From contig CANFRC010000013.1 in NCBI GenBank assembly GCA_947449315.1, positions 39,003-103,002 on the forward strand: a stretch of 64,000 nucleotides of DNA. The letters are read 5' to 3'. The notes under the pieces are model-generated. The model saw only the letters and a list, made by a program, of their open reading frames with translations, had not been told where the DNA came from and did no database searches. The first letter of the stretch is position 1, and each line of letters opens with the position of its first letter. Below, piece after piece: positions 1-64,000 of the stretch. The stretch is from Bacteroidota bacterium (lineage in GTDB: Bacteria; Bacteroidota; Bacteroidia; 2-12-FULL-35-15). Both the position numbers and the translations under genes were made by a program.

Positions 1-452
1 GGTCTTGTTAAAAGCCCTTCCAAAGAAGCGATCAAAAGATCGTCTGTTGTGACAACTGTTTTCTTGAGTGCTTCTTTATTTTCAAAAACGATAGAAGCAT
101 CAGCAACTAATTTTGTTTTTTGAAATAATTCTAAATCGTTGGAATAGTGGGGGTGTTGGTTAATGAAATCTGTAACTAATATTTTTTCTCCTGGAGACAA
201 AGTATTTTCGATAGATCTGATAAAGTACTCGTCTTTATTCTCAAGAGTGATCTCTTTTTTTAATCCTGATTTATTTTCAAAGGTGAAATCAGAAGAATCT
301 TCCAAAGTGATGTTCTCAAAACTTTCAAACTCCTCTCTTAATTCAGGATTTTGCTCAATGAACAATAACAAGTCAGCCACCTGTTGAGGTGAAAAATTCC
401 CTTCATGATAATCAAGGAAAAACGCTTCGTAGTTATTTTTATTTATATTCAT
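1..452 (-). CDS. Acidic repeat protein downstream of ECF sigma factor (3' part outside window)
   Basis: The ATG lies at 452-450 and 150 residues can be read before the window edge. The protein is acidic and has no signal peptide at its start. Two similar blocks are visible: residues 11-45 (FFLDYHEGNFSP, then LLLFIEQNPEL and EEFESF) and residues 77-110 (YFIRSIENTLSP, then DFINQHPHY and DLELF), with a likely third beginning near residue 139 (DLLIASLEGLL). The gene starts 5 bp after the stop of the ECF sigma gene, so the two are almost certainly co-transcribed. That position is typical of an anti-sigma factor or regulon protein. No anti-sigma domain or membrane segment is visible in the part seen, so a regulatory role is only inferred. 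Confidence 0.75.
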   Translation of the reverse strand, partial: MNINKNNYEAFFLDYHEGNFSPQQVADLLLFIEQNPELREEFESFENITLEDSSDFTFENKSGLKKEITLENKDEYFIRSIENTLSPGEKILVTDFINQHPHYSNDLELFQKTKLVADASIVFENKEALKKTVVTTDDLLIASLEGLLTR

Positions 453-457
453 TTTTG

Positions 458-943
458 TTATATAACATTCTCCATTGCACCAATGTAGTTTTTCAGAAAT
501 CCTCTTGCTCTGAAAATATATACTTTCACTTGCGATTCTGTTAATCCTGCAATTTCTCCTATTTCGGCATAATTATATCCTTCATAATCACGCAACAACA
601 ATACTGTACGTTGTACCTCCGGTAATTTTGTCAATGCTTCATCCAGTATTTCTTTCAGATCGCTGTATTGTCGGTTGCTACTTAAGCTATACATGTTTGC
701 TTCCGACATATCGCCTTGCTTTTTCTCACGTCTGATCTTGTCGATCATGGTTCTGTAGGCCGAGGTGAACATATACGATTTTGCATTGGTACTTTCTACT
801 TCCGAAACCTTAAGCCACAATTTTTCATACGTGTCCTGCACAATATCACGCGCCTTTTCCGAATCCTTAATATTCTTAAGAATGAACCGGTAGAGGTTGT
901 CTGCATATAAATCAACAGTTTTGTTGAATTCTTCGACAGTCAT
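458..943 (-). CDS. ECF-type RNA polymerase sigma factor
   Basis: The protein has 161 residues, the usual size for an extracytoplasmic-function sigma-70 factor. Region 2 is at about residues 12-75 (YRFILKNIKDSEKARDIVQ, then SYMFTSAYRTMIDKIRR). Region 4 is at about residues 100-152 (LPEVQRTVLLLRDYEGYNY, with a helix-turn-helix around AEIGEIAGLTESQVK). It directs RNA polymerase to an alternative promoter set. Upstream lies TGTAAC, 16 bases, CGTCTT, a typical ECF promoter, which suggests autoregulation. The gene is followed after 5 bp by the acidic repeat protein. The stimulus cannot be read from the sequence. Confidence 0.93.
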   Translation of the reverse strand: MTVEEFNKTVDLYADNLYRFILKNIKDSEKARDIVQDTYEKLWLKVSEVESTNAKSYMFTSAYRTMIDKIRREKKQGDMSEANMYSLSSNRQYSDLKEILDEALTKLPEVQRTVLLLRDYEGYNYAEIGEIAGLTESQVKVYIFRARGFLKNYIGAMENVI

Positions 944-972
944 TGTAGCTTTTTTTGTGCAATTTCTGGTTT

Positions 973-1000
973 AAGACGACTAAGAAAACGTAAAGTTACA
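973..1000 (-). promoter_or_regulatory. Probable ECF promoter of the sigma gene at 458-943
   Basis: Read on the minus strand, TGTAAC (1000-995) is followed by 16 bases and CGTCTT (978-973). TGTAAC/CGTC is a familiar ECF -35/-10 pair. The -10 hexamer ends 29 bp before the sigma ATG. Its -35 differs from the CGAAGG of the second ECF regulon in this window, so the two sigma factors probably do not cross-talk. Confidence 0.6.
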
Positions 1001-1032
1001 GAGTTTTAAAGTAAATTTTTAAGTTGTTGAAA

Positions 1033-1202
1033 ATGTGGGCCTTCCCCTTCGGGTCGGGCTATTCACTTCAATCTTTTGTTCGTTCCTCTCAAAAGGATTT
1101 CCGCTACTATCCCTAAGGCGGGCTTTAAAAAAATCTGGAGGAATTTAATTACATGAATAGCCCCGATTGAAATGGAAATACTTTCCGCTTTTTTGCGGAA
1201 AG
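1033..1202 (+). ncRNA. Structured intergenic RNA or repeat element, candidate
   Basis: This non-coding stretch between lepA and the ECF sigma gene carries several pairing segments. GGGCTATTC (1056-1064) is complementary to GAATAGCCC (1155-1163). TTCAATC (1067-1073) is complementary to GATTGAA (1165-1171); the two pairings cross, so they form a pseudoknot or exclude each other. A further hairpin, CTTTCCGC-T6-GCGGAAAG, is at 1181-1202. From memory, stretches resembling GGGCTATTCACTTCAATC recur between genes in Flavobacteriia genomes, and an Rfam family named Flavo-1 exists. I cannot confirm membership, and strand is uncertain because the pairings work on both strands. Confidence 0.45.
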
Positions 1203-1263
1203 ATTGGAATGTAAAGCGGGTGTGAGTTTTTAAAGAATAGGGGTGTAGCTGCTCCGAAAGATT

Positions 1264-3075
1264 TTAATCGTTCAGCTTCAGCACAGCCATAAATGCACTT
1301 TGCGGAATTTCTACACTACCAACAGAACGCATACGTTTCTTACCTTCTTTTTGTTTTTCCAACAATTTACGTTTACGGGAAATATCGCCACCATAACATT
1401 TTGCAGTCACATCTTTGCGAATTGCTTTGATGGTTTCACGGGCAATGACCTTCGCTCCGATAGCCGCTTGAATAGGGATCTCGAACTGTTGACGCGGAAT
1501 CAACTCTTTTAATTTCTCGCACATCTTTTTACCGAACTCATATGCATTGTCTCTGTGAATCAACGATGATAATGCATCCACAGGTTCTGCATTTAAAAGA
1601 ATATCTAGCTTCACCAAGAAACTCTGACGATAATCCAGCGGTTGATAATCGAAAGAAGCATATCCTTTTGATATTGTTTTTAAACGGTCGTAGAAGTCAA
1701 ATACAATTTCACCCAATGGCATGTCGAACATTAATTCCACACGGTCGGTGGTTAAATAAATCTGGTTGGTGATGATACCACGTTTGCCGATACACAAACT
1801 CATGATGTTACCAACGTATTCAGATTTAGTGATGATCTGTGCTTTGATATACGGCTCCTCTACTCGGTCCAATTTGCTTGGGTCAGGAAGATCGGCCGGA
1901 TTATTTACAATCATTAATTCGTTTTTGGTACTGTAGGCGTGATACGAAACGTTGGGAACTGTGGTAATCACGGTCATGTTGAATTCACGTTCCAATCGCT
2001 CTTGAACAATTTCCATATGCAACATACCGAGGAATCCACAACGGAATCCAAAGCCCAATGCTGCAGATGATTCCGGTTCCCATGTCAAGGATGCATCATT
2101 CAATTGTAATTTCTCCATCGAGTAACGCAACTCTTCAAAATCTTCTGTGTCTACGGGATAAATTCCGGCAAACACCATTGGTTTCACCTCTTCAAATCCT
2201 TGAATCCCGCCTTCACAAGGGTTGTTAACGGTTGTAATGGTATCACCTACTTTTACTTCACGAGCATCTTTAATTCCGGAAATGATATAACCAACATCCC
2301 CTGTTTTTACTTCATTTCTTGGTTCTTGTTTTAATCGTAACACTCCAATCTCATCGGCATTGTATTCTTTTCCTGTGGCGAAAAATTTTACTTTATCACC
2401 TTTTTTGATGGTGCCATTCACCACTTTAAAGTAGGCGATGATTCCTCTGAATGAATTGTATACCGAATCAAATATCAATGCTTGAAGCGGACCTGTTGTA
2501 TCACCTTTCGGAGCAGGAACTCGTTCGACAATGGCCGCTAAAATGTCGTGCACACCCATCCCGGTTTTTCCCGAAGCAGCCAGAATATCTTCTCTTTTGC
2601 AACCTAACAATTCAACGATTTGATCTTTTACTAGTTCCGGTTCTGCACTAGGTAAGTCAATTTTATTTAAGATAGGAATGATTTCCAGATCGTTTCCTAG
2701 AGCAAGATATAAGTTAGAGATTGTTTGCGCCTGAATTCCTTGGGCAGCATCCACAATAAGCAATGCGCCTTCGCAAGCAGCAATAGAACGGGAAACTTCA
2801 TACGAGAAATCAACGTGACCGGGAGTATCAATTAAATTTAAAACATACCTGCCTGCCGGACAGGCAGGCTTTTTGCCATCATAATTATAATCCATTTGAA
2901 TAGCATGACTTTTAATAGTGATCCCTCGCTCTTTCTCCAAATCCATATCATCGAGTACTTGTGCTTGCATGTCGCGTTTATTGATGGTGTTGGTATATTC
3001 CAATAAACGATCGGCAAGGGTACTTTTCCCATGATCAATGTGGGCAATGATGCAAAAATTTCTAATATTCTCCAT
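1264..3075 (-). CDS. lepA: Translation elongation factor 4 (LepA), with a short in-frame palindromic insertion
   Basis: The protein has 603 residues. It is a translational GTPase that back-translocates or remodels ribosomes. The P-loop AHIDHGKST is at residues 11-19, switch [10 protein letters not shown] at 83-90, and NKID of G4 follows; the LepA-specific C-terminal domain ends in [17 protein letters not shown]. Residues 68-76 (KKPACPAGR) sit between DYNYDG and [10 protein letters not shown], where family members have only a short turn (E. coli has DYKASDGETYQLNF). That stretch is encoded by a GC-rich palindrome at 2848-2868. The reading frame is intact and all GTPase motifs are present, so the protein is probably functional. 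Confidence 0.97.
2848..2874 (-). repeat. GC-rich palindromic element inserted in frame in lepA
   Basis: The plus strand shows CCTGCCTG, loop CCGGA, CAGGCAGG (2848-2868). On the coding strand the segment starts AAGCCTGCC and encodes KPACPAGR. A related element lies in frame in the aminopeptidase gene (12317-12340), where it also starts AAGCCTGCC, and a third, between genes, is at 18345-18364. It looks like a small mobile palindromic sequence that tolerates insertion into coding DNA. Confidence 0.7.
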
Positions 3076-3198
3076 TTCTATTATTTCGTCTTAAGGAGTG
3101 CGAATTTACTAAAATCTTGCGAATTAATTACTAAAAATCCCCTACACCTTATTTTTAAAGGCGTATTGTATTGAAGGGTATTTGCAGATAATATATAA

Positions 3199-3230
3199 TT
3201 TGGATATTAACCCTTCATGCCGTTACTTTG
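3199..3230 (+). promoter_or_regulatory. Housekeeping promoter of metF
   Basis: TTTG (3199-3202), 20 bases, TTACTTTG (3223-3230) fits the Bacteroidota primary sigma promoter (TTTG, about 19 bases, TAnnTTTG) apart from a shortened -7 spacing. It leaves a leader of about 45 nt before the metF ATG at 3283. No known riboswitch fold was recognised in that leader. Confidence 0.5.
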
Positions 3231-3282
3231 CACCCGCATTTAATATAAACTTGTCGGCAGATAGATCTGCAATTACACCATT

Positions 3283-4236
3283 ATGAAGGTCATTGATCAC
3301 ATCAAACAGGCAAAATCTACTTTATTTTCTATCGAGATTTTACCTCCCTTAAAAGGAAAAAGCATTCAATCTATTTTTGACGGTATCGATCCTTTGATGG
3401 AATTCAAACCATCGTTTGTGGATGTTACGTATCACAGAGAAGAATATGTTTATAAAAAACGCGAAGGCGGATATTTGGAAAAAGTAAGTATCCGAAAACG
3501 TCCGGGTACTGTTGGTATCTGTGCTGCCATCATCAATAAATATCATGTGGATACTGTTCCTCATATTATTTGTGGTGGTTTCAGTAAAGAGGAAACAGAG
3601 AATGCGTTGATTGATCTTCAGTTTTTAGGGATTGATAATGTACTGGCATTAAGAGGAGATTCTATTAAAAGCGAACCGGAATTTGTTCCAGAGCCGAACG
3701 GACATGCTTATGCCATTGATCTTGTAAAGCAAATAGGAAGCATGAACAAAGGGAAATACATAGAGGATGATTTGGCAGATGTTGCACCGACCAACTTTTG
3801 TATTGGTGTGGCTGGCTATCCTGAAAAACATTTTGAAGCACCCAATATGATCTCGGATATGAAACATCTGAAAGCAAAGATCGATGCAGGTGCTGAATAT
3901 ATTGTTACACAAATGTTCTTTGATAATGCGCAATATTTCGACTATGTAAAAAAATGTGAGGACATGGGCATTCATGTTCCTATTATTCCAGGATTGAAAA
4001 TCATCACCACAAAAAAACAAGCGATCATTTTACCGAAGATATTTAAGATTGATGTTCCTCAACCTTTGTTGGAACAGATTGAAAAATGTAAAACAGATGC
4101 TGAAGTAAAAGAGGTGGGTATTGAATGGTGCATCAATCAATCGAAAGAATTGATCAAACACAAAGTTCCATGTTTACATTATTATACCATGGGTACTTCT
4201 GAAGTGACGAGAAGAGTTGCCAGTAAAGTGTTTTAA
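3283..4236 (+). CDS. metF: Methylenetetrahydrofolate reductase
   Basis: The protein has 317 residues, typical for bacterial MetF. It is an FAD enzyme that reduces 5,10-methylene-THF to 5-methyl-THF for methionine synthesis. The catalytic glutamate lies in FSIEILPP (residues 16-23). LALRGDS (about residues 120-126) belongs to the flavin and folate site, and IGVAGYPEKH (about 175-184) and TQMFFD (about 208-213) are classic family motifs. It stands alone on the plus strand with its own promoter. The 3' side ends in a large inverted repeat (4253-4389) that probably terminates transcription. Confidence 0.96.
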   Translation: MKVIDHIKQAKSTLFSIEILPPLKGKSIQSIFDGIDPLMEFKPSFVDVTYHREEYVYKKREGGYLEKVSIRKRPGTVGICAAIINKYHVDTVPHIICGGFSKEETENALIDLQFLGIDNVLALRGDSIKSEPEFVPEPNGHAYAIDLVKQIGSMNKGKYIEDDLADVAPTNFCIGVAGYPEKHFEAPNMISDMKHLKAKIDAGAEYIVTQMFFDNAQYFDYVKKCEDMGIHVPIIPGLKIITTKKQAIILPKIFKIDVPQPLLEQIEKCKTDAEVKEVGIEWCINQSKELIKHKVPCLHYYTMGTSEVTRRVASKVF

Positions 4237-4252
4237 ACACATCAAACCGATT

Positions 4253-4389
4253 TTTAACCACATAGATTCATAGGTTAGGATAGGTAAAAGTAAGCATAGA
4301 AACACATAGCCCTGAACCGTTTTAACGATTCAGGGCTATGTGTTTCTAAAATCTTCTTCTTTAGCTTTCTATGTTCCTATGTGGTTAAA
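4253..4389. repeat. Nested inverted-repeat element; likely bidirectional terminator
   Basis: Perfect 13-bp terminal inverted repeats, TTTAACCACATAG (4253-4265) and CTATGTGGTTAAA (4377-4389), enclose a second perfect 19-bp stem. Its arms are 4298-4316 (beginning AGAAACACATAG) and 4329-4347, with a 12-nt loop. The element fills the space between convergent metF and the gene at 4412-6079, so transcripts from both sides would run into the hairpin. The nested CATAG repeats resemble a MITE-like sequence. Confidence 0.7.
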
Positions 4390-4411
4390 TTTTTTATTAA
4401 TCAGTTTCTAA

Positions 4412-6079
4412 TTAGTCAGTTTCTACAATTCGTTTTGTATATACTTTACCATCAATAGTAACAGCCACTAAATAAATTCCTTTTGAATAGCCTTGTTTCT
4501 TAGCATTGAAATCAAAAGAATGATTGCCATTTTCTTGCAATTCATTGTCAGCAATTGTTTGAATTTTGTTTCCAAGAACATCATATACTGCAACCGAAAC
4601 GGTAGTTTTGTTTTTCAACTGATAAGAGATCTGTGTGTTATCACTGTATGGATTAGGGAATGCATTCAAATCAATTGAATTGTTGTTGTTGTATTCAGAA
4701 ATGCCTGCCGTTGGTATTGGTGAACCCAATGTATACTGAACAAAATACAACATCATTTCATCATTTGTGGTCAATCCAAAAAATACAGGCGCTGTTCCGT
4801 AATTGTTAAATGTAGCTTTTTGAATTAACCCGTTTCTTGGATTCACGGATAAGAAAGGAGAAAAATATTCTACAGGAGGATGTTCCCATTCATAAAACCC
4901 TTGATTGACATTGTTCACATAATCCATCCATCCTTCAAAAACTTGTGTTCCTGTTGTACCGCCTGGATTTCTTAAAAAGATATCGAAGTCTGTTCCATAT
5001 TTATGTGTGTGTGATGATAGCATCCATATATTCCACATGTTAGGAGCGCTTGCATTAAAATCTGCTTTTGTAAATGTATGATCTACACCATCGTTATTAA
5101 TAAAGATACTGGTGTTGGAAATTAGATCGCAATACATAATTGCTGCTGCTGTATGTTTTGGTTGCGTGTAGACATTGAAATACAATTCGGTCGCTTCTAC
5201 AGAATCATGGTTGGAATTAAAAAGATGATGGTTCAGATCTAATACTGTTCCTGTTTCCCATTGATAAGCTGTTCCGAGAGGAAGGGAATCATTTCTGGAG
5301 GTTTGGTAAGCACTAACTAATACATTATATCCGGTAGAGGAACCTGCTCCTGTTGTAGGATTCTGAATACGCATCCCGTCAGCAAACATACTTGCTGCAC
5401 CAGGAAGTAATTTGTAAATAATAAAATGATGTGATGCATTTGCAAGAAAAAGTTCAATACGGTTTACTTCAACAGTATCTGGTAATTTCAGATCATATTT
5501 TAAAAAATATTCCATCTCAGATGCTGTGTCAGAAAATATTTTTCCAAGGTGAACTTGGTATGAACCAAGGTCAGTTGGCAATGGATGTGCAACAGGCACT
5601 GCATCATAACCATGACCACTATAGTATCTGCTAATCATATTTGTGTCAACTACAGTTCCTGTTTGAGGAGCTCCTTTTAATACCCATTGACGAATCAATT
5701 CAATTTCTTTGATGGTTAACGCTGGACCTGCTTGTGGACAAGCTAATCCTTCTGATGCAACAATGCCATTGTCGGCATCAATTCCATTTTGACATTTACG
5801 CAATAAGAAACTACGGTGCGGATTTCCGGGCTCAATCAATTTATCGCCTTTTGCTAATGCTGCTGCATTTGCAGGATTTGCATTGACAATGCTTGTATAA
5901 ACAGTTGCCGAAGTGGCTGCAAGGTTTAATCCTCCAGCAGGACTTATTGCACCATGGCAAGAGGTACAGTTTGCCTGAAAAATAGAATAAACTGCAGCAT
6001 AAGTAGTTTGCGCATAATTAATTGATGTACTCAAAATAAACATCAATAAAATAATGGTAGATCTAGTAGTTTTTGTCAT
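4412..6079 (-). CDS. T9SS-exported haem c and type II copper monooxygenase-like protein
   Basis: The protein has 555 residues with a signal peptide at 1-23. A single haem-binding CTSCH is at 38-42 in a small cytochrome c domain. The middle part carries the copper ligand pattern of peptidylglycine alpha-hydroxylating/dopamine beta-monooxygenases: HH at 217-218, HH at 284-285, HTH at 357-359 and a Met ligand candidate in NDEMM (439-443). The C-terminus (about 470-555, ending KRIVETD) is a T9SS type A sorting domain. It would be a surface or secreted redox enzyme. The substrate is unknown, and the family assignment rests on the spacing of histidines. No CGAAGG/CGTCTA promoter is present. Confidence 0.75.
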   Translation of the reverse strand: MTKTTRSTIILLMFILSTSINYAQTTYAAVYSIFQANCTSCHGAISPAGGLNLAATSATVYTSIVNANPANAAALAKGDKLIEPGNPHRSFLLRKCQNGIDADNGIVASEGLACPQAGPALTIKEIELIRQWVLKGAPQTGTVVDTNMISRYYSGHGYDAVPVAHPLPTDLGSYQVHLGKIFSDTASEMEYFLKYDLKLPDTVEVNRIELFLANASHHFIIYKLLPGAASMFADGMRIQNPTTGAGSSTGYNVLVSAYQTSRNDSLPLGTAYQWETGTVLDLNHHLFNSNHDSVEATELYFNVYTQPKHTAAAIMYCDLISNTSIFINNDGVDHTFTKADFNASAPNMWNIWMLSSHTHKYGTDFDIFLRNPGGTTGTQVFEGWMDYVNNVNQGFYEWEHPPVEYFSPFLSVNPRNGLIQKATFNNYGTAPVFFGLTTNDEMMLYFVQYTLGSPIPTAGISEYNNNNSIDLNAFPNPYSDNTQISYQLKNKTTVSVAVYDVLGNKIQTIADNELQENGNHSFDFNAKKQGYSKGIYLVAVTIDGKVYTKRIVETD

Positions 6080-6190
6080 GTTTTATTTTTTTAAATAATA
6101 TAGCGTGTTTTATTCAAATGATATTTATAGCTAATGTAAGAAAATTTGCCAACTGGCAAACAAAATAATTTAGCAATTGACGAAGGGGGA

Positions 6191-6781
6191 TTAAGCGTTT
6201 CTATGCATCAGTTTGCTGATGTACTTTCCTAGGATATCAAATTCCAGATTTACGATTGTTCCTTGTTTGATGGATGAAAAATTGGTATGCTCGAACGTAT
6301 AGGGGATAATACATACTGAGAAGGAATTGGCAGTAGAATAAACAACTGTTAAACTAACTCCATTCACACAAATAGAACCTTTTTCTACCGTTACATTATT
6401 CTTTGATGAATCATATTCAAATCCAAACAGCCAACTGCCGTTTGTCTCCTCCACTTTATTGCAAACCGCTGTTTGATCCACATGTCCTTGAACAATATGT
6501 CCGTCAATTCGGTCACCCAATCTCATGCAGCGCTCCAGATTAATATTGTCGCCTACCTTCAGTAATCCTAAATTTGTTTTTTGGAGTGTCTCGTCAATAG
6601 CCGTAACGGTGTAATTATCATTCATAATATCCACCACTGTTAAGCATACGCCATTATGAGCAATGCTTTGGTCAATTTTTAATTCAGAGGTGAAGGGAGA
6701 TCTGACAGTGATATGCAGATTGCTTTGTTCTTTATTTATGGAAACAACTTTTCCTGATTCTTCTATAATTCCTGAAAACAT
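6191..6781 (-). CDS. ribE: Riboflavin synthase alpha chain
   Basis: The protein has 196 residues, the expected size. It dismutates two 6,7-dimethyl-8-ribityllumazine molecules to riboflavin. It begins MFSGIIEESGKV, the standard family start, and shows the duplicated lumazine-binding barrel: first copy about 1-95 (IAHNGVCLTVVD), second about 96-190 (GSICVNGVSLTVV). GDRIDGHIVQGHVD marks the junction. The gene follows the large T9SS protein gene with only one base between them (6782), so both may share one transcript. Confidence 0.95.
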   Translation of the reverse strand: MFSGIIEESGKVVSINKEQSNLHITVRSPFTSELKIDQSIAHNGVCLTVVDIMNDNYTVTAIDETLQKTNLGLLKVGDNINLERCMRLGDRIDGHIVQGHVDQTAVCNKVEETNGSWLFGFEYDSSKNNVTVEKGSICVNGVSLTVVYSTANSFSVCIIPYTFEHTNFSSIKQGTIVNLEFDILGKYISKLMHRNA

Positions 6782-6782
6782 A

Positions 6783-9518
6783 TTAACGGGTCGGCTTTGT
6801 TTTATCTTGTATCAATTGCACAAATCCTTTTATGATACGTGGTTTTATTCCATCAACGCGAATTTCATTGACGGTACATACATAGAAGTAAGTCCCATCC
6901 GTACACATTTTTTTTGTTTCTTGATTTTTACCATCCCATAATACATCCGGGTTTTTGGTCTCAAACATTTCTAACCCCCAACGGTCATATATTTTAATGT
7001 CGACATCTTTTACAAAACGATAGTTTGGAAGTGGCGTAAACAGATCGTTTTGACCATCACCATTTGGCGTAAATACATTTGGTAATTCATAAGAAGGACA
7101 GTTATCTATACATATTTTATTCAAGATTGGACTTTCATTTGGGTTTAAGGCAGAGTCGACTGCTGTTACAGCATAACAACCTGCTACAGAAGGGATCATT
7201 CCTTCAAACAAATAATTATGAATGTAGGTTGTAATACTCAAATTGGTTGATGTATAAATAATCTGCAGAGGATCGTTTACGCTTGGTGCAAAATAAATAG
7301 TATACTGAACAGCATCGTTGCAACAATACGTATTCGGGTTGGTCCAGCTGATAACGTTTTGAAGATCGTCACAACTTGTTGTAACATCAAAATTAGGTTG
7401 ACATGGTGGAATAAGGTCTACCGGTGAGTCACATTTTACTTCTGAGAAATTTCGCAGCGGTGACGGTAAAGAAGTGTCGGAATATTCACCAATGCTCAAT
7501 ACGCGGTAGCAATAGTTCACTTCGTTTACTAAATTGCTGTCAATATAATTCTGATTTGTGGTGCTATCAATAAATGTAAATGTGCCGGGAGATGATGTTG
7601 CACCGCGGTAGATCTTGTACATGTAATTCACCCAAGGAACATATTGTTGCCAGGAGAGATTAATTTTTTTATCGCCTGGCGTTGTGGTGAGTAATACCGA
7701 AGAGGCCGTATTGGTGGATCCTTTGAATATACCATTCGAATAAAAATCAACTCGGTAAGTATATGGATTTGTATCCGTTATCAGCGCACTGCTGATATAG
7801 CCTGTATCTGTCATTTTCCAGAAAGCAGGATAGGTATAAGTCGTGATCTCTGAAAAAGAACTAGCAGGAGGGTTGAAACCTACTGCGCGCATCAAATGGT
7901 ATTCGTATGGTGGCGGATTAGCAATTGTATCCAGGTCGGTTGTTGTGCCGATTGGTTTTACCCAATGTGTCCAAATAGAATCATTTGTCCCTGTGCTAAT
8001 AACACTAACGTTTGTAATGATAGGCACATCTCGCACTAATCGTGCACAGACATGCTGCGAAGCAATACTTTGCGAACCGTCATTGTAATAGGCAACCACG
8101 ATATACGAATAATCAATCCCATTTGTCAAACCTGCCCCACCATTGTTATCGGTAAAGCTAAGGGGGGAAGCATTGTAATTCGTGGTTCCGATGAAGGAAT
8201 ATCCTGTATAACTCGGAACGCCTGTTTCACAGGCACTTGGTATCCAAGGGTCGCAGGAGTTTTTACGATAGATGTAATATTTTTTTAATGGATTTGTTCC
8301 AGTAGAATCGCAAAAAGGGTGGTTCCAATTCAAGATGATACTTGCACCGCTTGGTGTTGCTGTTAATCCTGTTGGTGCCGGCGCAATCACTCTAATAAAT
8401 ACAGATTCAAAATTTACCAATGTTGTGCCCGGGTCACTGTCTGCAGCTTTAAATGCCACCAAATATGGCAATAACCGAACTTCCTGACATCCTGGTGCCC
8501 AATGGAAACTTCCTGTTGCGGTGCTTGGACTTCCCGGAGTGGTGACAGATGAAAAGGTAGCGGCAGGGGTAAGAGTAAACGGACCACCTGAAGCTGTTAA
8601 GATGATGGCATTCGTTTCCGTATCGGTTGCATTCACATTAAAATCCAAATTGGTGCCTGCAACAACGCAGGTGTCGTTGATGTTATTGATTTGGGGCGGG
8701 TTGTTAGCACAGGAGCCAACAGTTATCTGCATATCACGCAAGATAGAACCAATGTAATATCTTGTTTTAGTAAGAGGTATCAATCGGTATTCTTTGATCA
8801 AGATCGCTACATTGTATTGGCAGATCGAAGGAGGGGAGCACCAGACAAGATCTCCCGTGTTCGGATCGATACTAGCAGCCGACATGTTTGGCGGATAGGT
8901 CCATCCCGGAATAGGCGAACCAAACGCATAACAAGAACTCAAGCTGTAATACAAACTGTCTCCGTTATCGTCGTATGCACTTGGGTTGTGTTCAAAGCAA
9001 ACCCCCACACAGGCATCGTCAATAGGAGGATTCAGTAAAACAGGAGAATCGTTATGTCCTAAGAAAGGTGAAATAATCAATTCAGAGCGAAGAAAAAAGG
9101 ATTGATCAACAGAGCCGGGAATATTACAGATATCACTATTTCTGTTTTGATCTTCCATGGTAATGATGAAATTCCCTGGGCCCGCATAATTGTGATCTAC
9201 CTGATATATATTTAATCGGGTGGCTATGGCTGTTGGAATCATCACCCCTTCACCTGTGGAACAGGCAGTGGTAGAAATGCCATTAACTCTAGGAGCAACA
9301 GCCGTATCTCCGTCTCCGAAATGAACAGATAACTCACACCTGTCAGTACTGCTGGAACCAGTCCATTTGGTGTAGGTAGTAACTGTAATTCTATATTTGT
9401 AAGGATGTGATGCGTCTCCGATATATTTATAACTGATTTCTCCAGCACGGTTGTGTGTTGCATATCCATTGGCTAAACCAACAAACAAGATGAATAAAGA
9501 AAGGAGAATTTTTTTCAT
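6783..9518 (-). CDS. Large T9SS type B cargo with gliding-motility C-terminal domain
   Basis: The protein has 911 residues: signal peptide at 1-20 (MKKILLSLFILFVGLANGYA), then a mature start THNRAGEISY. The first 260 residues closely match the neighbouring gene at 9558-10643 (STDRCEL, FGDGDTA, PRVNG, EDQNRNS). The middle holds fibronectin type III-like beta modules. The C-terminus has LPNVFTPNGDGQNDLF (about 820-835) and KIYDRWGLEMFE, the hallmark of the gliding-motility-associated (type B) sorting domain. It is likely a surface adhesin or filament protein; no enzymatic motif was seen. Confidence 0.85.
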   Translation of the reverse strand: MKKILLSLFILFVGLANGYATHNRAGEISYKYIGDASHPYKYRITVTTYTKWTGSSSTDRCELSVHFGDGDTAVAPRVNGISTTACSTGEGVMIPTAIATRLNIYQVDHNYAGPGNFIITMEDQNRNSDICNIPGSVDQSFFLRSELIISPFLGHNDSPVLLNPPIDDACVGVCFEHNPSAYDDNGDSLYYSLSSCYAFGSPIPGWTYPPNMSAASIDPNTGDLVWCSPPSICQYNVAILIKEYRLIPLTKTRYYIGSILRDMQITVGSCANNPPQINNINDTCVVAGTNLDFNVNATDTETNAIILTASGGPFTLTPAATFSSVTTPGSPSTATGSFHWAPGCQEVRLLPYLVAFKAADSDPGTTLVNFESVFIRVIAPAPTGLTATPSGASIILNWNHPFCDSTGTNPLKKYYIYRKNSCDPWIPSACETGVPSYTGYSFIGTTNYNASPLSFTDNNGGAGLTNGIDYSYIVVAYYNDGSQSIASQHVCARLVRDVPIITNVSVISTGTNDSIWTHWVKPIGTTTDLDTIANPPPYEYHLMRAVGFNPPASSFSEITTYTYPAFWKMTDTGYISSALITDTNPYTYRVDFYSNGIFKGSTNTASSVLLTTTPGDKKINLSWQQYVPWVNYMYKIYRGATSSPGTFTFIDSTTNQNYIDSNLVNEVNYCYRVLSIGEYSDTSLPSPLRNFSEVKCDSPVDLIPPCQPNFDVTTSCDDLQNVISWTNPNTYCCNDAVQYTIYFAPSVNDPLQIIYTSTNLSITTYIHNYLFEGMIPSVAGCYAVTAVDSALNPNESPILNKICIDNCPSYELPNVFTPNGDGQNDLFTPLPNYRFVKDVDIKIYDRWGLEMFETKNPDVLWDGKNQETKKMCTDGTYFYVCTVNEIRVDGIKPRIIKGFVQLIQDKTKPTR

Positions 9519-9557
9519 TAAAAAAGATTACAAAAATAGAACTCTAAATTACAAAAT

Positions 9558-10643
9558 TTATTTCACAGAAGCGCCTAAAACAATAAATTTTCCTTGTTTA
9601 ACGGTTTTTCCAGAGGAGTGAATGCTGTAAAAATACATCCCTGATTTTAGCTCCGTAAGGATAGCCGTTTTAGTAAATTCAATCTCTTTTATCATCTGCC
9701 CTAAAGAATTACTGATCTGCACCGAATAGTTTTTGTTTTCAGGGTTATCAGCAACGCAAAAATTGACAAGATCTGTTGCAGGATTTGGAAACACATCGAT
9801 CGAAATCGTTTCATTTTTGCTTTCTGAGATGCCGCTGGACAGGTTGTTTGGTCTGTTCCATCCATCTTGCATGGTGCTGCCCATATAATAAAAAGTGCCT
9901 CCTATTTCTCTCCACTCCGTTATTCTGATATCAAAGGTGTATTCGCAAATCAACATAGGCGTGTCCCATTTAATAATTCCAAAGCTATGATCTATACTGA
10001 ATGAGGTGCTTGCTGCTGGATAAGTATAGCTCGGGATGTCCATTCCAAATCCCATTGCAGGAACCAGATCAAAATACATAGCATCTCCGTCTGCTTCTGT
10101 AACCATTGGGTTGTAGTATTGAATGATCCCGATAGAATCTGAAATGATAGGAATTTTTGTGTAAATAGGTCCGTTATTATTTCCTAAAAAAGGATTGATT
10201 ATTAATTCTGCTTGCAAATAAAAAGATTGGTCTCCAGAGGATGCAATATTGCAAATTCCTGAATTTCTGTTTTGGTCTTCCACAGAAATAAAATAATAGC
10301 CATTCCCCGGAAAATCATGATCTGTTTCATAGATATTTTGTCGGATGTCTGATAAAACCATCACCCCATCATGTGCGGAAGGGCAGTTTACAGAAGGTCC
10401 GTTTACTCTTGGAACAAGAGCGGTATCTCCATCACCGAATTTAAAAATTAATTCACATCTGTCAGTGCTGACCGATCCGACCCATTGGGTGTAGGTTTTA
10501 ACCGTGACACGGTATCTGTAGGGATGCGAAATATCTCCCACGTATTTATAAGTAATATCGCCACCTCGGTTGTGTGTTGCATAAACATTTGTTAATCCAA
10601 TAAACATGATCAACAAGGAAAGAATCAGCTTTTTCATTTTCAA
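9558..10643 (-). CDS. T9SS type A cargo, paralogue of the adjacent large protein
   Basis: The protein has 361 residues with a signal peptide (about 1-23). Residues 24-265 are homologous to the N-terminus of the protein at 6783-9518 (THNRGGDITYKYVGD, STDRCEL, FGDGDTALVPRVNG, EDQNRNSGICNI). The C-terminus (about 285-361, IDVFPNPATDLVNF to GKFIVLGASVK) is a T9SS type A sorting domain, not the type B tail of its neighbour. The two genes are 39 bp apart on the same strand and arose by tandem duplication followed by exchange of the tail. The function of the shared domain is not recognised. Confidence 0.85.
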   Translation of the reverse strand: MKMKKLILSLLIMFIGLTNVYATHNRGGDITYKYVGDISHPYRYRVTVKTYTQWVGSVSTDRCELIFKFGDGDTALVPRVNGPSVNCPSAHDGVMVLSDIRQNIYETDHDFPGNGYYFISVEDQNRNSGICNIASSGDQSFYLQAELIINPFLGNNNGPIYTKIPIISDSIGIIQYYNPMVTEADGDAMYFDLVPAMGFGMDIPSYTYPAASTSFSIDHSFGIIKWDTPMLICEYTFDIRITEWREIGGTFYYMGSTMQDGWNRPNNLSSGISESKNETISIDVFPNPATDLVNFCVADNPENKNYSVQISNSLGQMIKEIEFTKTAILTELKSGMYFYSIHSSGKTVKQGKFIVLGASVK

Positions 10644-10760
10644 TAGTATTTATCGTAAATGTAAAGCCATTAGAAGTACAAAACAAACCAAAATACAGCA
10701 ATAATATACATGTCTGTGATGACTTTTGTCACCATGTTTTTAGAAAACCTACATTTTGCC

Positions 10761-10842
10761 GTCATTGCGAGGAACGAAGCAATCTTGCCTATTGATGGCT
10801 ACTCTCCTCATTGTGAGAGATTGCTTCATTCCTCTCAACGAC
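10761..10842. repeat. Inverted repeat of the GTCATTGCGAGGAACGAAGC type
   Basis: A 25-nt arm starting GTCATTGCGAGGAACGAAGC (10761-10785) faces an imperfect complement, AGATTGCTTCATTCCTCTC and on to 10842 (10818-10842), around a 32-nt centre. I recall this sequence as a dispersed repeat in many bacterial genomes, Bacteroidota included. It lies downstream of mqnC and upstream of the T9SS gene at 9558-10643, which are co-directional. Confidence 0.6.
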
Positions 10843-10863
10843 TTATTAAATTAGTAGTGATTT

Positions 10864-12012
10864 TTAATAGTTGATCACCTGTTCCACCATATTGGCAGGT
10901 AGTTCACGGTATTCGTATTGCTGCGTTCTTAACTGAGGTTCAAATCCTGCTTCAATAATTGCATCCTGAATTCCTTTCGCCGTGAATCGGTGAGGGGCTC
11001 CTGCTGCAGAAACAACATTCTCTTCCAGCATGATGCTTCCGAAATCATTCGCTCCGGCATGTAAACAAAGTTTCGCCACATCTTTTCCTACTGTCAACCA
11101 GCTTGCCTGAATATTGATAATGTTGGGTAGCATTATTCTGCTCATCGCGATCATACGGATATATTCATCACCGGTCACATTATTCGTGATTCCTTTGTGA
11201 CGTTTCAATAAGGTGCCGTCATCCATGAATGGCCATGGAATAAAGGCTAAGAAGCCTTTCGATTCTTTTGGTTTTTCGCTTTGTACTTCACGGATCATCA
11301 CTAAATGTTCGAAACGTTCTTCAATGGTTTCTATATGTCCGAACATCATAGTGCCGGAAGTGGTGATATTTAATTTGTGTGCAGCACGCATTACATCCAG
11401 CCATTCGCGGCCGGTACACTTCCCTTTAGAGATCAATCTGCGTACTCTGTCATTTAATATTTCTGCACCCGCACCTGGCAAGCTGTCCATGCCCGCATCT
11501 TTTAATGCTTGCAATACTTCAGTATGTGTCGATTTTTCTAGTTTGGTAATGTGCGCTATTTCAGGAGGCCCTAGTGCATGTAATTTTATTTGTGGATATA
11601 ATTTTTTTAAGGAACGGAAAGTATCTACATAAAATTTTAATCCCAAGTCCGGATGATGACCGCCTTGCAATAACAATTGGTCGCCACCGAATTTAAGTGT
11701 CTCTTCGATCTTCGTTTTATACGTTTCTATGTCGGTGATGTATGCTTCTTTGTGTCCGGGGATACGGTAGAAATTACAGAATTTACAATTCGCGATACAA
11801 ACATTGGTTGTATTTACATTGCGATCGATTTGCCAGGTCACTTTTCCACCTATTCCATTCTCTTTCACAGAATCCGGCTTTTGTATTTTTCTTAACTCAT
11901 TGGCAACAAACATCAATTCACTTGTTGGCGCATTTTGGAATAAATAAACGCCTTCTTCGATCGATAAGAATTCAAAATTTAAAGCACGTTTTAATAAATC
12001 ATCAGTATTCAT
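10864..12012 (-). CDS. mqnC: Cyclic dehypoxanthinyl futalosine synthase
   Basis: The protein has 382 residues and belongs to the radical SAM family. The cluster motif C-x3-C-x2-C is in CIANCKFC (about residues 72-79). Further MqnC-type motifs are LLQGGHHPDL (about 114-123), HALGPPEI, GAGAEIL and IQASWLTVGKDV. The enzyme makes the cyclic futalosine intermediate of menaquinone by the futalosine pathway. Other mqn genes are not in the window. MqnE is a related alternative, but the HHPDL and GAGAEIL motifs favour MqnC. Confidence 0.88.
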   Translation of the reverse strand: MNTDDLLKRALNFEFLSIEEGVYLFQNAPTSELMFVANELRKIQKPDSVKENGIGGKVTWQIDRNVNTTNVCIANCKFCNFYRIPGHKEAYITDIETYKTKIEETLKFGGDQLLLQGGHHPDLGLKFYVDTFRSLKKLYPQIKLHALGPPEIAHITKLEKSTHTEVLQALKDAGMDSLPGAGAEILNDRVRRLISKGKCTGREWLDVMRAAHKLNITTSGTMMFGHIETIEERFEHLVMIREVQSEKPKESKGFLAFIPWPFMDDGTLLKRHKGITNNVTGDEYIRMIAMSRIMLPNIINIQASWLTVGKDVAKLCLHAGANDFGSIMLEENVVSAAGAPHRFTAKGIQDAIIEAGFEPQLRTQQYEYRELPANMVEQVINY

Positions 12013-12115
12013 AGGCTGTCTAGCTATTTAATAAAGCGTTGATAAAAGACTCTTTTTGACGTTCGGAATTAGTAATTTCTTTTAGTACATTTACTTTCTC
12101 AAAAGTAAAAATTAT

Positions 12116-13573
12116 ATGACTACCATCTCCAAAAAATCTACAATTAATAACAACGACAACCTTGTTTTGTTGTGTAATAAGAACAATAGTTTTAATAATT
12201 GTGGTTTATCAAAGCACGAAATTGATTTTGTAAAAAACGAGATTTCCAAAAAAGATAAAAAAAGTGTTTGTGTGAATCAATTGAATCGTTTGGTGATGAT
12301 ACAATTGATTGATGTGAAGCCTGCCCCTGCCACCGGCGGGAAAGAAAAACATTTAACAATTGAAGCACTTCGCAAAGCGGCAAGTAATATTCATTCCTGG
12401 ATCATAGATGCAAAAATAGAATCGGTGTCAATTGTTGATGCTGATAATAAACCTTTGGAAGTGTTAGCATTCGCAGAAGGTTTGGCCTTAAGCAATTATC
12501 AGTTTTTGAAATACAAAAAGGACAAAGCCAAAGAAGAATATTCATTAAAAACGATTTCTGTTGTTTCTAAAAATGCCACACCAAAACAAATAGAGGAGTT
12601 AAATATTGTTGTGGAAGCAACATGCATCTCTAGAACATTAGTGAATGAGCCTGTTAATTTTTTAACAGCCACTCAACTTTCAAAAGAGTTTCAGAAGTTG
12701 GGAAAAGCCTCCGGATTTAATGTGGAGGTGTTCAATAAAGAAAAAATAAAAGCATTGAAAATGGGTGGCTTGCTTTCTGTGAATCTAGGAAGTGTTGAGC
12801 CACCAACATTTAGCATCATGGAATACAAGCCTAAAAATGCTAAAAATAAACAACCTATTATTTTAGTTGGTAAAGGTGTTGTGTACGATACAGGTGGACT
12901 GAGTTTAAAGCCTACAGCAAATAGCATGGATATGATGAAATGTGATATGGCAGGTGCTGCCGCTGTTGCAGGAACAATGTATGCTATCGCAAAAGCCAAA
13001 TTACCAGTTTATGTAATCGGATTAGTACCAGCAACGGATAATCGACCTGGTGGAAATGCTTATGTGCCGGGTGATGTAATCACCATGTATAATGGAATGA
13101 CCGTTGAAATGTTGAATGCAGATGCCGAAGGAAGAATGATCCTTGCAGACGCGTTGGCATATGCTCAAAAATACAATCCTAAGTTGGTGATCGACCTTGC
13201 AACATTAACCGGTGCAGCTGTTGCTGCTATCGGGACTTCCGGAATTGTTGCGATGGGAACGGCAGATGAGAAAACAAAAGATAAATTAAAACAAAGTGGT
13301 AATAATGTTTTTGAACGTTTAGCAGAAATGCCTTTTTGGGATGATTATGATGAAATGATCAAATCTGACATTGCTGACATGAAAAATTTAGGAGGTCCTT
13401 ATGCAGGAAGTATTACAGCAGGAAAATTTCTAGCACGCTATATCCATTATCCTTGGATGCACCTTGATATTGCAGGGCCTGCTTTTTTAACGGCCAAAGA
13501 TTCTTACCGTGTTAAAGGTGGAACAGGAGTAGGAGTGCGCCTGCTGTTCGATTACTTTAAAAATAACGCTTAA
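12116..13573 (+). CDS. pepA: M17 leucyl aminopeptidase, with a short in-frame palindromic insertion
   Basis: The protein has 485 residues. It is a cytosolic two-zinc aminopeptidase. The C-terminal catalytic domain (about 165-480) shows VGKGVVYDTGGLSLKP, then DMAGAAAV, and the signature NADAEGRMILADAL (about 338-351), with metal ligands Lys, Asp and Glu in place. Residues 68-75 (KPAPATGG) interrupt the N-terminal domain between LIDV and KEKHL and are encoded by a GC-rich segment at 12317-12340 that resembles the lepA insert. The N-terminal domain is poorly conserved in the family, so the insert is likely harmless. The symbol is given for the family. Confidence 0.93.
   Translation: MTTISKKSTINNNDNLVLLCNKNNSFNNCGLSKHEIDFVKNEISKKDKKSVCVNQLNRLVMIQLIDVKPAPATGGKEKHLTIEALRKAASNIHSWIIDAKIESVSIVDADNKPLEVLAFAEGLALSNYQFLKYKKDKAKEEYSLKTISVVSKNATPKQIEELNIVVEATCISRTLVNEPVNFLTATQLSKEFQKLGKASGFNVEVFNKEKIKALKMGGLLSVNLGSVEPPTFSIMEYKPKNAKNKQPIILVGKGVVYDTGGLSLKPTANSMDMMKCDMAGAAAVAGTMYAIAKAKLPVYVIGLVPATDNRPGGNAYVPGDVITMYNGMTVEMLNADAEGRMILADALAYAQKYNPKLVIDLATLTGAAVAAIGTSGIVAMGTADEKTKDKLKQSGNNVFERLAEMPFWDDYDEMIKSDIADMKNLGGPYAGSITAGKFLARYIHYPWMHLDIAGPAFLTAKDSYRVKGGTGVGVRLLFDYFKNNA
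12317..12340 (+). repeat. GC-rich palindromic element in frame in the aminopeptidase gene
   Basis: The coding strand reads AAGCCTGCC, then CCTGCCACCGGCGGG. It is far richer in GC than its surroundings, begins with the same nine bases as the lepA insert, and encodes KPAPATGG against KPACPAGR in lepA. The palindrome is imperfect here. Confidence 0.55.
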
Positions 13574-13667
13574 TCAATAAACGAACGAGCATTTTAAAAT
13601 GTAGTTTTCTCTTTTTAAAAAAGAACTACCCTAGATATTTTTTCAATGGAAGGCATGCTTGCTTGGG

Positions 13668-13696
13668 TTGCGAATTGATTAAAAAAAGTACATTTG
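13668..13696 (+). promoter_or_regulatory. Housekeeping promoter of pdxA
   Basis: TTG (13668-13670), 18 bases, then TACATTTG (13689-13696) fits the Bacteroidota primary promoter. The pdxA ATG is at 13729, giving a leader of roughly 25 nt. Confidence 0.5.
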
Positions 13697-13728
13697 TCTA
13701 AAATTTTATTACCTCATTAAATTTAAAT

Positions 13729-14784
13729 ATGTCGGACGAAAAAATTATTGTTGGAATTTCACAGGGTGATATTAATGGAATTGGATTAGAAGTGATTATT
13801 AAAACATTTTTAGATCCTCAGATGCTGGAAATATGCACCCCTGTTTTATATAGTTCTTTAAAAACTGCATCTTTTCACCGCAAGGCTTTAAACATTGAAG
13901 ATTTTAGTTTTAATCAAATCAAAGACCTTTCAGAAATCAATCATAAGCGTGCCAATCTCATCAATGTGTATGAAGAAGATGTGAACATTGAGTTGGGAAA
14001 GCAAACTGAAACAGGTGGAAAATATGCATTGAAGTCACTGGAAGCTGCGGCATATGCTCTTGCTCAAGGCAAGATTCATGTTTTAATAACAGCTCCTATT
14101 AATAAAGAGAACATACAATCACCCGACTTTAATTTTCCCGGACATACCGAATACCTGGAAGAGAAGTTCGGAGATGGGAATAGCTTGATGTTTTTAGTTA
14201 GCGATACGTTGCGTGTTGCGGTGGCTACCGGACATATTCCTGTAACCCAGGTTGCTCAGGCCTTGTCAACAGAAAAGATCCTTAAAAAAATACATGCTTT
14301 ACATAAGTCACTGATCCAAGATTTCGAGATTCGTAAACCCAAGATCGCTATTTTAGGTTTAAATCCGCATGCCGGTGACAATGGCGTAATCGGTAACGAA
14401 GAAAAAGAAATTATCTTGCCTGCTATCGCCAAGGCAACTGAGGCAGGAATGTTGGTGTTTGGTCCTTATCCGGCAGATGGATTTTTTGGCAACGAGGCCT
14501 ACAAGAAATTTGATGCGGTGTTGGCCATGTATCACGATCAGGGCTTAATTCCATTTAAAACAATCTCCTTTAATTCAGGTGTCAATTTCACGGCAGGTTT
14601 GCCAGTGGTCCGCACATCTCCCGATCACGGAACAGCGTATGATATTGCAGGAAAGAATATAGCTTCGGAAGAATCCTTTCGTAAGGCAGTGTATACCGCT
14701 ATTGATATATATAATAGGCGCAAACAGTATAAAGAAATAAGCGCCAATCCACTGAAAATTAATCCAATTCGGAGAGAACGATAA
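13729..14784 (+). CDS. pdxA: 4-hydroxythreonine-4-phosphate dehydrogenase
   Basis: The protein has 351 residues. It carries out the NAD-dependent oxidation step of the DXP-dependent pyridoxal phosphate pathway. The N-terminus IIVGISQGDINGIGLEVI matches the family G-D-x-x-G-I-G start. Metal ligands are expected in FPGHTEYL (His, about residue 140), LGLNPHAGD (His, about 211) and AMYHDQG (His, about 266), all visible. It is a single gene followed by a terminator hairpin (14821-14857). Confidence 0.96.
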   Translation: MSDEKIIVGISQGDINGIGLEVIIKTFLDPQMLEICTPVLYSSLKTASFHRKALNIEDFSFNQIKDLSEINHKRANLINVYEEDVNIELGKQTETGGKYALKSLEAAAYALAQGKIHVLITAPINKENIQSPDFNFPGHTEYLEEKFGDGNSLMFLVSDTLRVAVATGHIPVTQVAQALSTEKILKKIHALHKSLIQDFEIRKPKIAILGLNPHAGDNGVIGNEEKEIILPAIAKATEAGMLVFGPYPADGFFGNEAYKKFDAVLAMYHDQGLIPFKTISFNSGVNFTAGLPVVRTSPDHGTAYDIAGKNIASEESFRKAVYTAIDIYNRRKQYKEISANPLKINPIRRER

Positions 14785-14820
14785 GGCGTTAATCAGCAAA
14801 AAAGGAGAATTTATAGTTAA

Positions 14821-14857
14821 AAATCGGGTAAAAGGTGTATTTTTATCCGATTTTTGC
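14821..14857 (+). terminator. Rho-independent terminator after pdxA
   Basis: AAATCGGGTAAAA (14821-14833) pairs with TTTTATCCGATTT (14841-14853) with a single G-T wobble, and a run of T follows. Confidence 0.7.
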
Positions 14858-14903
14858 ATTAAAAAGGGGGAAATTTGCTTTGAAATTTAATTTCACTCAT
14901 TAT

Positions 14904-14933
14904 TTTGTAGTAAGGTAGATTTTTTTACCTTTG
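14904..14933 (+). promoter_or_regulatory. Housekeeping promoter of the yceD-rpmF-plsX-fabH-acc block
   Basis: TTTG (14904-14907), 18 bases, TACCTTTG (14926-14933) matches the Bacteroidota consensus. The first ATG of the block follows at 14960. Confidence 0.6.
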
Positions 14934-14959
14934 CCGTCTTTCTTAAAAACTTAAATAAG

Positions 14960-15496
14960 ATGCAGGCCCGAAAAGAATATATTATTCAGTTTGTAGGTTT
15001 AAGCTTAGGAGAGCATAAATTTGATTTCGAGGTTACAGATAAGTTCTTTGAAAACCTTGAGTTCAGTGAAATAAAACAGGCGAACCTTCACATTCATTTG
15101 AGCTTGTTAAAACAATCTCAAATGATGATTCTAAATTTTGAAATCGGAGGGACGGTTAATGTTTTGTGTGATTTGTGTGCAAATGAATTTGATCTGCCTA
15201 TTCATGGCAACTATAAATTGATCGTAAAAGTGGGAGGTAGCGATACCGGCAATGAAGACGATGATATCATTACAGTTGCAGCAAACGAACATGAATTGGA
15301 CCTGTCGGATTATTTGTATGAATACATTACTTTATCACTCCCTATCAAAAGGGTTCATCCATTAGATAATGATGGAAACAGCACCTGTGATATGGAAACA
15401 TTGGAGAAGTTGGAAGAGTTCATCATAGAAGAAGCGCCCAAAGAAGAAGAGATTGATCCACGTTGGAACGATTTGAAAAACATTAAATTAAATTAA
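14960..15496 (+). CDS. YceD/DUF177 family protein
   Basis: The protein has 178 residues. DUF177 (YceD) proteins are nucleic-acid-linked proteins commonly encoded next to rpmF and associated with 23S rRNA maturation. A CDLCANEFDLP motif (Cys pair at about residues 71 and 74) matches the family C-x2-C. The acidic C-terminus ends EEIDPRWNDLKNIKLN, also typical. rpmF follows 42 bp downstream, the standard yceD-rpmF-plsX-fabH order, which supports the call. Confidence 0.9.
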   Translation: MQARKEYIIQFVGLSLGEHKFDFEVTDKFFENLEFSEIKQANLHIHLSLLKQSQMMILNFEIGGTVNVLCDLCANEFDLPIHGNYKLIVKVGGSDTGNEDDDIITVAANEHELDLSDYLYEYITLSLPIKRVHPLDNDGNSTCDMETLEKLEEFIIEEAPKEEEIDPRWNDLKNIKLN

Positions 15497-15538
15497 ATCA
15501 GAAAATCAATAAAATAACATAATTTAAAATTAACAACA

Positions 15539-15724
15539 ATGCCACATCCAAAGCGAAAATTATCGAGAAGTAGAAGAGACAGCCGTAGAGGTCATGACAA
15601 AGCAGTTGCGTCAACACTTTCTACATGTTCAAATTGTGGAGCGCCAACATTATACCACCGTGTGTGTGGAGAGTGTGGGTACTACAAAGGGAAACTAGCA
15701 GTAGAGAAAAAAGTTTCTGCTTAA
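15539..15724 (+). CDS. rpmF: 50S ribosomal protein L32
   Basis: The protein has 61 residues. MPHPKRKLSRSRRDSRRGHD at the start and a zinc-type CSNCGAP and CGECGYYKG (C-x2-C pairs at about 31-34 and 44-47) mark the four-cysteine form of L32. It is a component of the large ribosomal subunit. The gene sits between yceD and plsX. Confidence 0.98.
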   Translation: MPHPKRKLSRSRRDSRRGHDKAVASTLSTCSNCGAPTLYHRVCGECGYYKGKLAVEKKVSA

Positions 15725-15837
15725 TATAACTAATGCAGATGATGAATAGCAACGAATCAAGGAACAATTTACTCCCAGTTCGCTATTTAGTTTATTTGTT
15801 ATTAGTAACATCTAAAAATTGTAATTCGTAGTAAAAT

Positions 15838-16776
15838 ATGAAGATAGGTATAGATATTATGGGCGGTGATTTTGCACCAGATGCAACCGTAGCAGGTGCT
15901 ATATTAGCCCATAACGAATTACCAAAAGATGTTCGCCTTGTTTTAATTGGCGACAAAGATCAGATCAGTGCTGCCCTTTTGCAGTATGGCGCTGATGAAT
16001 CTAATTTTGATATCGTTCATTCTACCGATATAATAGGTATGGGTGAACATCCCACGAAAGCATTTTCACAAAAACCCAATTCAAGTATTGCTTTGGGTTT
16101 TTCTTTGCTCAAAGAAGGAAAAATCGATGGCTTTGCCAGCAATGGTAATACAGGTGCAATGCTTGTAGGATCTATGTTTAGCGTAAAAGCTGTTACCGGT
16201 GTTATCCGACCTTGTATCGCTTCATTACTTCCAAAAGAAAATGGAGGTACAGGATTGATCCTGGATGTAGGATCTAATGCCGATTGTAAACCGGATGTAC
16301 TGTATCAATTCGGAGTATTGGGTTCTATTTTCGCAGAATCTGTGTATGGAATAAAAAATCCAAAAGTTGCATTATTGAATATTGGAGAAGAGCCAGAAAA
16401 AGGGAATCTTGTTGCGCAAGCGGCACATGCATTAATGAAAGATTCAAAAGATTTCAATTTTGTAGGTAACGTGGAAGGTAGAGATATTTTTAATGACCAT
16501 GCTGATGTGATTGTTTGTGATGGCTTTACTGGTAATGTTGTATTAAAAGAAGCAGAAGCATTTTATACAATGATTCAAAAACGAAAAATACAAGATGAGT
16601 ATTTTGACCGTTTTAATTATGAAAATTATGGTGGAACACCTGTAATAGGTATCAATTCAACTGTAATGATCGGACATGGGATTTCAAACAAAACAGCCGT
16701 AAAAAATATGCTTTTGCTAACAAAGAATATAATTGAAGCAAAGCTTGCGGATAAAATAAAAACTGCATTTCAATAA
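15838..16776 (+). CDS. plsX: Phosphate acyltransferase PlsX
   Basis: The protein has 312 residues. It makes acyl-phosphate from acyl-ACP at the start of phospholipid synthesis. [16 protein letters not shown] is the standard N-terminus. [21 protein letters not shown] and [16 protein letters not shown] are conserved family blocks. The stop codon overlaps the fabH ATG by one base (16776), which indicates translational coupling. Confidence 0.97.
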
Positions 16777-17774
16777 TGACTAAAACTACTGCCGCCATAA
16801 CAGCCGTTGCAGGATATGTTCCCGAATATATTCTTTCCAATAACGAACTGGAAAAATTAGTTCCCACTACTTCCGAATGGATCGAAACAAGAACAGGAAT
16901 AAAAGAAAGAAGAATTTTAAAAGGTGAAGGATTAGGAACCTCTTATATGTGTGTGAAAGCAATCGAACAGCTTTTGCAGAAAAGAGGGATCTCTGCTTTG
17001 GATATTGACATGATCATTGTCGGAACTGTAACACCCGATTATGTTTTCCCATCCACTTCAAATGTTATTTGTGATGAAATAGGAGCAACCAATGCTTGGG
17101 GCTTCGATTTATCTGCAGCATGTTCAGGATTTATTTATGCATTAACAACCGGCGCTCAATTTATAGAGACAGGCAAATATAAGAAAGTGATTGTAGTGGG
17201 TGCCGATAAAATGTCGGCTATTCTCGATTATACCGATCGTTCAACCTGTATCATTTTTGGTGATGGTGCTGGAGCGGTATTGTTAGAGCCTAATTCAGAA
17301 GGACTGGGAATTCAGGATTCTATTTTAAGAGCCGATGGTTCCGGTAGAAAATATCTGCATCAAAAAGCAGGAGGTTCAGTAAAACCACCAACGCATGAAA
17401 CCGTGGATGCAAAAGAACATTTTGTTTTTCAGGATGGTCAACCTGTTTTCAAACGTGCTGTAGTTGGTATGGCCGAGGTGTCGGCAGAGATCATGGAAAA
17501 AAATAATTTGAGTTCAGATGATGTTGCATGGTTAGTGCCACATCAGGCGAATAAAAGAATTATTGATGCTACCGCTGAACGGATGGGATTAACTTCTGAA
17601 AAAGTAATGTTGAACATTCAGAAATATGGTAATACAACAGCTGGAACTATTCCTTTGTGTCTGTGGGATTATGAAAAGCAATTGAAAAAAGGCGATAACA
17701 TTATTATCTCCACTTTTGGTGCAGGATTTACCTGGGGTGCTGTTTATCTGAAATGGGCATACGATTCCAAATAG
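16776..17774 (+). CDS. fabH: 3-oxoacyl-ACP synthase III
   Basis: The protein has 332 residues. It condenses acetyl-CoA with malonyl-ACP to start fatty acid synthesis. The active-site Cys is in [13 protein letters not shown] (about residues 109-121); the catalytic His is in VPHQANKRI (about 253-261) and Asn in [11 protein letters not shown] (about 286-296). The C-terminal [13 protein letters not shown] is typical. The gene is one-base coupled to plsX and followed by accB after 63 bp. Confidence 0.98.
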
Positions 17775-17837
17775 CAATATTAAAAAGCAATATCAAGCGC
17801 AATTAAAAACGAGTATTAATTAATAAATTACATAAAA

Positions 17838-18329
17838 ATGAAACTGAACGAAATTCAAGATTTAATAAAATTTGTAGCTAAATCAGGCGTAAGCGAAGTA
17901 GAATTAGAAACAAAAGATGTAAAGATTATTATTAAAACTCCTTCAGGTAAAAAAGAACAAGTGTTTGTTCAGTCAGTTGCACAACCTGTTATTCAAACGT
18001 CTGCTTCTGCAGTACAGCAACTTTCTGCTCCATCTGCAGAGGCAAAAGCTCCTGAGGTGAAAGCAGAAAAAGGTTCGGATGATTCAAAATATGTTACTGT
18101 AAAATCACCGATGATCGGAACATTCTATCGTTCATCTTCTCCTGATAAACCTGCATTTGTAAATGTTGGTGATGATATCGCTACGGGAAAAGTGATCTGT
18201 ATTATTGAAGCAATGAAATTGTTCAATGAAATTGAATCAGAAGTAAAAGGAAAGATTGTTAAAGTATTGGTGAATGATGCTACTCCAGTAGAGTACGATC
18301 AACCCTTATTCTTAGTAGATCCTTCTTAA
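17838..18329 (+). CDS. accB: Acetyl-CoA carboxylase biotin carboxyl carrier protein
   Basis: The protein has 163 residues. The biotinyl domain is at about 90-162, with the biotinylated Lys in IEAMKLFNE (about residues 129-137). An Ala/Pro-rich hinge precedes it. It carries carboxybiotin between AccC and the carboxyltransferase. accC follows 124 bp later, with a GC-rich palindrome in the gap. Confidence 0.98.
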   Translation: MKLNEIQDLIKFVAKSGVSEVELETKDVKIIIKTPSGKKEQVFVQSVAQPVIQTSASAVQQLSAPSAEAKAPEVKAEKGSDDSKYVTVKSPMIGTFYRSSSPDKPAFVNVGDDIATGKVICIIEAMKLFNEIESEVKGKIVKVLVNDATPVEYDQPLFLVDPS

Positions 18330-18344
18330 TTAGGAAATTTGGAA

Positions 18345-18364
18345 CCTGCCTGCCGGCAGGTAAG
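18345..18364 (+). repeat. GC-rich palindromic element between accB and accC
   Basis: CCTG precedes the perfect 12-bp palindrome CCTGCCGGCAGG (18349-18360). It is the same type as the element inside lepA (CCTGCCTGCCGG core). Here it lies 16 bp after the accB stop and could affect mRNA ends between accB and accC. Confidence 0.65.
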
Positions 18365-18453
18365 TGTGTGTATTTGAAAATGGGGAATCTCATTTGAATT
18401 AAAATACATTTCATTTTCAAGTTTTCAAATTGTTTAATTTTCAAATTGATATC

Positions 18454-19794
18454 ATGTTCAAAAAAATATTAATAGCAAACAGAGGAGAAATTGCATTGCG
18501 CATTATTCGTACCTGTAAAGAAATGGGAATTAAAACAGTTGCTGTTTATTCAACTGCTGATAAAGATTCTCTTCATGTGAAATTTGCGGATGAGGCAGTT
18601 TGTATCGGGCCTCCACCTAGTAAAGAATCCTACTTAAATATCCCTAGTATTATTTCTGCAGCTGAAATTACAAATGCTGATGCGATACATCCTGGCTATG
18701 GTTTTCTTTCAGAGAATGCAAAATTTTCAAAGATCTGTCAGGAGCATAATATAAAATTTATCGGTGCATCACCAGAAATGATTAACTCAATGGGCGATAA
18801 AGCATCTGCTAAAGCAACCATGATTGCTGCGGGTGTTCCTTGTGTTCCGGGTTCTGATGGTTTGTTGGAAAGTGCTGAACAAGCAATGGAGTTAGCCCCT
18901 AAAGTTGGTTATCCAGTTATTATCAAAGCCACTGCCGGTGGTGGTGGAAGAGGAATGCGTATTGTTTGGAAAGCGGAAGAGATGGCTGCATTATATGATT
19001 CTGCTTTTAAAGAAGCGGAAGCGGCCTTTGGAAATGGTGCCATGTATATGGAAAAGTACATTGAAGAACCGCGTCATATTGAAATTCAAATTGTTGGTGA
19101 TCAATACGGAAAAGCCTGTCACTTATCTGAAAGAGATTGTTCTATTCAAAGACGTCATCAGAAATTAGCAGAAGAAACTCCTTCTCCTTTTATGACGGAT
19201 GAGTTGCGTGATGCGATGGGTAATGCTGCGATTAAAGCTGCACTGGCTGTTAAGTATGAAGGTGTTGGTACGGTAGAATTTTTGGTGGACAAACACCGTA
19301 AGTTTTATTTCATGGAAATGAATACGCGTATTCAAGTGGAACATCCGATCACAGAAGAAGTAATTGATTACGATTTGATCCGTGAGCAAATATTGGTGGC
19401 TGCAGGAGTTCCTATTTCCGGAAAAAATTATTTTCCTCAGTTGCATGCAATCGAATGTCGTATCAATGCGGAAGATCCTTTTAATAATTTCCGACCTTCA
19501 CCAGGTAAGATCACAACTTTGCATACTCCGGGTGGACATGGTATCCGTGTAGATTCTCATATTTACGCTGGATATACGATTCCTCCGAATTATGATAGTA
19601 TGGTTGCGAAATTAATTACTGTTGCACAAACACGAGAAGAAGCAATTGCAAAAATGCACCGTGCTTTAAGTGAGTATGTGATCGAAGGCGTAAAAACAAC
19701 AATTCCTTTTCATTTGAAGCTAATGAAAGATGAGAACTTCATCAAAGGAAACTATACTACAAAATTCTTAGAAGATTTTGATCTTACAGAATAA
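18454..19794 (+). CDS. accC: Acetyl-CoA carboxylase biotin carboxylase subunit
   Basis: The protein has 446 residues from the ATG at 18454. An in-frame TTG at 18430 would add eight residues, but [18 protein letters not shown] is the usual N-terminus. ATP-grasp features are visible: [23 protein letters not shown] (about residues 158-169), the [12 protein letters not shown] motif and the [13 protein letters not shown] catalytic segment. It carboxylates biotin on AccB. A strong terminator follows at 19811-19847. Confidence 0.97.
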
Positions 19795-19810
19795 TAAGCA
19801 GTGTTCAAAC

Positions 19811-19847
19811 AAAAAAGCGGAGCTAAATTTTAGCTCCGCTTTTTTTT
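19811..19847. terminator. Terminator after accC
   Basis: A run of A, then GCGGAGCTAAA (19817-19827) and TTTAGCTCCGC (19829-19839), then a run of T. It could work on both strands. Confidence 0.85.
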
Positions 19848-20022
19848 GTTTTAGGTTTAGTACATCTCTCCTAATAAGTGGATGATAGAGCCATTCCATT
19901 GGTTTGGGCTTGGCGAAGGTCCGGTTTAAAAACTACCAAAGTTCAAATTTAGTTCAATAGCCAATAGAAAGTGCTAATGTTCAGACCAAACCCATGAAAG
20001 CGCTATGTGGCTTTCGTTTTTT
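19848..20022. other. Gene-free stretch between accC and the reductase-like gene
   Basis: No credible gene was found. A second hairpin, GAAAGC (19996-20001) with GCTTTC (20010-20015) followed by T8, faces the plus strand. A 15-codon open frame (MIEPFHWFGLGEGPV, starting near 19888) is too short to call. This may be the relic end of a lost gene. Confidence 0.4.
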
Positions 20023-20592
20023 TTAATTGTTCAGTTCAAAACAATTCAATGAAATTCCGCAGTCAAATTGTTTTGCAGTTTTCAATTTCAAGTTTAGATT
20101 TTTTTCTAACCCTTTGAAAATTGTCATACCATTTCCAATTGCAGTTGGGTTTATGAATAAATGAAATTCGTCAATTAGTCTTGCGTTGATTAGCGCAGTA
20201 ACAAATGTTCCCCCGCCATAAACAATAATATCTTTACCTATTTGATTTTTCAGACTAGTAATTTCTTCAACTAATTCCCCGTTTGCAACATTTGTGTTCT
20301 TCCAAATAGATTTTTTAATTGTTTTGGTAAATACAATTTTAGGTGTTGATGTATATTTTAATCCACCCTCATATTCTGGGTTTTGTGGATCTTGAACTAC
20401 ACTTTCCCAATGTGGTATAAATCCTTCAGCTAGTTTTCTTCCTAAAATTATTGTGTCAACAGGCGCTGTTAGCTCTCTAACATAATTGATAATGTCGTCT
20501 GTCCAAGGAAAACACATCCAGTCCATTTCTCCATTTTGTCCTGAAATGAAACCATCAATTGTCATTTGTACTTGCAATTTTAATTTTCTCAT
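20023..20592 (-). CDS. Dihydrofolate reductase/RibD C-terminal family protein
   Basis: The protein has 189 residues from the ATG at 20592; a TTG three codons upstream is less likely. Start MRKLKLQVQMTIDGFISGQ, then DTIILGRKLAEGF (about residues 52-64) and IIVYGGGTFVTALI (about 125-138) fit the RibD C-terminal reductase fold that binds NADPH. The family (YyaP/YwjB type) has no settled substrate and is not the housekeeping folA. It is a single gene with a divergent origin from the accC block. Confidence 0.85.
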   Translation of the reverse strand: MRKLKLQVQMTIDGFISGQNGEMDWMCFPWTDDIINYVRELTAPVDTIILGRKLAEGFIPHWESVVQDPQNPEYEGGLKYTSTPKIVFTKTIKKSIWKNTNVANGELVEEITSLKNQIGKDIIVYGGGTFVTALINARLIDEFHLFINPTAIGNGMTIFKGLEKNLNLKLKTAKQFDCGISLNCFELNN

Positions 20593-20800
20593 TTTTACCA
20601 ATTTATTTTAATATCGTTTTTTCGTTGTCGTGTCGCTATGCCATTAGCGCTCACTTCTGGTTGATTTCGAACTGGCTGATTTTCCAATTGAGTCATGTCT
20701 CTTAAAATTTTTATAACAACATCTTTCTTTGGGATCACAAAAATTTTTTTCACATAACTGGTGTTATTTTTTGAGTGAATGTTCAATCACAAATTCACTA

Positions 20801-21304
20801 CTATTTGGGTTCATAGAGTTCAATTTTGTTTCCCTCTATATCCAGGATATGAATGAATTTGCCGTAATCATAGGTCTCTAACGTATCAACAATTGTAACG
20901 CCTTCTTTTTTAAGTTGCACCACAAGGTCGGACAGATTTTCAACGCTGTAATTGATCATAAAGTCTTTCGTCGAAGGTGAAAAATAGGTAGTACTTTCTG
21001 AGAACGGACTCCATTGAAGTCCCGCTTTCTTGGCTGTGTCGCAACCTATTTGCCATTCAAATCGAGCTCCGTAAGCATCTGTTTCCAAACCTAAATGTGT
21101 TCTATACCATTCTTTGACCTTCTTCGGTTCTTTGCATTTAAAAAAGATGCCCGCAACACCTGTTACTTTTTTCTTTTTAATGTTCACTTCTATTTTTTGG
21201 GAATCAACCTTGATGTTGTTTTTTATAGTGTTGTGTTCCTTAAAAAAGTAGCCCAATAAAAAAGATGCTACCATGCCAATAATTAATAATGCCGTTTTTT
21301 TCAT
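20801..21304 (-). CDS. Membrane-anchored glyoxalase-fold (VOC) protein
   Basis: The protein has 167 residues. Residues 4-20 form a membrane anchor or signal segment (TALLIIGMVASFLLGYF), and a lysine-rich linker follows. The VOC domain is at about 48-167 (GIFFKCKEPKKVKEWYRTHL, then FIHILDIEGNKIELYEP) with the C-terminal metal Glu in IELYEP. VOC proteins include lyases, dioxygenases and resistance proteins; the substrate is unknown. The start overlaps the stop of the P-type ATPase gene by 4 bp, so the two are co-translated. Confidence 0.8.
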   Translation of the reverse strand: MKKTALLIIGMVASFLLGYFFKEHNTIKNNIKVDSQKIEVNIKKKKVTGVAGIFFKCKEPKKVKEWYRTHLGLETDAYGARFEWQIGCDTAKKAGLQWSPFSESTTYFSPSTKDFMINYSVENLSDLVVQLKKEGVTIVDTLETYDYGKFIHILDIEGNKIELYEPK

Positions 21305-23811
21305 TTAGATAGATGATTTTTTTCTTTTGTTCTTTTAATAAATTTCGCAATTTCAAACCATACGACGGAAACAAAACCTGTTGAAATACAAATTAGTAAT
21401 TGTAGGGAATTTAATGTTTCAAATTCAAAAAAGTCTGTCAGAGGTTTTACAAAAAGAAGCAGTGCTACAATTGTTACGGTTATAAAAATGATGATTAAAA
21501 CCATGTTGTTCTTATACTTCAATGTTGTTAGAATGGAATAATAAAAGGAGCGGTTAATTAACGTTAAGAAAATGTTTGCTGCAATTAAAACTGTAAAAGT
21601 CATTGTTCTGGTTAGTGCTTCGTTGTAACCATTTTTAACAGCATATTGATACATCAATAAAGTTCCTCCAGTGATCACGATTCCTTGCAAGATGCTTATG
21701 GATAATTCTTTCCAGCTAAAGAAAGTAGTTGAAAGAGGTTTTGGTTTTTGCAGCATGGTATTTTCTTCCATGGGTTCATTTTCATATATAATGGAGCAAG
21801 TAGGTCCCATAATTATTTCTAGAAAAATAATATGGATAGGCGAAAAAATTGTAGGGTATATCCATCCGAATGCTAACGGGAGGAATACTGTTAATAGGAT
21901 AGGGATGTGAATAGAAATAATATATTGAATTGCCTTTTTTAGATTAGCATATATTTTTCTTCCCATGGCAATGGCATCTACCATTTTCGACAGGTCATCT
22001 TCAATCAATATAAGTGAGGCTGCTTGTTTTGCTATTTCTGTTCCCTTTTTGCCCATAGCAATTCCAATGTGAGCCGCTTTCAATGCTGGGCCGTCATTTA
22101 CACCATCTCCGGTCATTGCTACAATTTGCCCCTTCGCTTTTAATGCGTTGATTATTTTTAATTTTGCTTCGGGAAACATACGCGTAAAAATAGTGGAGCT
22201 CATCACTGAATGTTGAAGATCATCGTCCTGCAATTTCATGAGTTTTTCACCGCTGATTTGTTTTTCATACGCTTGTAATCCTATTTGCTTCGCAATAGCT
22301 GCTGTTGTTGCTTCATTGTCACCTGTAATAATTTTTACTGCGATGCCAGCAGAATAAAAATTAGCTAATACTTTTTGTATGTTTTGTTTTGGAGGGTCGT
22401 AAAAGGCAACGATACCTTTAAATGTAAAAGGTAATTCTTGTTGCGCTTCTGGATAATTTTTTCCGGTAAAATTGGAAATACCTACTCCTAATACTCGGTA
22501 TCCATCTGTCGCCAAAAAATCAATCGCCTTATGGATTGCTTGCTTTTCTGTTTCAGAAAGGTGTGAAACATGAATGAGCGCTTCAGGAGCCCCTTTAGCT
22601 GCGATGATGGTATTGCCATTCTTGTCTTCAAATAAATGTGTCATCATGGGTGGTTTTCCACCTAATGGGTATTCATGAATCAGTTTGTAATTATGCCGTT
22701 CGTCTTTTTCGATAAGCTCCTTGTAACTTTGGTGCAAAGCAATTTCCATTGGGTCAAAGGGGATAGGCTCACTGGCCCACATAGCCCAGTTGATTAATTC
22801 TTTTTCATCGGCTCCTAAAGTGTCATCAAGTGAAGATATTTTTTCTGAAGACAAAACAAATAGTTTCGCCAAGCTCATTTTGTTTTCAGTGATTGTTCCT
22901 GTTTTGTCGGTGCAAATAACAGTAGCGCTACCTAATGTTTCAACAGTTTTCATTTGTTTAACAACAATGCCCATCTTCATCAAACGCCAGGCACCCAATG
23001 CCATAAATGTGGTGAACGCAACAGGAATTTCTTCAGGCAAAATACTCATTGCCAATGTGAGTGATTGCAACAAACTGTTTAATAGGTTTTGAGAATGGTA
23101 ATAATTAATTGCCCAAACAATCGAAAAAACGATAGCTCCAGCAATAGCCATCTTTTTTACAAAATTGGTGATCTGTATTTCTAATGGTGTTTTTTCTTCA
23201 TCGATACTTTCTAAACTGGTTCCTATTTTACCCAATTTAGTTTCATTGCCTATAGCGGTGATGGTTGCAATTGCCATGCCGCTGGATACGGTCGTGCCGC
23301 TATAAATAAATTTATCCTCTTTTTTTATATTCTTGAAAACGGAAAGTGATTCGCCAGTAAGAATCGATTCGTTTACTGAAAAATCAGTAGCGTGAACAAT
23401 TGTTCCATCTGCAGCAATAGACGTTCCTTCCTCTATTATCATGCTATCTCCTACAACCAGCTCTTCACGCTTTATTTCTTCCACTTTCCCATTGCGAACG
23501 ACTTTGCATTTCGGTTGTGAAAAATCTTTAAGTTGATCCAATGCATTTTTGCTTCTTGAATATTGATACAAAGAAATGGACGTTTGGAAAACAATGGCAA
23601 AAAGTAGAAAAATTCCGTCTCCGATTTTCCCGCTTATAAAATAAATGGAAGACGCAGCCAATAGTAAGATCACCATCGGGTCTTTGGCTATTCGTTTTAT
23701 AGCCGCTATAAATTCACTTTCTTTTTTATAATCTAATTTATTTTGTCCAAAATTTTCCCTTGCAAGTAGCACTTGCTCATCTGTTAAACCTGATATGTTG
23801 TGTGGGATCAT
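21301..23811 (-). CDS. P-type cation-transporting ATPase (type II, Ca2+-like)
   Basis: The protein has 836 residues. It shows the N-terminal cation ATPase domain, the actuator loop TGES (about residues 153-156), LPEEIPVAF in transmembrane segment 4, the phosphorylation site CTDKTGT (about 299-305), a hinge MTGDGVNDGPALKAAHIGIAMG, and about ten membrane segments. PEEIPV fits pumps for Ca2+ or other divalent ions rather than Cu+ pumps, which have CPC. The ion cannot be fixed from the sequence. It is the first gene of a two-gene unit with the VOC protein. Confidence 0.92.
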   Translation of the reverse strand: MIPHNISGLTDEQVLLARENFGQNKLDYKKESEFIAAIKRIAKDPMVILLLAASSIYFISGKIGDGIFLLFAIVFQTSISLYQYSRSKNALDQLKDFSQPKCKVVRNGKVEEIKREELVVGDSMIIEEGTSIAADGTIVHATDFSVNESILTGESLSVFKNIKKEDKFIYSGTTVSSGMAIATITAIGNETKLGKIGTSLESIDEEKTPLEIQITNFVKKMAIAGAIVFSIVWAINYYHSQNLLNSLLQSLTLAMSILPEEIPVAFTTFMALGAWRLMKMGIVVKQMKTVETLGSATVICTDKTGTITENKMSLAKLFVLSSEKISSLDDTLGADEKELINWAMWASEPIPFDPMEIALHQSYKELIEKDERHNYKLIHEYPLGGKPPMMTHLFEDKNGNTIIAAKGAPEALIHVSHLSETEKQAIHKAIDFLATDGYRVLGVGISNFTGKNYPEAQQELPFTFKGIVAFYDPPKQNIQKVLANFYSAGIAVKIITGDNEATTAAIAKQIGLQAYEKQISGEKLMKLQDDDLQHSVMSSTIFTRMFPEAKLKIINALKAKGQIVAMTGDGVNDGPALKAAHIGIAMGKKGTEIAKQAASLILIEDDLSKMVDAIAMGRKIYANLKKAIQYIISIHIPILLTVFLPLAFGWIYPTIFSPIHIIFLEIIMGPTCSIIYENEPMEENTMLQKPKPLSTTFFSWKELSISILQGIVITGGTLLMYQYAVKNGYNEALTRTMTFTVLIAANIFLTLINRSFYYSILTTLKYKNNMVLIIIFITVTIVALLLFVKPLTDFFEFETLNSLQLLICISTGFVSVVWFEIAKFIKRTKEKNHLSK

Positions 23812-23924
23812 TTTTTTCTTTTGAAATGGTTACTCAAGTAGCTTAAACGATAATAAATGCGGATTCAGATTTATATGTTTCAGTACGTTTCACTTGTTTT
23901 CCAATTCGTTGTGGCCCAGAAATG

Positions 23925-24518
23925 CTAATCATTTAATCCTTTTCCAGCAAGAATTTGTTTCATGCATTTTTCAATTCTCGCTTCCCTGGTTTGTGATTGT
24001 TTGGCAGCTGTAAAAAAAAGATTGTATGCTCTTTGTCGACCCGGTGTCAAAGCAAAAAATGCTTTTTTCAATGCAGGTGTCTTTTCTAATTTTTTCTGAA
24101 ATTCTTCCGGAAAGAGGAGCTCCGTACTTTTTTTTAATTCCACTTTCAAGCCCGCTTTCTCTATTTGAATAGCTTCTTTTATATAGGCTTTTATAATGGA
24201 GGCGTTTTGAATAACCTCTTTTATATTGGTGAACCGAATCTGACGTGCCGCTTGCACATGTTCGGTTTGTTGGATAAGAACCCCTTTGGAATCTTTTAAT
24301 AAAGCACCTTTGACAAATAAGATTGCGCAGTATTTTTTAAAGCCATGAATTAAAACGACATTGCTTTTTTCTAACGTGTAACAAGGAACGCCCCATTTTA
24401 ATTCTTCATCTAGACCAGATTCAAGAATAATCATTCTCAAATGTTCTAATTCATTTTGCCACTGCTTATTTTTAATAAAATAAAAATCAACTTTTGGGTT
24501 TGTCTTGCTTGTCGCCAT
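23925..24518 (-). CDS. DUF1801/YdeI-type protein
   Basis: The protein has 197 residues from MATSKTNPKVDF (ATG at 24518). The N-terminal half is a DUF1801-like fold (about 8-115, with ELKWGVPCYTLEKSNVV). The C-terminal part resembles YdeI/OmpD-associated proteins (FFALTPGRQRAYNLFFTAAK, about 155-175). It is a paralogue of the protein at 41895-42515 (shared LTPGRQRAY and RQIRFT). The biochemical role is unknown; E. coli YdeI is linked to stress survival. Confidence 0.8.
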   Translation of the reverse strand: MATSKTNPKVDFYFIKNKQWQNELEHLRMIILESGLDEELKWGVPCYTLEKSNVVLIHGFKKYCAILFVKGALLKDSKGVLIQQTEHVQAARQIRFTNIKEVIQNASIIKAYIKEAIQIEKAGLKVELKKSTELLFPEEFQKKLEKTPALKKAFFALTPGRQRAYNLFFTAAKQSQTREARIEKCMKQILAGKGLND

Positions 24519-24591
24519 CAGTGTTATTTTATTCAACAATTTTTATGATTACATGATCAGTTTTTTGTCCTGATTTAACCGGCTGTATTTT

Positions 24592-24864
24592 TTATTGATT
24601 AATGCTGTTAACCACTCTCACCGGAATAATTTCAATTTTCATATACGGGTAATACGGTAAAGTAGAAAGTTTTGCATGTACATCATCCGAGTCGGTGGCC
24701 ATCATCACCATAAATATTCCTGACATATCTAGTTTAATAAAGTTGTCTACCAGCGTCCCATTTTCTTCTAATTCTTTTACTATTTCCTGTTCTTTTGGAA
24801 GAAGTTTCATACGTGTTTCGTTGTCTAATCCGTGTAATTCGATATTCAGCATAAATTTTTTCAT
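24592..24864 (-). CDS. Small YCII/muconolactone isomerase-like protein
   Basis: The protein has 90 residues and a ferredoxin-like dimeric alpha-beta barrel pattern: MKKFMLNIELHG, a helix with LLPKEQEIVKELEENG, then FMVMMATDSDDVHAKL and YMKIEIIPV. It resembles small YCII or muconolactone delta-isomerase-like proteins common in Bacteroidota. The reaction is unknown. It stands on the same strand as the YdeI-type gene. Confidence 0.65.
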   Translation of the reverse strand: MKKFMLNIELHGLDNETRMKLLPKEQEIVKELEENGTLVDNFIKLDMSGIFMVMMATDSDDVHAKLSTLPYYPYMKIEIIPVRVVNSINQ

Positions 24865-25072
24865 AGTATCAATTTTTATATTTAGTCTTCATTCGTTTCT
24901 TTTTTTTGAGTAATAAACAAATACAACACACATCACCGAAATAGTTCTCTTCTAATTGAATACAGTCGTTATGGATAAAGGTTAATTTGTATTTTTTTAC
25001 CCCCTAAATATAAGTGATAATTTTTACATTTTATGATAGTTCCTTTCTTTTTCGGAGGAAGGAGCGATTTTT

Positions 25073-26521
25073 TTATTTGTTGTCACCCTTTGTGGATCGT
25101 CCTCTCGGCTCATCAGCTTCATGCAGCACAATTTCGGAGTGAAGGAATTTGGCGGCTTCTTCCGAATCTTTTACCTTAACAGCGCTGCGTTCCAACATTT
25201 CTAATTCAAATTCTGTTAATACACTTTTTCTGATCCCTGCATCTCTCCAGTTGGATAATGGTCTGCATCCCTTAGCTATCGATCGTGCCAATGCTAACGC
25301 ATCGAGCAAAGCTTGGTTTGCACCTTGTCCTTTGAACGGACTCATCGGGTGAGCAGCATCACCAATCAATGTTATGGCTGCACCTTTTTCTAACAATTCT
25401 GCGTTTAGTAATGCTCTGTCATAGACAGGATATCCGGAGATTCGTTCTTCCTTTGTGGCTGCTATAATCTGAGGAATAGGAGCGTGCCACGGAGTTCTGC
25501 GACAAGCCTCTTCCTTAAGTGCATGTGCCCCTTTTGCACTCAATGCTTTCGCCTCTTTTTCTGGCAAGTTGAAACTCAGTTGCCACATCACCGAATCTGA
25601 TGCATACGGCATCACATAGATCCGTTCATTGCCATTGGCCGTTTGAAATACGGTTGCCGAGTCAAGCAAAGAGCTGTCAATACCTTCCAGCGACTTCAGA
25701 GGACAAATACCCAATATCACAATACACCCTAAATAACGCAAGGGAGTATTCGCTTCACCAATCAGCAAAGTTCTCACAGAACTTCGTATGCCATCGGCAC
25801 CAACCACAAGATCTGCCTTGGCGCTCTTTTGCACTCCGTCCACTAAGAAAGTTAACTGTATTTCTTTTCCTCCCTCTTCCTTTATATTAACTAATTGATG
25901 TCGCCAGGCAACCGCTTCTTGTTCACCCAGTTGTTCAAGAAGTGCAAGGCGTAGCGACTGTCGGGCGATGTGAATGTTTGTCCGCTTCGGCGATTTTTTT
26001 CCATCTGCCGGCATCCACTTACGCATTCCCCATTCTCCAATCACTTTTCCATCTGTTGTATGCACCACATGTCTGGTTGACACAACACCTTCTTTCAGGG
26101 AGAAAATCCCTAATCCTTCAATTGCTTTGCTCGCTTGTTGCAAGGTAAGTCCATAGCCCTGTGTTCTTACATCAAAGCTGCTATCGCGCTCATACAGTGT
26201 GAATGGGATTCCGCGGTGCAAACAGGCAACAGCCAAAGCAACACCGCCAATGCCGCCACCAATGATTGCAACATGCGGATAGTTTTCTTTATCAGATAGA
26301 GGAGGATTTGAAGATTGAATTAAACCGGATCCCTGACAATTCGAGCAGGAATATAAATGACCTTTCGGACGAATAGGAGGAGCACCTTCGCTATTTTTAT
26401 TTTCAAACTGCTGGAGTGCATTTTGGTAGAGGATCCGAACGCTTTTACGGAGCTTACGGCTTTTTTTGCCGCGCCCCTGACACTCCCCGCATGCCAAGCA
26501 ATACACTTTTTTATTTTCCAC
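25073..26521 (-). CDS. FAD-dependent monooxygenase with an N-terminal zinc-ribbon-like segment
   Basis: The protein has 482 residues. The flavin hydroxylase core starts at about residue 84 (VAIIGGGIGGVALAVACLHRG, a GxGxxG dinucleotide fold), with ADLVVGADGIRSSVR (DG motif) and LIGDAAHPMSPFKGQGANQAL (GD motif). These mark a class A aromatic hydroxylase type. The first 75 residues hold CLACGECQGRGKK and CSNCQGSG, two C-x2-C-x-G-x-G units like the DnaJ zinc finger. The substrate is unknown. A similar fusion may be a lineage feature. Confidence 0.85.
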   Translation of the reverse strand: MENKKVYCLACGECQGRGKKSRKLRKSVRILYQNALQQFENKNSEGAPPIRPKGHLYSCSNCQGSGLIQSSNPPLSDKENYPHVAIIGGGIGGVALAVACLHRGIPFTLYERDSSFDVRTQGYGLTLQQASKAIEGLGIFSLKEGVVSTRHVVHTTDGKVIGEWGMRKWMPADGKKSPKRTNIHIARQSLRLALLEQLGEQEAVAWRHQLVNIKEEGGKEIQLTFLVDGVQKSAKADLVVGADGIRSSVRTLLIGEANTPLRYLGCIVILGICPLKSLEGIDSSLLDSATVFQTANGNERIYVMPYASDSVMWQLSFNLPEKEAKALSAKGAHALKEEACRRTPWHAPIPQIIAATKEERISGYPVYDRALLNAELLEKGAAITLIGDAAHPMSPFKGQGANQALLDALALARSIAKGCRPLSNWRDAGIRKSVLTEFELEMLERSAVKVKDSEEAAKFLHSEIVLHEADEPRGRSTKGDNK

Positions 26522-26913
26522 CGTATTAAAACTTCCAAGCGATAAAACCCTTACCAGCCTGATGTTAGAATGGTTAAAAGTACAGAACTAAATGCGAAAT
26601 ACAAAAATTAGTCTGCCGCTGAAAAAATGCATTTGCACCTTGCACTAACTCCGCATTGCGTGTGAGCCTGTGTTAGGTGCAGTGCTTTCTCATTTTGGTG
26701 TTACTAGAATGGTTTTTACACAGGATGAAATGTTGTGATTTGCTTTCAAAATGTATCTTTGACTTATTGATAAACACCGTGATGGCGTTTTAAATTATGA
26801 TGCAAAAGTAAATATTTTGTTAGTATTAGCTATCCAATTTTTATTTATCTGATAGATTAGAGTTTGTAAAATAATTTAAAAATCACTAAACTTGTAAAAT
26901 AATAATAATTGAT
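26522..26913. other. Gene-free stretch with an attC-like inverted repeat
   Basis: No gene was found. The main feature is TGCACTAAC (26641-26649), a 22-base spacer, GTTAGGTGCA (26672-26681). GTTAGGT matches the GTTRRRY core of integron attC sites exactly; the facing CACTAAC misses RYYYAAC by its first base. The rest is AT-rich and leads to the DUF4160 gene. Confidence 0.5.
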
Positions 26914-27210
26914 ATGCCTAAAATTTACGAATACTTTGGATTAATATTTTTGTTTTACTCAAACGACCATTTACCAGTTCACGTGCACGTTAAAAATGGT
27001 GACTTTGAAAGTAAATTTGAATTTATATATGAAGATGGTAAATTAGCTGATATAAAAATTATTAAAACTAGAAACCAATTAAACGAAAAACAAACAAAAG
27101 ATAGTTTGAAATTTATAAAAAAATATCACAAACAAATATCTGAAAAATGGTATGAGTTTTTTGTATTAAATAAAACTCCAAAATGTAGAAAAATTACAAC
27201 AAAATTGTAA
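26914..27210 (+). CDS. DUF4160 domain protein (possible toxin-antitoxin partner)
   Basis: The protein has 98 residues. YEYFGLIFLFYSNDHLPVHV (about 6-25) matches the DUF4160 hallmark, a short strand followed by D-H-x-P-x-H-x-H-V. The rest is rich in Lys. The gene ends 2 bp before the DUF2442 gene. DUF4160/DUF2442 pairs are widespread and scattered in accessory DNA, and have been suggested as toxin-antitoxin modules. That is unproven, and which partner would be the toxin is unknown. Confidence 0.75.
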   Translation: MPKIYEYFGLIFLFYSNDHLPVHVHVKNGDFESKFEFIYEDGKLADIKIIKTRNQLNEKQTKDSLKFIKKYHKQISEKWYEFFVLNKTPKCRKITTKL

Positions 27211-27212
27211 AT

Positions 27213-27449
27213 ATGAAAGTTGTTACAGCAAAATATTTAGACGATTATAAAATCGAAATTATATTTGATGATAAGAAAAGAAATGTTATTAACTTTTTGC
27301 CTGCATTAAAAAAATACCCTACTTGCAAAAAGTATTTAGATATTACTTTATTTAAGAAGTTTAAAGTAGATTCTGGAAATATTGTCTGGGGTAATAACTG
27401 GGAAATGATTTTTAAAATAGAAGACTTATACGAAAATAAATTTAATTAA
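27213..27449 (+). CDS. DUF2442 domain protein
   Basis: The protein has 78 residues. It shows the DUF2442 pattern: a KYLDDYKIEIIFDDKKRNVI beta start, VINFLPALKKYP, FKKFKVDSGNIVW and NNWEMIFKIEDLYE, where the family usually reads WxNGxDIDPExLY. It is translationally coupled to DUF4160. AT-rich codons contrast with the flanking enzyme genes. Confidence 0.75.
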   Translation: MKVVTAKYLDDYKIEIIFDDKKRNVINFLPALKKYPTCKKYLDITLFKKFKVDSGNIVWGNNWEMIFKIEDLYENKFN

Positions 27450-27998
27450 TAATAAATACCCCTCTTTTGATAAGTTAGCGCAACTAAATTTTCATTTGTC
27501 AAATGTGAGAGGTTAAAGTTATTTTTTCTGTTTTCAAAGCCCAAAGTTTTGAACAAAGTATTGTCGCTAGTAGCATTACACCTAACTTGTATATACACGA
27601 AACAAAACTTCGCAAAGCCATACAATTATGGAGTGATATGCGAAACTTTGATTCATTTAATTCTTTTTGCAATTACAGATGTATTTTCTAATTTATTGAT
27701 TTCAAAAATAATAATTAACCCCCATATATTTACATACACCCGTTTAGAGATTTACACACCCTCTTCCGCCTTTTACACAGTTTTTCATTTCAGAAGTTTG
27801 TAGCATAATCGATACAAGACTTCATGCAACATCACACACATACTGACTTGTTTACAACAGCCTCTGGGGTTGTAGGTGGCGATTTTCACCACAAATGTTG
27901 ATGCGGAAAACCCAACTTTGATTAACCACAAATATGTCTACGAAGCACTGAACCGCCACTTTTGCCAAACCCCTGTTGTGCGTTCGTTGTTTTGTACT
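27450..27998. other. Gene-free stretch with attC-like and stem-forming sequences
   Basis: No credible gene. ACCTAAC (27580-27586) matches the attC RYYYAAC core. A long imperfect stem joins GGGGTT (27866-27871) and GTGGCG (27876-27881) with CGCCAC (27954-27959) and AACCCC (27968-27973), about 108 bp across. The segment ends in TGTTGTGCGTTCGTTG before the SCO1 gene. I read it as the remains of a cassette-type array; no integrase is nearby. Confidence 0.45.
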
Positions 27999-28619
27999 CT
28001 ATTCAGCTTTCAATATTTTTATGTCACTGATTAAATTTTGCGTACTATTTAGGTCAAGTCCGTTGTAAATTCCACGAATATGCCTTTGCTTGTCAATAAG
28101 TATGAAATTTTCGGTATGTAAAAAAACATCATTGCCTTTTTTAACACCTTCATCTTCTTCTACGAAGTAAAATCTTCTGCCTAAGTCATAAATCTCTTTT
28201 TTATCACCTGTTAAAAGCTTCCAACGATTGAAATTTACTTTTTTATGAAGTGCATATCTTCTTAGAACAGGTACTGAATCTTTGTCGGGGGTGACGCTAT
28301 GCGAAATCAGTAGTATCTCATCATCTGAATTAAATTCTTGTTGTATTTCTGCCATTTTAGTTGTCATTTTAGGACAAATACCTGGACAGCTAGTAAAGAA
28401 GAAATCAATCACACAAATCTTACCTTCTAAATCCTTTTCTGTAAAAATTTTATTTTCTTGATTTATAAGTTTGAAGGGTCTTATTTGATGAAATGCTTTA
28501 TCCTTCGGTAATTCCCATTTAGGAGTAAAGTCGGGTGTGTCGTAATAAGGAAGTTTTTTTGTTGTGTTATTACAGGCTGCTATACTCAGGACGATTAAAC
28601 ATACTATATAATATTTCAT
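27999..28619 (-). CDS. SCO1/SenC/PrrC family copper chaperone, lipoprotein
   Basis: The protein has 206 residues. The lipobox SIAAC puts the lipidated Cys at 16. The thioredoxin-like domain has FFFTSCPGICPKM with copper-binding Cys 78 and 82, and the partner His lies in FLHTENF (about residue 168). SCO proteins deliver copper to cytochrome oxidase CuA or act as thiol redox proteins. It is the last gene of an operon with the MORN and YHYH proteins; the start overlaps the previous stop as ATGA. The operon has the CGAAGG-N16-CGTCTA promoter. Confidence 0.93.
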   Translation of the reverse strand: MKYYIVCLIVLSIAACNNTTKKLPYYDTPDFTPKWELPKDKAFHQIRPFKLINQENKIFTEKDLEGKICVIDFFFTSCPGICPKMTTKMAEIQQEFNSDDEILLISHSVTPDKDSVPVLRRYALHKKVNFNRWKLLTGDKKEIYDLGRRFYFVEEDEGVKKGNDVFLHTENFILIDKQRHIRGIYNGLDLNSTQNLISDIKILKAE

Positions 28620-29239
28620 AGGGCCTTTTCATTTTTTAAGGTATAACATAGTGCAGCTTTTTGAAGACCATATCGTTTGCCTCCTACCGCTTCATAATTC
28701 ATAAATACTTTACCGTTTTCGCGCCACGCTTTTTGCATTCCAAATTCTTGATCATTAGAAAAGCTTAATTCGTAAAATTTGTTGCCGCTTTCATACCATT
28801 GTTTTTGCGTTCCTTCTCTTTTATCATTATTGTAGTGAAATTCGAATTTTAGTTTTCCATTCGACCAATAGCCTTGGTGTAGTCCGTATGCTAAGCCATC
28901 TCTATAGTTACGAATAGTTTCCAGCTGACCGTTTGCAAAAAATGTTTTAGTTGCACCTTGCTGTCTGCCTCGATAATAAGAGCCAATACTTTTCAAATTG
29001 CCGCTTGGAGATTTAACTGTAATGAAACCTGAATAGGGTGTTGTATCAAGATAGTAAACTCCATTCTGTAAAGTCAGTTTGTAATGAGTCGTTGAAATGG
29101 TATCTAGGTTAATTTTAGACAGGTCTACCTTTTCAAAATTATATTCACCCTTATTGCAAGTCCGTGTATGACAGCTTTCAACTAATAGACAGAGGCTACA
29201 GGCAATTATATTAATTAGTAAAAGTGCCTTTGTTCCCAT
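28616..29239 (-). CDS. MORN-repeat (YwqK-like) lipoprotein
   Basis: The protein has 207 residues. A hydrophobic start ends in LLVESC (Cys about 23), a lipoprotein signal. Five or so MORN-type units follow: SGNLKSIGSYYRGRQQG, NGQLETIRNYRDGLAYG, NGKLKFEFHYNNDKREG, SGNKFYELSFSNDQEFG and NGKVFMNYEAVGGKRYG. This matches the toxin_YwqK-type antitoxin repeat family, but here it is exported. It overlaps the YHYH gene by 29 bp and SCO1 by 4 bp, so the three work as a unit. Its role in copper handling is unknown. Confidence 0.8.
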   Translation of the reverse strand: MGTKALLLINIIACSLCLLVESCHTRTCNKGEYNFEKVDLSKINLDTISTTHYKLTLQNGVYYLDTTPYSGFITVKSPSGNLKSIGSYYRGRQQGATKTFFANGQLETIRNYRDGLAYGLHQGYWSNGKLKFEFHYNNDKREGTQKQWYESGNKFYELSFSNDQEFGMQKAWRENGKVFMNYEAVGGKRYGLQKAALCYTLKNEKAL

Positions 29240-29990
29240 AATAGCTTCCGGCTTTTAAAATATAGAATCCCGAGTTTAAGTAATTGACATTAGAAGCATG
29301 GTAGTGATAAATGCCATTAGGGAAGTCTTGTGTAGGTCCGAAGTGACCGCCATATCCATCCAAGGTAGGATAAACGCCTGTGGTGTCTTTTCTTCCATAA
29401 ATGGGATAGCCATCGCGAAGGAAACCTATCAATTTAGCATCATCAACCGAAGTGTATTTACCAGTTGTATGATAATGATATTCTCTGCTAGGAGCCGGGT
29501 GTGCGCCTGCGTTATCAAACGTAGTAAGCGTCATGGCTTCGAGCGGAATATTACCTCCTTCCCGGTCGTTGTAAATAGCAACACCATTTAAAGCCATTCC
29601 AATTTCACCTAATGAAGTAGCCTCTTTCGAGCTAGCTTCGTCGGGGTTACTAGGAATGGTCATTGATAAATTTTGAGCAATCATTGACGTATTGGCATTA
29701 GGGGCATGGCCTGAAGGAAATGGTTCATATAAGGCATTTCCTGTACCCCAATAGGGCGTTTTATGGTCAGGTAGCCCATTGCTTTTTAATGTGATGCTAC
29801 TCGTATTACCACTTCCGCTTGTTGAGATACTCACAGCACTTGAAAAGCGTAATTGAACCACACTTGTAACTGAAACAGCACCTGTTGAAATGATAGTACC
29901 AGAAGAGTTGCTATTCTTTTTACAGGCATAAATAGTCATAGATGCAAGCACTAAACTTATTGCGATGATTACAGATTTAATATTTTTCAT
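29211..29990 (-). CDS. YHYH-domain lipoprotein, first gene of a SCO1 operon
   Basis: The protein has 259 residues with a lipobox MTIYAC (Cys 23). The YHYH domain spans about 75-250, with YHYH at 171-174 and again at 228-231. DGYPIYG at 194-200 and PNGIYHYH are the conserved blocks. The domain (PF14240) has no established function. The many His and Tyr, the SCO1 partner and the shared ECF promoter (30018-30045) make metal binding plausible. A larger paralogue with a T9SS tail lies at 53089-54453. Confidence 0.85.
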   Translation of the reverse strand: MKNIKSVIIAISLVLASMTIYACKKNSNSSGTIISTGAVSVTSVVQLRFSSAVSISTSGSGNTSSITLKSNGLPDHKTPYWGTGNALYEPFPSGHAPNANTSMIAQNLSMTIPSNPDEASSKEATSLGEIGMALNGVAIYNDREGGNIPLEAMTLTTFDNAGAHPAPSREYHYHTTGKYTSVDDAKLIGFLRDGYPIYGRKDTTGVYPTLDGYGGHFGPTQDFPNGIYHYHASNVNYLNSGFYILKAGSYYGNKGTFTN

Positions 29991-30017
29991 TCGGTGACGA
30001 TTTATTGGTACATAGTT

Positions 30018-30045
30018 TAGACGTTTATCTTTCTTATTCCCTTCG
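30018..30045 (-). promoter_or_regulatory. Copper-type ECF promoter of the YHYH-MORN-SCO1 operon
   Basis: On the minus strand CGAAGG (30045-30040), 16 bases, CGTCTA (30023-30018). It is identical in both hexamers and in spacing to the four other sites at 42530, 54471, 56914 and 57450. The -10 ends 27 bp before the ATG at 29990. Confidence 0.8.
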
Positions 30046-30097
30046 CTAAGAATGAATTTCTTTTGTTCTGAATTTTAGAAGTACTTTTCGGATCAGC

Positions 30098-30325
30098 TTA
30101 TTTCGGATTTTGTTTTGTTTCTTTTCTAATAAACCCAAAATAGAAACTTAGCAGAAAGAACACAAAATGAATCCAACCACGAATGGCGAGAAATTCATGC
30201 GACATGGTGCCGCCAAGAAAGGGAAGATCGATCTTATACCAGGCGAAATACCAACTCGCGCCTGCCGTTACAAAAAAGGCGCCAGATAAGAATTTGCAAA
30301 CCTCACGCCAATTAATTTTATTCAT
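30098..30325 (-). CDS. Small membrane protein, unknown
   Basis: The protein has 75 residues and two membrane segments, about 10-28 (CKFLSGAFFVTAGASWYFA) and about 46-65 (IRGWIHFVFFLLSFYFGFI). It lacks a signal peptide. Codon choice looks normal. I do not recognise the family. It lies between the copper operon and the YfiT-like gene on the same strand. Confidence 0.6.
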   Translation of the reverse strand: MNKINWREVCKFLSGAFFVTAGASWYFAWYKIDLPFLGGTMSHEFLAIRGWIHFVFFLLSFYFGFIRKETKQNPK

Positions 30326-30385
30326 AGCTTAGGTAAACGTTAGATGAAATTATTATTCCTTCAGAGGGTCCTAATATTCTTTATC

Positions 30386-30922
30386 TTAAAAATTACCCCT
30401 TGCCTTTTTCGCTAATTTAATGTGCGCCAAATGCTGCCTACAATGCCAAGCATATAAGCCCATATTTTCTTCGATACTAAACTCTTTCTTGTACTCTGGA
30501 TGGATATACGTACGCTTCAATTCCGTTTCACTTAATTGTTTCAACAAGGCTACCCAACGATGGTGTACGCCCTCTATAATTTGCAATGAAGCGTGTATAG
30601 GGAATTGTTTGGTGTCGATTAAATCTGCCCAAAGATCTTGCATATAAGGCTTTATCGTTGGTTGCTCTTCTGTTAAGGTGAGCTTAAGTCGGATGAAACT
30701 GTTCATATGACTATCAGCACAGTGATGTACTATTTGGCGGATAGTCCATCCCCCCGGACGATATGTGCTTTCTAATTGCGCATTGCTAAGCGTCGAAACC
30801 TCTTTGCTTATATTTAATGGAAAGTTTTCTAATATGTCAATCCATTCACTTAAATGTGCTTGCGTAATGACAGCAGGTTTAGAAAAAGGTCCAATAGGGA
30901 ATTTTAGTTGTTGAAGATCCAT
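30386..30922 (-). CDS. DinB-superfamily YfiT-like metal-dependent thiol transferase/hydrolase
   Basis: The protein has 178 residues from the ATG at 30922. An upstream TTG lies inside the promoter box TACATTTG (30933-30926) and is rejected as start. LKFPIGPF at the start, GGWTIRQIVHHCADSHMNSF (metal His about 67) and a C-terminal YAWHCRQHLAHI (two further metal His about 160-164) give the three-His site of DinB/YfiT (BstA) proteins. The substrate is unknown. The promoter is so close that the mRNA must be nearly leaderless. Confidence 0.85.
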   Translation of the reverse strand: MDLQQLKFPIGPFSKPAVITQAHLSEWIDILENFPLNISKEVSTLSNAQLESTYRPGGWTIRQIVHHCADSHMNSFIRLKLTLTEEQPTIKPYMQDLWADLIDTKQFPIHASLQIIEGVHHRWVALLKQLSETELKRTYIHPEYKKEFSIEENMGLYAWHCRQHLAHIKLAKKARGNF

Positions 30923-30972
30923 TTTCAAATGTAAAGATATTTTTAATCACTCCAACTGAGTAGCTAAAATGC

Positions 30973-33174
30973 TTATCTAATAAGCGTTATAGATCCATAA
31001 ATACTTTTCTCCTCTTGCGAAGCTGCTTTATAATTTATTAAGTATACATACACGCCGACAGGACAATCTACTCCTTTTTGTTTACCATCCCATTTGTCGG
31101 ATAGTGATGTTGTTTTGAAAATCACTTCACCCCACCTATTGAATATCTGTAAATTAAAATTCTCATAAGAGCAATTGCTGAGTCCATTGAAATTATCATT
31201 CAATCCGTCTCCGTTAGGTGTGAAGGCTTTAGGGACATACACAATGCATTCTTCTGAATTGCTTTCGCACGCTCGAATGGTAATAGTTTTTAGAAAAGTG
31301 TCCGTACCGCAAGGAAAATTTACAATTGAACGAATAGTATAGGTTCCAATACTTGAAAATTTATGTGTGGGCGAAAATGAATTAGAGGTATTGTTTATAC
31401 CGCTTGCAGGGTCGTCAAAATCCCATTCTATCGTAGATATAGCAGCATTTGTTGTAGTTGAAAATTGAATTTCATTCTCTAAACACTGGTCATTCGAAAA
31501 AATAGTTCCCTTGCAACACAAGCCAATTGCAATTCTTCTACAAACAGTGGAGACTGGAAATCCTGGTTCTTGAAATTTAACACAAACAGTATATTCGCCT
31601 GGTGCAGAAAAAGTATGTGTCGGGAAAGCAGAGGCACTCGAACCTGTTATAGTAATCGTGTCGTTTGTTCCACTCGCAGGGTCTCCAAAGTTCCAAAAGA
31701 AATAAGGTGAATTGCTCGTTCCAACGGCTTGCAATGAAAGTGTGGCTGGCCCCTCACAAGTATCGCCCGCGATTTTAATTCCCGTAATACCTGCAGCGCC
31801 GTTACAATTGATAATGGATTACGTTGGCAATGTTAATGTCTCGATACCACAGGTGTTTGTAATCACCGCTGTCACCGTATAGTTACCCGCTTGTCCGTAT
31901 GCATGACTAGCGGTAAGTCCTGTTATTGTATTATTCGCACCCGACAGTGGGTCACCGAAATTCCAGCTTACGTTCGCTACTCCGTTTGTGCTTAAAAGGG
32001 AAAATTGAGTAGTGGTTCCTAAGCAAGAATCTGAGGCGAGTATCAAATTAGCCGTAATACTAGGATGATCGCTCGCGTAATAAACCCATTTAGGTAAGCC
32101 ATATCCGCCGCCAGCACTTTGATTGGCAATCGCATTTTGTTGGTAGCCACAGGCTCCGCCTAATTTATTCGGACAGTTAATCACATCAATCGAACCTGCA
32201 TTGATATAAATTCTGTCATCTATTCCTAACTGTAATGCTGCATGCTGTACAAAGCCTGGAGAAGTTAGTTGATAAACGGAATTTTGTATCGTAGTCGGAT
32301 TGCCAGAAGAAATATCGTATTGATAGATGTCGCTTAGATTGCTGATATATAATACGCGTCCATTAGGTGAAAATTCAATTCCATAAATCAATGGACTCGC
32401 TAAATTATAATTCCAAGTGACAAGATTAGAAACGACACCTGTTGTGTTGTTGAAGTCGTATAACTCCATGGCAGAGCTGAAAGTGGCACCTATCGCTAGT
32501 TTGTTAAATTGGCGGTTGATTTTCATATGACCAGCACCGTTCGCTTGTGCTGCGCCAATGGTGGAGATTACGGGCGTTGTTTGGATGCCTGCGTTGGTAA
32601 TTTTAAAGGCAATGAAGTCGCTACCGCTGTGCGTAAGCAACCAGTAGCTAAGTTTGTCAGAAGCGGGAACTACTTCTAGTTTTTCAGAAGTTGTTTGATA
32701 GAGTGGAATGTTTTTTTGTCCGGCGACTACATCTCCCAAACCTCCATTCAACCCAATATCAACAACACTATATCTAACTCCATTGCTCGACGATTGCTCG
32801 TCAATTGTCACTATATAATACAATTTACTATTGCCAGGTTTTGGAATAATTACTGCAGCAGTGGTGGAGGATAGCAGCGCTGGAGTTCCGCCCAGTAAGC
32901 CCGTTCCATTAGGCATTATCTGGTTGTTGGCATTCCAAACAGTTACGCCATCGGTATAAAACAATAAGGCTCCTGTATTTCGGTCAGAAATAGTGGCACT
33001 GCCTTCAGATGTAGCTATTGGCGAGCCCGCTACGAAGGTAGGCGGACTGCTGCTAAAGTCTAGCCCACCACCATTACCAAAGCGCCATTGATTGTTTTGT
33101 CGCTGCGCAAAAGAAGGGGAGTTACTTAACACCCACAAGAATAGCAATAGGAATTTGAGCTTTTTCATATTCAT
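30973..33174 (-). pseudogene. T9SS type B surface protein gene broken by an in-frame stop
   Basis: Two open frames, 31819-33174 (451 aa) and 30973-31734, lie in the same reading frame. They are separated only by the TAA at 31821-31819 plus 28 open codons that translate sensibly. The codon would be CAA (Gln) with one change at 31821. The N-part has a signal peptide, WRFGNGGGLDFS (about 27-38) and a propeller-like region, then PKD units (SWNFGDPLSGANNT). The C-part continues with PKD units (FWNFGDPASGTNDT) and ends in the gliding-type tail VPKAFTPNGDGLNDNF. It is either a recent nonsense mutation, a stop read through in part, or a sequencing error. Confidence 0.85.
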
Positions 33175-33324
33175 AAAGTACGCTGATCAACTAATAACAA
33201 TAATGCGTTATGGATTGTTCTGTGGGATGTACAAAATGAATGCGATTTTAAATGCCATTTTTTAGCGTGACGTTTACAGGAAGCGTCGTGTTTTGTTTAA
33301 CTTTTTAGGGGGGGCAGGGTAACA

Positions 33325-34110
33325 TTAAAAATTATAACTCGCTCCCAACACGAAGGAGCTAACGAATAATTTGTTGTAGACATTTCCTTTTTCACTACCT
33401 ACACCAGAGAAAAATCGATAGCCTGATTTTAACGTGAGCTTATTGGAAACCTTATAATTCAAACCACTCAGGTAGTCTATCGCGCCACCAGTATTGTCTA
33501 CATAAAATACGTCTCCGTCTATCAAGATTCCTACCTTGGAGGTGATTTTATAATCTAGAAAGGTGTTGATTAGCGGCACGAACCCGCGATTGTAATTGCG
33601 TTCGTATTTCGTTCCTTGCTTAAGTGAAAATTCAGCGTCCCGAAGGTTAAGGGTCAATCCTATTCCAAGTTTTATTTTATCTGTGTTTTTAAGATAATAT
33701 CGATAGGTAAGTCGATAACCTGAAAATTTATAGAAGCCCTCCGTGCTTGTATTTGCAGGAAAAGTATTGCTGTTAAAGACCACTGCTGAAGAAAAGCTTC
33801 CAGTGGTTTTGTATTGTAAAGGAGCCGCGAGTAGGCTTATTACATGTCGTTTGCTTTTTCCAAAGGTATAGCTCGCACGAAATCTTATTAGAGGCTTAGC
33901 TTGATTTTGAAAATCGTTGGCATACGAAAATAAAGTTCCGTCTTTACCATTTAGTTTGCCGGAACTATTTTGCCAGGAACTACTCGCATCGTTGCGATTA
34001 ACGAACAAAGCGCCTGTTTCAAGGTCTATGGATGCTTGTCCAAAGGCTGACGATGTGATTAAGCTCGTTAGAAGAAGTATTAATTTGAAGGAGAGTATTT
34101 GTCGAATCAT
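33325..34110 (-). CDS. Outer-membrane beta-barrel protein, unknown
   Basis: The protein has 261 residues: signal peptide about 1-25 (SLITSSAFGQA), then alternating aromatic/polar strands such as IRFRASYTFGKSK, YRLTYRYYLKN and a final SFVLGASYNF, whose terminal Phe is typical for insertion by the BAM complex. No family was recognised. It stands alone upstream of the broken surface protein gene. Confidence 0.65.
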   Translation of the reverse strand: MIRQILSFKLILLLTSLITSSAFGQASIDLETGALFVNRNDASSSWQNSSGKLNGKDGTLFSYANDFQNQAKPLIRFRASYTFGKSKRHVISLLAAPLQYKTTGSFSSAVVFNSNTFPANTSTEGFYKFSGYRLTYRYYLKNTDKIKLGIGLTLNLRDAEFSLKQGTKYERNYNRGFVPLINTFLDYKITSKVGILIDGDVFYVDNTGGAIDYLSGLNYKVSNKLTLKSGYRFFSGVGSEKGNVYNKLFVSSFVLGASYNF

Positions 34111-34222
34111 AATAAAACAACAAAAGAGCTGGTAAAATGTTTGTAGACTGATTCTAAAATTAAATTTGGTTTATAAGGTAAACTAAATTATGTTTGTAAC
34201 CTAAATTCTAAAATTAGTCAAT

Positions 34223-34795
34223 ATGGAACTCGAAAATCAACAACAGCTCGATTTGATTGCACAGACGATCAAAATGGCACAGCGTCGGTTTTATAACGAT
34301 AGCCCGTACTACATTCTGTGGGGGAGCGCCGTTTTCGTTGCAAGTATCGTGCAGTATATTTTATTACTAAAAGCACCAGATTATAATGCCATTCCTTGGG
34401 CCGTCTGTATCCCAATGGCATTGATTTTACAGTTTGTTTTGATTCGTCGTCAGAAGAAATCTGAAAAGATTAAAACGCATATTGAGACACTTCTAAATAC
34501 TATGTGGATGGCTTTTGGAATAACCTTGTTTATTCTACTTAGTTTCTCTGCTAAACTGGGTTTAAATACCTATCCTGTAGTACTTTGCCTGTATGCAATC
34601 ACTACATTTGTTTCGGGAACGGCCTTCAAAATAAACGCATATTTAGTAGGTGCCATTGCCTGCTGGGTATTGGCGATTCTAGGCTTTTTTGTCGACTTTC
34701 AATATCAATTATTATTATTGGCGGCAGGCGTTTTATTGGCGTTTATCGTGCCAGGTATTATCTTGCGTCTGCGTGAAAAGAGTGAAATAAACTAA
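34223..34795 (+). CDS. Polytopic membrane protein paired with an HTH regulator
   Basis: The protein has 190 residues and about five to six membrane segments: around 31-50 (YILWGSAVFVASIVQYILLL), 55-75, 95-115, 118-138 and 145-180. No enzymatic motif. Its stop is directly followed by the ATG of the helix-turn-helix gene (no gap). Membrane protein plus wH regulator pairs of this kind are frequent in Bacteroidota; the membrane partner may be the regulated target. Confidence 0.75.
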   Translation: MELENQQQLDLIAQTIKMAQRRFYNDSPYYILWGSAVFVASIVQYILLLKAPDYNAIPWAVCIPMALILQFVLIRRQKKSEKIKTHIETLLNTMWMAFGITLFILLSFSAKLGLNTYPVVLCLYAITTFVSGTAFKINAYLVGAIACWVLAILGFFVDFQYQLLLLAAGVLLAFIVPGIILRLREKSEIN

Positions 34796-35095
34796 ATGGT
34801 ACAACGCATGTTTCAAAACCTCGATCCACTATTGCATTCACAACTCCGGCTTGCCATTATTTCCATTTTGGTAAGTGTGGAAGTAGCGGAGTTTGCTTAT
34901 TTGAAAGAGCAGACGAAAGCTAGTGCAGGTAATATAAGTGTTCAGTTAGAAAAGTTACAAGAAGCAGGGTATATCAAAATTGAAAAAACCTTCAAAGGAA
35001 AATATCCGCTCACCAAATGTACTATTAGTAAAAAGGGTATTAAAGCTTTTGAGGAATATGTGAAAGTCATACAACAGTATATTAAGCCGAAGTAG
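34796..35095 (+). CDS. Winged-helix transcriptional regulator with altered 3' end
   Basis: The protein has 99 residues and resembles the winged-helix DNA-binding family HTH_34: LDPLLHSQLRLAIISILVS, then ASAGNISVQLEKLQEAGYIK (recognition helix about 41-60) and the wing TFKGKYPLTKCTIS. It ends IQQYIKPK. The last 23 bases of the gene recur at 36050-36072, where the frame reads IKPKK before a stop. The Fic gene sits between the two copies, so the present C-terminus probably results from an insertion. Confidence 0.85.
   Translation: MVQRMFQNLDPLLHSQLRLAIISILVSVEVAEFAYLKEQTKASAGNISVQLEKLQEAGYIKIEKTFKGKYPLTKCTISKKGIKAFEEYVKVIQQYIKPK
35070..35092 (+). repeat. 23-bp direct repeat, left copy, end of the regulator gene
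   Basis: The sequence begins TACAACAGTATATTAAG and ends CCGAAG. An identical copy is at 36050-36072, 980 bp downstream. The unit between them carries only the Fic gene. Confidence 0.85.
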
Positions 35096-35152
35096 TATAA
35101 TAGATTCCTCAATGAATAATTATTAGTGAAATGTTGTTAAATTAAGCTTGAA

Positions 35153-36037
35153 ATGAGCAATAAAACAAAAGTTTCTATCCGTTTTTTTAATGATCGTGAG
35201 GTTAGAGCTATTTGGGATGATGAACATTCTAAATGGTGGTTTTCTGTTTTGGACATTGTTGGAGTATTAACTGGTGAAACTGATTATACAAAAAATCGTA
35301 ATTATTGGAAGTACCTGAAAGCGAAATTAAAGAGGGAGAGTAACGAGTTGGTTAGTCTTACTAACCAACTGAAATTAAACGCTGCAGATGGTAAAAGATA
35401 TTTTACGGATGTATTGGATTCAAATGGAGTTAGTGAATTAGCGAAAAATTTTCCCTCCAATAAAGCTTTTCATTTTTTAAATTGGTTTCATTATAGCGAT
35501 ACAAGTATTGATGGTCAGAGTAAAAAGAAAGCCTATTCTTTGTTTGAATCAAAAATAATTGAGGAAATTGAAGTTGGTACTACAAAAGGGTTGCAACAAA
35601 TTCACGCATTTATTTTTGGTGGATTATTTGATTTTGCAGGCAAATTGAGAACGAAAAGTATAGCAAAGGGTGGCTATTCGTTTGTTTATGCACAACATTT
35701 AAAAACTGTTCTTTCAAATATTGATGGAATGCCCCACGATTTGTTTGAAGATATTATATTTAAATATTCTGAGATGAATAAGGCCCATCCATTTATGGAG
35801 GGTAATGGAAGAAGTACTCGTATTTGGTTAGACTTGATGTTGAAAAAAAAATTAAAGAAATGCGTGGATTGGAGTAAGATAAAGAAGGAGGATTACATGA
35901 ATGCTATGGTTATAAGTACAATTGATTATACTGTATTATTGGATTTGATTAAGCCAGCACTCACCTCGAAAATCAATAATCGTGAAGTGTTCATGAAAGG
36001 AATTGATTATTCCTACTATTATGAGGAGGATAATTAA
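35153..36037 (+). CDS. Fic-domain protein with N-terminal BRO-like domain
   Basis: The protein has 294 residues. Residues 1-105 look like a BRO-N/DNA-binding phage-type domain (IRFFNDREVRAIWDDEHSK, then WFSVLDIVGVLT). The Fic domain spans about 120-290, with the complete active motif HPFMEGNGRSTR (about 217-228) that transfers AMP or another phosphate group to a protein hydroxyl. No clear inhibitory (S/T)xxxE(G/N) helix was identified. The gene is AT-rich, lacks an obvious partner and lies inside a 23-bp direct repeat, which suggests mobile cargo. Confidence 0.88.
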   Translation: MSNKTKVSIRFFNDREVRAIWDDEHSKWWFSVLDIVGVLTGETDYTKNRNYWKYLKAKLKRESNELVSLTNQLKLNAADGKRYFTDVLDSNGVSELAKNFPSNKAFHFLNWFHYSDTSIDGQSKKKAYSLFESKIIEEIEVGTTKGLQQIHAFIFGGLFDFAGKLRTKSIAKGGYSFVYAQHLKTVLSNIDGMPHDLFEDIIFKYSEMNKAHPFMEGNGRSTRIWLDLMLKKKLKKCVDWSKIKKEDYMNAMVISTIDYTVLLDLIKPALTSKINNREVFMKGIDYSYYYEEDN

Positions 36038-36049
36038 TGATTGATTGGT

Positions 36050-36072
36050 TACAACAGTATATTAAGCCGAAG
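36050..36072 (+). repeat. 23-bp direct repeat, right copy
   Basis: It is identical to 35070-35092. After this copy the frame continues AAATAA, restoring a plausible original regulator end (IKPKK stop). It begins 13 bp after the Fic stop codon. Confidence 0.85.
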
Positions 36073-36152
36073 AAATAATCGATTTAATACGTGGGAAAAT
36101 CCTAGAAATTCTTGCGCTAATTTTCCGACCTTCGTCCTTAAATACTAGAGTA

Positions 36153-36881
36153 ATGAATTTAGAAGAAGTATTGAATTTTCGTCGTTCCGTACGTGTATAT
36201 GATCCTGAAAAGCCTCTTGACACTGCACGTGTTAAGCATTGTATCGAACTCGCGACATTAGCTCCTAATAGCTCTAATATGCAGCTGTGGGAGTTTCATC
36301 ATATCACTGATAAGGCCTTGATGGAAAAAGTTTCCTATGCTTGTCTGAACCAATCCGCCACGTCAACAGCGTCTGAAATCGTCGTCTTCGTTACAAGACG
36401 CGATCTGTTTCGTCAGCGCGCAAGATATGTATTGGCGTTCGAACGGGAGAATATAAAAAAATATAGTCCTGCAGCACGTCAGCAAAAGCGTATTGAAGAT
36501 CGTGAATTGTATTATGGCAAGATAATGCCATTTCTTTACGGACGTTTCTTTGGATTGCTTGGTTTGTTACGTGTCATCATCACCACTTGTATTGGCCTAT
36601 TCAGAACGATCACGCGACAGGTAAGTGAAAATGATGTACGCGTTGTTGTTCACAAATCCTGTGCACTCGCCGCACAAACCTTTATGATTGCCATGGCGAA
36701 TGAAGGATATGATACCTGTCCAATTGAAGGCTTTGATTCACGTGTTTTGAAGAAAGCTCTCCAATTGCCTCGCGGAGCTGAAATCAATATGGTGGTTTCA
36801 TGTGGTATCCGTAAAGGCAACGACGGTATTTGGGGCGAGCGTTGCCGTGTGCCATTTGAAACTGTTTACGTAAAAAACTAA
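36153..36881 (+). CDS. Nitroreductase family protein
   Basis: The protein has 242 residues. FRRSVRVYDPEKPLD (about 8-22) binds the FMN phosphate; ATLAPNSSNMQLWEFH (about 34-49) and a C-terminal YDTCPIEGFDS and LPRGAEINMVVSCG complete the family pattern. An insertion at about 105-150, partly hydrophobic (FLYGRFFGLLGLLRVIITTC), is unusual and may contact the membrane. It probably reduces quinones or nitro compounds with NAD(P)H. It is followed by an acetyltransferase gene after 6 bp. Confidence 0.88.
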   Translation: MNLEEVLNFRRSVRVYDPEKPLDTARVKHCIELATLAPNSSNMQLWEFHHITDKALMEKVSYACLNQSATSTASEIVVFVTRRDLFRQRARYVLAFERENIKKYSPAARQQKRIEDRELYYGKIMPFLYGRFFGLLGLLRVIITTCIGLFRTITRQVSENDVRVVVHKSCALAAQTFMIAMANEGYDTCPIEGFDSRVLKKALQLPRGAEINMVVSCGIRKGNDGIWGERCRVPFETVYVKN

Positions 36882-36887
36882 GGAGCG

Positions 36888-37565
36888 GTGTCGCATCCAT
36901 TGGATAACCCGGTTTTTTCAGCGCTTCAGTCGCATAACAGTAATTTCTGTTTGGGCAATGAACGAATTAAATTCTTCCCAAAAGAGGTGTCTCCGTTCTT
37001 AAGTGCGCTTTCTTTTGATGAAACTATTTTTGAGGAAATAAAAACCTTAATGGAGCCTGATCGTGCGATTCTATTGGCACATCGAACTCCGTTACATATT
37101 CCTGCCGATTGGCGACTCATCCTCGAAATCATCGGTACGCAATTTGTTTATCCCGACAAACACTTACATCGTTTTGATGATCGTCTCATTCAAAAATTAG
37201 ATCGTACGCATGTGCCTGCGATGCTTGAATTGACGAAGCTCACACGACCAGGTCCATTTGACGAACGTACCATTGAATTCGGGAATTATGAAGGAATCTT
37301 CAGCGACGGAAAGCTCGTCTCCATGGCGGGTTGGCGTATGCATATTGATAATTACCTGGAGGTTAGTGCCGTTTGTACGCATCCTGACTTTTTAGGGAGA
37401 GGCTATGCACGAACCTTATTGCAAAGTCAGATCAATTCTATTATAGCGCAAAATAAAATTCCATTTTTACATTCGCGTGGCGACAATACCCGCGCGATTG
37501 ATTTGTATGAAGGCTTAGGGTTTGTGAAGAATGGAAGTATGAATTTTTATTTGATTAAACAATAA
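36888..37565 (+). CDS. GNAT-family N-acetyltransferase
   Basis: The protein has 225 residues with a GTG start right after the nitroreductase gene. The C-terminal half is a GNAT fold: VSAVCTHPDFLGRGYARTLL (about 163-182), with the acetyl-CoA loop HPDFLGRGYA, and SRGDNTRAIDLYEGLGFVKN (motif B). The N-terminal half (1-100) is not recognised. FR47-like proteins have this layout. The substrate is unknown. Confidence 0.88.
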   Translation: MSHPLDNPVFSALQSHNSNFCLGNERIKFFPKEVSPFLSALSFDETIFEEIKTLMEPDRAILLAHRTPLHIPADWRLILEIIGTQFVYPDKHLHRFDDRLIQKLDRTHVPAMLELTKLTRPGPFDERTIEFGNYEGIFSDGKLVSMAGWRMHIDNYLEVSAVCTHPDFLGRGYARTLLQSQINSIIAQNKIPFLHSRGDNTRAIDLYEGLGFVKNGSMNFYLIKQ

Positions 37566-37760
37566 GCGAAGCTCTAGTTCATCCCATATTCCAACAGAAA
37601 TTCTTTCAATACTTCTTGATTGATATCCTCCAATAGAGTGCAGGGTTGATTTAGTATATCAGCTCTTTTTATATCGTACTTTTAATGATGAGAAATTTCG
37701 CAAGGTTAAAAACAATTTAAATCAAGGAGATGGGAAGCAGAAATTGAGGAAGTTTTAGGT
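37566..37760. other. Gene-free stretch with a possible gene remnant
   Basis: The minus strand at about 37575-37682 reads KYDIKRADILNQPC, then TLLEDINQEVLKEFLLEYGMN and a stop, with a stop just upstream. It looks like the tail of a lost gene. Nothing else is seen before the small RNA. Confidence 0.3.
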
Positions 37761-37831
37761 AAAAAAAATCCCGCCGGACAACCACGAACCGGCGGGATTT
37801 ATAACATAGTGTTTTTGATTAACCTCTGCTT
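37761..37831 (-). ncRNA. Small intergenic RNA, copy 1
   Basis: On the minus strand a -7 box TACATTTG (37839-37832), with TGGT (37862-37859) 19 bases upstream, precedes an RNA of about 70 nt. It starts near AAGCAGAGGTTAATC and ends in a perfect 11-bp hairpin (AATCCCGCCGG arm 37767-37777, CCGGCGGGATT arm 37789-37799) and a U tract. The second copy (41725-41793) keeps the promoter, the 5' segment, the stem and the 11-nt loop exactly. No start codon or usable frame is shared, so it is non-coding. It might alternatively be a processed 3' end of the SbtA transcript. Confidence 0.7.
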
Positions 37832-37911
37832 CAAATGTAGCTCCGTTAGGGGCTTCATACCATCGGTATAATCTGGTAATTTGATGTGTATTTCTACGTA
37901 GTGTTTACGCT

Positions 37912-38880
37912 TTATTTGAAGTGTTGTATAATTAAATAGTAGAGCGGCATACCTACACTTAGGTTGAAAGGGAAACTCAGGCCTAGTGCCATCGGAATAT
38001 ACAAGCCGGGATTAGCTTCCGGAGCTGCGATACGCATGGCCGCCGGTACCGCGATATATGAAGCACTCGCCGCAAGGATACTCAGGATGAAACGGTTGCC
38101 CATATCATCTGTTACTAGTCCACTTAGTATGGCTGTGGCGCAACCATTGAATAAGGGAACTAAGATGGCAAATAGGGTCATCGACCAGCCGTATTCTTTA
38201 AAGGCAGAAAAGCGTTTTGCAGTCACCATTCCCATCTCTAGGAGGAAGATGGAAAGAAATCCTTTGAAGATATCTGTAGTGAATGGCTTGATTCCTTCTG
38301 CCTGTTTACCGTCTGCGATATAACCGATCAATAAACTACCAAAAATTAGTAAAACACTTCCATTAGTCAGTGAATGTTTTAAGACATGTCCGATCCCAGT
38401 TTTTTGATTTGAATCAGAATGATATCTGTTTAACAAACTTACTCCGACGATAATAGCAGGTGCTTCCATGAGCGCCATCACCGCAACCATATGTCCGCCA
38501 GATTTTACATTTTGGTATTCTAGAAAACTAATCGCAGAAACAAAAGTTACCGCACTAACGGAACCATAGGAAGCTGCAATGGCCGCAGCATTACTGATGG
38601 AAACTATTCTTTTTAAAATGAAGAAGGTATAAAAAGGAATTAAACAAGCTAAAGACAGACCAAACAGGATAGAGCCAATAATCTCTCCATTCATCTGACT
38701 GTGTGATAATTCCTGCCCTCCTTTAAAACCAATGGCGAATAATAAGTACAGCGAGATAAATTTGCTACTCGAAGCGGGGATTTCTAAGTCACTTTTTACA
38801 AGGACCGCAAAAATGCCGAGTATGAAAAATAGTAGAGTAGGATTGCTTAGATTATGGAGCAGTATTGTAAATTCCGACAT
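37912..38880 (-). CDS. SbtA-type sodium-dependent bicarbonate transporter
   Basis: The protein has 322 residues and about ten membrane segments in two inverted halves. FAVLVKSDLEIPASSSKFISLYLLFAIGFKGG (residues 19-50, given here in parts: FAVLVKSDLEIP and LYLLFAIGFKGG) and AASYGSVSAVTFV (about 96-108) are typical of the Sbt_1 family, and SASYIAVPAAMRI with GLSFPFNL repeats them in half two. It would import HCO3- with Na+. The start lies 29 bp inside the carbonic-anhydrase-like gene. Other anions remain possible. Confidence 0.88.
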   Translation of the reverse strand: MSEFTILLHNLSNPTLLFFILGIFAVLVKSDLEIPASSSKFISLYLLFAIGFKGGQELSHSQMNGEIIGSILFGLSLACLIPFYTFFILKRIVSISNAAAIAASYGSVSAVTFVSAISFLEYQNVKSGGHMVAVMALMEAPAIIVGVSLLNRYHSDSNQKTGIGHVLKHSLTNGSVLLIFGSLLIGYIADGKQAEGIKPFTTDIFKGFLSIFLLEMGMVTAKRFSAFKEYGWSMTLFAILVPLFNGCATAILSGLVTDDMGNRFILSILAASASYIAVPAAMRIAAPEANPGLYIPMALGLSFPFNLSVGMPLYYLIIQHFK

Positions 38881-39343
38881 TTGGATAGTAGTTGATAAGT
38901 GTTAGTTTATTCTTTTTAGAGATTAATTCAATATTGATTTTTATTTTTTTTTGTTGAATTAATTTACCAAGCTGCTGCTGTTCATGAATGTCTTTATAGA
39001 CCTTTTCACAGATGCGCTTGATGAGTTTGAGTGGCGTATCATTGCGTTTTTGTAAGGCTTTAATTTTTGATTGATATTTGAATTCGAAGGACTCATCACT
39101 AGCGGTTAAAGCGTTTTTTAACATAGCGCAATCGTAATTCCCCAAAATGCTTATTTGCTTGATGATTCCATTCTCTATTAGGTTAACAATGGATTGACTG
39201 TAAGCATTGTCTGAATTAAAGTCGAATAAGCCAATTGGTGCGTTAAGATTTATGCCACTACGATATTCATCTGGATTTAGTTGACCGATATTGCAACATG
39301 GACAAGAAAGAACAAGTCGAGAAGAGGGTGCTAATTGTTTCAT
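38852..39343 (-). CDS. Degenerate beta-carbonic-anhydrase-like protein
   Basis: The protein has 163 residues. The layout matches a shortened beta-carbonic anhydrase: LVLSCPCCN (about 11-19, where enzymes have CxDSR), NAPIGLFDFN, then SIVNLIENGIIKQISILGNY and DCAMLK (about 70-76 region, where enzymes have GHxxCG). The zinc His is replaced (GNYDC) and Asp-Arg of the dyad is absent, so catalysis is unlikely. It lies between a tiny membrane protein (ATGA overlap) and SbtA (29-bp overlap). I infer a sensor or regulatory subunit for the transporter. Family membership is a judgement by eye. Confidence 0.55.
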   Translation of the reverse strand: MKQLAPSSRLVLSCPCCNIGQLNPDEYRSGINLNAPIGLFDFNSDNAYSQSIVNLIENGIIKQISILGNYDCAMLKNALTASDESFEFKYQSKIKALQKRNDTPLKLIKRICEKVYKDIHEQQQLGKLIQQKKIKINIELISKKNKLTLINYYPNVGIYNTAP

Positions 39344-39549
39344 GGTTTGGTTTTTTTAGAGGAGAAGTTCAAAAGGAGCATACCTATTAGGAAACTTAAT
39401 ATCGACAAACTACTTGCTAGGCTTTCTTTGAGGATATTTTCCTCAAGGAATGAGTTGCATAGTAAGATGCAGGCTAAGAACAATAGGGCAAATCCTATTA
39501 CCTCGCTCAATCTGTTATTATTACCTTGTTTAGAATTGAAGATTGACAT
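39340..39549 (-). CDS. Small two-helix membrane protein of the SbtA operon
   Basis: The protein has 69 residues. It has membrane segments at about 17-33 (VIGFALLFLACILLCNS) and 44-62 (SSLSILSFLIGMLLLNF). The stop overlaps the next ATG as ATGA, a sign of real translation and coupling. An overlapping plus-strand frame is less plausible. Function unknown; it is the first gene of the unit that ends in SbtA. Confidence 0.6.
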   Translation of the reverse strand: MSIFNSKQGNNNRLSEVIGFALLFLACILLCNSFLEENILKESLASSLSILSFLIGMLLLNFSSKKTKP

Positions 39550-39609
39550 GTCTTTTTTTATGCCACAAATTTGAAGATTTCTTAATCATGTTTTATATTT
39601 ATAATTAGA

Positions 39610-39620
39610 ATGATAATCAT
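39610..39620. promoter_or_regulatory. Possible LysR operator between the LysR gene and the SbtA operon
   Basis: ATGATAATCAT is a perfect 5-bp inverted repeat around one base in the 82-bp divergent gap. LysR proteins usually bind such T-N11-A type dyads next to their own gene. No experimental support. Confidence 0.35.
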
Positions 39621-39631
39621 AATTATTATTT

Positions 39632-40555
39632 ATGAACTATACACTGCAACAAATACGGATATTCTCAAAAGTGGTTAGGTTAAAAAGTATCACAAAGACT
39701 GCTCTTGAATTGCATTTGACACAACCTGCTGTTTCCATTCAGTTGCGTAATTTTCAGCAACAATTTGAAATGCCGCTTTTTGAAGTCATCAATAAACGCT
39801 TTTATGTCACTGATTTTGGATTAGAAATTGTCAGTGCTTGTAATAAGATTTTAGAGGATTTAATCTTGATAGATAGTCGTCTTGCTGCCTTTCAAGGCCA
39901 GCTAACAGGTAAGTTGAAATTGTCTGTGGTTTCTACTGGCAAATACATTGCGCCTTATTTTCTAGCTGATTTCTTAAAGCAAAATTCTGCTGTCGATCTC
40001 TGGATGGATGTTACGAATAAGTCGGAAGTTTTGGAAAGTTTACAAAACAATGAAGTCGACTTTGCTTTGGTTAGCGTGGTGCCAGATGACCTCAAAGTCA
40101 ATAAAGTAGAATTGCTTCCAAATAAATTATATGTCGTAACTAATACAGATCGAAAAATTGCGAAGGGACAAAAGGATAAGTTGTTTTTAAAAGACCTGCC
40201 TTTTATCTATCGGGAACTCGGTTCTGGGACGCGATTTGTGATGGAAAATTACATCAAGAAAAGTAGATTGCCCATCGCCAAGAAAATGGAACTCCGAAGC
40301 AATGAAGCGGTAAAGCAAGCGTTGATAGCAGGATTAGGATATTCTATTATGCCTTTAATTGGTTTGAAGAATGAACTGCTCAACAAACAATTGCAAATCG
40401 TCCCTGTTAAAGGCTTTCCCATTCAATCAAAATGGGTGCTGATTTGGCAAAAGGATAAAAAATTGAGTCCGGTGGCGAAGGCCTATGTAGATTATATTCA
40501 GCAGGAGAAACAGCAAATTATCGAATCTAAATTTGCCTGGATTCATAAATACTGA
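39632..40555 (+). CDS. LysR-family regulator divergent from the SbtA operon
   Basis: The protein has 307 residues. The winged helix is at 1-60 (YTLQQIRIFSKVVRLKSITK, TALELHLTQPAVSIQLRNFQ), and the co-inducer domain runs from about 88 (TGKLKLSVVSTGKYIAPYFL). The closest relatives by pattern are CbbR/CmpR-type regulators, which respond to carbon metabolites and control CO2 uptake or fixation genes. The divergent position makes the SbtA operon the likely target. A terminator follows. Confidence 0.92.
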   Translation: MNYTLQQIRIFSKVVRLKSITKTALELHLTQPAVSIQLRNFQQQFEMPLFEVINKRFYVTDFGLEIVSACNKILEDLILIDSRLAAFQGQLTGKLKLSVVSTGKYIAPYFLADFLKQNSAVDLWMDVTNKSEVLESLQNNEVDFALVSVVPDDLKVNKVELLPNKLYVVTNTDRKIAKGQKDKLFLKDLPFIYRELGSGTRFVMENYIKKSRLPIAKKMELRSNEAVKQALIAGLGYSIMPLIGLKNELLNKQLQIVPVKGFPIQSKWVLIWQKDKKLSPVAKAYVDYIQQEKQQIIESKFAWIHKY

Positions 40556-40560
40556 GCATA

Positions 40561-40589
40561 AAAAAAGCGAGCCTCGGCTCGCTTTTTTT
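40561..40589. terminator. Bidirectional terminator between the LysR gene and a T9SS gene
   Basis: A run of A, AGCGAGCC (40566-40573), loop TC, GGCTCGCT (40576-40583), a run of T. It sits between convergent genes. Confidence 0.9.
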
Positions 40590-40604
40590 ATAAGTAGATA
40601 TTGT

Positions 40605-41642
40605 TTAATTCGATTTTAAAATTTTAATCGTTTGAGTGGTCTCATTCGACTTTAATTGAAGATAATAGATTCCATCTTCTAAAAAGCTTAAGTCTATTTT
40701 TTGCGAATGTGCATTTTCAAATTTCTGCGTCTTTAATGTCTGTCCAAGCGTGTTTAAGATATTGATTTCACCCTTTTTTATTCCTTGTTCAATGTGTACG
40801 CTTATTTCATTTTGGAATGGGATGGGTGATACCTTCACCCAAGTTGTATTTTCAACTACAGCGATGCTATTCGTGCATGCATTTACAACTAAGTTTAAGG
40901 TAATCATACTATCGCAACCTAAGTAGTTAGTAAGTGTATCCACATAAATACCCGCCGTTGTTAGGGTATCGCCTGCAAAATAATAGGCAGTGCCTTGACA
41001 AATGGAGTCGTTGATAGTTAGATTTGAATGATTGTTTACAGTCAAATGTAAGGTGATGATGGAATCAGCACCTAGATGGTTTACCAGAGTATCGGTATAA
41101 GTGCCTGCTGCACTCAAGTTCGCATTAGCAAAGTTGTAGTTATTACCATTACAGATAGCTGCGTTGATAGTAGCATAGCTGTTATTAGGGTTCGCAGGAT
41201 TATTGACTTGAATCTTATAACCGTTTAAAGCTTGAGGGAAGGTACCGAATGGAGATACAGCTGTTACGTTAATTACTATAGGATAAGTTCCTACTACTTC
41301 ATTTACCAACGTAGAAGTGAAAATGATACAGCCGGAATTATTCGCTAAAACTGTTCCTGAAACTGGAGAATAGGCACTCGCGAAGCTCGCAGGTAATCCG
41401 GATATAGAATTGACTGTTACGGAAGTAATTGGTACGCCTGAAATGGATGCAGGTACAAATAATTGAAGAACGCCTGAATAGCTGTTTCCGTTCACTGCGG
41501 CAGGAAGGTTGACAACCGTATCAGGATAATACAAAGTTGTTGCGTTAACCATTACAGTACCACACTGTGCGTTGGCTGATTTCGGTGTATTGAATAATAA
41601 AATAGTTACAAGAACTAAAAGGATTTTGAAAATTGATTTCAT
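40605..41642 (-). CDS. T9SS type A surface protein
   Basis: The protein has 345 residues from the ATG at 41642; the longer frame starts at a TTG. Signal peptide MKSIFKILLVLVTILLF to about 25. Two repeats of about 60 residues each (INAAICNGNNYNFANANLSA and INDSICQGTAYYFAGDTLTT, each followed by GxYxDTLxNxLGxDSxITL) are the common hanging beta repeats of Bacteroidota surface proteins. The C-terminus (WVKVSPIPFQNEISV to TIKILKSN) is the type A tail. Its ligand is unknown. Confidence 0.8.
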   Translation of the reverse strand: MKSIFKILLVLVTILLFNTPKSANAQCGTVMVNATTLYYPDTVVNLPAAVNGNSYSGVLQLFVPASISGVPITSVTVNSISGLPASFASAYSPVSGTVLANNSGCIIFTSTLVNEVVGTYPIVINVTAVSPFGTFPQALNGYKIQVNNPANPNNSYATINAAICNGNNYNFANANLSAAGTYTDTLVNHLGADSIITLHLTVNNHSNLTINDSICQGTAYYFAGDTLTTAGIYVDTLTNYLGCDSMITLNLVVNACTNSIAVVENTTWVKVSPIPFQNEISVHIEQGIKKGEINILNTLGQTLKTQKFENAHSQKIDLSFLEDGIYYLQLKSNETTQTIKILKSN

Positions 41643-41724
41643 TGTTTGTTTTTTTAATTTCAAACCAAAAATAACAATAATAAGGGAGCTTATGTATAAG
41701 GAAGTATCTTAATCCTATTTACAT

Positions 41725-41793
41725 AAAAAAATCCCGCCGGACAACCACGAACCGGCGGGATATAAACGAACTGTTTTTGATTAACCTCTGGTT
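41725..41793 (-). ncRNA. Small intergenic RNA, copy 2
   Basis: It shares with copy 1 the TGGT (41824-41821), 19 bases, TACATTTG (41801-41794) promoter, the 5' segment CAGAGGTTAATCAAAAAC, and the terminator hairpin (ATCCCGCCGG arm 41731-41740, CCGGCGGGAT arm 41752-41761, loop ACAACCACGAA on the plus strand). The linker between is not conserved. No gene reads into it on this strand: the next gene upstream, at 41895, runs the other way, so it is an independent transcript. Further upstream ACGT motifs spaced by a few bases (41825-41840) could be a regulator site. Confidence 0.75.
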
Positions 41794-41894
41794 CAAATGT
41801 AGTTGTAGGATAGGGACAGTACCATACGTATTCTCACGTATTTTTGTAGCTCTTTTACGTACGTTTTGCCCCTGAATGTTTAATTTTGCCCACC

Positions 41895-42515
41895 ATGAAT
41901 CCAAAAGTTGATCTTTTTCTCGTAGATGGCTGTGGCCGTTGTAAATACTATCAAACGCCGAAATGTAAAGTATTACGCTATACCGATCAGCTAATGGTAC
42001 TACGTCAAGTGCTATTGGAATCTGGTTTGGAAGAAGAAGTGAAGTGGGGATGGCCAACCTATACGCTAGAAGGAAAGAATGTTGTCATTGTGCACGCTTT
42101 TAAAGAGTATTGCGGACTCACCTTCTTCAAAGGTTTGTTGATGAAGGACCCGAAAAAAATATTGACAGCACAAAGCGAGAACGTGCAAGGTTCCAGACAA
42201 ATACGTTTCACAGATCAGGATGATTTAACTAAGCACATCAAAGATTTGAAGGCATATATTGCCGAGGCTATTCGTGTTGAAAAGTCGGGTGAGAAATTGC
42301 CAGAGGCAACTAAATCTAAGATGCCAGAAGTAACCGAATTAGAGGAAGCCTTCAAAAAAGATAAAGCCTTCAAAAACGCATTTTTAGGCTTAACGCCTGG
42401 TCGTCAAAGAGCCTATTTGCTATTATTTTCACAAGCAAAGCAACCCGCTACGCGTGTTAGTAGAATTGAGAAATGGAAGCCTGTTATCCTGCAAGGAAAA
42501 GGGCCGAATGATTAA
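41895..42515 (+). CDS. DUF1801/YdeI-type protein with an added Cys cluster
   Basis: The protein has 206 residues from ATG 41895 (MNPKVDLFLVDG). The layout is as in its paralogue at 23925-24518: EEEVKWGWPTYTLEGKNVV, RQIRFTDQDD, FLGLTPGRQRAYLLLFSQAK. It differs by an N-terminal insertion with CGRCKYYQTPKC (Cys about 13, 16 and 24), which may bind a metal. Function unknown. The start region is shared with the divergent small RNA. Confidence 0.8.
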   Translation: MNPKVDLFLVDGCGRCKYYQTPKCKVLRYTDQLMVLRQVLLESGLEEEVKWGWPTYTLEGKNVVIVHAFKEYCGLTFFKGLLMKDPKKILTAQSENVQGSRQIRFTDQDDLTKHIKDLKAYIAEAIRVEKSGEKLPEATKSKMPEVTELEEAFKKDKAFKNAFLGLTPGRQRAYLLLFSQAKQPATRVSRIEKWKPVILQGKGPND

Positions 42516-42529
42516 TTTTCTCGTTCTTG

Positions 42530-42557
42530 CGAAGGATTACAAGATTAATCACGTCTA
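42530..42557 (+). promoter_or_regulatory. Copper-type ECF promoter of the multicopper oxidase gene
   Basis: CGAAGG (42530-42535), 16 bases, CGTCTA (42552-42557), followed by 25 bases to the ATG at 42583. Both hexamers and the spacing are identical to the other four sites. Confidence 0.8.
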
Positions 42558-42582
42558 ATTTTTATAAACTAAACTTAACCTA

Positions 42583-44298
42583 ATGCGTCATTTCAAAGTT
42601 ACTTCTCTAATATTCATTTGCTTATTACTTGTAGCAAATATCCATGCGCAGACTTATCAAGCCTTGCGTATTCCAGATACTTTGAGTGGTACGACCTTTA
42701 ATTTGGTTATGAAGGATACCTTCAAACAAATTTTAACGGGGCAGCAAACCATTACTGGTGGCATTAATGGAGATTTCTGGGGACCAACATTAATCGTGAA
42801 CAAAGGTGATTTGATTCACATGAATGTTCGCAATAAAATGAATGATACGACTACACTACATTGGCATGGAATGCATCTGCCTGCCGTAATGGATGGAGGT
42901 CCTCATCAAACCATTCCTCCTGGGGTTTTATGGCAACCCTTTTGGACAGTTACCAATAACGCGAGTACATTATGGTATCATCCGCATTTACATGAAATGA
43001 CCGTTGAACATTTAATGAAGGGTCTTGGTGGATTGATTATTGTACGCGATACGGATGAAGCTAAACTAGCGCTGCCACGTACCTATGGTGTCGATGATAT
43101 CCCTGTTATTTTAACAAGCCGTCGTTATGATGCGAACAATCAATTTGTGGTACAGAACGTTTCTTATGGAGATTATATGCTTACCAATGGAACACCGAAT
43201 GCAGCGGTGTCTTTACCGAAGCAGTTTGTTCGTCTACGAATTTTAAACGTAGAAATTGAAAGAGGTTATGATCTTGGTTTCAGCGATAATAGAACCTTTT
43301 ATGTGATAGGCAATGATGGAGGCTTGTTAAATGCTCCAGTACCTGTTACGCGTGTAAAATTATTAGTTGGGGAACGTGTTGAAATTCTGGTGAATCTTAG
43401 CAATGATGCGATTGGTTCTTCCTTTGATTTAAAAGCATATAACTCCAATCAAGCCTTCGGTTTCCCTGGTGGCGAGCCCAATACCTCTGGGCAGTTTGGT
43501 AGTTTGTTGAATAATATCGATTTTCCTGTTTTGCACATAAATGTAGCGGCTTCGACAGCAAATCCTATCACTGCATTGCCGAGCATTTTGATAAATAATA
43601 CCTATTGGACTGCAGCGAATGCTACCGTTACTAGAAATATTGCCATCACCAACGGACAGCCTGGTCCGGCAAGTGTTCCTTTCAATTTTGATAATGTCTC
43701 TTTTGCAATTAATACAATTAATAAAACGGTTCAAAAAGATGCGATTGAAAAGTGGACGGTGACAAATAATAATGTATTTGGACATACTTTTCATATTCAT
43801 GATGTAGAATTTAAAATAGTAGCACGTAATGGAAATGCAAGTTCAGTAGGCGCTTACGAAAGCGGTTGGAAAGATGTGATGTATGTACCTCGTAATGAGA
43901 ATGTTTCTTTCGTAGCTCGTTTTACAGATTATGCGGATCCTATTCATCCGTTTATGTATCACTGCCATTTTTCTAATCATGAAGATGGAGGTATGATGGG
44001 GCAATTTGTAGTGGTAGATACCACACAGACAGGTACACAGACGGTATTTAATGAAAATGATTTTGTGGTATATCCGAATCCCGCTAGCAGTCGGCTTTTT
44101 GTGAAATTTAATGATATAAATACACGTGCTTATTATATACGAATTACGAATATTTTAGGTAGAACATTAATGATGTTGCCACAACCGGAATTAAGTAACG
44201 GAGTTGATATTAGCCTATTGCCAGCTGGTACTTATTTTATGCAGTTGACAGATTTAAAGACCAAGTCAACTGTCGTTAAAAAATTCGTCGTTGAGTAG
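42583..44298 (+). CDS. Multicopper oxidase with T9SS type A tail
   Basis: The protein has 571 residues with a signal peptide at 1-22. Three cupredoxin domains carry all four copper motifs: HWHGMH (93-98), WYHPHLH (131-137), HTFHIHDVEF (about 398-407) and HCHFSNHEDGGMMG (about 464-477), whose C-H-x3-H-x4-M gives the type 1 site. The C-terminus (VYPNPASSRLFV to KKFVVE) is a T9SS sorting domain, so the enzyme is outside the cell. Likely activity is oxidation of Cu(I) or phenols. It is driven by the ECF promoter, and a thioredoxin-like gene follows after 26 bp. Confidence 0.94.
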   Translation: MRHFKVTSLIFICLLLVANIHAQTYQALRIPDTLSGTTFNLVMKDTFKQILTGQQTITGGINGDFWGPTLIVNKGDLIHMNVRNKMNDTTTLHWHGMHLPAVMDGGPHQTIPPGVLWQPFWTVTNNASTLWYHPHLHEMTVEHLMKGLGGLIIVRDTDEAKLALPRTYGVDDIPVILTSRRYDANNQFVVQNVSYGDYMLTNGTPNAAVSLPKQFVRLRILNVEIERGYDLGFSDNRTFYVIGNDGGLLNAPVPVTRVKLLVGERVEILVNLSNDAIGSSFDLKAYNSNQAFGFPGGEPNTSGQFGSLLNNIDFPVLHINVAASTANPITALPSILINNTYWTAANATVTRNIAITNGQPGPASVPFNFDNVSFAINTINKTVQKDAIEKWTVTNNNVFGHTFHIHDVEFKIVARNGNASSVGAYESGWKDVMYVPRNENVSFVARFTDYADPIHPFMYHCHFSNHEDGGMMGQFVVVDTTQTGTQTVFNENDFVVYPNPASSRLFVKFNDINTRAYYIRITNILGRTLMMLPQPELSNGVDISLLPAGTYFMQLTDLKTKSTVVKKFVVE

Positions 44299-44324
44299 TT
44301 TATAATCCTCGCTGTACGAATAAT

Positions 44325-44930
44325 ATGAAGCCTGTTCGTTATTTTATTTTGATATTTAGTCTGTTCGCAACCCTCTCTTTTGTTGCGCGAAAGAACACGC
44401 ATATTGGTCGTGCCGTGAATGACTTTCAGCTTCGAAATACCAATGGAACCTCTACTTCATTGGCTTCGTACCCTAATGCGAAAGGTTTTATGATTGTTTT
44501 TACTTGTAATCATTGTCCGTTTGCAAAATTATATACGGAACGATTCAATCAATTGAATGAAAAGTATTCCAAATTAAATGTTCCCTTGTTAGCAATTAAT
44601 TCGATGGATACCTTTGTGTATGAGGAGGAGACTTTTAAGTTGATGTGCGATAAAGCCAATTCCGAACAATATCTTTTCCCTTATTTGTATGATAATATGC
44701 AGACGGTCGGTAAAGACTTTCATGCCGAACATACGCCACATGCTTTTGTGATATGGAAGGAAGCAGGAAAATGGATTATTCGTTATAGTGGTGCTATTGA
44801 TGATAATGGTGAGCATCCTGAATTAGCAAAACCAATGATGGCGAATGCTGTTGATGACTTATTGGCTAATCGCCTGGTTCAAGTACCAGAAACAGCTTCT
44901 TTTGGCTGCGCTATTTTTTATCGGAAGTAG
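44325..44930 (+). CDS. Exported thioredoxin-like (redoxin) protein
   Basis: The protein has 201 residues with a signal peptide at about 1-20. The redoxin domain follows (NDFQLRNTNGTSTSLASYP, then FTCNHCPFAKLY, with the C-x2-C at about residues 65-68). This CNHCPFA subgroup of AhpC/TSA-like proteins is common in Bacteroidota. It probably reduces disulfides or peroxides in the periplasm. It probably shares the transcript of the multicopper oxidase and so the ECF promoter. Confidence 0.85.
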   Translation: MKPVRYFILIFSLFATLSFVARKNTHIGRAVNDFQLRNTNGTSTSLASYPNAKGFMIVFTCNHCPFAKLYTERFNQLNEKYSKLNVPLLAINSMDTFVYEEETFKLMCDKANSEQYLFPYLYDNMQTVGKDFHAEHTPHAFVIWKEAGKWIIRYSGAIDDNGEHPELAKPMMANAVDDLLANRLVQVPETASFGCAIFYRK

Positions 44931-44970
44931 TTGTTAAAAAAATGGCATAAAATTTGCGATTATTTAACAT

Positions 44971-45918
44971 ATGCATTTACGTTTTTATTCCTTTTTTAAA
45001 CACACTAAAGGTGTTTTTTGTCTTATTCTCGTTTGTTTGTTTTTTTTAGCCGAAAAGAGTGTAGCAAGCCAATTAGATGATTCTATGGTTACTATTAATT
45101 CTGTTTCGCGCGTGCAATTAGATGCCAATTTAGCTTTGACGTCTGTTCCTACAATTGGGGTTTCTGTTATGCTTAATAAAGACCTTTTTTCGAAAAAAAT
45201 ATATTACGTAAGATTATCAAATTCCAACTTGGTGCAAATAGGGAAAGGTGCTGAATTTCTTCATTTCTGTCCAACATTAAGTTTTGGAATGTTAGTAGGT
45301 CGCTTGGAAGCTAATGTTGGTGGTATGCTATTAGTCGGTGATGGTGGCGCTCTTCCTTACTTCAATCTCGGACTTCGTTCTAAATCACCGTTAAAACATT
45401 GGCGCATAGGTATTGGATTTCCTGAATTATTTTATGCGGGTTTTCAACTTAATCTTGGTAATGTGATGCAAAAAAGCATTCCACAAAGTCAAATAAGACG
45501 TCTGAATAAGCCTAAAGAAGAATGTAAAGCTTTTAGTAATAGATTTAATGCTGTTTTGCTTTTAGGTTCTAAAAATGCACCTGGGCTTCAACTTAATTAC
45601 AAATTTTCAAATTTTAAAAGTGGTCAAGGAGCTATATTTATTCAAGGACAGGTGGGGAAATTTAATGATTTAAGATCCACTAAATATACGCGGCTTGGTT
45701 TTTCGTATGCTTTGAAGCTCGCTTTAATTAAATCGAATTTAGATATGGGATTAGGTTTATGTTATAAAACTTCTAGTATTTTTTTTCTTTCCCATAGCCA
45801 TTTTTTACCAGCATTCCACTTAGGTTATATTTCGGATTATAATCATGGTTGGGCTATCAAGCTGGGTGCTGCATGTCCTGAATTTATTTATATAGGTGTT
45901 TGTAGGAAATTTTTATAG
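44971..45918 (+). CDS. Exported beta-rich protein, unknown
   Basis: The protein has 315 residues with a signal-like hydrophobic stretch at about 15-30 (GVFCLILVCLFFLA). Glycine-rich beta strands such as LSFGMLVGRLEANVGGMLLV and HWRIGIGFPELFYAGFQLNL, with a similar ending (WAIKLGAACPEFIYIGVCRKF), suggest an outer-membrane barrel with an internal repeat. No family recognised. A terminator hairpin follows at 45960-45982. Confidence 0.6.
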   Translation: MHLRFYSFFKHTKGVFCLILVCLFFLAEKSVASQLDDSMVTINSVSRVQLDANLALTSVPTIGVSVMLNKDLFSKKIYYVRLSNSNLVQIGKGAEFLHFCPTLSFGMLVGRLEANVGGMLLVGDGGALPYFNLGLRSKSPLKHWRIGIGFPELFYAGFQLNLGNVMQKSIPQSQIRRLNKPKEECKAFSNRFNAVLLLGSKNAPGLQLNYKFSNFKSGQGAIFIQGQVGKFNDLRSTKYTRLGFSYALKLALIKSNLDMGLGLCYKTSSIFFLSHSHFLPAFHLGYISDYNHGWAIKLGAACPEFIYIGVCRKFL

Positions 45919-45959
45919 TGTTAAAATAGTATGAAGGTTATTTTCGTATTTATATTTAT

Positions 45960-45982
45960 AAGGTAACAAAAGTTACCTTTTT
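45960..45982. terminator. Terminator after the beta-rich protein gene
   Basis: AAGGTAAC (45960-45967), loop AAAA, GTTACCTT (45972-45979), then T. The longer reading frame of the next gene would start inside this hairpin, which argues for the ATG at 46026. Confidence 0.75.
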
Positions 45983-46025
45983 GAATCAATTTCATAATGT
46001 ATTTTTGTGTAAACAACATCTGAAA

Positions 46026-46628
46026 ATGGCGCTCGATCTAAACCAGATTTATTCTGCCTCACACGCTTATCCTGCCTATCGTGAATATCTTGATCAATTA
46101 ATAGAGGGAGGTAAAACTACTGGCGATACCCAAAATGAGAAGTACTTAGAGTATACCAAACTGAATATTGTACGAATGAACCGGAATGATAAAACGGTTC
46201 AATTGAATGATACGCAACTAGCAAAGCTTTCTGACTGTCCAGCTGCCAAAATGCTCGTCATTGGCGATGCTTGGTGTGGCGATACCGCACAAATTATTCC
46301 CGTGCTTCATAAGATGGTGGAAGCTTCTGCAGGTAAATGGGAGATGCGTATTATCTCTCGCGATACATACCCCGAATTAATAGAAACCTATCTTACCAAC
46401 GGTGCTAGAAGTATTCCTAAAATACTTTTTCTGAATGAACACAATGAGGTCATCAATACCTGGGGGCCGCGTCCAGCATCTGCTTTGGCTATTCTAAAAA
46501 ATTGGAAGGCAAATCAAGATACCATGAGTAAGGAAGATTTTGAAAAAGAACTTCATCTCTGGTATGCGAAAGATCGCGGACAAGAGATTGTCAATGAATT
46601 GCTAGCTGTTTTGACGCAAATGGTTTAA
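46026..46628 (+). CDS. Cytosolic thioredoxin-family protein
   Basis: The protein has 200 residues from the ATG at 46026. The active-site region reads VIGDAWCGDTAQIIP (about 79-93), with a single Cys where thioredoxins have C-x2-C (Thioredoxin_9 type). A cis-Pro follows in ARSIPKILFL. No signal peptide. The promoter box TATTTTTG lies about 20 bp upstream. Role unknown; possibly a bacilliredoxin-like or repair protein. Confidence 0.82.
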   Translation: MALDLNQIYSASHAYPAYREYLDQLIEGGKTTGDTQNEKYLEYTKLNIVRMNRNDKTVQLNDTQLAKLSDCPAAKMLVIGDAWCGDTAQIIPVLHKMVEASAGKWEMRIISRDTYPELIETYLTNGARSIPKILFLNEHNEVINTWGPRPASALAILKNWKANQDTMSKEDFEKELHLWYAKDRGQEIVNELLAVLTQMV

Positions 46629-46707
46629 TTGCACGCTGGCTCTTTAAGCTTTGATTTTTTTTGACTAATTTGAGTCTCGATTTTAGATTTAATGGAGGCT
46701 CGATTCT

Positions 46708-47838
46708 ATGCATATTCCTTTTAATAAAATTTACTTAAGCGGTCAGGAAGCGCCCTTTTTACAAGAGGTTTTACTGTCTGGTAAATTAAATGCCGATGGA
46801 CTATTTAGTCCGCGATGTCGCGATTATTTTAAGGAACATTACCATTTCGAAAACACCTTTCTAACCACCTCTTGTACGGCTGCTTTAGAGATGATGGCTT
46901 TATTGCTCGACCTACAGCCTGGCGACGAAATCATCGCTCCGGCATATACCTTCGTTTCAACTGTCAACCCATTTATTTTACGCGGCGCCACAATTCGTTT
47001 TGCTGATTCGCAACCTCATTCGCCAAATATCGATCCAGATTCTGTTGCCGCACTTATCAATACGAAAACAAAAGCAATTATTGTTATGCATTATGCTGGG
47101 CAAGCTTGCGATATGCATGCTTTGGAAGCGCTGTCGAAAGAATTTCAGATTACACTTTTGGAAGATGCCGCTCATGCGATCGACGCCTATTACGATAATC
47201 GTCCCTTAGGAAGTTTTGCCGCGATGAGTGCCTTCTCCTTTCATGCTTCTAAGAATATCGTCGCTGGTGAAGGTGGTTTGCTGGTTATCAATGATACGCA
47301 ATACCTAAAGCGCGCACAGCTGATCTTTGAAAAAGGAACAAATCGTACTGCGTTTAGCAAAGGAGAAGTGCCTGCTTATGAGTGGATGGATATCGGTTCA
47401 AGCTTCGCAGCTTCAGAATTAAGCGCTGCTTGTTTGTATGCGCAATTGAGCAGCCTAAGCGTCATTCAGTCGAAGCGGAAAGCTTTATGGCAAGCTTATT
47501 ACAATGCTTTGTCTTCCTTAGCGGAGCAGCAGTATTTTGAACTTCCAACACTCTTGAATGCGGAAGAACATAATGCACACTTGTTTTTTATTGTTTGCAA
47601 AAGCAAAGAAGAGCGCGTTAAGTTAAGTGCGTATTTAAAGGAAAAAGGAATCGAAACGGCCTTCCATTATCAAGCTTTGAATCAGAGTCCTTTTTATAAA
47701 AACCATTATCCAGCGCTTCATCTACCGCAAGCCGAGCGCTATGCCGATTGTCTCTTGCGTTTGCCACTCTATCCTGATTTAACCATGGAAGAGCTGCAGT
47801 ATATTGTACATGAAATACAGGCGTTCTTCAAAAATTAA
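46708..47838 (+). CDS. dTDP-4-amino-4,6-dideoxygalactose transaminase (WecE/RffA type)
   Basis: The protein has 376 residues. It is a PLP aminotransferase of the DegT/DnrJ family. IPFNKIYLSGQE start, TSCTAALEMMALLLDLQPGD (about 52-71), APAYTFVSTVNPF, LLEDAAHAIDAYY and the PLP Lys in SFHASKNIVAGEGG (about 182-184) match WecE (E. coli has CTASLEMAALLLDIQPGD). It aminates a dTDP-4-keto-6-deoxy sugar for surface polysaccharide. The next gene is an acyltransferase, consistent with an N-acyl sugar. Confidence 0.9.
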   Translation: MHIPFNKIYLSGQEAPFLQEVLLSGKLNADGLFSPRCRDYFKEHYHFENTFLTTSCTAALEMMALLLDLQPGDEIIAPAYTFVSTVNPFILRGATIRFADSQPHSPNIDPDSVAALINTKTKAIIVMHYAGQACDMHALEALSKEFQITLLEDAAHAIDAYYDNRPLGSFAAMSAFSFHASKNIVAGEGGLLVINDTQYLKRAQLIFEKGTNRTAFSKGEVPAYEWMDIGSSFAASELSAACLYAQLSSLSVIQSKRKALWQAYYNALSSLAEQQYFELPTLLNAEEHNAHLFFIVCKSKEERVKLSAYLKEKGIETAFHYQALNQSPFYKNHYPALHLPQAERYADCLLRLPLYPDLTMEELQYIVHEIQAFFKN

Positions 47839-47880
47839 AGTCTAGCAACAAAGCAGCTTTATTTTTGTATTTTTGAAATA

Positions 47881-48666
47881 ATGAATCTGTTAGCAGAAGA
47901 ACTTATTATTGGTGAAGGCACGGTCATACATCCGAGCGCTATTATCCGCGGATTAAAGGGTAAGGCTAAGCGAGTGGTGATTGGTGATCACGTGTATATT
48001 GGTGAACAGGTGCAGATTATTTGCGACGATTTTCAAATTGGTGACTATTCTAAGATTCAACATCGAACTACGATTCATGGTTATAAACCTTGTAAAATAG
48101 GGCATAACGCGTGGATCGGACAGCATTGTATACTTGATTCTATCGGCGGAATGAATATTGGAAATAATTGTGGTATCGGAGCACATAGCCAGTTGTGGAG
48201 TCATATTAAATTCGGCGATACATTGGAGGGCAGTAATTTTCATTCTGCGAAAGAGATGAATATTGGAAACGATGTGTGGTTTGTCGGGCATTGTATTGTT
48301 TCGCCTATCAGCGCGGATGATAAATCCATGGCCTTAGCGGGTTCTGTGATCACACATGATATGGCGTATAATCGTTTGTATGGTGGATCTCCGGCAAAAG
48401 ACCTGACGGAGCAATTAGGAGCGCCGTATACTGAGGTGAGTTTGGAGGAGAAAGTGGAGCGTATGGTGGCTTATGTGGAAGATGTGAATGTGAGTGAAGA
48501 TATAGTAATTGTTCGTTATGCGAATGAAATTGATTTTACAGATGGTAAAAGCTATTTCGTGGTGAACGACCGTAGATATACGAAGCGCGGAACGCCTGCT
48601 GAAGTGGCTTTCATGAAATATTTATTACCGGAGAAGGCGAAGTTTGTGCCTTATGATATTCTTTAA
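47881..48666 (+). CDS. Left-handed beta-helix (hexapeptide) acyltransferase
   Basis: The protein has 261 residues. Hexapeptide turns run through about residues 15-160 (VIHPSAIIRG, VVIGDHVYIGEQVQIICDDF, IGHNAWIGQHCIL, MNIGNNCGIGAHSQLWSH), with a candidate catalytic His in GAHSQLWSH. The C-terminal 90 residues are not recognised. It probably acylates or acetylates the sugar produced by the neighbouring transaminase. The stop shares one base with the tsaC ATG. Confidence 0.8.
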   Translation: MNLLAEELIIGEGTVIHPSAIIRGLKGKAKRVVIGDHVYIGEQVQIICDDFQIGDYSKIQHRTTIHGYKPCKIGHNAWIGQHCILDSIGGMNIGNNCGIGAHSQLWSHIKFGDTLEGSNFHSAKEMNIGNDVWFVGHCIVSPISADDKSMALAGSVITHDMAYNRLYGGSPAKDLTEQLGAPYTEVSLEEKVERMVAYVEDVNVSEDIVIVRYANEIDFTDGKSYFVVNDRRYTKRGTPAEVAFMKYLLPEKAKFVPYDIL

Positions 48667-49631
48667 TGCGCATGTCTATAACGAAAGATATTGAGGCGGT
48701 AGCCCTTCATTTACGTGCCGGAGGAATCATAGGCTTGCCGACAGAGACGGTTTATGGTTTGGCGGGTAATGCCTTAGATCAAGTGGCGATAGCTGCTATC
48801 TATCATTTGAAGGAGCGTCCGGCTTCAAATCCTTTGATAGCCCATGTTGGAAGTATTGAGCAAGCAAAGAGTTTGTGTGCAGAATGGTCTGCAGAAGCGG
48901 AATTATTGGTAAAGCATTTTTGGCCTGGTCCCTTGACTTTATTAGTAAAGAAAAAGGATCTAGTGCCAGCTGCCTTAACGGCAGGATTAGTTCGTGTGGC
49001 GATACGAATGCCAAATCATCCGGTTGCATTGGATTTGTTGAGTCGCTTACCTTTTCCATTAGCAGCGCCGAGTGCAAATCCTTATATGCGAATTAGTCCA
49101 ACGAGTGCCTTGCAAGTTGAAACATACTTCGGCGATAAATTGCCGTATATCTTGGAGGGAGGAATTTGTGAACGCGGTGTTGAATCGACGATCATAGGCT
49201 GGGAGGATGGGAAGGCGGTATTATACCGACCAGGAGCTTTGGCGCAAGAGGAGATTGAGCGTGTGATTGGTCCTTTAGCGATGCCAGCAAGTAGTACTGT
49301 GATTGTGGCCCCAGGTATGGCGAAGCGTCATTATGCACCGCAGACGAAATTGATATTGACAAATGATATTGAGAAGTCAATTAAAGAGCATGACGGCTTG
49401 CGATTAGGTATATTGAGTTTTAGCAAAACATTTTCTGCGGACACTATTTTGCGAATGCAAAGTCTTTCTAAGCAGGGTGATTTGCGCGAAGCGGCCTGTA
49501 ATTTATATGCGGCCTTACAATCATTTGACGAAGTTTCGCTTGATTTGATTATAGCGGAAGTATTTCCCGAAGAAGGCTTGGGTAGGACGATTAACGATCG
49601 TTTGCGGAGGGCGAGTGTGGAGTTGGAGTGA
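48666..49631 (+). CDS. tsaC: L-threonylcarbamoyladenylate synthase (Sua5/TsaC)
   Basis: The protein has 321 residues, so the long Sua5 form with a C-terminal domain. GGIIGLPTETVYGLAGNA (about 19-36), the KERPASNPLIAHV loop (about 53-65), PGPLTLLVKKK and APSANPYMRISPTS are signature blocks. It makes threonylcarbamoyl-AMP for the t6A base of tRNA. The start overlaps the acyltransferase stop by one base; a second ATG two codons later is equally possible. Confidence 0.94.
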   Translation: MRMSITKDIEAVALHLRAGGIIGLPTETVYGLAGNALDQVAIAAIYHLKERPASNPLIAHVGSIEQAKSLCAEWSAEAELLVKHFWPGPLTLLVKKKDLVPAALTAGLVRVAIRMPNHPVALDLLSRLPFPLAAPSANPYMRISPTSALQVETYFGDKLPYILEGGICERGVESTIIGWEDGKAVLYRPGALAQEEIERVIGPLAMPASSTVIVAPGMAKRHYAPQTKLILTNDIEKSIKEHDGLRLGILSFSKTFSADTILRMQSLSKQGDLREAACNLYAALQSFDEVSLDLIIAEVFPEEGLGRTINDRLRRASVELE

Positions 49632-49734
49632 AACGTGGCGCATTGATTCTTGCCGCATAGATTCTTGCGAAATATATTATTATTTCATTTAGTGATAAAC
49701 GATAAATAATAAAATGAATATTTTTTGCGTTATA

Positions 49735-49764
49735 CAATAGGTACGAATTAATTCGTACCTATTG
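49735..49764. repeat. 30-bp perfect palindrome
   Basis: Half-site CAATAGGTACGAATT followed directly by its exact reverse complement, with no loop. A run of A then T follows. It may end both convergent transcripts or serve as a protein-binding dyad. Confidence 0.85.
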
Positions 49765-49768
49765 AAAA

Positions 49769-49893
49769 GCAATTTTTTCAAGCAATTTTTTTCAAGTTAT
49801 TTTTCAAGTTATTTTTCAAGCAATTTTTCAAGCAATTTTTCAAGCAATTTTTTCAAGCAATTTTTTTCAAGCAATTTTTTCAAGTTATTTTTT
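49769..49893. repeat. Tandem repeat, CAAGCAATTTTT-type units
   Basis: About ten imperfect units of 12-15 bp, CAAG then CA or TT, AT and a run of T of varying length. All lie in non-coding DNA, so replication slippage would change copy number without harm. Confidence 0.9.
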
Positions 49894-49937
49894 AATTACA
49901 TGCAAACTATTTCGCCGAGATTCCTTTGCCACGCTAT

Positions 49938-50348
49938 TTAAAGTGAATGGATGAAATCCTTACAAAATATTTTTATCTCCTCTCTTGTCATGCGAAACGC
50001 CTCTGTAATCTGCTCTTCTGTTCCTTCCACATGGGAAGGGTCGAAGAAGTTATGGTGTATTCGTACCGCATTTGAGGGGAAATAAGGGCAGGTTTCTTTC
50101 GCATGATCACAGACCGTTATGATATAGTCGAATGGTATTTCGAAGTACTCATCTACCAAATTGGAAGTATGCATGCTGATATCAATGCCCACTTCTTGCA
50201 TCGTAGCAATTGCACGTGGATTGACAAATGTTTTCTTTACGCCAGCACTGTAGATGCTTGCTTTGTCTTTTGCAAAATAGCGTAAAAAGCCTTCTGCTAT
50301 TTGACTGCGGCAGCTATTGCCGGTGCAGAGAACAAGAATATTAATCAT
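49938..50348 (-). CDS. arsC: Arsenate reductase, thioredoxin-coupled type
   Basis: The protein has 136 residues in a low-molecular-weight tyrosine phosphatase fold. The P-loop is LCTGNSCRSQ (Cys 8, with Cys 13), and the resolving cysteines lie in VCDHAKETCPYF (about 80 and 87). It reduces As(V) to As(III) for export. The start overlaps the arsenite pump gene by 8 bp. It is the last gene of the arsR-DUF6428-acr3-arsC operon. Confidence 0.95.
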   Translation of the reverse strand: MINILVLCTGNSCRSQIAEGFLRYFAKDKASIYSAGVKKTFVNPRAIATMQEVGIDISMHTSNLVDEYFEIPFDYIITVCDHAKETCPYFPSNAVRIHHNFFDPSHVEGTEEQITEAFRMTREEIKIFCKDFIHSL

Positions 50349-51378
50349 TATTATAATATTTTTTACGAAGATAATGGGCTGCTTTCACCAAGAGAATAAG
50401 TGCAGGAACTTCTACCAAAGGACCTATCACACCCGCAAATGCTTGTCCTGAATTGACACCAAACAAACCTATCGAAACGGCGATAGCCAACTCGAAATTA
50501 TTGCCGGTAGCCGTGAAGGAAAAAGCTACATTATCCGCATAATTCGCACCTAATTTCTTTGCTACGAAAAACATCAAAAAGAACATAATGCCAAAGAACA
50601 AGACAAGTGGAATCGCTACTCGTACGACATCCATCGGAATGCGCATGATCATTTCTCCTTTCATACTAAACATCACTACGATTGTAAACAATAACGCAAT
50701 TAAAGTGATAGGCGAAATTTTAGGCGCGTATACAGTATTAAACCAAGTAATCCCTTTTCTTGCAATCAGTACTTTTCTGCTTAACAATGCGGCAATAAAA
50801 GGTACTCCTAAATACAGACCGACAGTTTGTGCTATCTGTAACATACTGATGGAAGTCTGTAGCGCATGCATCCCAAATAGCGGTAACATGATTTCTAAGT
50901 AAAACCATGCATACACACTAAAGAAAAATACTTGAATCAAACTGTTAATACCCACTAATCCTGCAATCAATTCACGGTTTCCATTAGCCAGCTCATTCCA
51001 AACAATCACCATCGCAATGCAAGGTGCAATGCCTATTATAATGAGCCCCGTGAGATATTCTGGATAATTTTTTAAGAAAATCAATGCGAGTGAAAAGAGT
51101 AAAAAAGGACTTACAATCCATGTGATGAGGAAGGAAGCACTTAATAATTTTACATTAGAAAATGCCGCTCCGAGTCGATTGAAATCCACCTTTGCCAAAG
51201 GAGGATACATCATTAAAATTAAGCCTATCGCAAGGGGAAGATTCGTTGTGCCAACACTCCATTGCATAAAATTTTGCGGTAAGCTTGGGATGAAATAGCC
51301 TATTAATATGCCAATCAACATAGCTAGGAAGATCCATAGCGTAAGATAGCTGTCGAGAAAGGAAAGACGTTTGTTCAT
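50341..51378 (-). CDS. acr3: Arsenite efflux transporter, ACR3 family
   Basis: The protein has 345 residues and ten membrane segments. GIAPCIAMVIVWNELANGN (about 118-136) holds the conserved Cys and the WNELANGN stretch of ACR3 pumps, and SFTATGNNFELAIAVSIGLF (about 280-299) is the second signature. It exports As(III). It lies between the DUF6428 and arsC genes. Confidence 0.96.
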   Translation of the reverse strand: MNKRLSFLDSYLTLWIFLAMLIGILIGYFIPSLPQNFMQWSVGTTNLPLAIGLILMMYPPLAKVDFNRLGAAFSNVKLLSASFLITWIVSPFLLFSLALIFLKNYPEYLTGLIIIGIAPCIAMVIVWNELANGNRELIAGLVGINSLIQVFFFSVYAWFYLEIMLPLFGMHALQTSISMLQIAQTVGLYLGVPFIAALLSRKVLIARKGITWFNTVYAPKISPITLIALLFTIVVMFSMKGEMIMRIPMDVVRVAIPLVLFFGIMFFLMFFVAKKLGANYADNVAFSFTATGNNFELAIAVSIGLFGVNSGQAFAGVIGPLVEVPALILLVKAAHYLRKKYYNND

Positions 51379-51388
51379 GTTATTTTTT

Positions 51389-51856
51389 TTAACAGCAGCC
51401 TGAGCCAGGGGTACAAGTTGAACTTGGATTGCCTACTTGAATGACAATTTTTGGTTTTACATGGGGTATACCGCATTTGTCTTGCGCTAAGCAATCCGTA
51501 TGTTTTGCTGTAAGGTTGAAAAATGTCCCATTAAATGAAAGGCCATATTTTCCAATAGTTTCACCTTGATACTCCGCTTCCATTTCTAATTCTTCCAGTT
51601 GAAAGAGTTTATTGGAGGCTTCTAAAATGCCTTTCCATTTTTTAGGGGATAGTCGATGTTCTACATCATCTGCAACCCAAATTTGAAAGGTTGCTTTGAT
51701 TTCCTTGCGTTGTACCGTTCCGCAGTCGATATATTCTTTGGTGTTTTTCGCCACTTCTGTTATGTGAAAATGACCAGGGATATATTGTCCATTCGGCAAC
51801 TGAAAAACAAGATGCTGAATAGTGTCTAGGATTTGAATAAGTTCTTGGTATTTCAT
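51389..51856 (-). CDS. DUF6428 family protein of the arsenic operon
   Basis: The protein has 155 residues, cytosolic. LPNGQYIPGHFHITEV (about 19-34) is the most conserved block. The C-terminus is cysteine-rich (DCLAQDKCGIP, then CTPGSGCC at the end), which suits As(III) binding. The family is regularly found in ars operons of Bacteroidota; its activity has not been shown to my knowledge. It starts one base after arsR ends. Confidence 0.82.
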   Translation of the reverse strand: MKYQELIQILDTIQHLVFQLPNGQYIPGHFHITEVAKNTKEYIDCGTVQRKEIKATFQIWVADDVEHRLSPKKWKGILEASNKLFQLEELEMEAEYQGETIGKYGLSFNGTFFNLTAKHTDCLAQDKCGIPHVKPKIVIQVGNPSSTCTPGSGCC

Positions 51857-51857
51857 T

Positions 51858-52184
51858 TTAACAACATTTAGAAGGTGAAGTATAGGTGCTGAGTTGATTA
51901 AGAAAATCGGATAGAGTCTGAATTGTTTTCTGTTCTAGACAATAGCAAATGCTGTTTCCTGCAATAGACCCTTTAATGATTCCGGCAGCTTTTAATTCTT
52001 TAAGATGCTGTGAGATTGTCGCTTGGGCAAGTGGAAGCTCGTCTACAATGGTGCCACAAACGCAACTTTGCTTCTTTAATAACAGTTCCACAATGGCTAT
52101 CCGTGCAGGATGCGCAAGAGCCTTAGCGATCAACGCTAGTTGGTTTTGCCTTTTCGTGAATGCGCTTGATTTAGATGCTCCCAT
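51858..52184 (-). CDS. arsR: ArsR-family arsenite-responsive repressor
   Basis: The protein has 108 residues. Winged helix with LALIAKALAHPARIAIVELL, KQSCVCGTIVDELPLAQATI and SQHLKELKAAGIIKG (recognition helix about 56-66). The CVC motif (about 40-42) is the classic As(III) sensor. An additional SKCC end may help. A dyad matching an ArsR operator is directly upstream (52193-52210). Confidence 0.95.
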   Translation of the reverse strand: MGASKSSAFTKRQNQLALIAKALAHPARIAIVELLLKKQSCVCGTIVDELPLAQATISQHLKELKAAGIIKGSIAGNSICYCLEQKTIQTLSDFLNQLSTYTSPSKCC

Positions 52185-52192
52185 AATTGTAA

Positions 52193-52210
52193 TATCGCAA
52201 TATTACGATA
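52193..52210. promoter_or_regulatory. ArsR operator
   Basis: TATCGCAATATTACGATA is an 18-bp dyad with one mismatched pair, starting 9 bp upstream of the arsR ATG. ArsR proteins bind such dyads over their own promoter and leave when arsenite binds. Confidence 0.7.
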
Positions 52211-52255
52211 AAAAATTAAAAGGAGGAAGTTTAATTTTTTTTCGAATTTTATCCC

Positions 52256-53056
52256 ATGAAAGGAGGATGGCTATTTTTGATGGTTTTAAGTTTGCAAATC
52301 AGTTTTGTCAAAGCAAATGATAAAAAGGATACGCTCCGCATGCAGAATACCTGGCAGGATTCACTGCCCGCAATGTACTATACTTCGATTTCTGACACCT
52401 TGTTTTATTCGCAGATTATAGTTGATACAAACCAACTAATAATGGATACAAGTCATTTAGTGAAAATAGATTCACATGCCATTTTATATTCTTCAAAGTA
52501 TACGTACCGCATCATGCTTCCTACCTTGCGCAGTAATAGCGCATTGGCAAGTTCGCATTGGCAAGATTATATCGGTTATCATAAGCGCTTAAAAATGTAT
52601 GTGGTGAATGAATGGTATATTACCGGAGATGCGCTCGGAATAGGATCTTTAAGCTTATTTGATATGCGACATGGATATATTTACCCCTTATCCTCGGCCT
52701 ATGACGGAGCATGTAGCGTGCCTGTCCTTAGTCCGAATGGAAAATATATGTTCACCTATGATTACTGTCCGGATTGCCCTGGTGAGGAGTCTTTCGTTTC
52801 CATTTATCAGTTTGAAAAACGAGCAGCTTGTAAAATTAAATTGAAAGGCTGGGTGCGTTTACCCGGCGAAGAATCGCAGGCAGATGACGCTGCTGCAATA
52901 AATGAAATTCATTGGGGCAAGGATGGCAATATCTATATTCGTGCAAGGAAGTTTACTGTATTGGATGCAGAAGCGCCCGCAGACCGTTTTGCTGGTTATA
53001 TCTGCTGTGCGTATTATCGCATTGATATAAAACAAAAAAGCAAGCCTACCGAGTAA
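52256..53056 (+). CDS. Exported protein, unknown
   Basis: The protein has 266 residues with a signal peptide at about 1-21 (WLFLMVLSLQISFVKA). The rest looks beta-rich. Pairs such as DYCPDCPGEESFVS and a final CCAYYRIDI contain Cys that may form disulfides. No family recognised. It is divergent from arsR, but there is no sign of arsenic function. Confidence 0.6.
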   Translation: MKGGWLFLMVLSLQISFVKANDKKDTLRMQNTWQDSLPAMYYTSISDTLFYSQIIVDTNQLIMDTSHLVKIDSHAILYSSKYTYRIMLPTLRSNSALASSHWQDYIGYHKRLKMYVVNEWYITGDALGIGSLSLFDMRHGYIYPLSSAYDGACSVPVLSPNGKYMFTYDYCPDCPGEESFVSIYQFEKRAACKIKLKGWVRLPGEESQADDAAAINEIHWGKDGNIYIRARKFTVLDAEAPADRFAGYICCAYYRIDIKQKSKPTE

Positions 53057-53066
53057 GCTTGCTTTT
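53033..53066 (+). terminator. Terminator overlapping the end of the unknown exported gene
   Basis: A run of A, GCAAGC (53040-53045), an 11-nt loop holding the stop codon, GCTTGC (53057-53062), then T4. It also lies just past the end of the convergent YHYH gene. Confidence 0.7.
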
Positions 53067-53088
53067 CCAATATTGAGTTGCTAAAAAA

Positions 53089-54453
53089 TTATCGCGCGAT
53101 GACAATCCGCTTCGTTACCGTATTCACGCCATCGTTCAGTTGCAAGAGATAAGTGCCATTGTATACCGTCTGTACATCTATATAACTGATCGTACTGCCG
53201 GCAGCAATGCTCGCTACTTTCACCAAACTTCCTTTCATGTCAAACAACTGAATCTGTATACCATGACGATTCATACCATTGAATTGTACCGCAACGAAAT
53301 CTTGCGTAGGTACTGGAAATACATTCACAGAAAAGCTTTCCGGACTAATCACTCCATTTGCACCCGTCGTGTCGATGTATTGTGTTACAGGCTCTGTAAT
53401 GCTCGTTACTTTCGCAGCTGTCTTCACACCATAATACGTTGGTCCGATGACATACGGATAGGCAGAATTCCAATTAGCGTCTACTGTAGCGAAATAGCAG
53501 TAAGTTCCGTTAGGATATTCAGGTGTTACGCAAAAACGACCATTATGCGCATCTAAATAATCTGCTTGACCAGCATGTGCAATCCACTCGTAATCTTCTT
53601 TATAGTGTCCTAACGGATACGTCGTGCTCACGGCAGGACCAGGTGTTACACTTGTTCCATTTGCATAGGTGGTTCTACTTGTGATATTTCTCAACTGATA
53701 GCCCGATTTAATGCGAACGATTCCGCCAGTACCATCTGCATTTGCATAACCGTAAGCCCCATAAATAGGGAAACCATCGTACGCAAAACCAATAAGTGGC
53801 GAATGATGTAAACTGTCGATAGCATATAATCCGTCCGCATCATAAAGATTACAAACGGTCGAAAGCACATTATAATCTAATTTAAACGCGGAAGGATTTT
53901 GGTGATGATGATAATTTCCGTTTGCTGGATGTCCTTTCGAACAGTCGAACCCTGCGCGCTCAGCAACGATCGCATCTCGGTTCCATACGTTTTGACCAGG
54001 AGGACCTTGAATCGGACCACCACCTTCAGCCATTGTTGTATTATTCCACGAAACGCCATCGCGTGAATCAAATAATGCAACACCGTTTGCGAATACTCCG
54101 ATATTACCCATCGTTACAGGTGTTGCAGTGCCGGTATTTTGTGTCGGGTTTAAAGGGAAAGAAAAGATAGCATGTTGGTTCGTTGTCAAGGATTTATTTC
54201 CATCCAAGAATGGCCCAGTCACATAACCTGGAACGCCCGTGGTACGGATATATACTTTCGTCGCGGAATAATACACGGTTTGTACATTGGCACTATCTGC
54301 GTCGTTAATAGCAGTAGAATTCCCTTGTACATAATGTCGGCCTTTCAATCCTGTTTTATTCTGAATCCAGCCTGTGATTGCAGGGTTGCTTACTTGCGCC
54401 TCCGCAAGGAATGTAAGGCAAAGTGAAAAGCTTAAGAAAAGACTCTTTTTCAT
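53089..54453 (-). CDS. YHYH-domain protein with T9SS type A tail
   Basis: The protein has 454 residues with a signal peptide at 1-19. The YHYH domain covers about 75-345: GVALFDSRDG (125-134), GNYHHHQNPSAF (179-190, where the smaller paralogue has YHYH), SPLIGFAYDGFPIYGAYGY and YPNGTYCYF. The end (VNVFPVPTQDFVAV to KRIVIAR) is a T9SS type A domain. It has its own CGAAGG-N16-CGTCTA promoter (54471-54498) and lies downstream of the MbnH gene. I infer a surface copper-related role; the domain itself has no known activity. Confidence 0.87.
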   Translation of the reverse strand: MKKSLFLSFSLCLTFLAEAQVSNPAITGWIQNKTGLKGRHYVQGNSTAINDADSANVQTVYYSATKVYIRTTGVPGYVTGPFLDGNKSLTTNQHAIFSFPLNPTQNTGTATPVTMGNIGVFANGVALFDSRDGVSWNNTTMAEGGGPIQGPPGQNVWNRDAIVAERAGFDCSKGHPANGNYHHHQNPSAFKLDYNVLSTVCNLYDADGLYAIDSLHHSPLIGFAYDGFPIYGAYGYANADGTGGIVRIKSGYQLRNITSRTTYANGTSVTPGPAVSTTYPLGHYKEDYEWIAHAGQADYLDAHNGRFCVTPEYPNGTYCYFATVDANWNSAYPYVIGPTYYGVKTAAKVTSITEPVTQYIDTTGANGVISPESFSVNVFPVPTQDFVAVQFNGMNRHGIQIQLFDMKGSLVKVASIAAGSTISYIDVQTVYNGTYLLQLNDGVNTVTKRIVIAR

Positions 54454-54470
54454 GCGTGATGTTTATTTAA

Positions 54471-54498
54471 TAGACGAATTCAATTTGCATTTCCTTCG
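54471..54498 (-). promoter_or_regulatory. Copper-type ECF promoter of the YHYH/T9SS gene
   Basis: Minus strand CGAAGG (54498-54493), 16 bases, CGTCTA (54476-54471), then TTAAAT. Seventeen bases separate it from the ATG at 54453. It lies in the 49-bp gap after the MbnH gene. Confidence 0.82.
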
Positions 54499-54502
54499 GT
54501 CT

Positions 54503-55510
54503 TTAGTTTTTAGGTTCGCTATAATTTTTGTTGAACACAAAAATTCTATCATTCAAGGTAAGCAAAAAAGCGATGATATCTGTCCGTTCTTTATCACTTA
54601 ATGGAATACCAGCACGTAGGCCTTCGTCTAAATTCGGATGTTGTACTATTCCTTTGGTATAATGTTTTAATACACTTTGCAAAGAGTTAAATCTTCCATC
54701 ATGCATATAGGGGTAGGTATAGCTCAAATTACGTAAGGAAGGTACTTTAAACTTTAAAGAGTCACTTGATTTTCTTGAGATGCGATAACGACCCACATCG
54801 TTCAATTCTGGGTTTACCGCTAATCCATTATCTGCAAATTGATGGTTCGTAAAAAGAGGTTCGGTATGACAACGATTACAATGCATACTAAACAATTGAT
54901 AGCCGCTTTGCTCCTGTGCGTTAAAGTTTGCTTTTCCCAATTTAACACTATCATACTTGCTGTTCGTACTTACTAAGGTTAATTGAAACGATTGAAGTGC
55001 ATTTAAGAATTTTTCGCCTGTGATAGGGCCTTTGCCATATGCAGTTTGAAAGGTACTTACGTAAGATGGATTCGCTTCTAGCTTTTGTAATACATGATTT
55101 AATTTTTCATCCATCTCAATTTTGTTTTCAATAGGCGCCAATGCTTGCGCATCTAAATGGAAGGAAGCGCCATCCCACATTAATTCCTTTGACCAAGCTA
55201 GATTGAATAGGGCAGGAGCGTTTCGTGTACCAATGCTGTCGTAGATACCATGACTCAGCGCATGATCTGTATGAGCAAAGGCATGATAGGAGTTATGACA
55301 GGATGCGCAAGAGATTGTATTGTTTTTCGATAGGATAGGGTCGTAAAAAAGCTTTCTTCCCAATTCAACCTTCGCTCGCGTTAGCTGGCTCACTTCCACT
55401 TTGTAAAAGGGAGCATTAAAGTAACTTGGTGCTTTCCAAACAGGGTTTTCCCACCGCACAAAGGATAGGCAACAAGTAACAAAAATAGTAAGCAGAATTA
55501 AGAAACGCAT
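54503..55510 (-). CDS. MbnH-like dihaem cytochrome c peroxidase family protein
   Basis: The protein has 335 residues from the ATG at 55510, which shares one base with the MbnP stop; a longer frame to 55528 is less likely. Two haem sites, CASCH (68-72) and CNRCH (211-215), place it in the MauG/cytochrome c peroxidase family; a third region, YPYMHDGRF (about 270-280), is typical. The pairing with MbnP indicates the MbnH branch, which oxidises a tryptophan of MbnP to kynurenine to create a copper site. Signal or lipoprotein start at about 1-15. Confidence 0.9.
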   Translation of the reverse strand: MRFLILLTIFVTCCLSFVRWENPVWKAPSYFNAPFYKVEVSQLTRAKVELGRKLFYDPILSKNNTISCASCHNSYHAFAHTDHALSHGIYDSIGTRNAPALFNLAWSKELMWDGASFHLDAQALAPIENKIEMDEKLNHVLQKLEANPSYVSTFQTAYGKGPITGEKFLNALQSFQLTLVSTNSKYDSVKLGKANFNAQEQSGYQLFSMHCNRCHTEPLFTNHQFADNGLAVNPELNDVGRYRISRKSSDSLKFKVPSLRNLSYTYPYMHDGRFNSLQSVLKHYTKGIVQHPNLDEGLRAGIPLSDKERTDIIAFLLTLNDRIFVFNKNYSEPKN

Positions 55511-56199
55511 CAGTGAATAAAAAAGCAATGTGCAAAGGAAGTAGCTATGCTAGCGGCTTTTGTGCCTGGTAGTTGAACGTGTGCCACCTCTCGTAGAAGA
55601 GCTTCTTGTAAAACTTGTTCTAAATGTAAATCAATATGAATAGTATTCGAGGACGCTATGTTTAATCGAACTTCGTTACAAGTGTTTTCATAAAAGTGAT
55701 AACCGCCAATATGGTAATGGAACTCGGTTTTAGGCCTTTCTTTTATACATAAGGGAGAATAACCCTCTAGTTTAAAATTGATATAGCCACTTTGCCAACT
55801 CCAATACATTTCATTCGAAGGGTCTAAATCGCCTTTCTCAATGCCTTTCATACTCGTGGCGCTGTCGATGCCTATTAGAAAACGAACTTCGCTAAATACG
55901 ATTTCTTTTCTTGTTGTAAAACGAACTTCGCTCTTCGCACTGTCGGATAGATCAATTAAATGACCAGGTGCTTTATCGCGGTATACGCAGCGTCCGTCTT
56001 GATACAGTTCTACATGAGAAATATAAAAACGAACTTTTGTAATGCGCGTGTTAGTGGGATTAGTGATAGCGGTATCAGACGTCGCTAAAGATAATGGGTT
56101 GCCGTTAAAACTGCCTTTAAATCGGAGACGGAGTTCCGTTTTAGCAATACCTTTAAGGCTGCATGTGGCCAGTAAAATTAAAATAAGATAAGATCGCAT
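55510..56199 (-). CDS. MbnP-like copper-binding protein
   Basis: The protein has 229 residues with a signal peptide at 1-19. The family core NEMYWSWQSGYINFKLEG (129-146) is clear and holds Trp 133 and 135. FHYHIGGY (160-167) supplies His residues. TRITKVRFYISHVEL (51-65) is also typical. MbnP binds copper once a Trp has been modified by MbnH. One-base coupling to the sensor gene before it and to MbnH after it shows one operon. Confidence 0.9.
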   Translation of the reverse strand: MRSYLILILLATCSLKGIAKTELRLRFKGSFNGNPLSLATSDTAITNPTNTRITKVRFYISHVELYQDGRCVYRDKAPGHLIDLSDSAKSEVRFTTRKEIVFSEVRFLIGIDSATSMKGIEKGDLDPSNEMYWSWQSGYINFKLEGYSPLCIKERPKTEFHYHIGGYHFYENTCNEVRLNIASSNTIHIDLHLEQVLQEALLREVAHVQLPGTKAASIATSFAHCFFIH

Positions 56200-56669
56200 T
56201 AGTCGTGAGGTGGAGGAGGTGGATGCCCTGCGTTACGAAAGAAATTGGCAAATCGTGGCAGCATGCGCTCAAAGTCATGCAGCTGTTCGCCTTTACAGAG
56301 TGATTTTATTTCTATAAAATGGTTTACATTGACAAGTTCCATCGCACGATGAATCGCCATTATTTGTGAAAGTAATGCGTTAGTCGTAGTCTCATTCGAT
56401 GGTTTTAAACTCGCCACATAATAGGCTTCCTTAGCCGCTATTAGCGAATCTTCTAGCACTTCTATTCGTGCGTGATGTTGCTTCGCTAAGTCGGCTAACT
56501 GTTCCGCTTGCTTGGAATCAAAGTGCAGCTCCTCGGCGATGATATGCTTAGGATCACTTCCATGAGGTGGCCTTGGTGGCAAACAAGGAGTAGATAGACG
56601 AATGAAAAATAAAACATTCGCTATAATTAGGCCAATGACCAAGATATAAAGTATCGTTATTTTATTCAT
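56199..56669 (-). CDS. Periplasmic metal sensor, CnrX/Spy-like
   Basis: The protein has 156 residues from the ATG at 56669; a longer frame reaches 56738 inside the previous gene. Membrane anchor at about 3-23 (ITILYILVIGLIIANVLFF), then a helical periplasmic domain: HIIAEELHFDSKQAEQLADL, KQHHARIEVLEDSL and HFIEIKSLCKGEQLHDFERM, as in CnrX/ZraP/Spy metal-sensing hairpins. The end is HPPPPPHD. It probably senses copper and releases the sigma factor through the small membrane protein. Confidence 0.8.
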   Translation of the reverse strand: MNKITILYILVIGLIIANVLFFIRLSTPCLPPRPPHGSDPKHIIAEELHFDSKQAEQLADLAKQHHARIEVLEDSLIAAKEAYYVASLKPSNETTTNALLSQIMAIHRAMELVNVNHFIEIKSLCKGEQLHDFERMLPRFANFFRNAGHPPPPPHD

Positions 56670-56913
56670 GATATAGCTGCATATGTAATTGTGATTGGAA
56701 ATAATTTTCTTGCTGTTTGCTGTCGGATTTTTTAGCAATTATCACATTCACGCTTATACTGAGCAAAGCTAAGATAAGTAGCGGAAGGATGATTTTAAAG
56801 GATTGTTCTTCCTTTGCTTTCAAGTCAATTTTTTGTTCAATTAAAGCTCGACTATGTTGCGGAGCTGCAATACGTTTGCCTGATTGAAGTAGTTCTAAAT
56901 TTTCCATATTCAT
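56662..56913 (-). CDS. Small membrane anti-sigma factor, CnrY-like
   Basis: The protein has 83 residues. A cytosolic part of about 40 residues (MENLELLQSGKRIAAPQH), one membrane segment at about 41-59 (IILPLLILALLSISVNVII) and a short periplasmic tail give the CnrY layout. It lies 15 bp after the sigma gene and overlaps the sensor start by 8 bp. A CGTCTA -10 element abuts the ATG, so an mRNA from it would begin near Met 3 (56907). Confidence 0.75.
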   Translation of the reverse strand: MNMENLELLQSGKRIAAPQHSRALIEQKIDLKAKEEQSFKIILPLLILALLSISVNVIIAKKSDSKQQENYFQSQLHMQLYHE

Positions 56914-56941
56914 TAGACGCTCTTTTTATTATTTCCCTTCG
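56914..56941 (-). promoter_or_regulatory. Copper-type ECF promoter inside the sigma operon
   Basis: Minus strand CGAAGG (56941-56936), 16 bases, CGTCTA (56919-56914). The -35 lies in the last codons of the sigma gene (EGK stop). The -10 touches the anti-sigma ATG. It could supply extra anti-sigma, sensor, MbnP and MbnH relative to sigma. Confidence 0.72.
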
Positions 56942-57441
56942 AAAATAATATTGATTTTTAATTTACTTTTTGCCCTGCTTAAGAGTGATTCAACTGCTTT
57001 TTCTGAAATCCCTAAAACACTTGCACACTCTTTCATACTCAGTCCTTCGATCTTTACTAATAAAAGGGCACTTTTCTGCTGCGGTGAAAGCTTGTTGATT
57101 TCATCAAAAATGAATTTTACACTTTCTTGCTGCTCAAGTGCAAAACCAGGATGATTCCAGGTATTGTTTTCTCTTGTATTTTTCTCTGCGAAGAAGAAAA
57201 GTGCTTTCAACGCATCCTTTCGTTGTTTGCTCCGCAAATAATCGATACAACGATTAACGGTAATTCTATAAATCCATGTTTTTAAACTCGATTCCTCTCT
57301 AAAGTCTTTGTGCTTAGCATGTATTCGTAGGAATACGTCCTGCATGATTTCCTCCGCATCTTCTTGATTTTGCACATGGTGGAATGCAAGACTAAAAACT
57401 AGGTCTTTGTGTGCCTCGTAAATTGCTAGAAAATCCTGCAT
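56929..57441 (-). CDS. ECF sigma factor of the copper-type regulon
   Basis: The protein has 170 residues. Region 2 at about 10-75 (LVFSLAFHHVQNQEDAEEIM, QDVFLRIHAKHKDF, LKTWIYRITVNRCIDYLRSK) and region 4 at about 115-165 (LSPQQKSALLLVKIEGLSMK and the helix-turn-helix ECASVLGISEKAVESLLSRA). It heads the order sigma, small anti-sigma, sensor, MbnP, MbnH, which parallels cnrH-cnrY-cnrX of metal resistance systems. Its own promoter carries CGAAGG-N16-CGTCTA, so it is autoregulated. Confidence 0.95.
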   Translation of the reverse strand: MQDFLAIYEAHKDLVFSLAFHHVQNQEDAEEIMQDVFLRIHAKHKDFREESSLKTWIYRITVNRCIDYLRSKQRKDALKALFFFAEKNTRENNTWNHPGFALEQQESVKFIFDEINKLSPQQKSALLLVKIEGLSMKECASVLGISEKAVESLLSRAKSKLKINIIFEGK

Positions 57442-57449
57442 CGATTTAT

Positions 57450-57477
57450 TAGACGAAAATTTTGGTTGTAACCTTCG
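57450..57477 (-). promoter_or_regulatory. Copper-type ECF promoter of the sigma gene
   Basis: Minus strand CGAAGG (57477-57472), 16 bases, CGTCTA (57455-57450), AATAAATCG?-type AT-rich stretch, ATG at 57441. With a start site about 7 bases after the -10, the mRNA would be nearly leaderless. Confidence 0.82.
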
Positions 57478-57562
57478 CTAAATTAGAAACTAAAAATGGA
57501 TACTTGTTTAATTCTCTCTTGTCAAAAGCAATAAATGCTTCATCAATTGTATCCTCAAACAC

Positions 57563-57593
57563 TTTTATTTTTCCTTTTAGCGCCGTAGGTTTG
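57563..57593 (+). promoter_or_regulatory. Housekeeping promoter of the AraC-type gene
   Basis: TTTT (57563-57566), 19 bases, TAGGTTTG (57586-57593) agrees with the Bacteroidota pattern. The ATG follows at 57605. Confidence 0.5.
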
Positions 57594-57604
57594 CATTCAA
57601 ATTC

Positions 57605-58354
57605 ATGAAAAGTGTAGGTCACGATATTGTGCAATATTATACTTCAGCGCAGTCAGCTGAAACTGTTTCGTATATTCTTTTTACGCAAGCAGCGAAGGGA
57701 TGGACGATTTATTTATACTTTGCTGTTGATAGTTGCGTGGTGATATCCAAAGAAGCTCCACTCGTTAGTCAGCATAGTTTTTTTTATCCGATTCAATTTT
57801 TAGAGCGCTATTATTCTTCAACGGATCTTTTGAATAAAAGAGCTACCCATACCTTAGAACTTTGTTGTGAGTCGAAGGAAATTTTGCACGGATATATAAA
57901 ACGTAGTGGTGCACTGGGGCCACAAGCCTATATGCTTTTAGAATCAAGTGCGCTGTCTTTATTGCTTTGTGTTTTACAAAAGGAACAATTGAAGACAAAT
58001 GCTATTTGTCAGCTATGCTCTTTTTCTAAAAACCCTGCTGATTCGAGTAAAATAGTAGAGGCGCAACAGTTGTTAATTGCAAATATGAAAATGCCGTTGA
58101 CAATCCCACAGTTAGCGCAGAAAGTCGGACTCAATCAATGTTATCTCAAAAGGGGGTTCAAAGAGCTATATGGGCAGACGATTTATGATTATTTGCAAGA
58201 GCAGCGTATGACGCAAGCGAAAGTTTTATTGAGCAATGCTAATTTGAATATGTCTCAAATTGCTGATATGGTAGGCTTTTCGAGTGCAAATAGTTTTGCC
58301 ACTGCCTTTAAGCGAATCGTCGGTATGCAACCTTCCGAGTGGGCTAAGAATTAA
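57605..58354 (+). CDS. AraC-family transcriptional regulator
   Basis: The protein has 249 residues. The C-terminal DNA-binding domain (about 150-249) has both helix-turn-helix units: LTIPQLAQKVGLNQCYLKRG (then FKELYGQTIYDYL) and MSQIADMVGFSSANSFATAF, with KRIVGMQPSEWAKN at the end. The N-terminal 140 residues are not recognised and contain no cupin motif. It may control the Rieske-porin genes downstream, which lie 94 bp away on the same strand. Confidence 0.93.
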   Translation: MKSVGHDIVQYYTSAQSAETVSYILFTQAAKGWTIYLYFAVDSCVVISKEAPLVSQHSFFYPIQFLERYYSSTDLLNKRATHTLELCCESKEILHGYIKRSGALGPQAYMLLESSALSLLLCVLQKEQLKTNAICQLCSFSKNPADSSKIVEAQQLLIANMKMPLTIPQLAQKVGLNQCYLKRGFKELYGQTIYDYLQEQRMTQAKVLLSNANLNMSQIADMVGFSSANSFATAFKRIVGMQPSEWAKN

Positions 58355-58448
58355 TTCCCGTTTAAGAAGCTATTTTTCCTTTTTGCGAACCCGTTTTCAC
58401 TCAAGCGTATATTTTCTTTGCAACGCAATTTGATGATTGCCTTTATTA

Positions 58449-58883
58449 ATGCAACGAAAAGAATTTTTGAGAACCTGTGCTTTTGCTTGTCTTTCGCTGA
58501 CAGCTGTCGGTACGCTATTACCGTCCTGCCAAGCAAGCCATACTGTCCTAGGTAGCATCGAAAAAGATACCCTGCAATTCCCTTTGCATTACTTTGTCGA
58601 TGTAAAAAGAAATGTACTAAAGAAATATCTAGTCGTGCAGCATGAAAGCTTACAATATCCGATTGTTGTTTATAACATCGCAGAAAATTCATTCGAAGCT
58701 TATTTGATGCGTTGCCCGCATCAAGGCGCCGAGCTACAAGTGTTTGGAGAACGTCTACAGTGCCCGGCTCACGGTAGTGAATTCGATGTGCATGGTAAAG
58801 TGATGAACCCGCCTGCAGATCAAAATTTGCGCCGTTTTAATCTTGAAATAATAGAAGAAAAAATAATAATACATTTGCAATGA
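58449..58883 (+). CDS. Rieske [2Fe-2S] protein, exported
   Basis: The protein has 144 residues from the ATG at 58449; a TTG upstream is less likely. Hydrophobic start with a lipobox-like LLPSC (about Cys 27). Cluster ligands: RCPHQGAEL (C and H, about 86-88) and CPAHGSEFD (C and H, about 101-104), followed by the loop NPPADQNLRRF. It is a soluble-type single Rieske domain, probably an electron carrier on the periplasmic side. The stop overlaps the porin ATG by 4 bp. Confidence 0.9.
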   Translation: MQRKEFLRTCAFACLSLTAVGTLLPSCQASHTVLGSIEKDTLQFPLHYFVDVKRNVLKKYLVVQHESLQYPIVVYNIAENSFEAYLMRCPHQGAELQVFGERLQCPAHGSEFDVHGKVMNPPADQNLRRFNLEIIEEKIIIHLQ

Positions 58884-60130
58884 GAACATTCGTTTTGTTT
58901 TTGGTTTTTACCTTTTCGCATTATCTAACGCAAGCGCAGATAGATTCTTCCCTTTTTAAAAAATCAACAGTAAGTACTTCGACAAAATCCTTAAACATGG
59001 ACGCTATTTACAACCGTCCTTTTATGTTGGGTACGCAGCAGCATGTCTCTTTAGGGGGCTATGTAGAGGGCAATTGGCAACATATGGCTACTAACGGAGT
59101 TTCATTAGGACATCAGTTTCAATTTCGTCGTATGAGTTTGTTTATGGCTTCTTCACTTTCACGCCACATCAAATTTTTATCTGAATTAGAATTTGAAAAT
59201 GATCCAGGTGAATTAATGGAAGGGGAGAAAATGGAAATTGATATTGAATATGCGGCTATCGATGTGGAGATCAATCCCTTACTTAATTTCCGCTCCGGTA
59301 TTATACTCAATCCCATCGGTGCCTTCAATCAAAATCACGATGGCCCGAAATGGGAATTCGTCGACCGCCCCATCGCCATGACACAACTCTTGCCTGCCAC
59401 CTGGAACAACGCCGGAGCAGGATTTTATGGAAAACAATACCGCGGCAATTGGATGCTCGGTTATGAAGCTTATCTCAGCTCCGGCTTCGATAGCTCTATC
59501 ATTCATAATGATAGAAGCAAAACCTATCTCCCAGAGGCACGACATAATGCAGCACGCCTAGCCTATATCCCTTCTGGTCGACCACTCTTCACAACTAAAA
59601 TAGCAGTACGTCAAAATAAAATAGGTGAGTTTGGAATTTCCTATATGGGACAAACCTATAACGTCTTCATGAAAAACAGTTTGAAGATCGACGCCCCTCG
59701 CCGTTTAGATGTGTTCGCCTTCGATTTTAATGTCTCCCTCGGAAAATTAAACACGAACCTAATTGGTGAATGTGCTTATGTGAAAGTGCAAGTGCCTTCA
59801 AGTATCTCATCTAACTACGGTTCAAAGCAGTTTGGCGCCTTCCTCGATATTGTACAACCTATCTTTAAAGGAATAGTTATGACGTGGAACGCGAGTGTTG
59901 TAAATCTCGCTTGTCGATTCGAATATGCGGATTGGAATCTCGGTACCTTCGCAGTTTCTAATTCTAAAATCTACGAGGAACTTTGGAGTGTAGTGCCGGC
60001 AATTTCTTTCCGACCAACACCACAAACAGTACTGCGTTTGAATTATCGTATACAACAACAGGCTGATTTTGTTGGCGACTTCACCATTAAAACTAAAGGC
60101 CTTTCTCTTGGGATGTCGGCCTATTTTTAA
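58880..60130 (+). CDS. Porin, phosphate-selective (OprO/P) type
   Basis: The protein has 416 residues with a signal peptide at 1-19. A beta-barrel follows: HVSLGGYVEGNWQHMA, then FQFRRMSLFMASSLSRHIKF, LLNFRSGIILNPIGAFNQNH, and a last strand GLSLGMSAYF with terminal Phe. The pattern fits OprP/OprO-like porins of Bacteroidota. The solute is unknown. Translational coupling to the Rieske gene is unusual and hints at a common redox or metal role. Confidence 0.83.
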   Translation: MRTFVLFLVFTFSHYLTQAQIDSSLFKKSTVSTSTKSLNMDAIYNRPFMLGTQQHVSLGGYVEGNWQHMATNGVSLGHQFQFRRMSLFMASSLSRHIKFLSELEFENDPGELMEGEKMEIDIEYAAIDVEINPLLNFRSGIILNPIGAFNQNHDGPKWEFVDRPIAMTQLLPATWNNAGAGFYGKQYRGNWMLGYEAYLSSGFDSSIIHNDRSKTYLPEARHNAARLAYIPSGRPLFTTKIAVRQNKIGEFGISYMGQTYNVFMKNSLKIDAPRRLDVFAFDFNVSLGKLNTNLIGECAYVKVQVPSSISSNYGSKQFGAFLDIVQPIFKGIVMTWNASVVNLACRFEYADWNLGTFAVSNSKIYEELWSVVPAISFRPTPQTVLRLNYRIQQQADFVGDFTIKTKGLSLGMSAYF

Positions 60131-61005
60131 GCGCCTTCCTCCAGATAGCCGAATTTGCCTGTTTGAAAATCATCAAAGGCTTGTATGATCTCTTCGCGTG
60201 TATTCATGACAAACGGACCATGCGCGGCAATTGGCTCGTGGATTGGCTCGCCACTCAATACGAGTATGATGCTGTCTTGTAAAGCTTTGATCTCGATGTT
60301 TTCGCCATCGTGCATAAAGGATACAAAGTGGTTTTCAGGAATCGCTTCTCCGTTCACCAAGGCTTCGCCCTCTATTACTAAAACACCGGAGTTATAATGA
60401 CTTGGAAAGCTATACTGTGCTTCGGCACCTGCTTTCAGCTTTGCATTCGAAAGATGAACGGGCGTAAATGTATTTGCCGGACCTTTGTGACCTGAATATT
60501 CACCCGCAATAAGTTCGATATAGCTATCTGCTCCGACAGGCACTTTCATCATCTTATCATTGCTAATCTCTTGATATTTCGGAGTCGACATTTTATCCTT
60601 GGCAGGTAGGTTTACCCACAGCTGTACCATTTGAAAATCGCCGCCTTGCTTACTCCAGCTAGCATCGTGGTATTCTTTGTGTAGTACGCCACTTGCTGCC
60701 GTCATCCATTGTACATCGCCCTCGCCAATGACACCACTATTGCCGGCACTATCGTGATGCGCCACACGGCCCTTATAAGCGATGGTTACGGTTTCGAAGC
60801 CGCGATGCGGATGAACGTCGACACCACGCGGATGAATACTCGGCGGGAAATGATGTTTCGCGCCATAATCTAGCATGATGAACGGACTCATCTCTTGCAT
60901 CGAAAGGCTCGGCATACTCGGGATGAAATTATGTACACGAAACCCGTCTCCGACAAAATGTGCAGGACGTGGCGCTATTATATGTTTAATTGATTTTGTT
61001 TTCAT
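60127..61005 (-). CDS. Pirin family protein
   Basis: The protein has 292 residues. The N-terminal cupin holds the metal ligands: HPHRGFETVTIAYKGRVAHH (His about 66, 68 and 110 region) and GVLHKEYHD (Glu). The C-terminal pirin domain begins near 170 (TPVHLSNAKLKAGAEAQYSF). Relatives are quercetinases or redox cofactors. It converges on the porin gene with a 4-bp overlap of the ends. Confidence 0.93.
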   Translation of the reverse strand: MKTKSIKHIIAPRPAHFVGDGFRVHNFIPSMPSLSMQEMSPFIMLDYGAKHHFPPSIHPRGVDVHPHRGFETVTIAYKGRVAHHDSAGNSGVIGEGDVQWMTAASGVLHKEYHDASWSKQGGDFQMVQLWVNLPAKDKMSTPKYQEISNDKMMKVPVGADSYIELIAGEYSGHKGPANTFTPVHLSNAKLKAGAEAQYSFPSHYNSGVLVIEGEALVNGEAIPENHFVSFMHDGENIEIKALQDSIILVLSGEPIHEPIAAHGPFVMNTREEIIQAFDDFQTGKFGYLEEGA

Positions 61006-61060
61006 CTTACAAAGTTAGACTTCTTCATTATAGCATCACCTTGATATGTGTCAAGAATGC

Positions 61061-61969
61061 TTAAACCCAATCTTGCGTCACCAATGCTTTCCGGTCACGC
61101 ATTTCAATCTTCGTCATGGCCCCTTGCACAAAGCCTTTATGTGCAGCCTCATGTCCTGCCGGATATCCAAAGACAAGCGGTATAGCAAATTTTTCAAAAC
61201 GTTCAAGGAGCATTTCTTCACTGCTCTTCCCGTAAGGTGTCGTACTTTCTTTCACATCCGTGAGATAGCCTACCACAACAGCTTTCAAGCCTTTCAAAGA
61301 ACCACTTCTATGTAAGCTCATTAACATACGATCTACATGATATCGATATTCGTCTATCTCTTCAATGAATAAAATGCAATCTTTTAAATAAGGAAAACTA
61401 TGACTGCCTTGTAATGCAAACAATAAGGATAAATTACCTCCTATCATTCTTCCTTCTACGTTCAAGTCTTTAACATTGCTTGCTTCCTCCGCTTCAAAGG
61501 CTATACTCTGTGCGTTTCCTTTTATCAAATCCTGCCAATGTGTTCGTGCACAGTCGCTAATCGTGCTAAGTCCCATCAACATGGGGGCATGCATCGAAGC
61601 AATGTTTTTCTGAAAAAGATGATTTTGTATCACCGTTGCATCACTATAGCCAATGACCCATTTCGCTTTTTCTGCAAAGCTTGAAAAGTTGAGCTGATCG
61701 ATAATGCGTATCAAACCATATCCTCCACGTGTCATTAAAATTCCTTTGGCAAATGGATGATCGATCGCCCATTGCATATCCTCCGCACGTTGTTTGTCCG
61801 TGCCTGCAAAAAAGCCGTCTTGTGCGAACACATGCTTGCCAAGGTCTACTTCATATCCCCAACTTTTCAATAAGGCAATATTGGGTTCGACTTCTGCTTC
61901 ACTCACGTGTTTGCAAGGACTGACAATCGCTATGGTATCGCCTTTTTGGAGAAATTTTGGATAAAGCAT
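61061..61969 (-). CDS. LD-carboxypeptidase, peptidase family S66
   Basis: The protein has 302 residues. The nucleophile Ser is in VIGYSDATVIQNHL (about 107). The Glu is in FIEEIDEYRYHVDRML (about 205) and the His in FGYPAGHEAAH (about 275). It removes the terminal D-Ala from L,D-tetrapeptides during peptidoglycan recycling, or clears microcin-like compounds. No signal peptide, so cytosolic. Good length for the family. Confidence 0.93.
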   Translation of the reverse strand: MLYPKFLQKGDTIAIVSPCKHVSEAEVEPNIALLKSWGYEVDLGKHVFAQDGFFAGTDKQRAEDMQWAIDHPFAKGILMTRGGYGLIRIIDQLNFSSFAEKAKWVIGYSDATVIQNHLFQKNIASMHAPMLMGLSTISDCARTHWQDLIKGNAQSIAFEAEEASNVKDLNVEGRMIGGNLSLLFALQGSHSFPYLKDCILFIEEIDEYRYHVDRMLMSLHRSGSLKGLKAVVVGYLTDVKESTTPYGKSSEEMLLERFEKFAIPLVFGYPAGHEAAHKGFVQGAMTKIEMRDRKALVTQDWV

Positions 61970-61979
61970 TGTGTTTCGA

Positions 61980-63020
61980 TTATAGTAGATTCGTTAGCTT
62001 TAAGATATAAATATTTTTCCAATATTTTCCTGTTATCCAAAGTGTATTATCTTTTTTATGATAGGCAATTCCATTTAATACTTCTGCATTAAAACTAATA
62101 CTTCTTTCTTGTTGTCCTAGCGTGGAGAGGTCTAAATCACCAAGCACAGTCCCATTTTCCTGGTCAATTAGCACAATATGATCCGACTGCCACACATTGG
62201 CCCAGATGAACTTTTCATTCATTTCTTCTAATTCGTTCAAGTTATTTATCGGACCAATATCATTGCTAACATTGATAGTCTTTAATGTGAGCATCTGATT
62301 ACCTTTGAGTTGTATTTTCCTCAACTGCGAAGAACCATTTGAAACCCATAAACCATCGCTTCCTGCGCTACACAAGCCCCATCCTTCGCCTTCGAATGGA
62401 ATAGTTTTGGTGTTTTTTAAGGGTTGTAGGCTGAAGGTTTTTAGATATTGATTTTTCCAATACAAATGAACGAGCTCGCCATTCAATAGGCTAATACCTT
62501 CTCCAAACTCTTCAGGTGCTTCCTTTATAGAATCTAAGATTTGCCAACGACTCCCATTCCAACGCATTTTGAAGATTTTCGACTTGCCATCTAAACCACT
62601 TGATTCCCATAAATTATCCTCTGCGTCGAAGAAAAAACCTTCTGTAAAAAGATCACTTCTATGTGGTACTGTTTTAACTACTTTATAGTGGAGTGAAATG
62701 ATTTTATACATGCTTCCTGAAATACGCTGCTCGTTATGAAACAAGGTTAGGTTATGTTTCCCAGCCTTTACTAAGCTGCTTGCAAATTTGTACTGCGTGT
62801 CACTGATTTTTTGAATACTTACCGGGATTCCGTCGATGGTCCATTGGCAGGCTTTGCTTTTGTCTATTTCGAAATTAGTAAGGTTTACAAGGTAGGAGCT
62901 GTCTTGCGATACAATGTTTAGGCTTGGCGTATTTTCAGCAGTCGCGTCGTCGCTGTCATTGTTACAGGCTAGCCAAAGAATTGGAAAAAGTACTAGAAGA
63001 TAGAAGCCCCAAGTTTTCAT
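61980..63020 (-). CDS. Glutaminyl-peptide cyclotransferase, lipoprotein
   Basis: The protein has 346 residues. Lipobox ILWLAC (Cys 19). The C-terminal two thirds form the plant-type glutaminyl cyclotransferase propeller: DLFTEGFFFDAEDNLWESSG (about 124-143), GLDGKSKIFK, EFGEGISLLNGELVHLYWKN, FEGEGWGLCSAGSDGLWVSN, FIWANVWQSD and LNGIAYHKKDNTLWITGKYW. It converts N-terminal Gln to pyroglutamate on exported proteins. T9SS cargo in Bacteroidota often have such N-termini, so these may be its targets. Confidence 0.9.
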   Translation of the reverse strand: MKTWGFYLLVLFPILWLACNNDSDDATAENTPSLNIVSQDSSYLVNLTNFEIDKSKACQWTIDGIPVSIQKISDTQYKFASSLVKAGKHNLTLFHNEQRISGSMYKIISLHYKVVKTVPHRSDLFTEGFFFDAEDNLWESSGLDGKSKIFKMRWNGSRWQILDSIKEAPEEFGEGISLLNGELVHLYWKNQYLKTFSLQPLKNTKTIPFEGEGWGLCSAGSDGLWVSNGSSQLRKIQLKGNQMLTLKTINVSNDIGPINNLNELEEMNEKFIWANVWQSDHIVLIDQENGTVLGDLDLSTLGQQERSISFNAEVLNGIAYHKKDNTLWITGKYWKNIYILKLTNLL

Positions 63021-63058
63021 TCAAAAATCTGTTTAATCATTTGTCACCTAAGTAACAG

Positions 63059-63086
63059 ATGATTCGTGAATCATTTTATACTTTTG
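63059..63086 (+). promoter_or_regulatory. Promoter region of the rhodanese-thioredoxin gene
   Basis: A -7 box TACTTTTG (63079-63086) is preceded by a perfect dyad, ATGATTC-GT-GAATCAT (63059-63074), which may be an operator. No clear -33 box. Confidence 0.45.
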
Positions 63087-63102
63087 TAAAAATATCCAAA
63101 AA

Positions 63103-63840
63103 ATGAAACGTATTCTCATTGCTTCGGCATTTCTTTTTACAGCGGTCTTCGGATTATTGTCTTGTGCGAATGCAGGCGATAAGGCAGCCAAAGGTATTGC
63201 AAAGACTATTAGCGTAGACGCTTATGAGGCTTTACTAAAACAAACACCAGATGCACAGATTGTTGACGTACGTACTGCCGGAGAAGTTGCAGGCGGTATT
63301 ATTCCCGGAGCGATTAATATCGATTATAGCAGAGATGATTTTCAAACGAAAATAGAAGCATTGGATAAAAAACGTCCTGTATTCATCTATTGCTTGTCGG
63401 GTGGTCGTAGCGAACATGCATTAGAAGATATGCAAGCAATGGGATTCAGTACTGTTTATAATTTGGAAGGAGGTATGCTAGCGTGGCGCAATGCGAACAA
63501 AGCACAGGTTATGCCTGGTGATGCTGCTCCGAAAAAAGGGATGTCTATGTCTGACTTCAACGCCGCTATCAAAGGTGCAGGAAAAGAATATGTGATTATC
63601 GACTTCAACGCGACTTGGTGTGGACCGTGTAAAAAACTGAAGCCAATCTTGGAAGCGATTGAGCAAAAGAACGCTGCTAAAATTAAATTGATTGCAATCG
63701 ATGTGGATGAGAATAGTGATTTGGCGAATGCAAAGCAAGTGAGCAGCATTCCTTACGTCGAGATTTACCATAACGGAGAAATGGTTTGGTCGAATATTGG
63801 TCTTACCGATGAGGCTACGATTATGGCGCATATTAAATAG
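63103..63840 (+). CDS. Rhodanese-thioredoxin fusion lipoprotein
   Basis: The protein has 245 residues. Lipobox GLLSC (Cys 21). Rhodanese domain about 36-130, with the active Cys in FIYCLSGGRSEHA (about 109). Thioredoxin domain about 140-245, with DFNATWCGPCKKLKPIL (Cys 172 and 175) and cis-Pro in SIPYVEIY. It sits outside the inner membrane facing the periplasm and could pass sulfane sulfur from the first domain to the second. Followed by a bidirectional terminator. Confidence 0.92.
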   Translation: MKRILIASAFLFTAVFGLLSCANAGDKAAKGIAKTISVDAYEALLKQTPDAQIVDVRTAGEVAGGIIPGAINIDYSRDDFQTKIEALDKKRPVFIYCLSGGRSEHALEDMQAMGFSTVYNLEGGMLAWRNANKAQVMPGDAAPKKGMSMSDFNAAIKGAGKEYVIIDFNATWCGPCKKLKPILEAIEQKNAAKIKLIAIDVDENSDLANAKQVSSIPYVEIYHNGEMVWSNIGLTDEATIMAHIK

Positions 63841-63857
63841 AATTTGACACCACACAT

Positions 63858-63889
63858 AAAAAAAGGGAACCTTGTGGTTCCCTTTTTTT
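63858..63889. terminator. Bidirectional terminator between convergent genes
   Basis: A7, GGGAACC, loop TTGT, GGTTCCC, T7. It lies between the rhodanese-thioredoxin gene and the T9SS gene entering from the right. Confidence 0.92.
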
Positions 63890-63892
63890 ATG

Positions 63893-64000
63893 TTACTTAC
63901 TACATACTAATTTGCAGTGCACAATGCCGGATTCACTGTTTATTACCAATAAATAATGTCCGGCACTCAAGTTGCTCGCGTTTATATGTAAACTGTTTTC
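63893..64000 (-). CDS. T9SS type A cargo, C-terminal end only
   Basis: The last 35 codons of a gene that starts beyond the window, ending at TAA 63895-63893. INASNLSAGHYLLVINSESG, then IVHCKLVCSK is a T9SS type A tail (strand, L-x-x-G-x-Y, final basic strand). Nothing can be said of its passenger domain. Confidence 0.8.
   Translation of the reverse strand, partial: ENSLHINASNLSAGHYLLVINSESGIVHCKLVCSK

Follow-up and report, generated by a model that had tools for sequence, protein, structure and literature searches.

The window, by which we mean the whole analysed stretch of 64,000 nucleotides, contains five exact copies of the element CGAAGG-N16-CGTCTA. By rising coordinate, element 1 (30018..30045, minus strand) lies 27 bp ahead of a short YHYH gene, element 2 (42530..42557, plus strand) 25 bp ahead of a multicopper oxidase gene and element 3 (54471..54498, minus strand) 17 bp ahead of a YHYH gene with a type IX secretion tail. 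Element 4 (56914..56941, minus strand) overlaps the 3' end of an ECF sigma factor gene and abuts the start of an anti-sigma candidate (gap of 0 bp), and element 5 (57450..57477, minus strand) is found 8 bp ahead of the sigma gene itself. Behind the elements, in this order, are a YHYH-MORN-SCO operon, the oxidase, the YHYH-T9SS gene, the anti-sigma gene and the sigma operon. The preliminary description had placed five copies at these positions and strands, each 0-27 bp from a gene start. An exact search recovers precisely these five, and 100 dinucleotide shuffles yield none.

That the window holds no further copy is true for exact matches, and it extends to the whole genome of the organism (2,613,225 bases in 27 contigs, 99.83% complete), where the window's five are the only exact copies and a backwards control of the element gives 0. 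A genome scan had been proposed earlier; in it the exact sites are not scattered without relation to gene starts, but all lie 0-27 bp upstream of one. With up to two mismatches the window has two sites beyond the five, at 1427 and 59924, against a chance expectation of about 2.1. The same tolerance yields 49 places in the genome, two of them with one mismatch, and neither of these two has an ORF start (ORFs of at least 60 aa) within 150 bp.

The sigma operon reads sigma, small anti-sigma, X, MbnP, MbnH-like, all on the minus strand. Its first gene (56929..57441) encodes an ECF sigma factor of 170 aa that consists of sigma regions 2 and 4 only, both over the Pfam cut-offs (PF04542 70.2 bits, PF08281 59.7 bits). 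The protein has two Cys, no CxC motif and no C-terminal extension. The anti-sigma-like gene mentioned previously can be pinned to an ORF of 83 aa (56662..56913) with one hydrophobic stretch, read by eye as a single transmembrane segment, and no family over cut-off in a Pfam profile search. X (156 aa, 56199..56669) shares the operon with these two. An AraC regulator (57605-58354) adjoins the operon.

The last two genes, which lie downstream within the sigma operon, are not preceded by elements themselves. One encodes an MbnP-family protein with a WSW motif (55510..56199; PF20243 124.9 bits, cut-off 27), the other a di-haem protein with two CxxCH motifs (54503..55510; PF03150 186.1 bits), for which an alternative TTG start at 55528 is possible. 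With a second MbnP model, the NCBIfam equivalog TIGR04052, the MbnP protein stays under the cut-off (35.6 versus 140 bits). For the di-haem protein TIGR04039 is the best NCBIfam match, yet at 210.1 bits it does not reach the cut-off of 362.85; hence we call the protein MbnH-like. The pair resembles known MbnP/MbnH pairs in its Pfam family, the WxW motif and the two CxxCH motifs, but differs in falling below both TIGR cut-offs and in its company, where YHYH, a CnrX-like switch and type IX cargo take the place of methanobactin genes. Later biochemistry of MbnH and MbnP concerns kynurenine and copper.

The remaining units we call satellite units. The long YHYH protein (454 aa, 53089..54453, minus strand) carries both the YHYH domain (PF14240 195.2 bits, cut-off 25) and a type IX secretion tail (PF18962 46.1 bits). 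The multicopper oxidase (571 aa, 42583..44298, plus strand) exceeds the cut-offs of PF07732, PF07731 and, again, the tail family PF18962. Both proteins are accordingly type IX secretion cargo by their Por_Secre_tail, and the genome encodes SprA on contig C4 (2618.6 bits). The oxidase has the copper-ligand motifs HWH, HPH, HIH and HCHxxxH and in this and its Pfam families resembles CueO/CopA-type oxidases; it differs from them by its type IX tail and by a score below the CueO model cut-off (342.4 versus 525). A redoxin of the AhpC/TSA type (44325..44930, plus strand; PF00578 52.8 bits) follows in the same direction and is likely on the oxidase transcript; the pair recurs in loci L074 and L091.

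The third satellite unit, on the minus strand, encodes three proteins with lipoprotein-like signals (read by eye): a short YHYH protein of 259 aa (29211..29990; PF14240 70.8 bits, cut-off 25), a MORN-repeat protein of 207 aa (28616..29239; PF07661 47.9 bits) and an SCO1/SenC protein of 206 aa (27999..28619). The latter belongs to the SCO family by PF02630 (99.5 bits, over cut-off) and by its CxxxC motif, CPGIC. It is alike to known SCO1/SenC proteins in family and ligand motif, but shares its operon with YHYH and MORN.

X is a membrane-anchored periplasmic protein and a likely metal sensor. No Pfam family is over cut-off for X itself, but its sequence profile matches Spy, CnrX and NccX; matches to CpxP and ZraP were found too. 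When the predicted model of X is compared with solved structures by Foldseek, ranks 1 to 9 are all CnrX, with a best E value of 0.0044 and none below 0.001. X is thus predicted, from profile and model, to have the CnrX fold and to be the sensor of the sigma circuit. Conserved across 35 X proteins are His65 (33/35), His117 (33/35) and Cys125 (31/35, missing in four). The Ni/Co ligands of CnrX, which we take to be His42, His46, Glu63, His119 and Met123, are not retained as a set: X keeps the equivalent of His119 alone.

CnrYXH of Cupriavidus metallidurans, a Ni/Co system, and its relative NccX are the closest known parallel: an ECF sigma factor, a small membrane anti-sigma and a membrane-anchored periplasmic sensor in one operon. 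The window system differs by its place in Bacteroidota, its gene order (sigma, anti-sigma, X), its altered ligand positions and its regulated genes (SCO, MbnP/MbnH, oxidase, YHYH). Its anti-sigma candidate also has no detectable sequence likeness to solved CnrY, since a profile search of the PDB gave chance matches only. A second parallel is the copper-dependent ECF sigma factor CorE of Myxococcus xanthus, likewise tied to copper genes. PMC10141476 describes CorE as working through a CxC motif together with a C-terminal extension rich in Cys; the window sigma has neither and is adjoined by an anti-sigma candidate.

To ask what accompanies the element in relatives, we turn to loci of the window's genus, a panel and a set of named loci. 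Some loci stand both among the named loci (L190-L236) and in the panel, L152 and L209 being an example, and the counts of the two sets are therefore not additive. L190-L197, a few named MAG loci with 73-79% YHYH identity, are perhaps closely related to the genus of the window. Across the window and 28 genus loci a looser form of the element has 27 sites, each 0-30 bp upstream of an ORF for an anti-sigma, CotH, YHYH, sigma, oxidase or short YHYH protein; 15 of the 28 genus loci have no such site. A sister form has 15 sites in 36 whole genomes, 14 of them at this locus (control: 2).

In the panel and named loci, the window motif is found upstream of 18 of 68 short YHYH genes, 9 of 15 anti-sigma genes and 4 of 16 YHYH-T9SS genes, compared to 5 of 804 other genes (821 before filtering). 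Near-identical upstream stretches and rows with fewer than 60 upstream bases were dropped, which also left 12 sigma, 19 X, 60 MORN and 47 SCO rows; ORF starts are first ATGs, and some are therefore wrong. The enrichment peaks at a 16-base spacer. No MORN or SCO gene has the motif upstream (0/107). At spacer 16 the element is also absent upstream of the sigma genes (0/12), though present in the window, so that these sigma factors may not as a rule regulate themselves.

Base 3 of the -35 box tracks the helix of sigma region 4.2 in 25 of 25 scorable cassettes, a readable match between the sigma factor and one promoter base. The 25 include L166, a weak match (8/11), and 10 of the 11 C-type rows come from one genus and are not independent. 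Of 32 cassettes examined, seven are not scorable: sigma region 4.2 was not found in L087, L196 and L230, and the called anti-sigma start has no clear element in L144, L191, L202 and L219. L133 stands outside the 32; its anti-sigma has the CGAATG form.

Synteny across many genera, motif enrichment with the 16-base spacer and the co-change of -35 base and region 4.2 agree: it is well supported by sequence comparison that the element acts as an ECF-type promoter of the sigma factor encoded close by, with both YHYH genes likely in its regulon. These results speak for the earlier proposal that the sigma factor at 56929-57441 recognises the element. Against it, the strict motif has four sites in 395 sampled genomes of the phylum, not above its backwards control, although three of these four precede oxidase or YHYH genes.

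Across Bacteroidota, the cassette of anti-sigma and sensor adjoins YHYH genes in 14 of 46 named loci and 11 of 23 genus loci, and in two further sets in 2 of 15 and 3 of 20. It flanks YHYH-MORN-SCO in, for instance, Pontibacter oryzae (L212) and Persicitalea jodogahamensis (L206). Many YHYH loci have no cassette within reach; in some Flavobacterium loci the neighbours are a LytTR regulator and a kinase instead. Where the cassette occurs, the anti-sigma candidate retains its place between sigma and X in relatives, and the window sigma falls inside the clade of cassette sigmas. Among the 395 genomes YHYH is found in 39, MbnP in 97 and both in 24, the last figure being a hand count from genome lists.

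Together the five elements are likely parts of a single genetic switch, which is predicted to respond to copper in the cell envelope. We take the signal to be copper, probably an excess of it in the envelope, on two grounds: the regulated genes belong to the SCO, multicopper oxidase and MbnP/MbnH families, and the residues conserved in X are His, His and Cys. At rest, the small anti-sigma would hold the sigma factor at the membrane. Once X binds periplasmic copper, the anti-sigma would let go of the sigma factor, and the freed sigma would increase expression of the operon that encodes it and of the satellite units. Copper binding or copper-site maturation would then fall to SCO and MbnP/MbnH. 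The oxidase and the YHYH protein that carry type IX tails would work on the cell surface or beyond it. The short YHYH lipoprotein may be a His-rich metal-site protein working beside SCO. The YHYH and MORN proteins would act on copper. To this reading as a whole, a sigma switch with a CnrX-like copper sensor and five promoters that drive exported copper-handling proteins including two YHYH proteins, we give somewhat better than an even chance.

A more far-reaching version is tentative and on balance doubtful. Here, a copper switch of CnrYXH layout would be found across the phylum, its core output being a copper system of surface and periplasm that is based on YHYH proteins. These would make up a new family of His-rich copper binders, with a lipoprotein form that partners SCO and a type IX form that lies beside the exported oxidase and is assisted by MbnH; besides the copper sites of MbnP, MbnH might then mature those of YHYH. 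A sigma regulon that ties YHYH (PF14240) to SCO, MbnP/MbnH and oxidase makes the role of YHYH directly testable, and the circuit would be a metal-sensing system of sigma, anti-sigma and CnrX-like protein in Bacteroidota. According to PMC7406223, only 6% of the ECFs in Bacteroidota have a class I anti-sigma as neighbour, and other modes are left open. In the literature searched, mostly open-access papers, we found no link of YHYH to copper and no tested YHYH function. Searches there joining Bacteroidetes, SCO1, MORN and copper, or type IX secretion, multicopper oxidase and copper, or looking for a CnrYXH-type anti-sigma in Bacteroidetes, returned nothing.

The YHYH proteins of the regulon might instead be zinc-dependent hydrolases of the cell surface, linked to copper in expression only. 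This reading is compatible with the sigma circuit proposed above. Published accounts report YHYH from phages and diatoms, and PMC7824862 predicts that three His and one Asp form a zinc site and that the domain serves as a hydrolase in phage tails. Invariant His and Asp in 35 aligned YHYH proteins agree with this, as do CotH and sulfatase genes near some YHYH loci. However, the neighbours of YHYH point to copper, namely SCO (36/46 and 19/20 loci) and MbnH (22/23 and 8/15), and the predicted YHYH model, of only fair quality, has no fold match to a hydrolase. We regard zinc hydrolases as an unlikely reading.

It is quite unlikely that the circuit answers copper shortage, with MbnP/MbnH, SCO and YHYH as a scavenging and delivery set. 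The role of SCO in cytochrome oxidase assembly would fit; against it, CnrX-type sensors fire upon metal binding, and a CueO-like oxidase usually accompanies copper excess. PMC3621798 describes the genes of a CorA/CorB-type pair (a di-haem peroxidase and its partner) as dropping with copper, which would suit a shortage response, but finds MbnP without marked similarity to CorA. The paper also states that, as of 2013, no data tied close MbnP homologues to copper, a point against our main reading.

Nickel, cobalt, zinc or a general envelope or oxidative stress is an improbable signal as well; in that case the copper proteins would make up just one part of the response. Among solved structures, X comes closest in fold to the Ni/Co sensor CnrX, Spy, CpxP and ZraP match too, and a redoxin lies downstream of the oxidase. 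Yet most CnrX ligand positions are altered in X, and the regulated set has SCO, MbnP/MbnH and oxidase, with no Ni/Co efflux family among the family matches of the regulated ORFs searched.

Finally, the element is very improbably an operator or an RNA leader element: its kept position near gene starts and the adjacent AraC regulator would suit an operator too, but two boxes with a preferred 16-base spacer, the joint change of -35 and region 4.2, and the association with sigma and anti-sigma genes in many genera argue for a sigma promoter. Three observations go beyond the preliminary description: the CnrX/Spy-like third gene of the sigma operon, the type IX secretion tails and a second, paralogous locus in the organism's own genome.

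The window has exactly five copies of the motif CGAAGG-N16-CGTCTA, at 30018-30045 (-), 42530-42557 (+), 54471-54498 (-), 56914-56941 (-) and 57450-57477 (-) (elements 1-5), as claimed in the preliminary description; 100 shuffles yield none. The elements were said to lie 0-27 bp from gene starts, and the gaps to the next ORF are indeed 27, 25, 17, 0 and 8 bp. No copy elsewhere in the window had been noticed; with up to two mismatches just two more places appear (about 2.1 matches are expected by chance). The proposed whole-genome scan yields no further exact copy in the window's own genome (2.61 Mb, 99.83% complete), with 49 places in all at up to two mismatches.

The sigma operon starts with the ECF sigma gene (56929-57441, 170 aa), followed by an 83-aa anti-sigma candidate with a single hydrophobic stretch, X (56199-56669, 156 aa), MbnP (with a WSW motif) and an MbnH-like protein (with two CxxCH). 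A YHYH protein with a type IX secretion tail (YHYH-T9SS) comes next, with its own element. Element 2 lies upstream of a multicopper oxidase with His clusters and a type IX tail, with a redoxin downstream of it. The genome encodes SprA, which makes a type IX system likely. Downstream of element 1 lie three overlapping genes, a short YHYH, MORN and SCO1 (with CPGIC), each with a lipoprotein-like signal as judged by eye.

We think it somewhat probable that this is a CnrYXH-like switch, which would sense copper in the envelope, likely its excess, and raise exported copper proteins, the two YHYH forms among them. The sigma circuit is well supported; copper as the metal signal is what we infer. The main rival keeps the same circuit and makes copper shortage the signal. 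We consider this rather unlikely; it is the main rival because a CorA/CorB-type pair (di-haem peroxidase and partner protein) falls with copper according to PMC3621798. The only functional idea for YHYH in the literature covered is a predicted Zn-dependent hydrolase in phage tails (PMC7824862). A literature search that covered a minority of subscription papers found no paper linking YHYH to copper proteins or to a sigma factor.

The motif looks like a promoter read by the window sigma. The looser form CGNARG-N16-CGTCWA was scanned in the window and 28 loci of its one-genus order, which were picked for YHYH (L087 for its exact motif match). All 27 sites lie 0-30 bp upstream of an anti-sigma, CotH, YHYH, sigma, oxidase or short-YHYH ORF; in the genus loci they precede 11 anti-sigma, 6 CotH and 5 YHYH genes, and 15 of the 28 loci have no site. 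A sister form, CGCARGTTTT-N12-CGTCWA, has 15 sites in 36 whole genomes (backwards control: 2), 14 in a cassette/YHYH locus and one elsewhere in the window's own genome.

We also scored upstream stretches in loci from a 395-genome panel of the phylum and in the named loci (L190-L236) against the window's twelve bases, for each spacer from 12 to 20. At spacer 16, at least 10 bases match upstream of 18/68 short YHYH (p 3e-17), 9/15 anti-sigma (p 2e-14) and 4/16 YHYH-T9SS genes (p 1e-5), and of 5/804 other genes. None was found upstream of MORN (0/60), SCO (0/47), X (0/19) or sigma (0/12). For short YHYH the second-best spacer is 17 (5/68), and the remaining spacers give at most one. Scoring was possible for 25 of 32 cassettes: in these, -35 base 3 upstream of anti-sigma is A in all 14 where sigma region 4.2 has KA before the conserved V-E-S, and C in all 11 without KA, ten of which come from one genus.

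Whole-locus scans (1.74 Mb) have a high background: spacer 16 gives 105 distinct matches, 37 of them upstream of YHYH or anti-sigma genes, and spacers 14, 15, 17 and 18 give 58, 81, 65 and 81. A strict form has four sites in 395 whole genomes, as does its control; one lies upstream of the window oxidase, two lie upstream of YHYH genes and one lies away from gene starts.

Window X has no Pfam match. Many relatives found by profile carry PF13801 or PF07813, and PDB matches of the X profiles are Spy, CnrX and NccX. In a Foldseek search with the predicted structure (pLDDT 85.6), the top nine matches are all CnrX chains, at probability 1.00; the best E is 0.0044, and no match falls below 0.001. By profile and predicted fold, X is thus putatively CnrX-like. 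Of the five Ni/Co ligands of CnrX, the alignment keeps just the equivalent of His119 in X; at the remaining four, X proteins mostly have Lys, Ile, Ile and Ile. His65 and His117 are each kept in 33/35 X proteins and Cys125 in 31/35, a set that would suit Cu(I).

The cassette of sigma, anti-sigma and X travels with YHYH. Of the 36 genomes of the order, 23 have YHYH, and the 23 fetched YHYH-T9SS loci include MbnH in 22, MbnP in 19, X with anti-sigma in 11 and sigma in 11. In the panel, 39 genomes have YHYH, 97 have MbnP and 24/395 have both (counted by hand; p 2e-7). Panel YHYH-T9SS loci include MbnH (8/15), MbnP (7/15), X (3/15) and X with anti-sigma (2/15); panel short-YHYH loci include MORN (19/20), SCO (19/20) and X with anti-sigma (3/20). 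Of 47 named loci fetched, 46 have a strong short-YHYH gene, accompanied by MORN in 44, SCO in 36 and X with anti-sigma in 14. These 14, by record title, include Saprospiraceae, Haliscomenobacter, Pontibacter, Persicitalea, Algoriphagus, Arcticibacter, Chitinophagaceae, Cellulophaga and Polaribacter, and ten have a single run in the order sigma, anti-sigma, X, YHYH, MORN and SCO, with L217 and L221 carrying a cut or split sigma. The YHYH-MORN-SCO trio of the window lies about 27 kb from the cassette, and the element is its sole tie to the sigma. In the sigma tree, the window sigma falls within a 10-row group (97/93) containing both sigmas adjoining YHYH-MORN-SCO and sigmas adjoining MbnP/MbnH-YHYH.

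Control of YHYH is not uniform everywhere, because many YHYH-MORN-SCO loci have no adjoining cassette, and a LytTR response regulator and histidine kinase lie near these genes in 14-15 Flavobacterium loci (L205 378-2061 and others), possibly as another control.

Contig C2 of the own genome carries a second, paralogous locus (L074, about 92.5-102 kb), which encodes sigma, anti-sigma, X, CotH/LTD/T9SS, oxidase, redoxin, YHYH, MbnP and MbnH; only its anti-sigma has an element upstream, of the CGCAAG type. The window and C2 sigmas thus probably recognise distinct -35 forms, and this would separate their regulons. On contig C3 (L186, 74330-74357) a close match to the C2 anti-sigma promoter stands by itself, 188 bp upstream of a 133-aa lipoprotein-like ORF. 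Lipoprotein-like ORFs with a 10-11/12 match to the element CGAAGG-N16-CGTCTA 16-20 bp upstream (L192 11430-12013, L196 12070-12726, L198 5607-5897) are possible further regulon members. Within the genus, X and YHYH flank a gene for a CotH kinase/lamin-tail/type IX tail protein (L064 6856-9117 and relatives), and in six loci this gene has a sigma-type element of its own. L155 (10752-12068) and eight other loci have a sulfatase-family gene (PF00884) close to YHYH.
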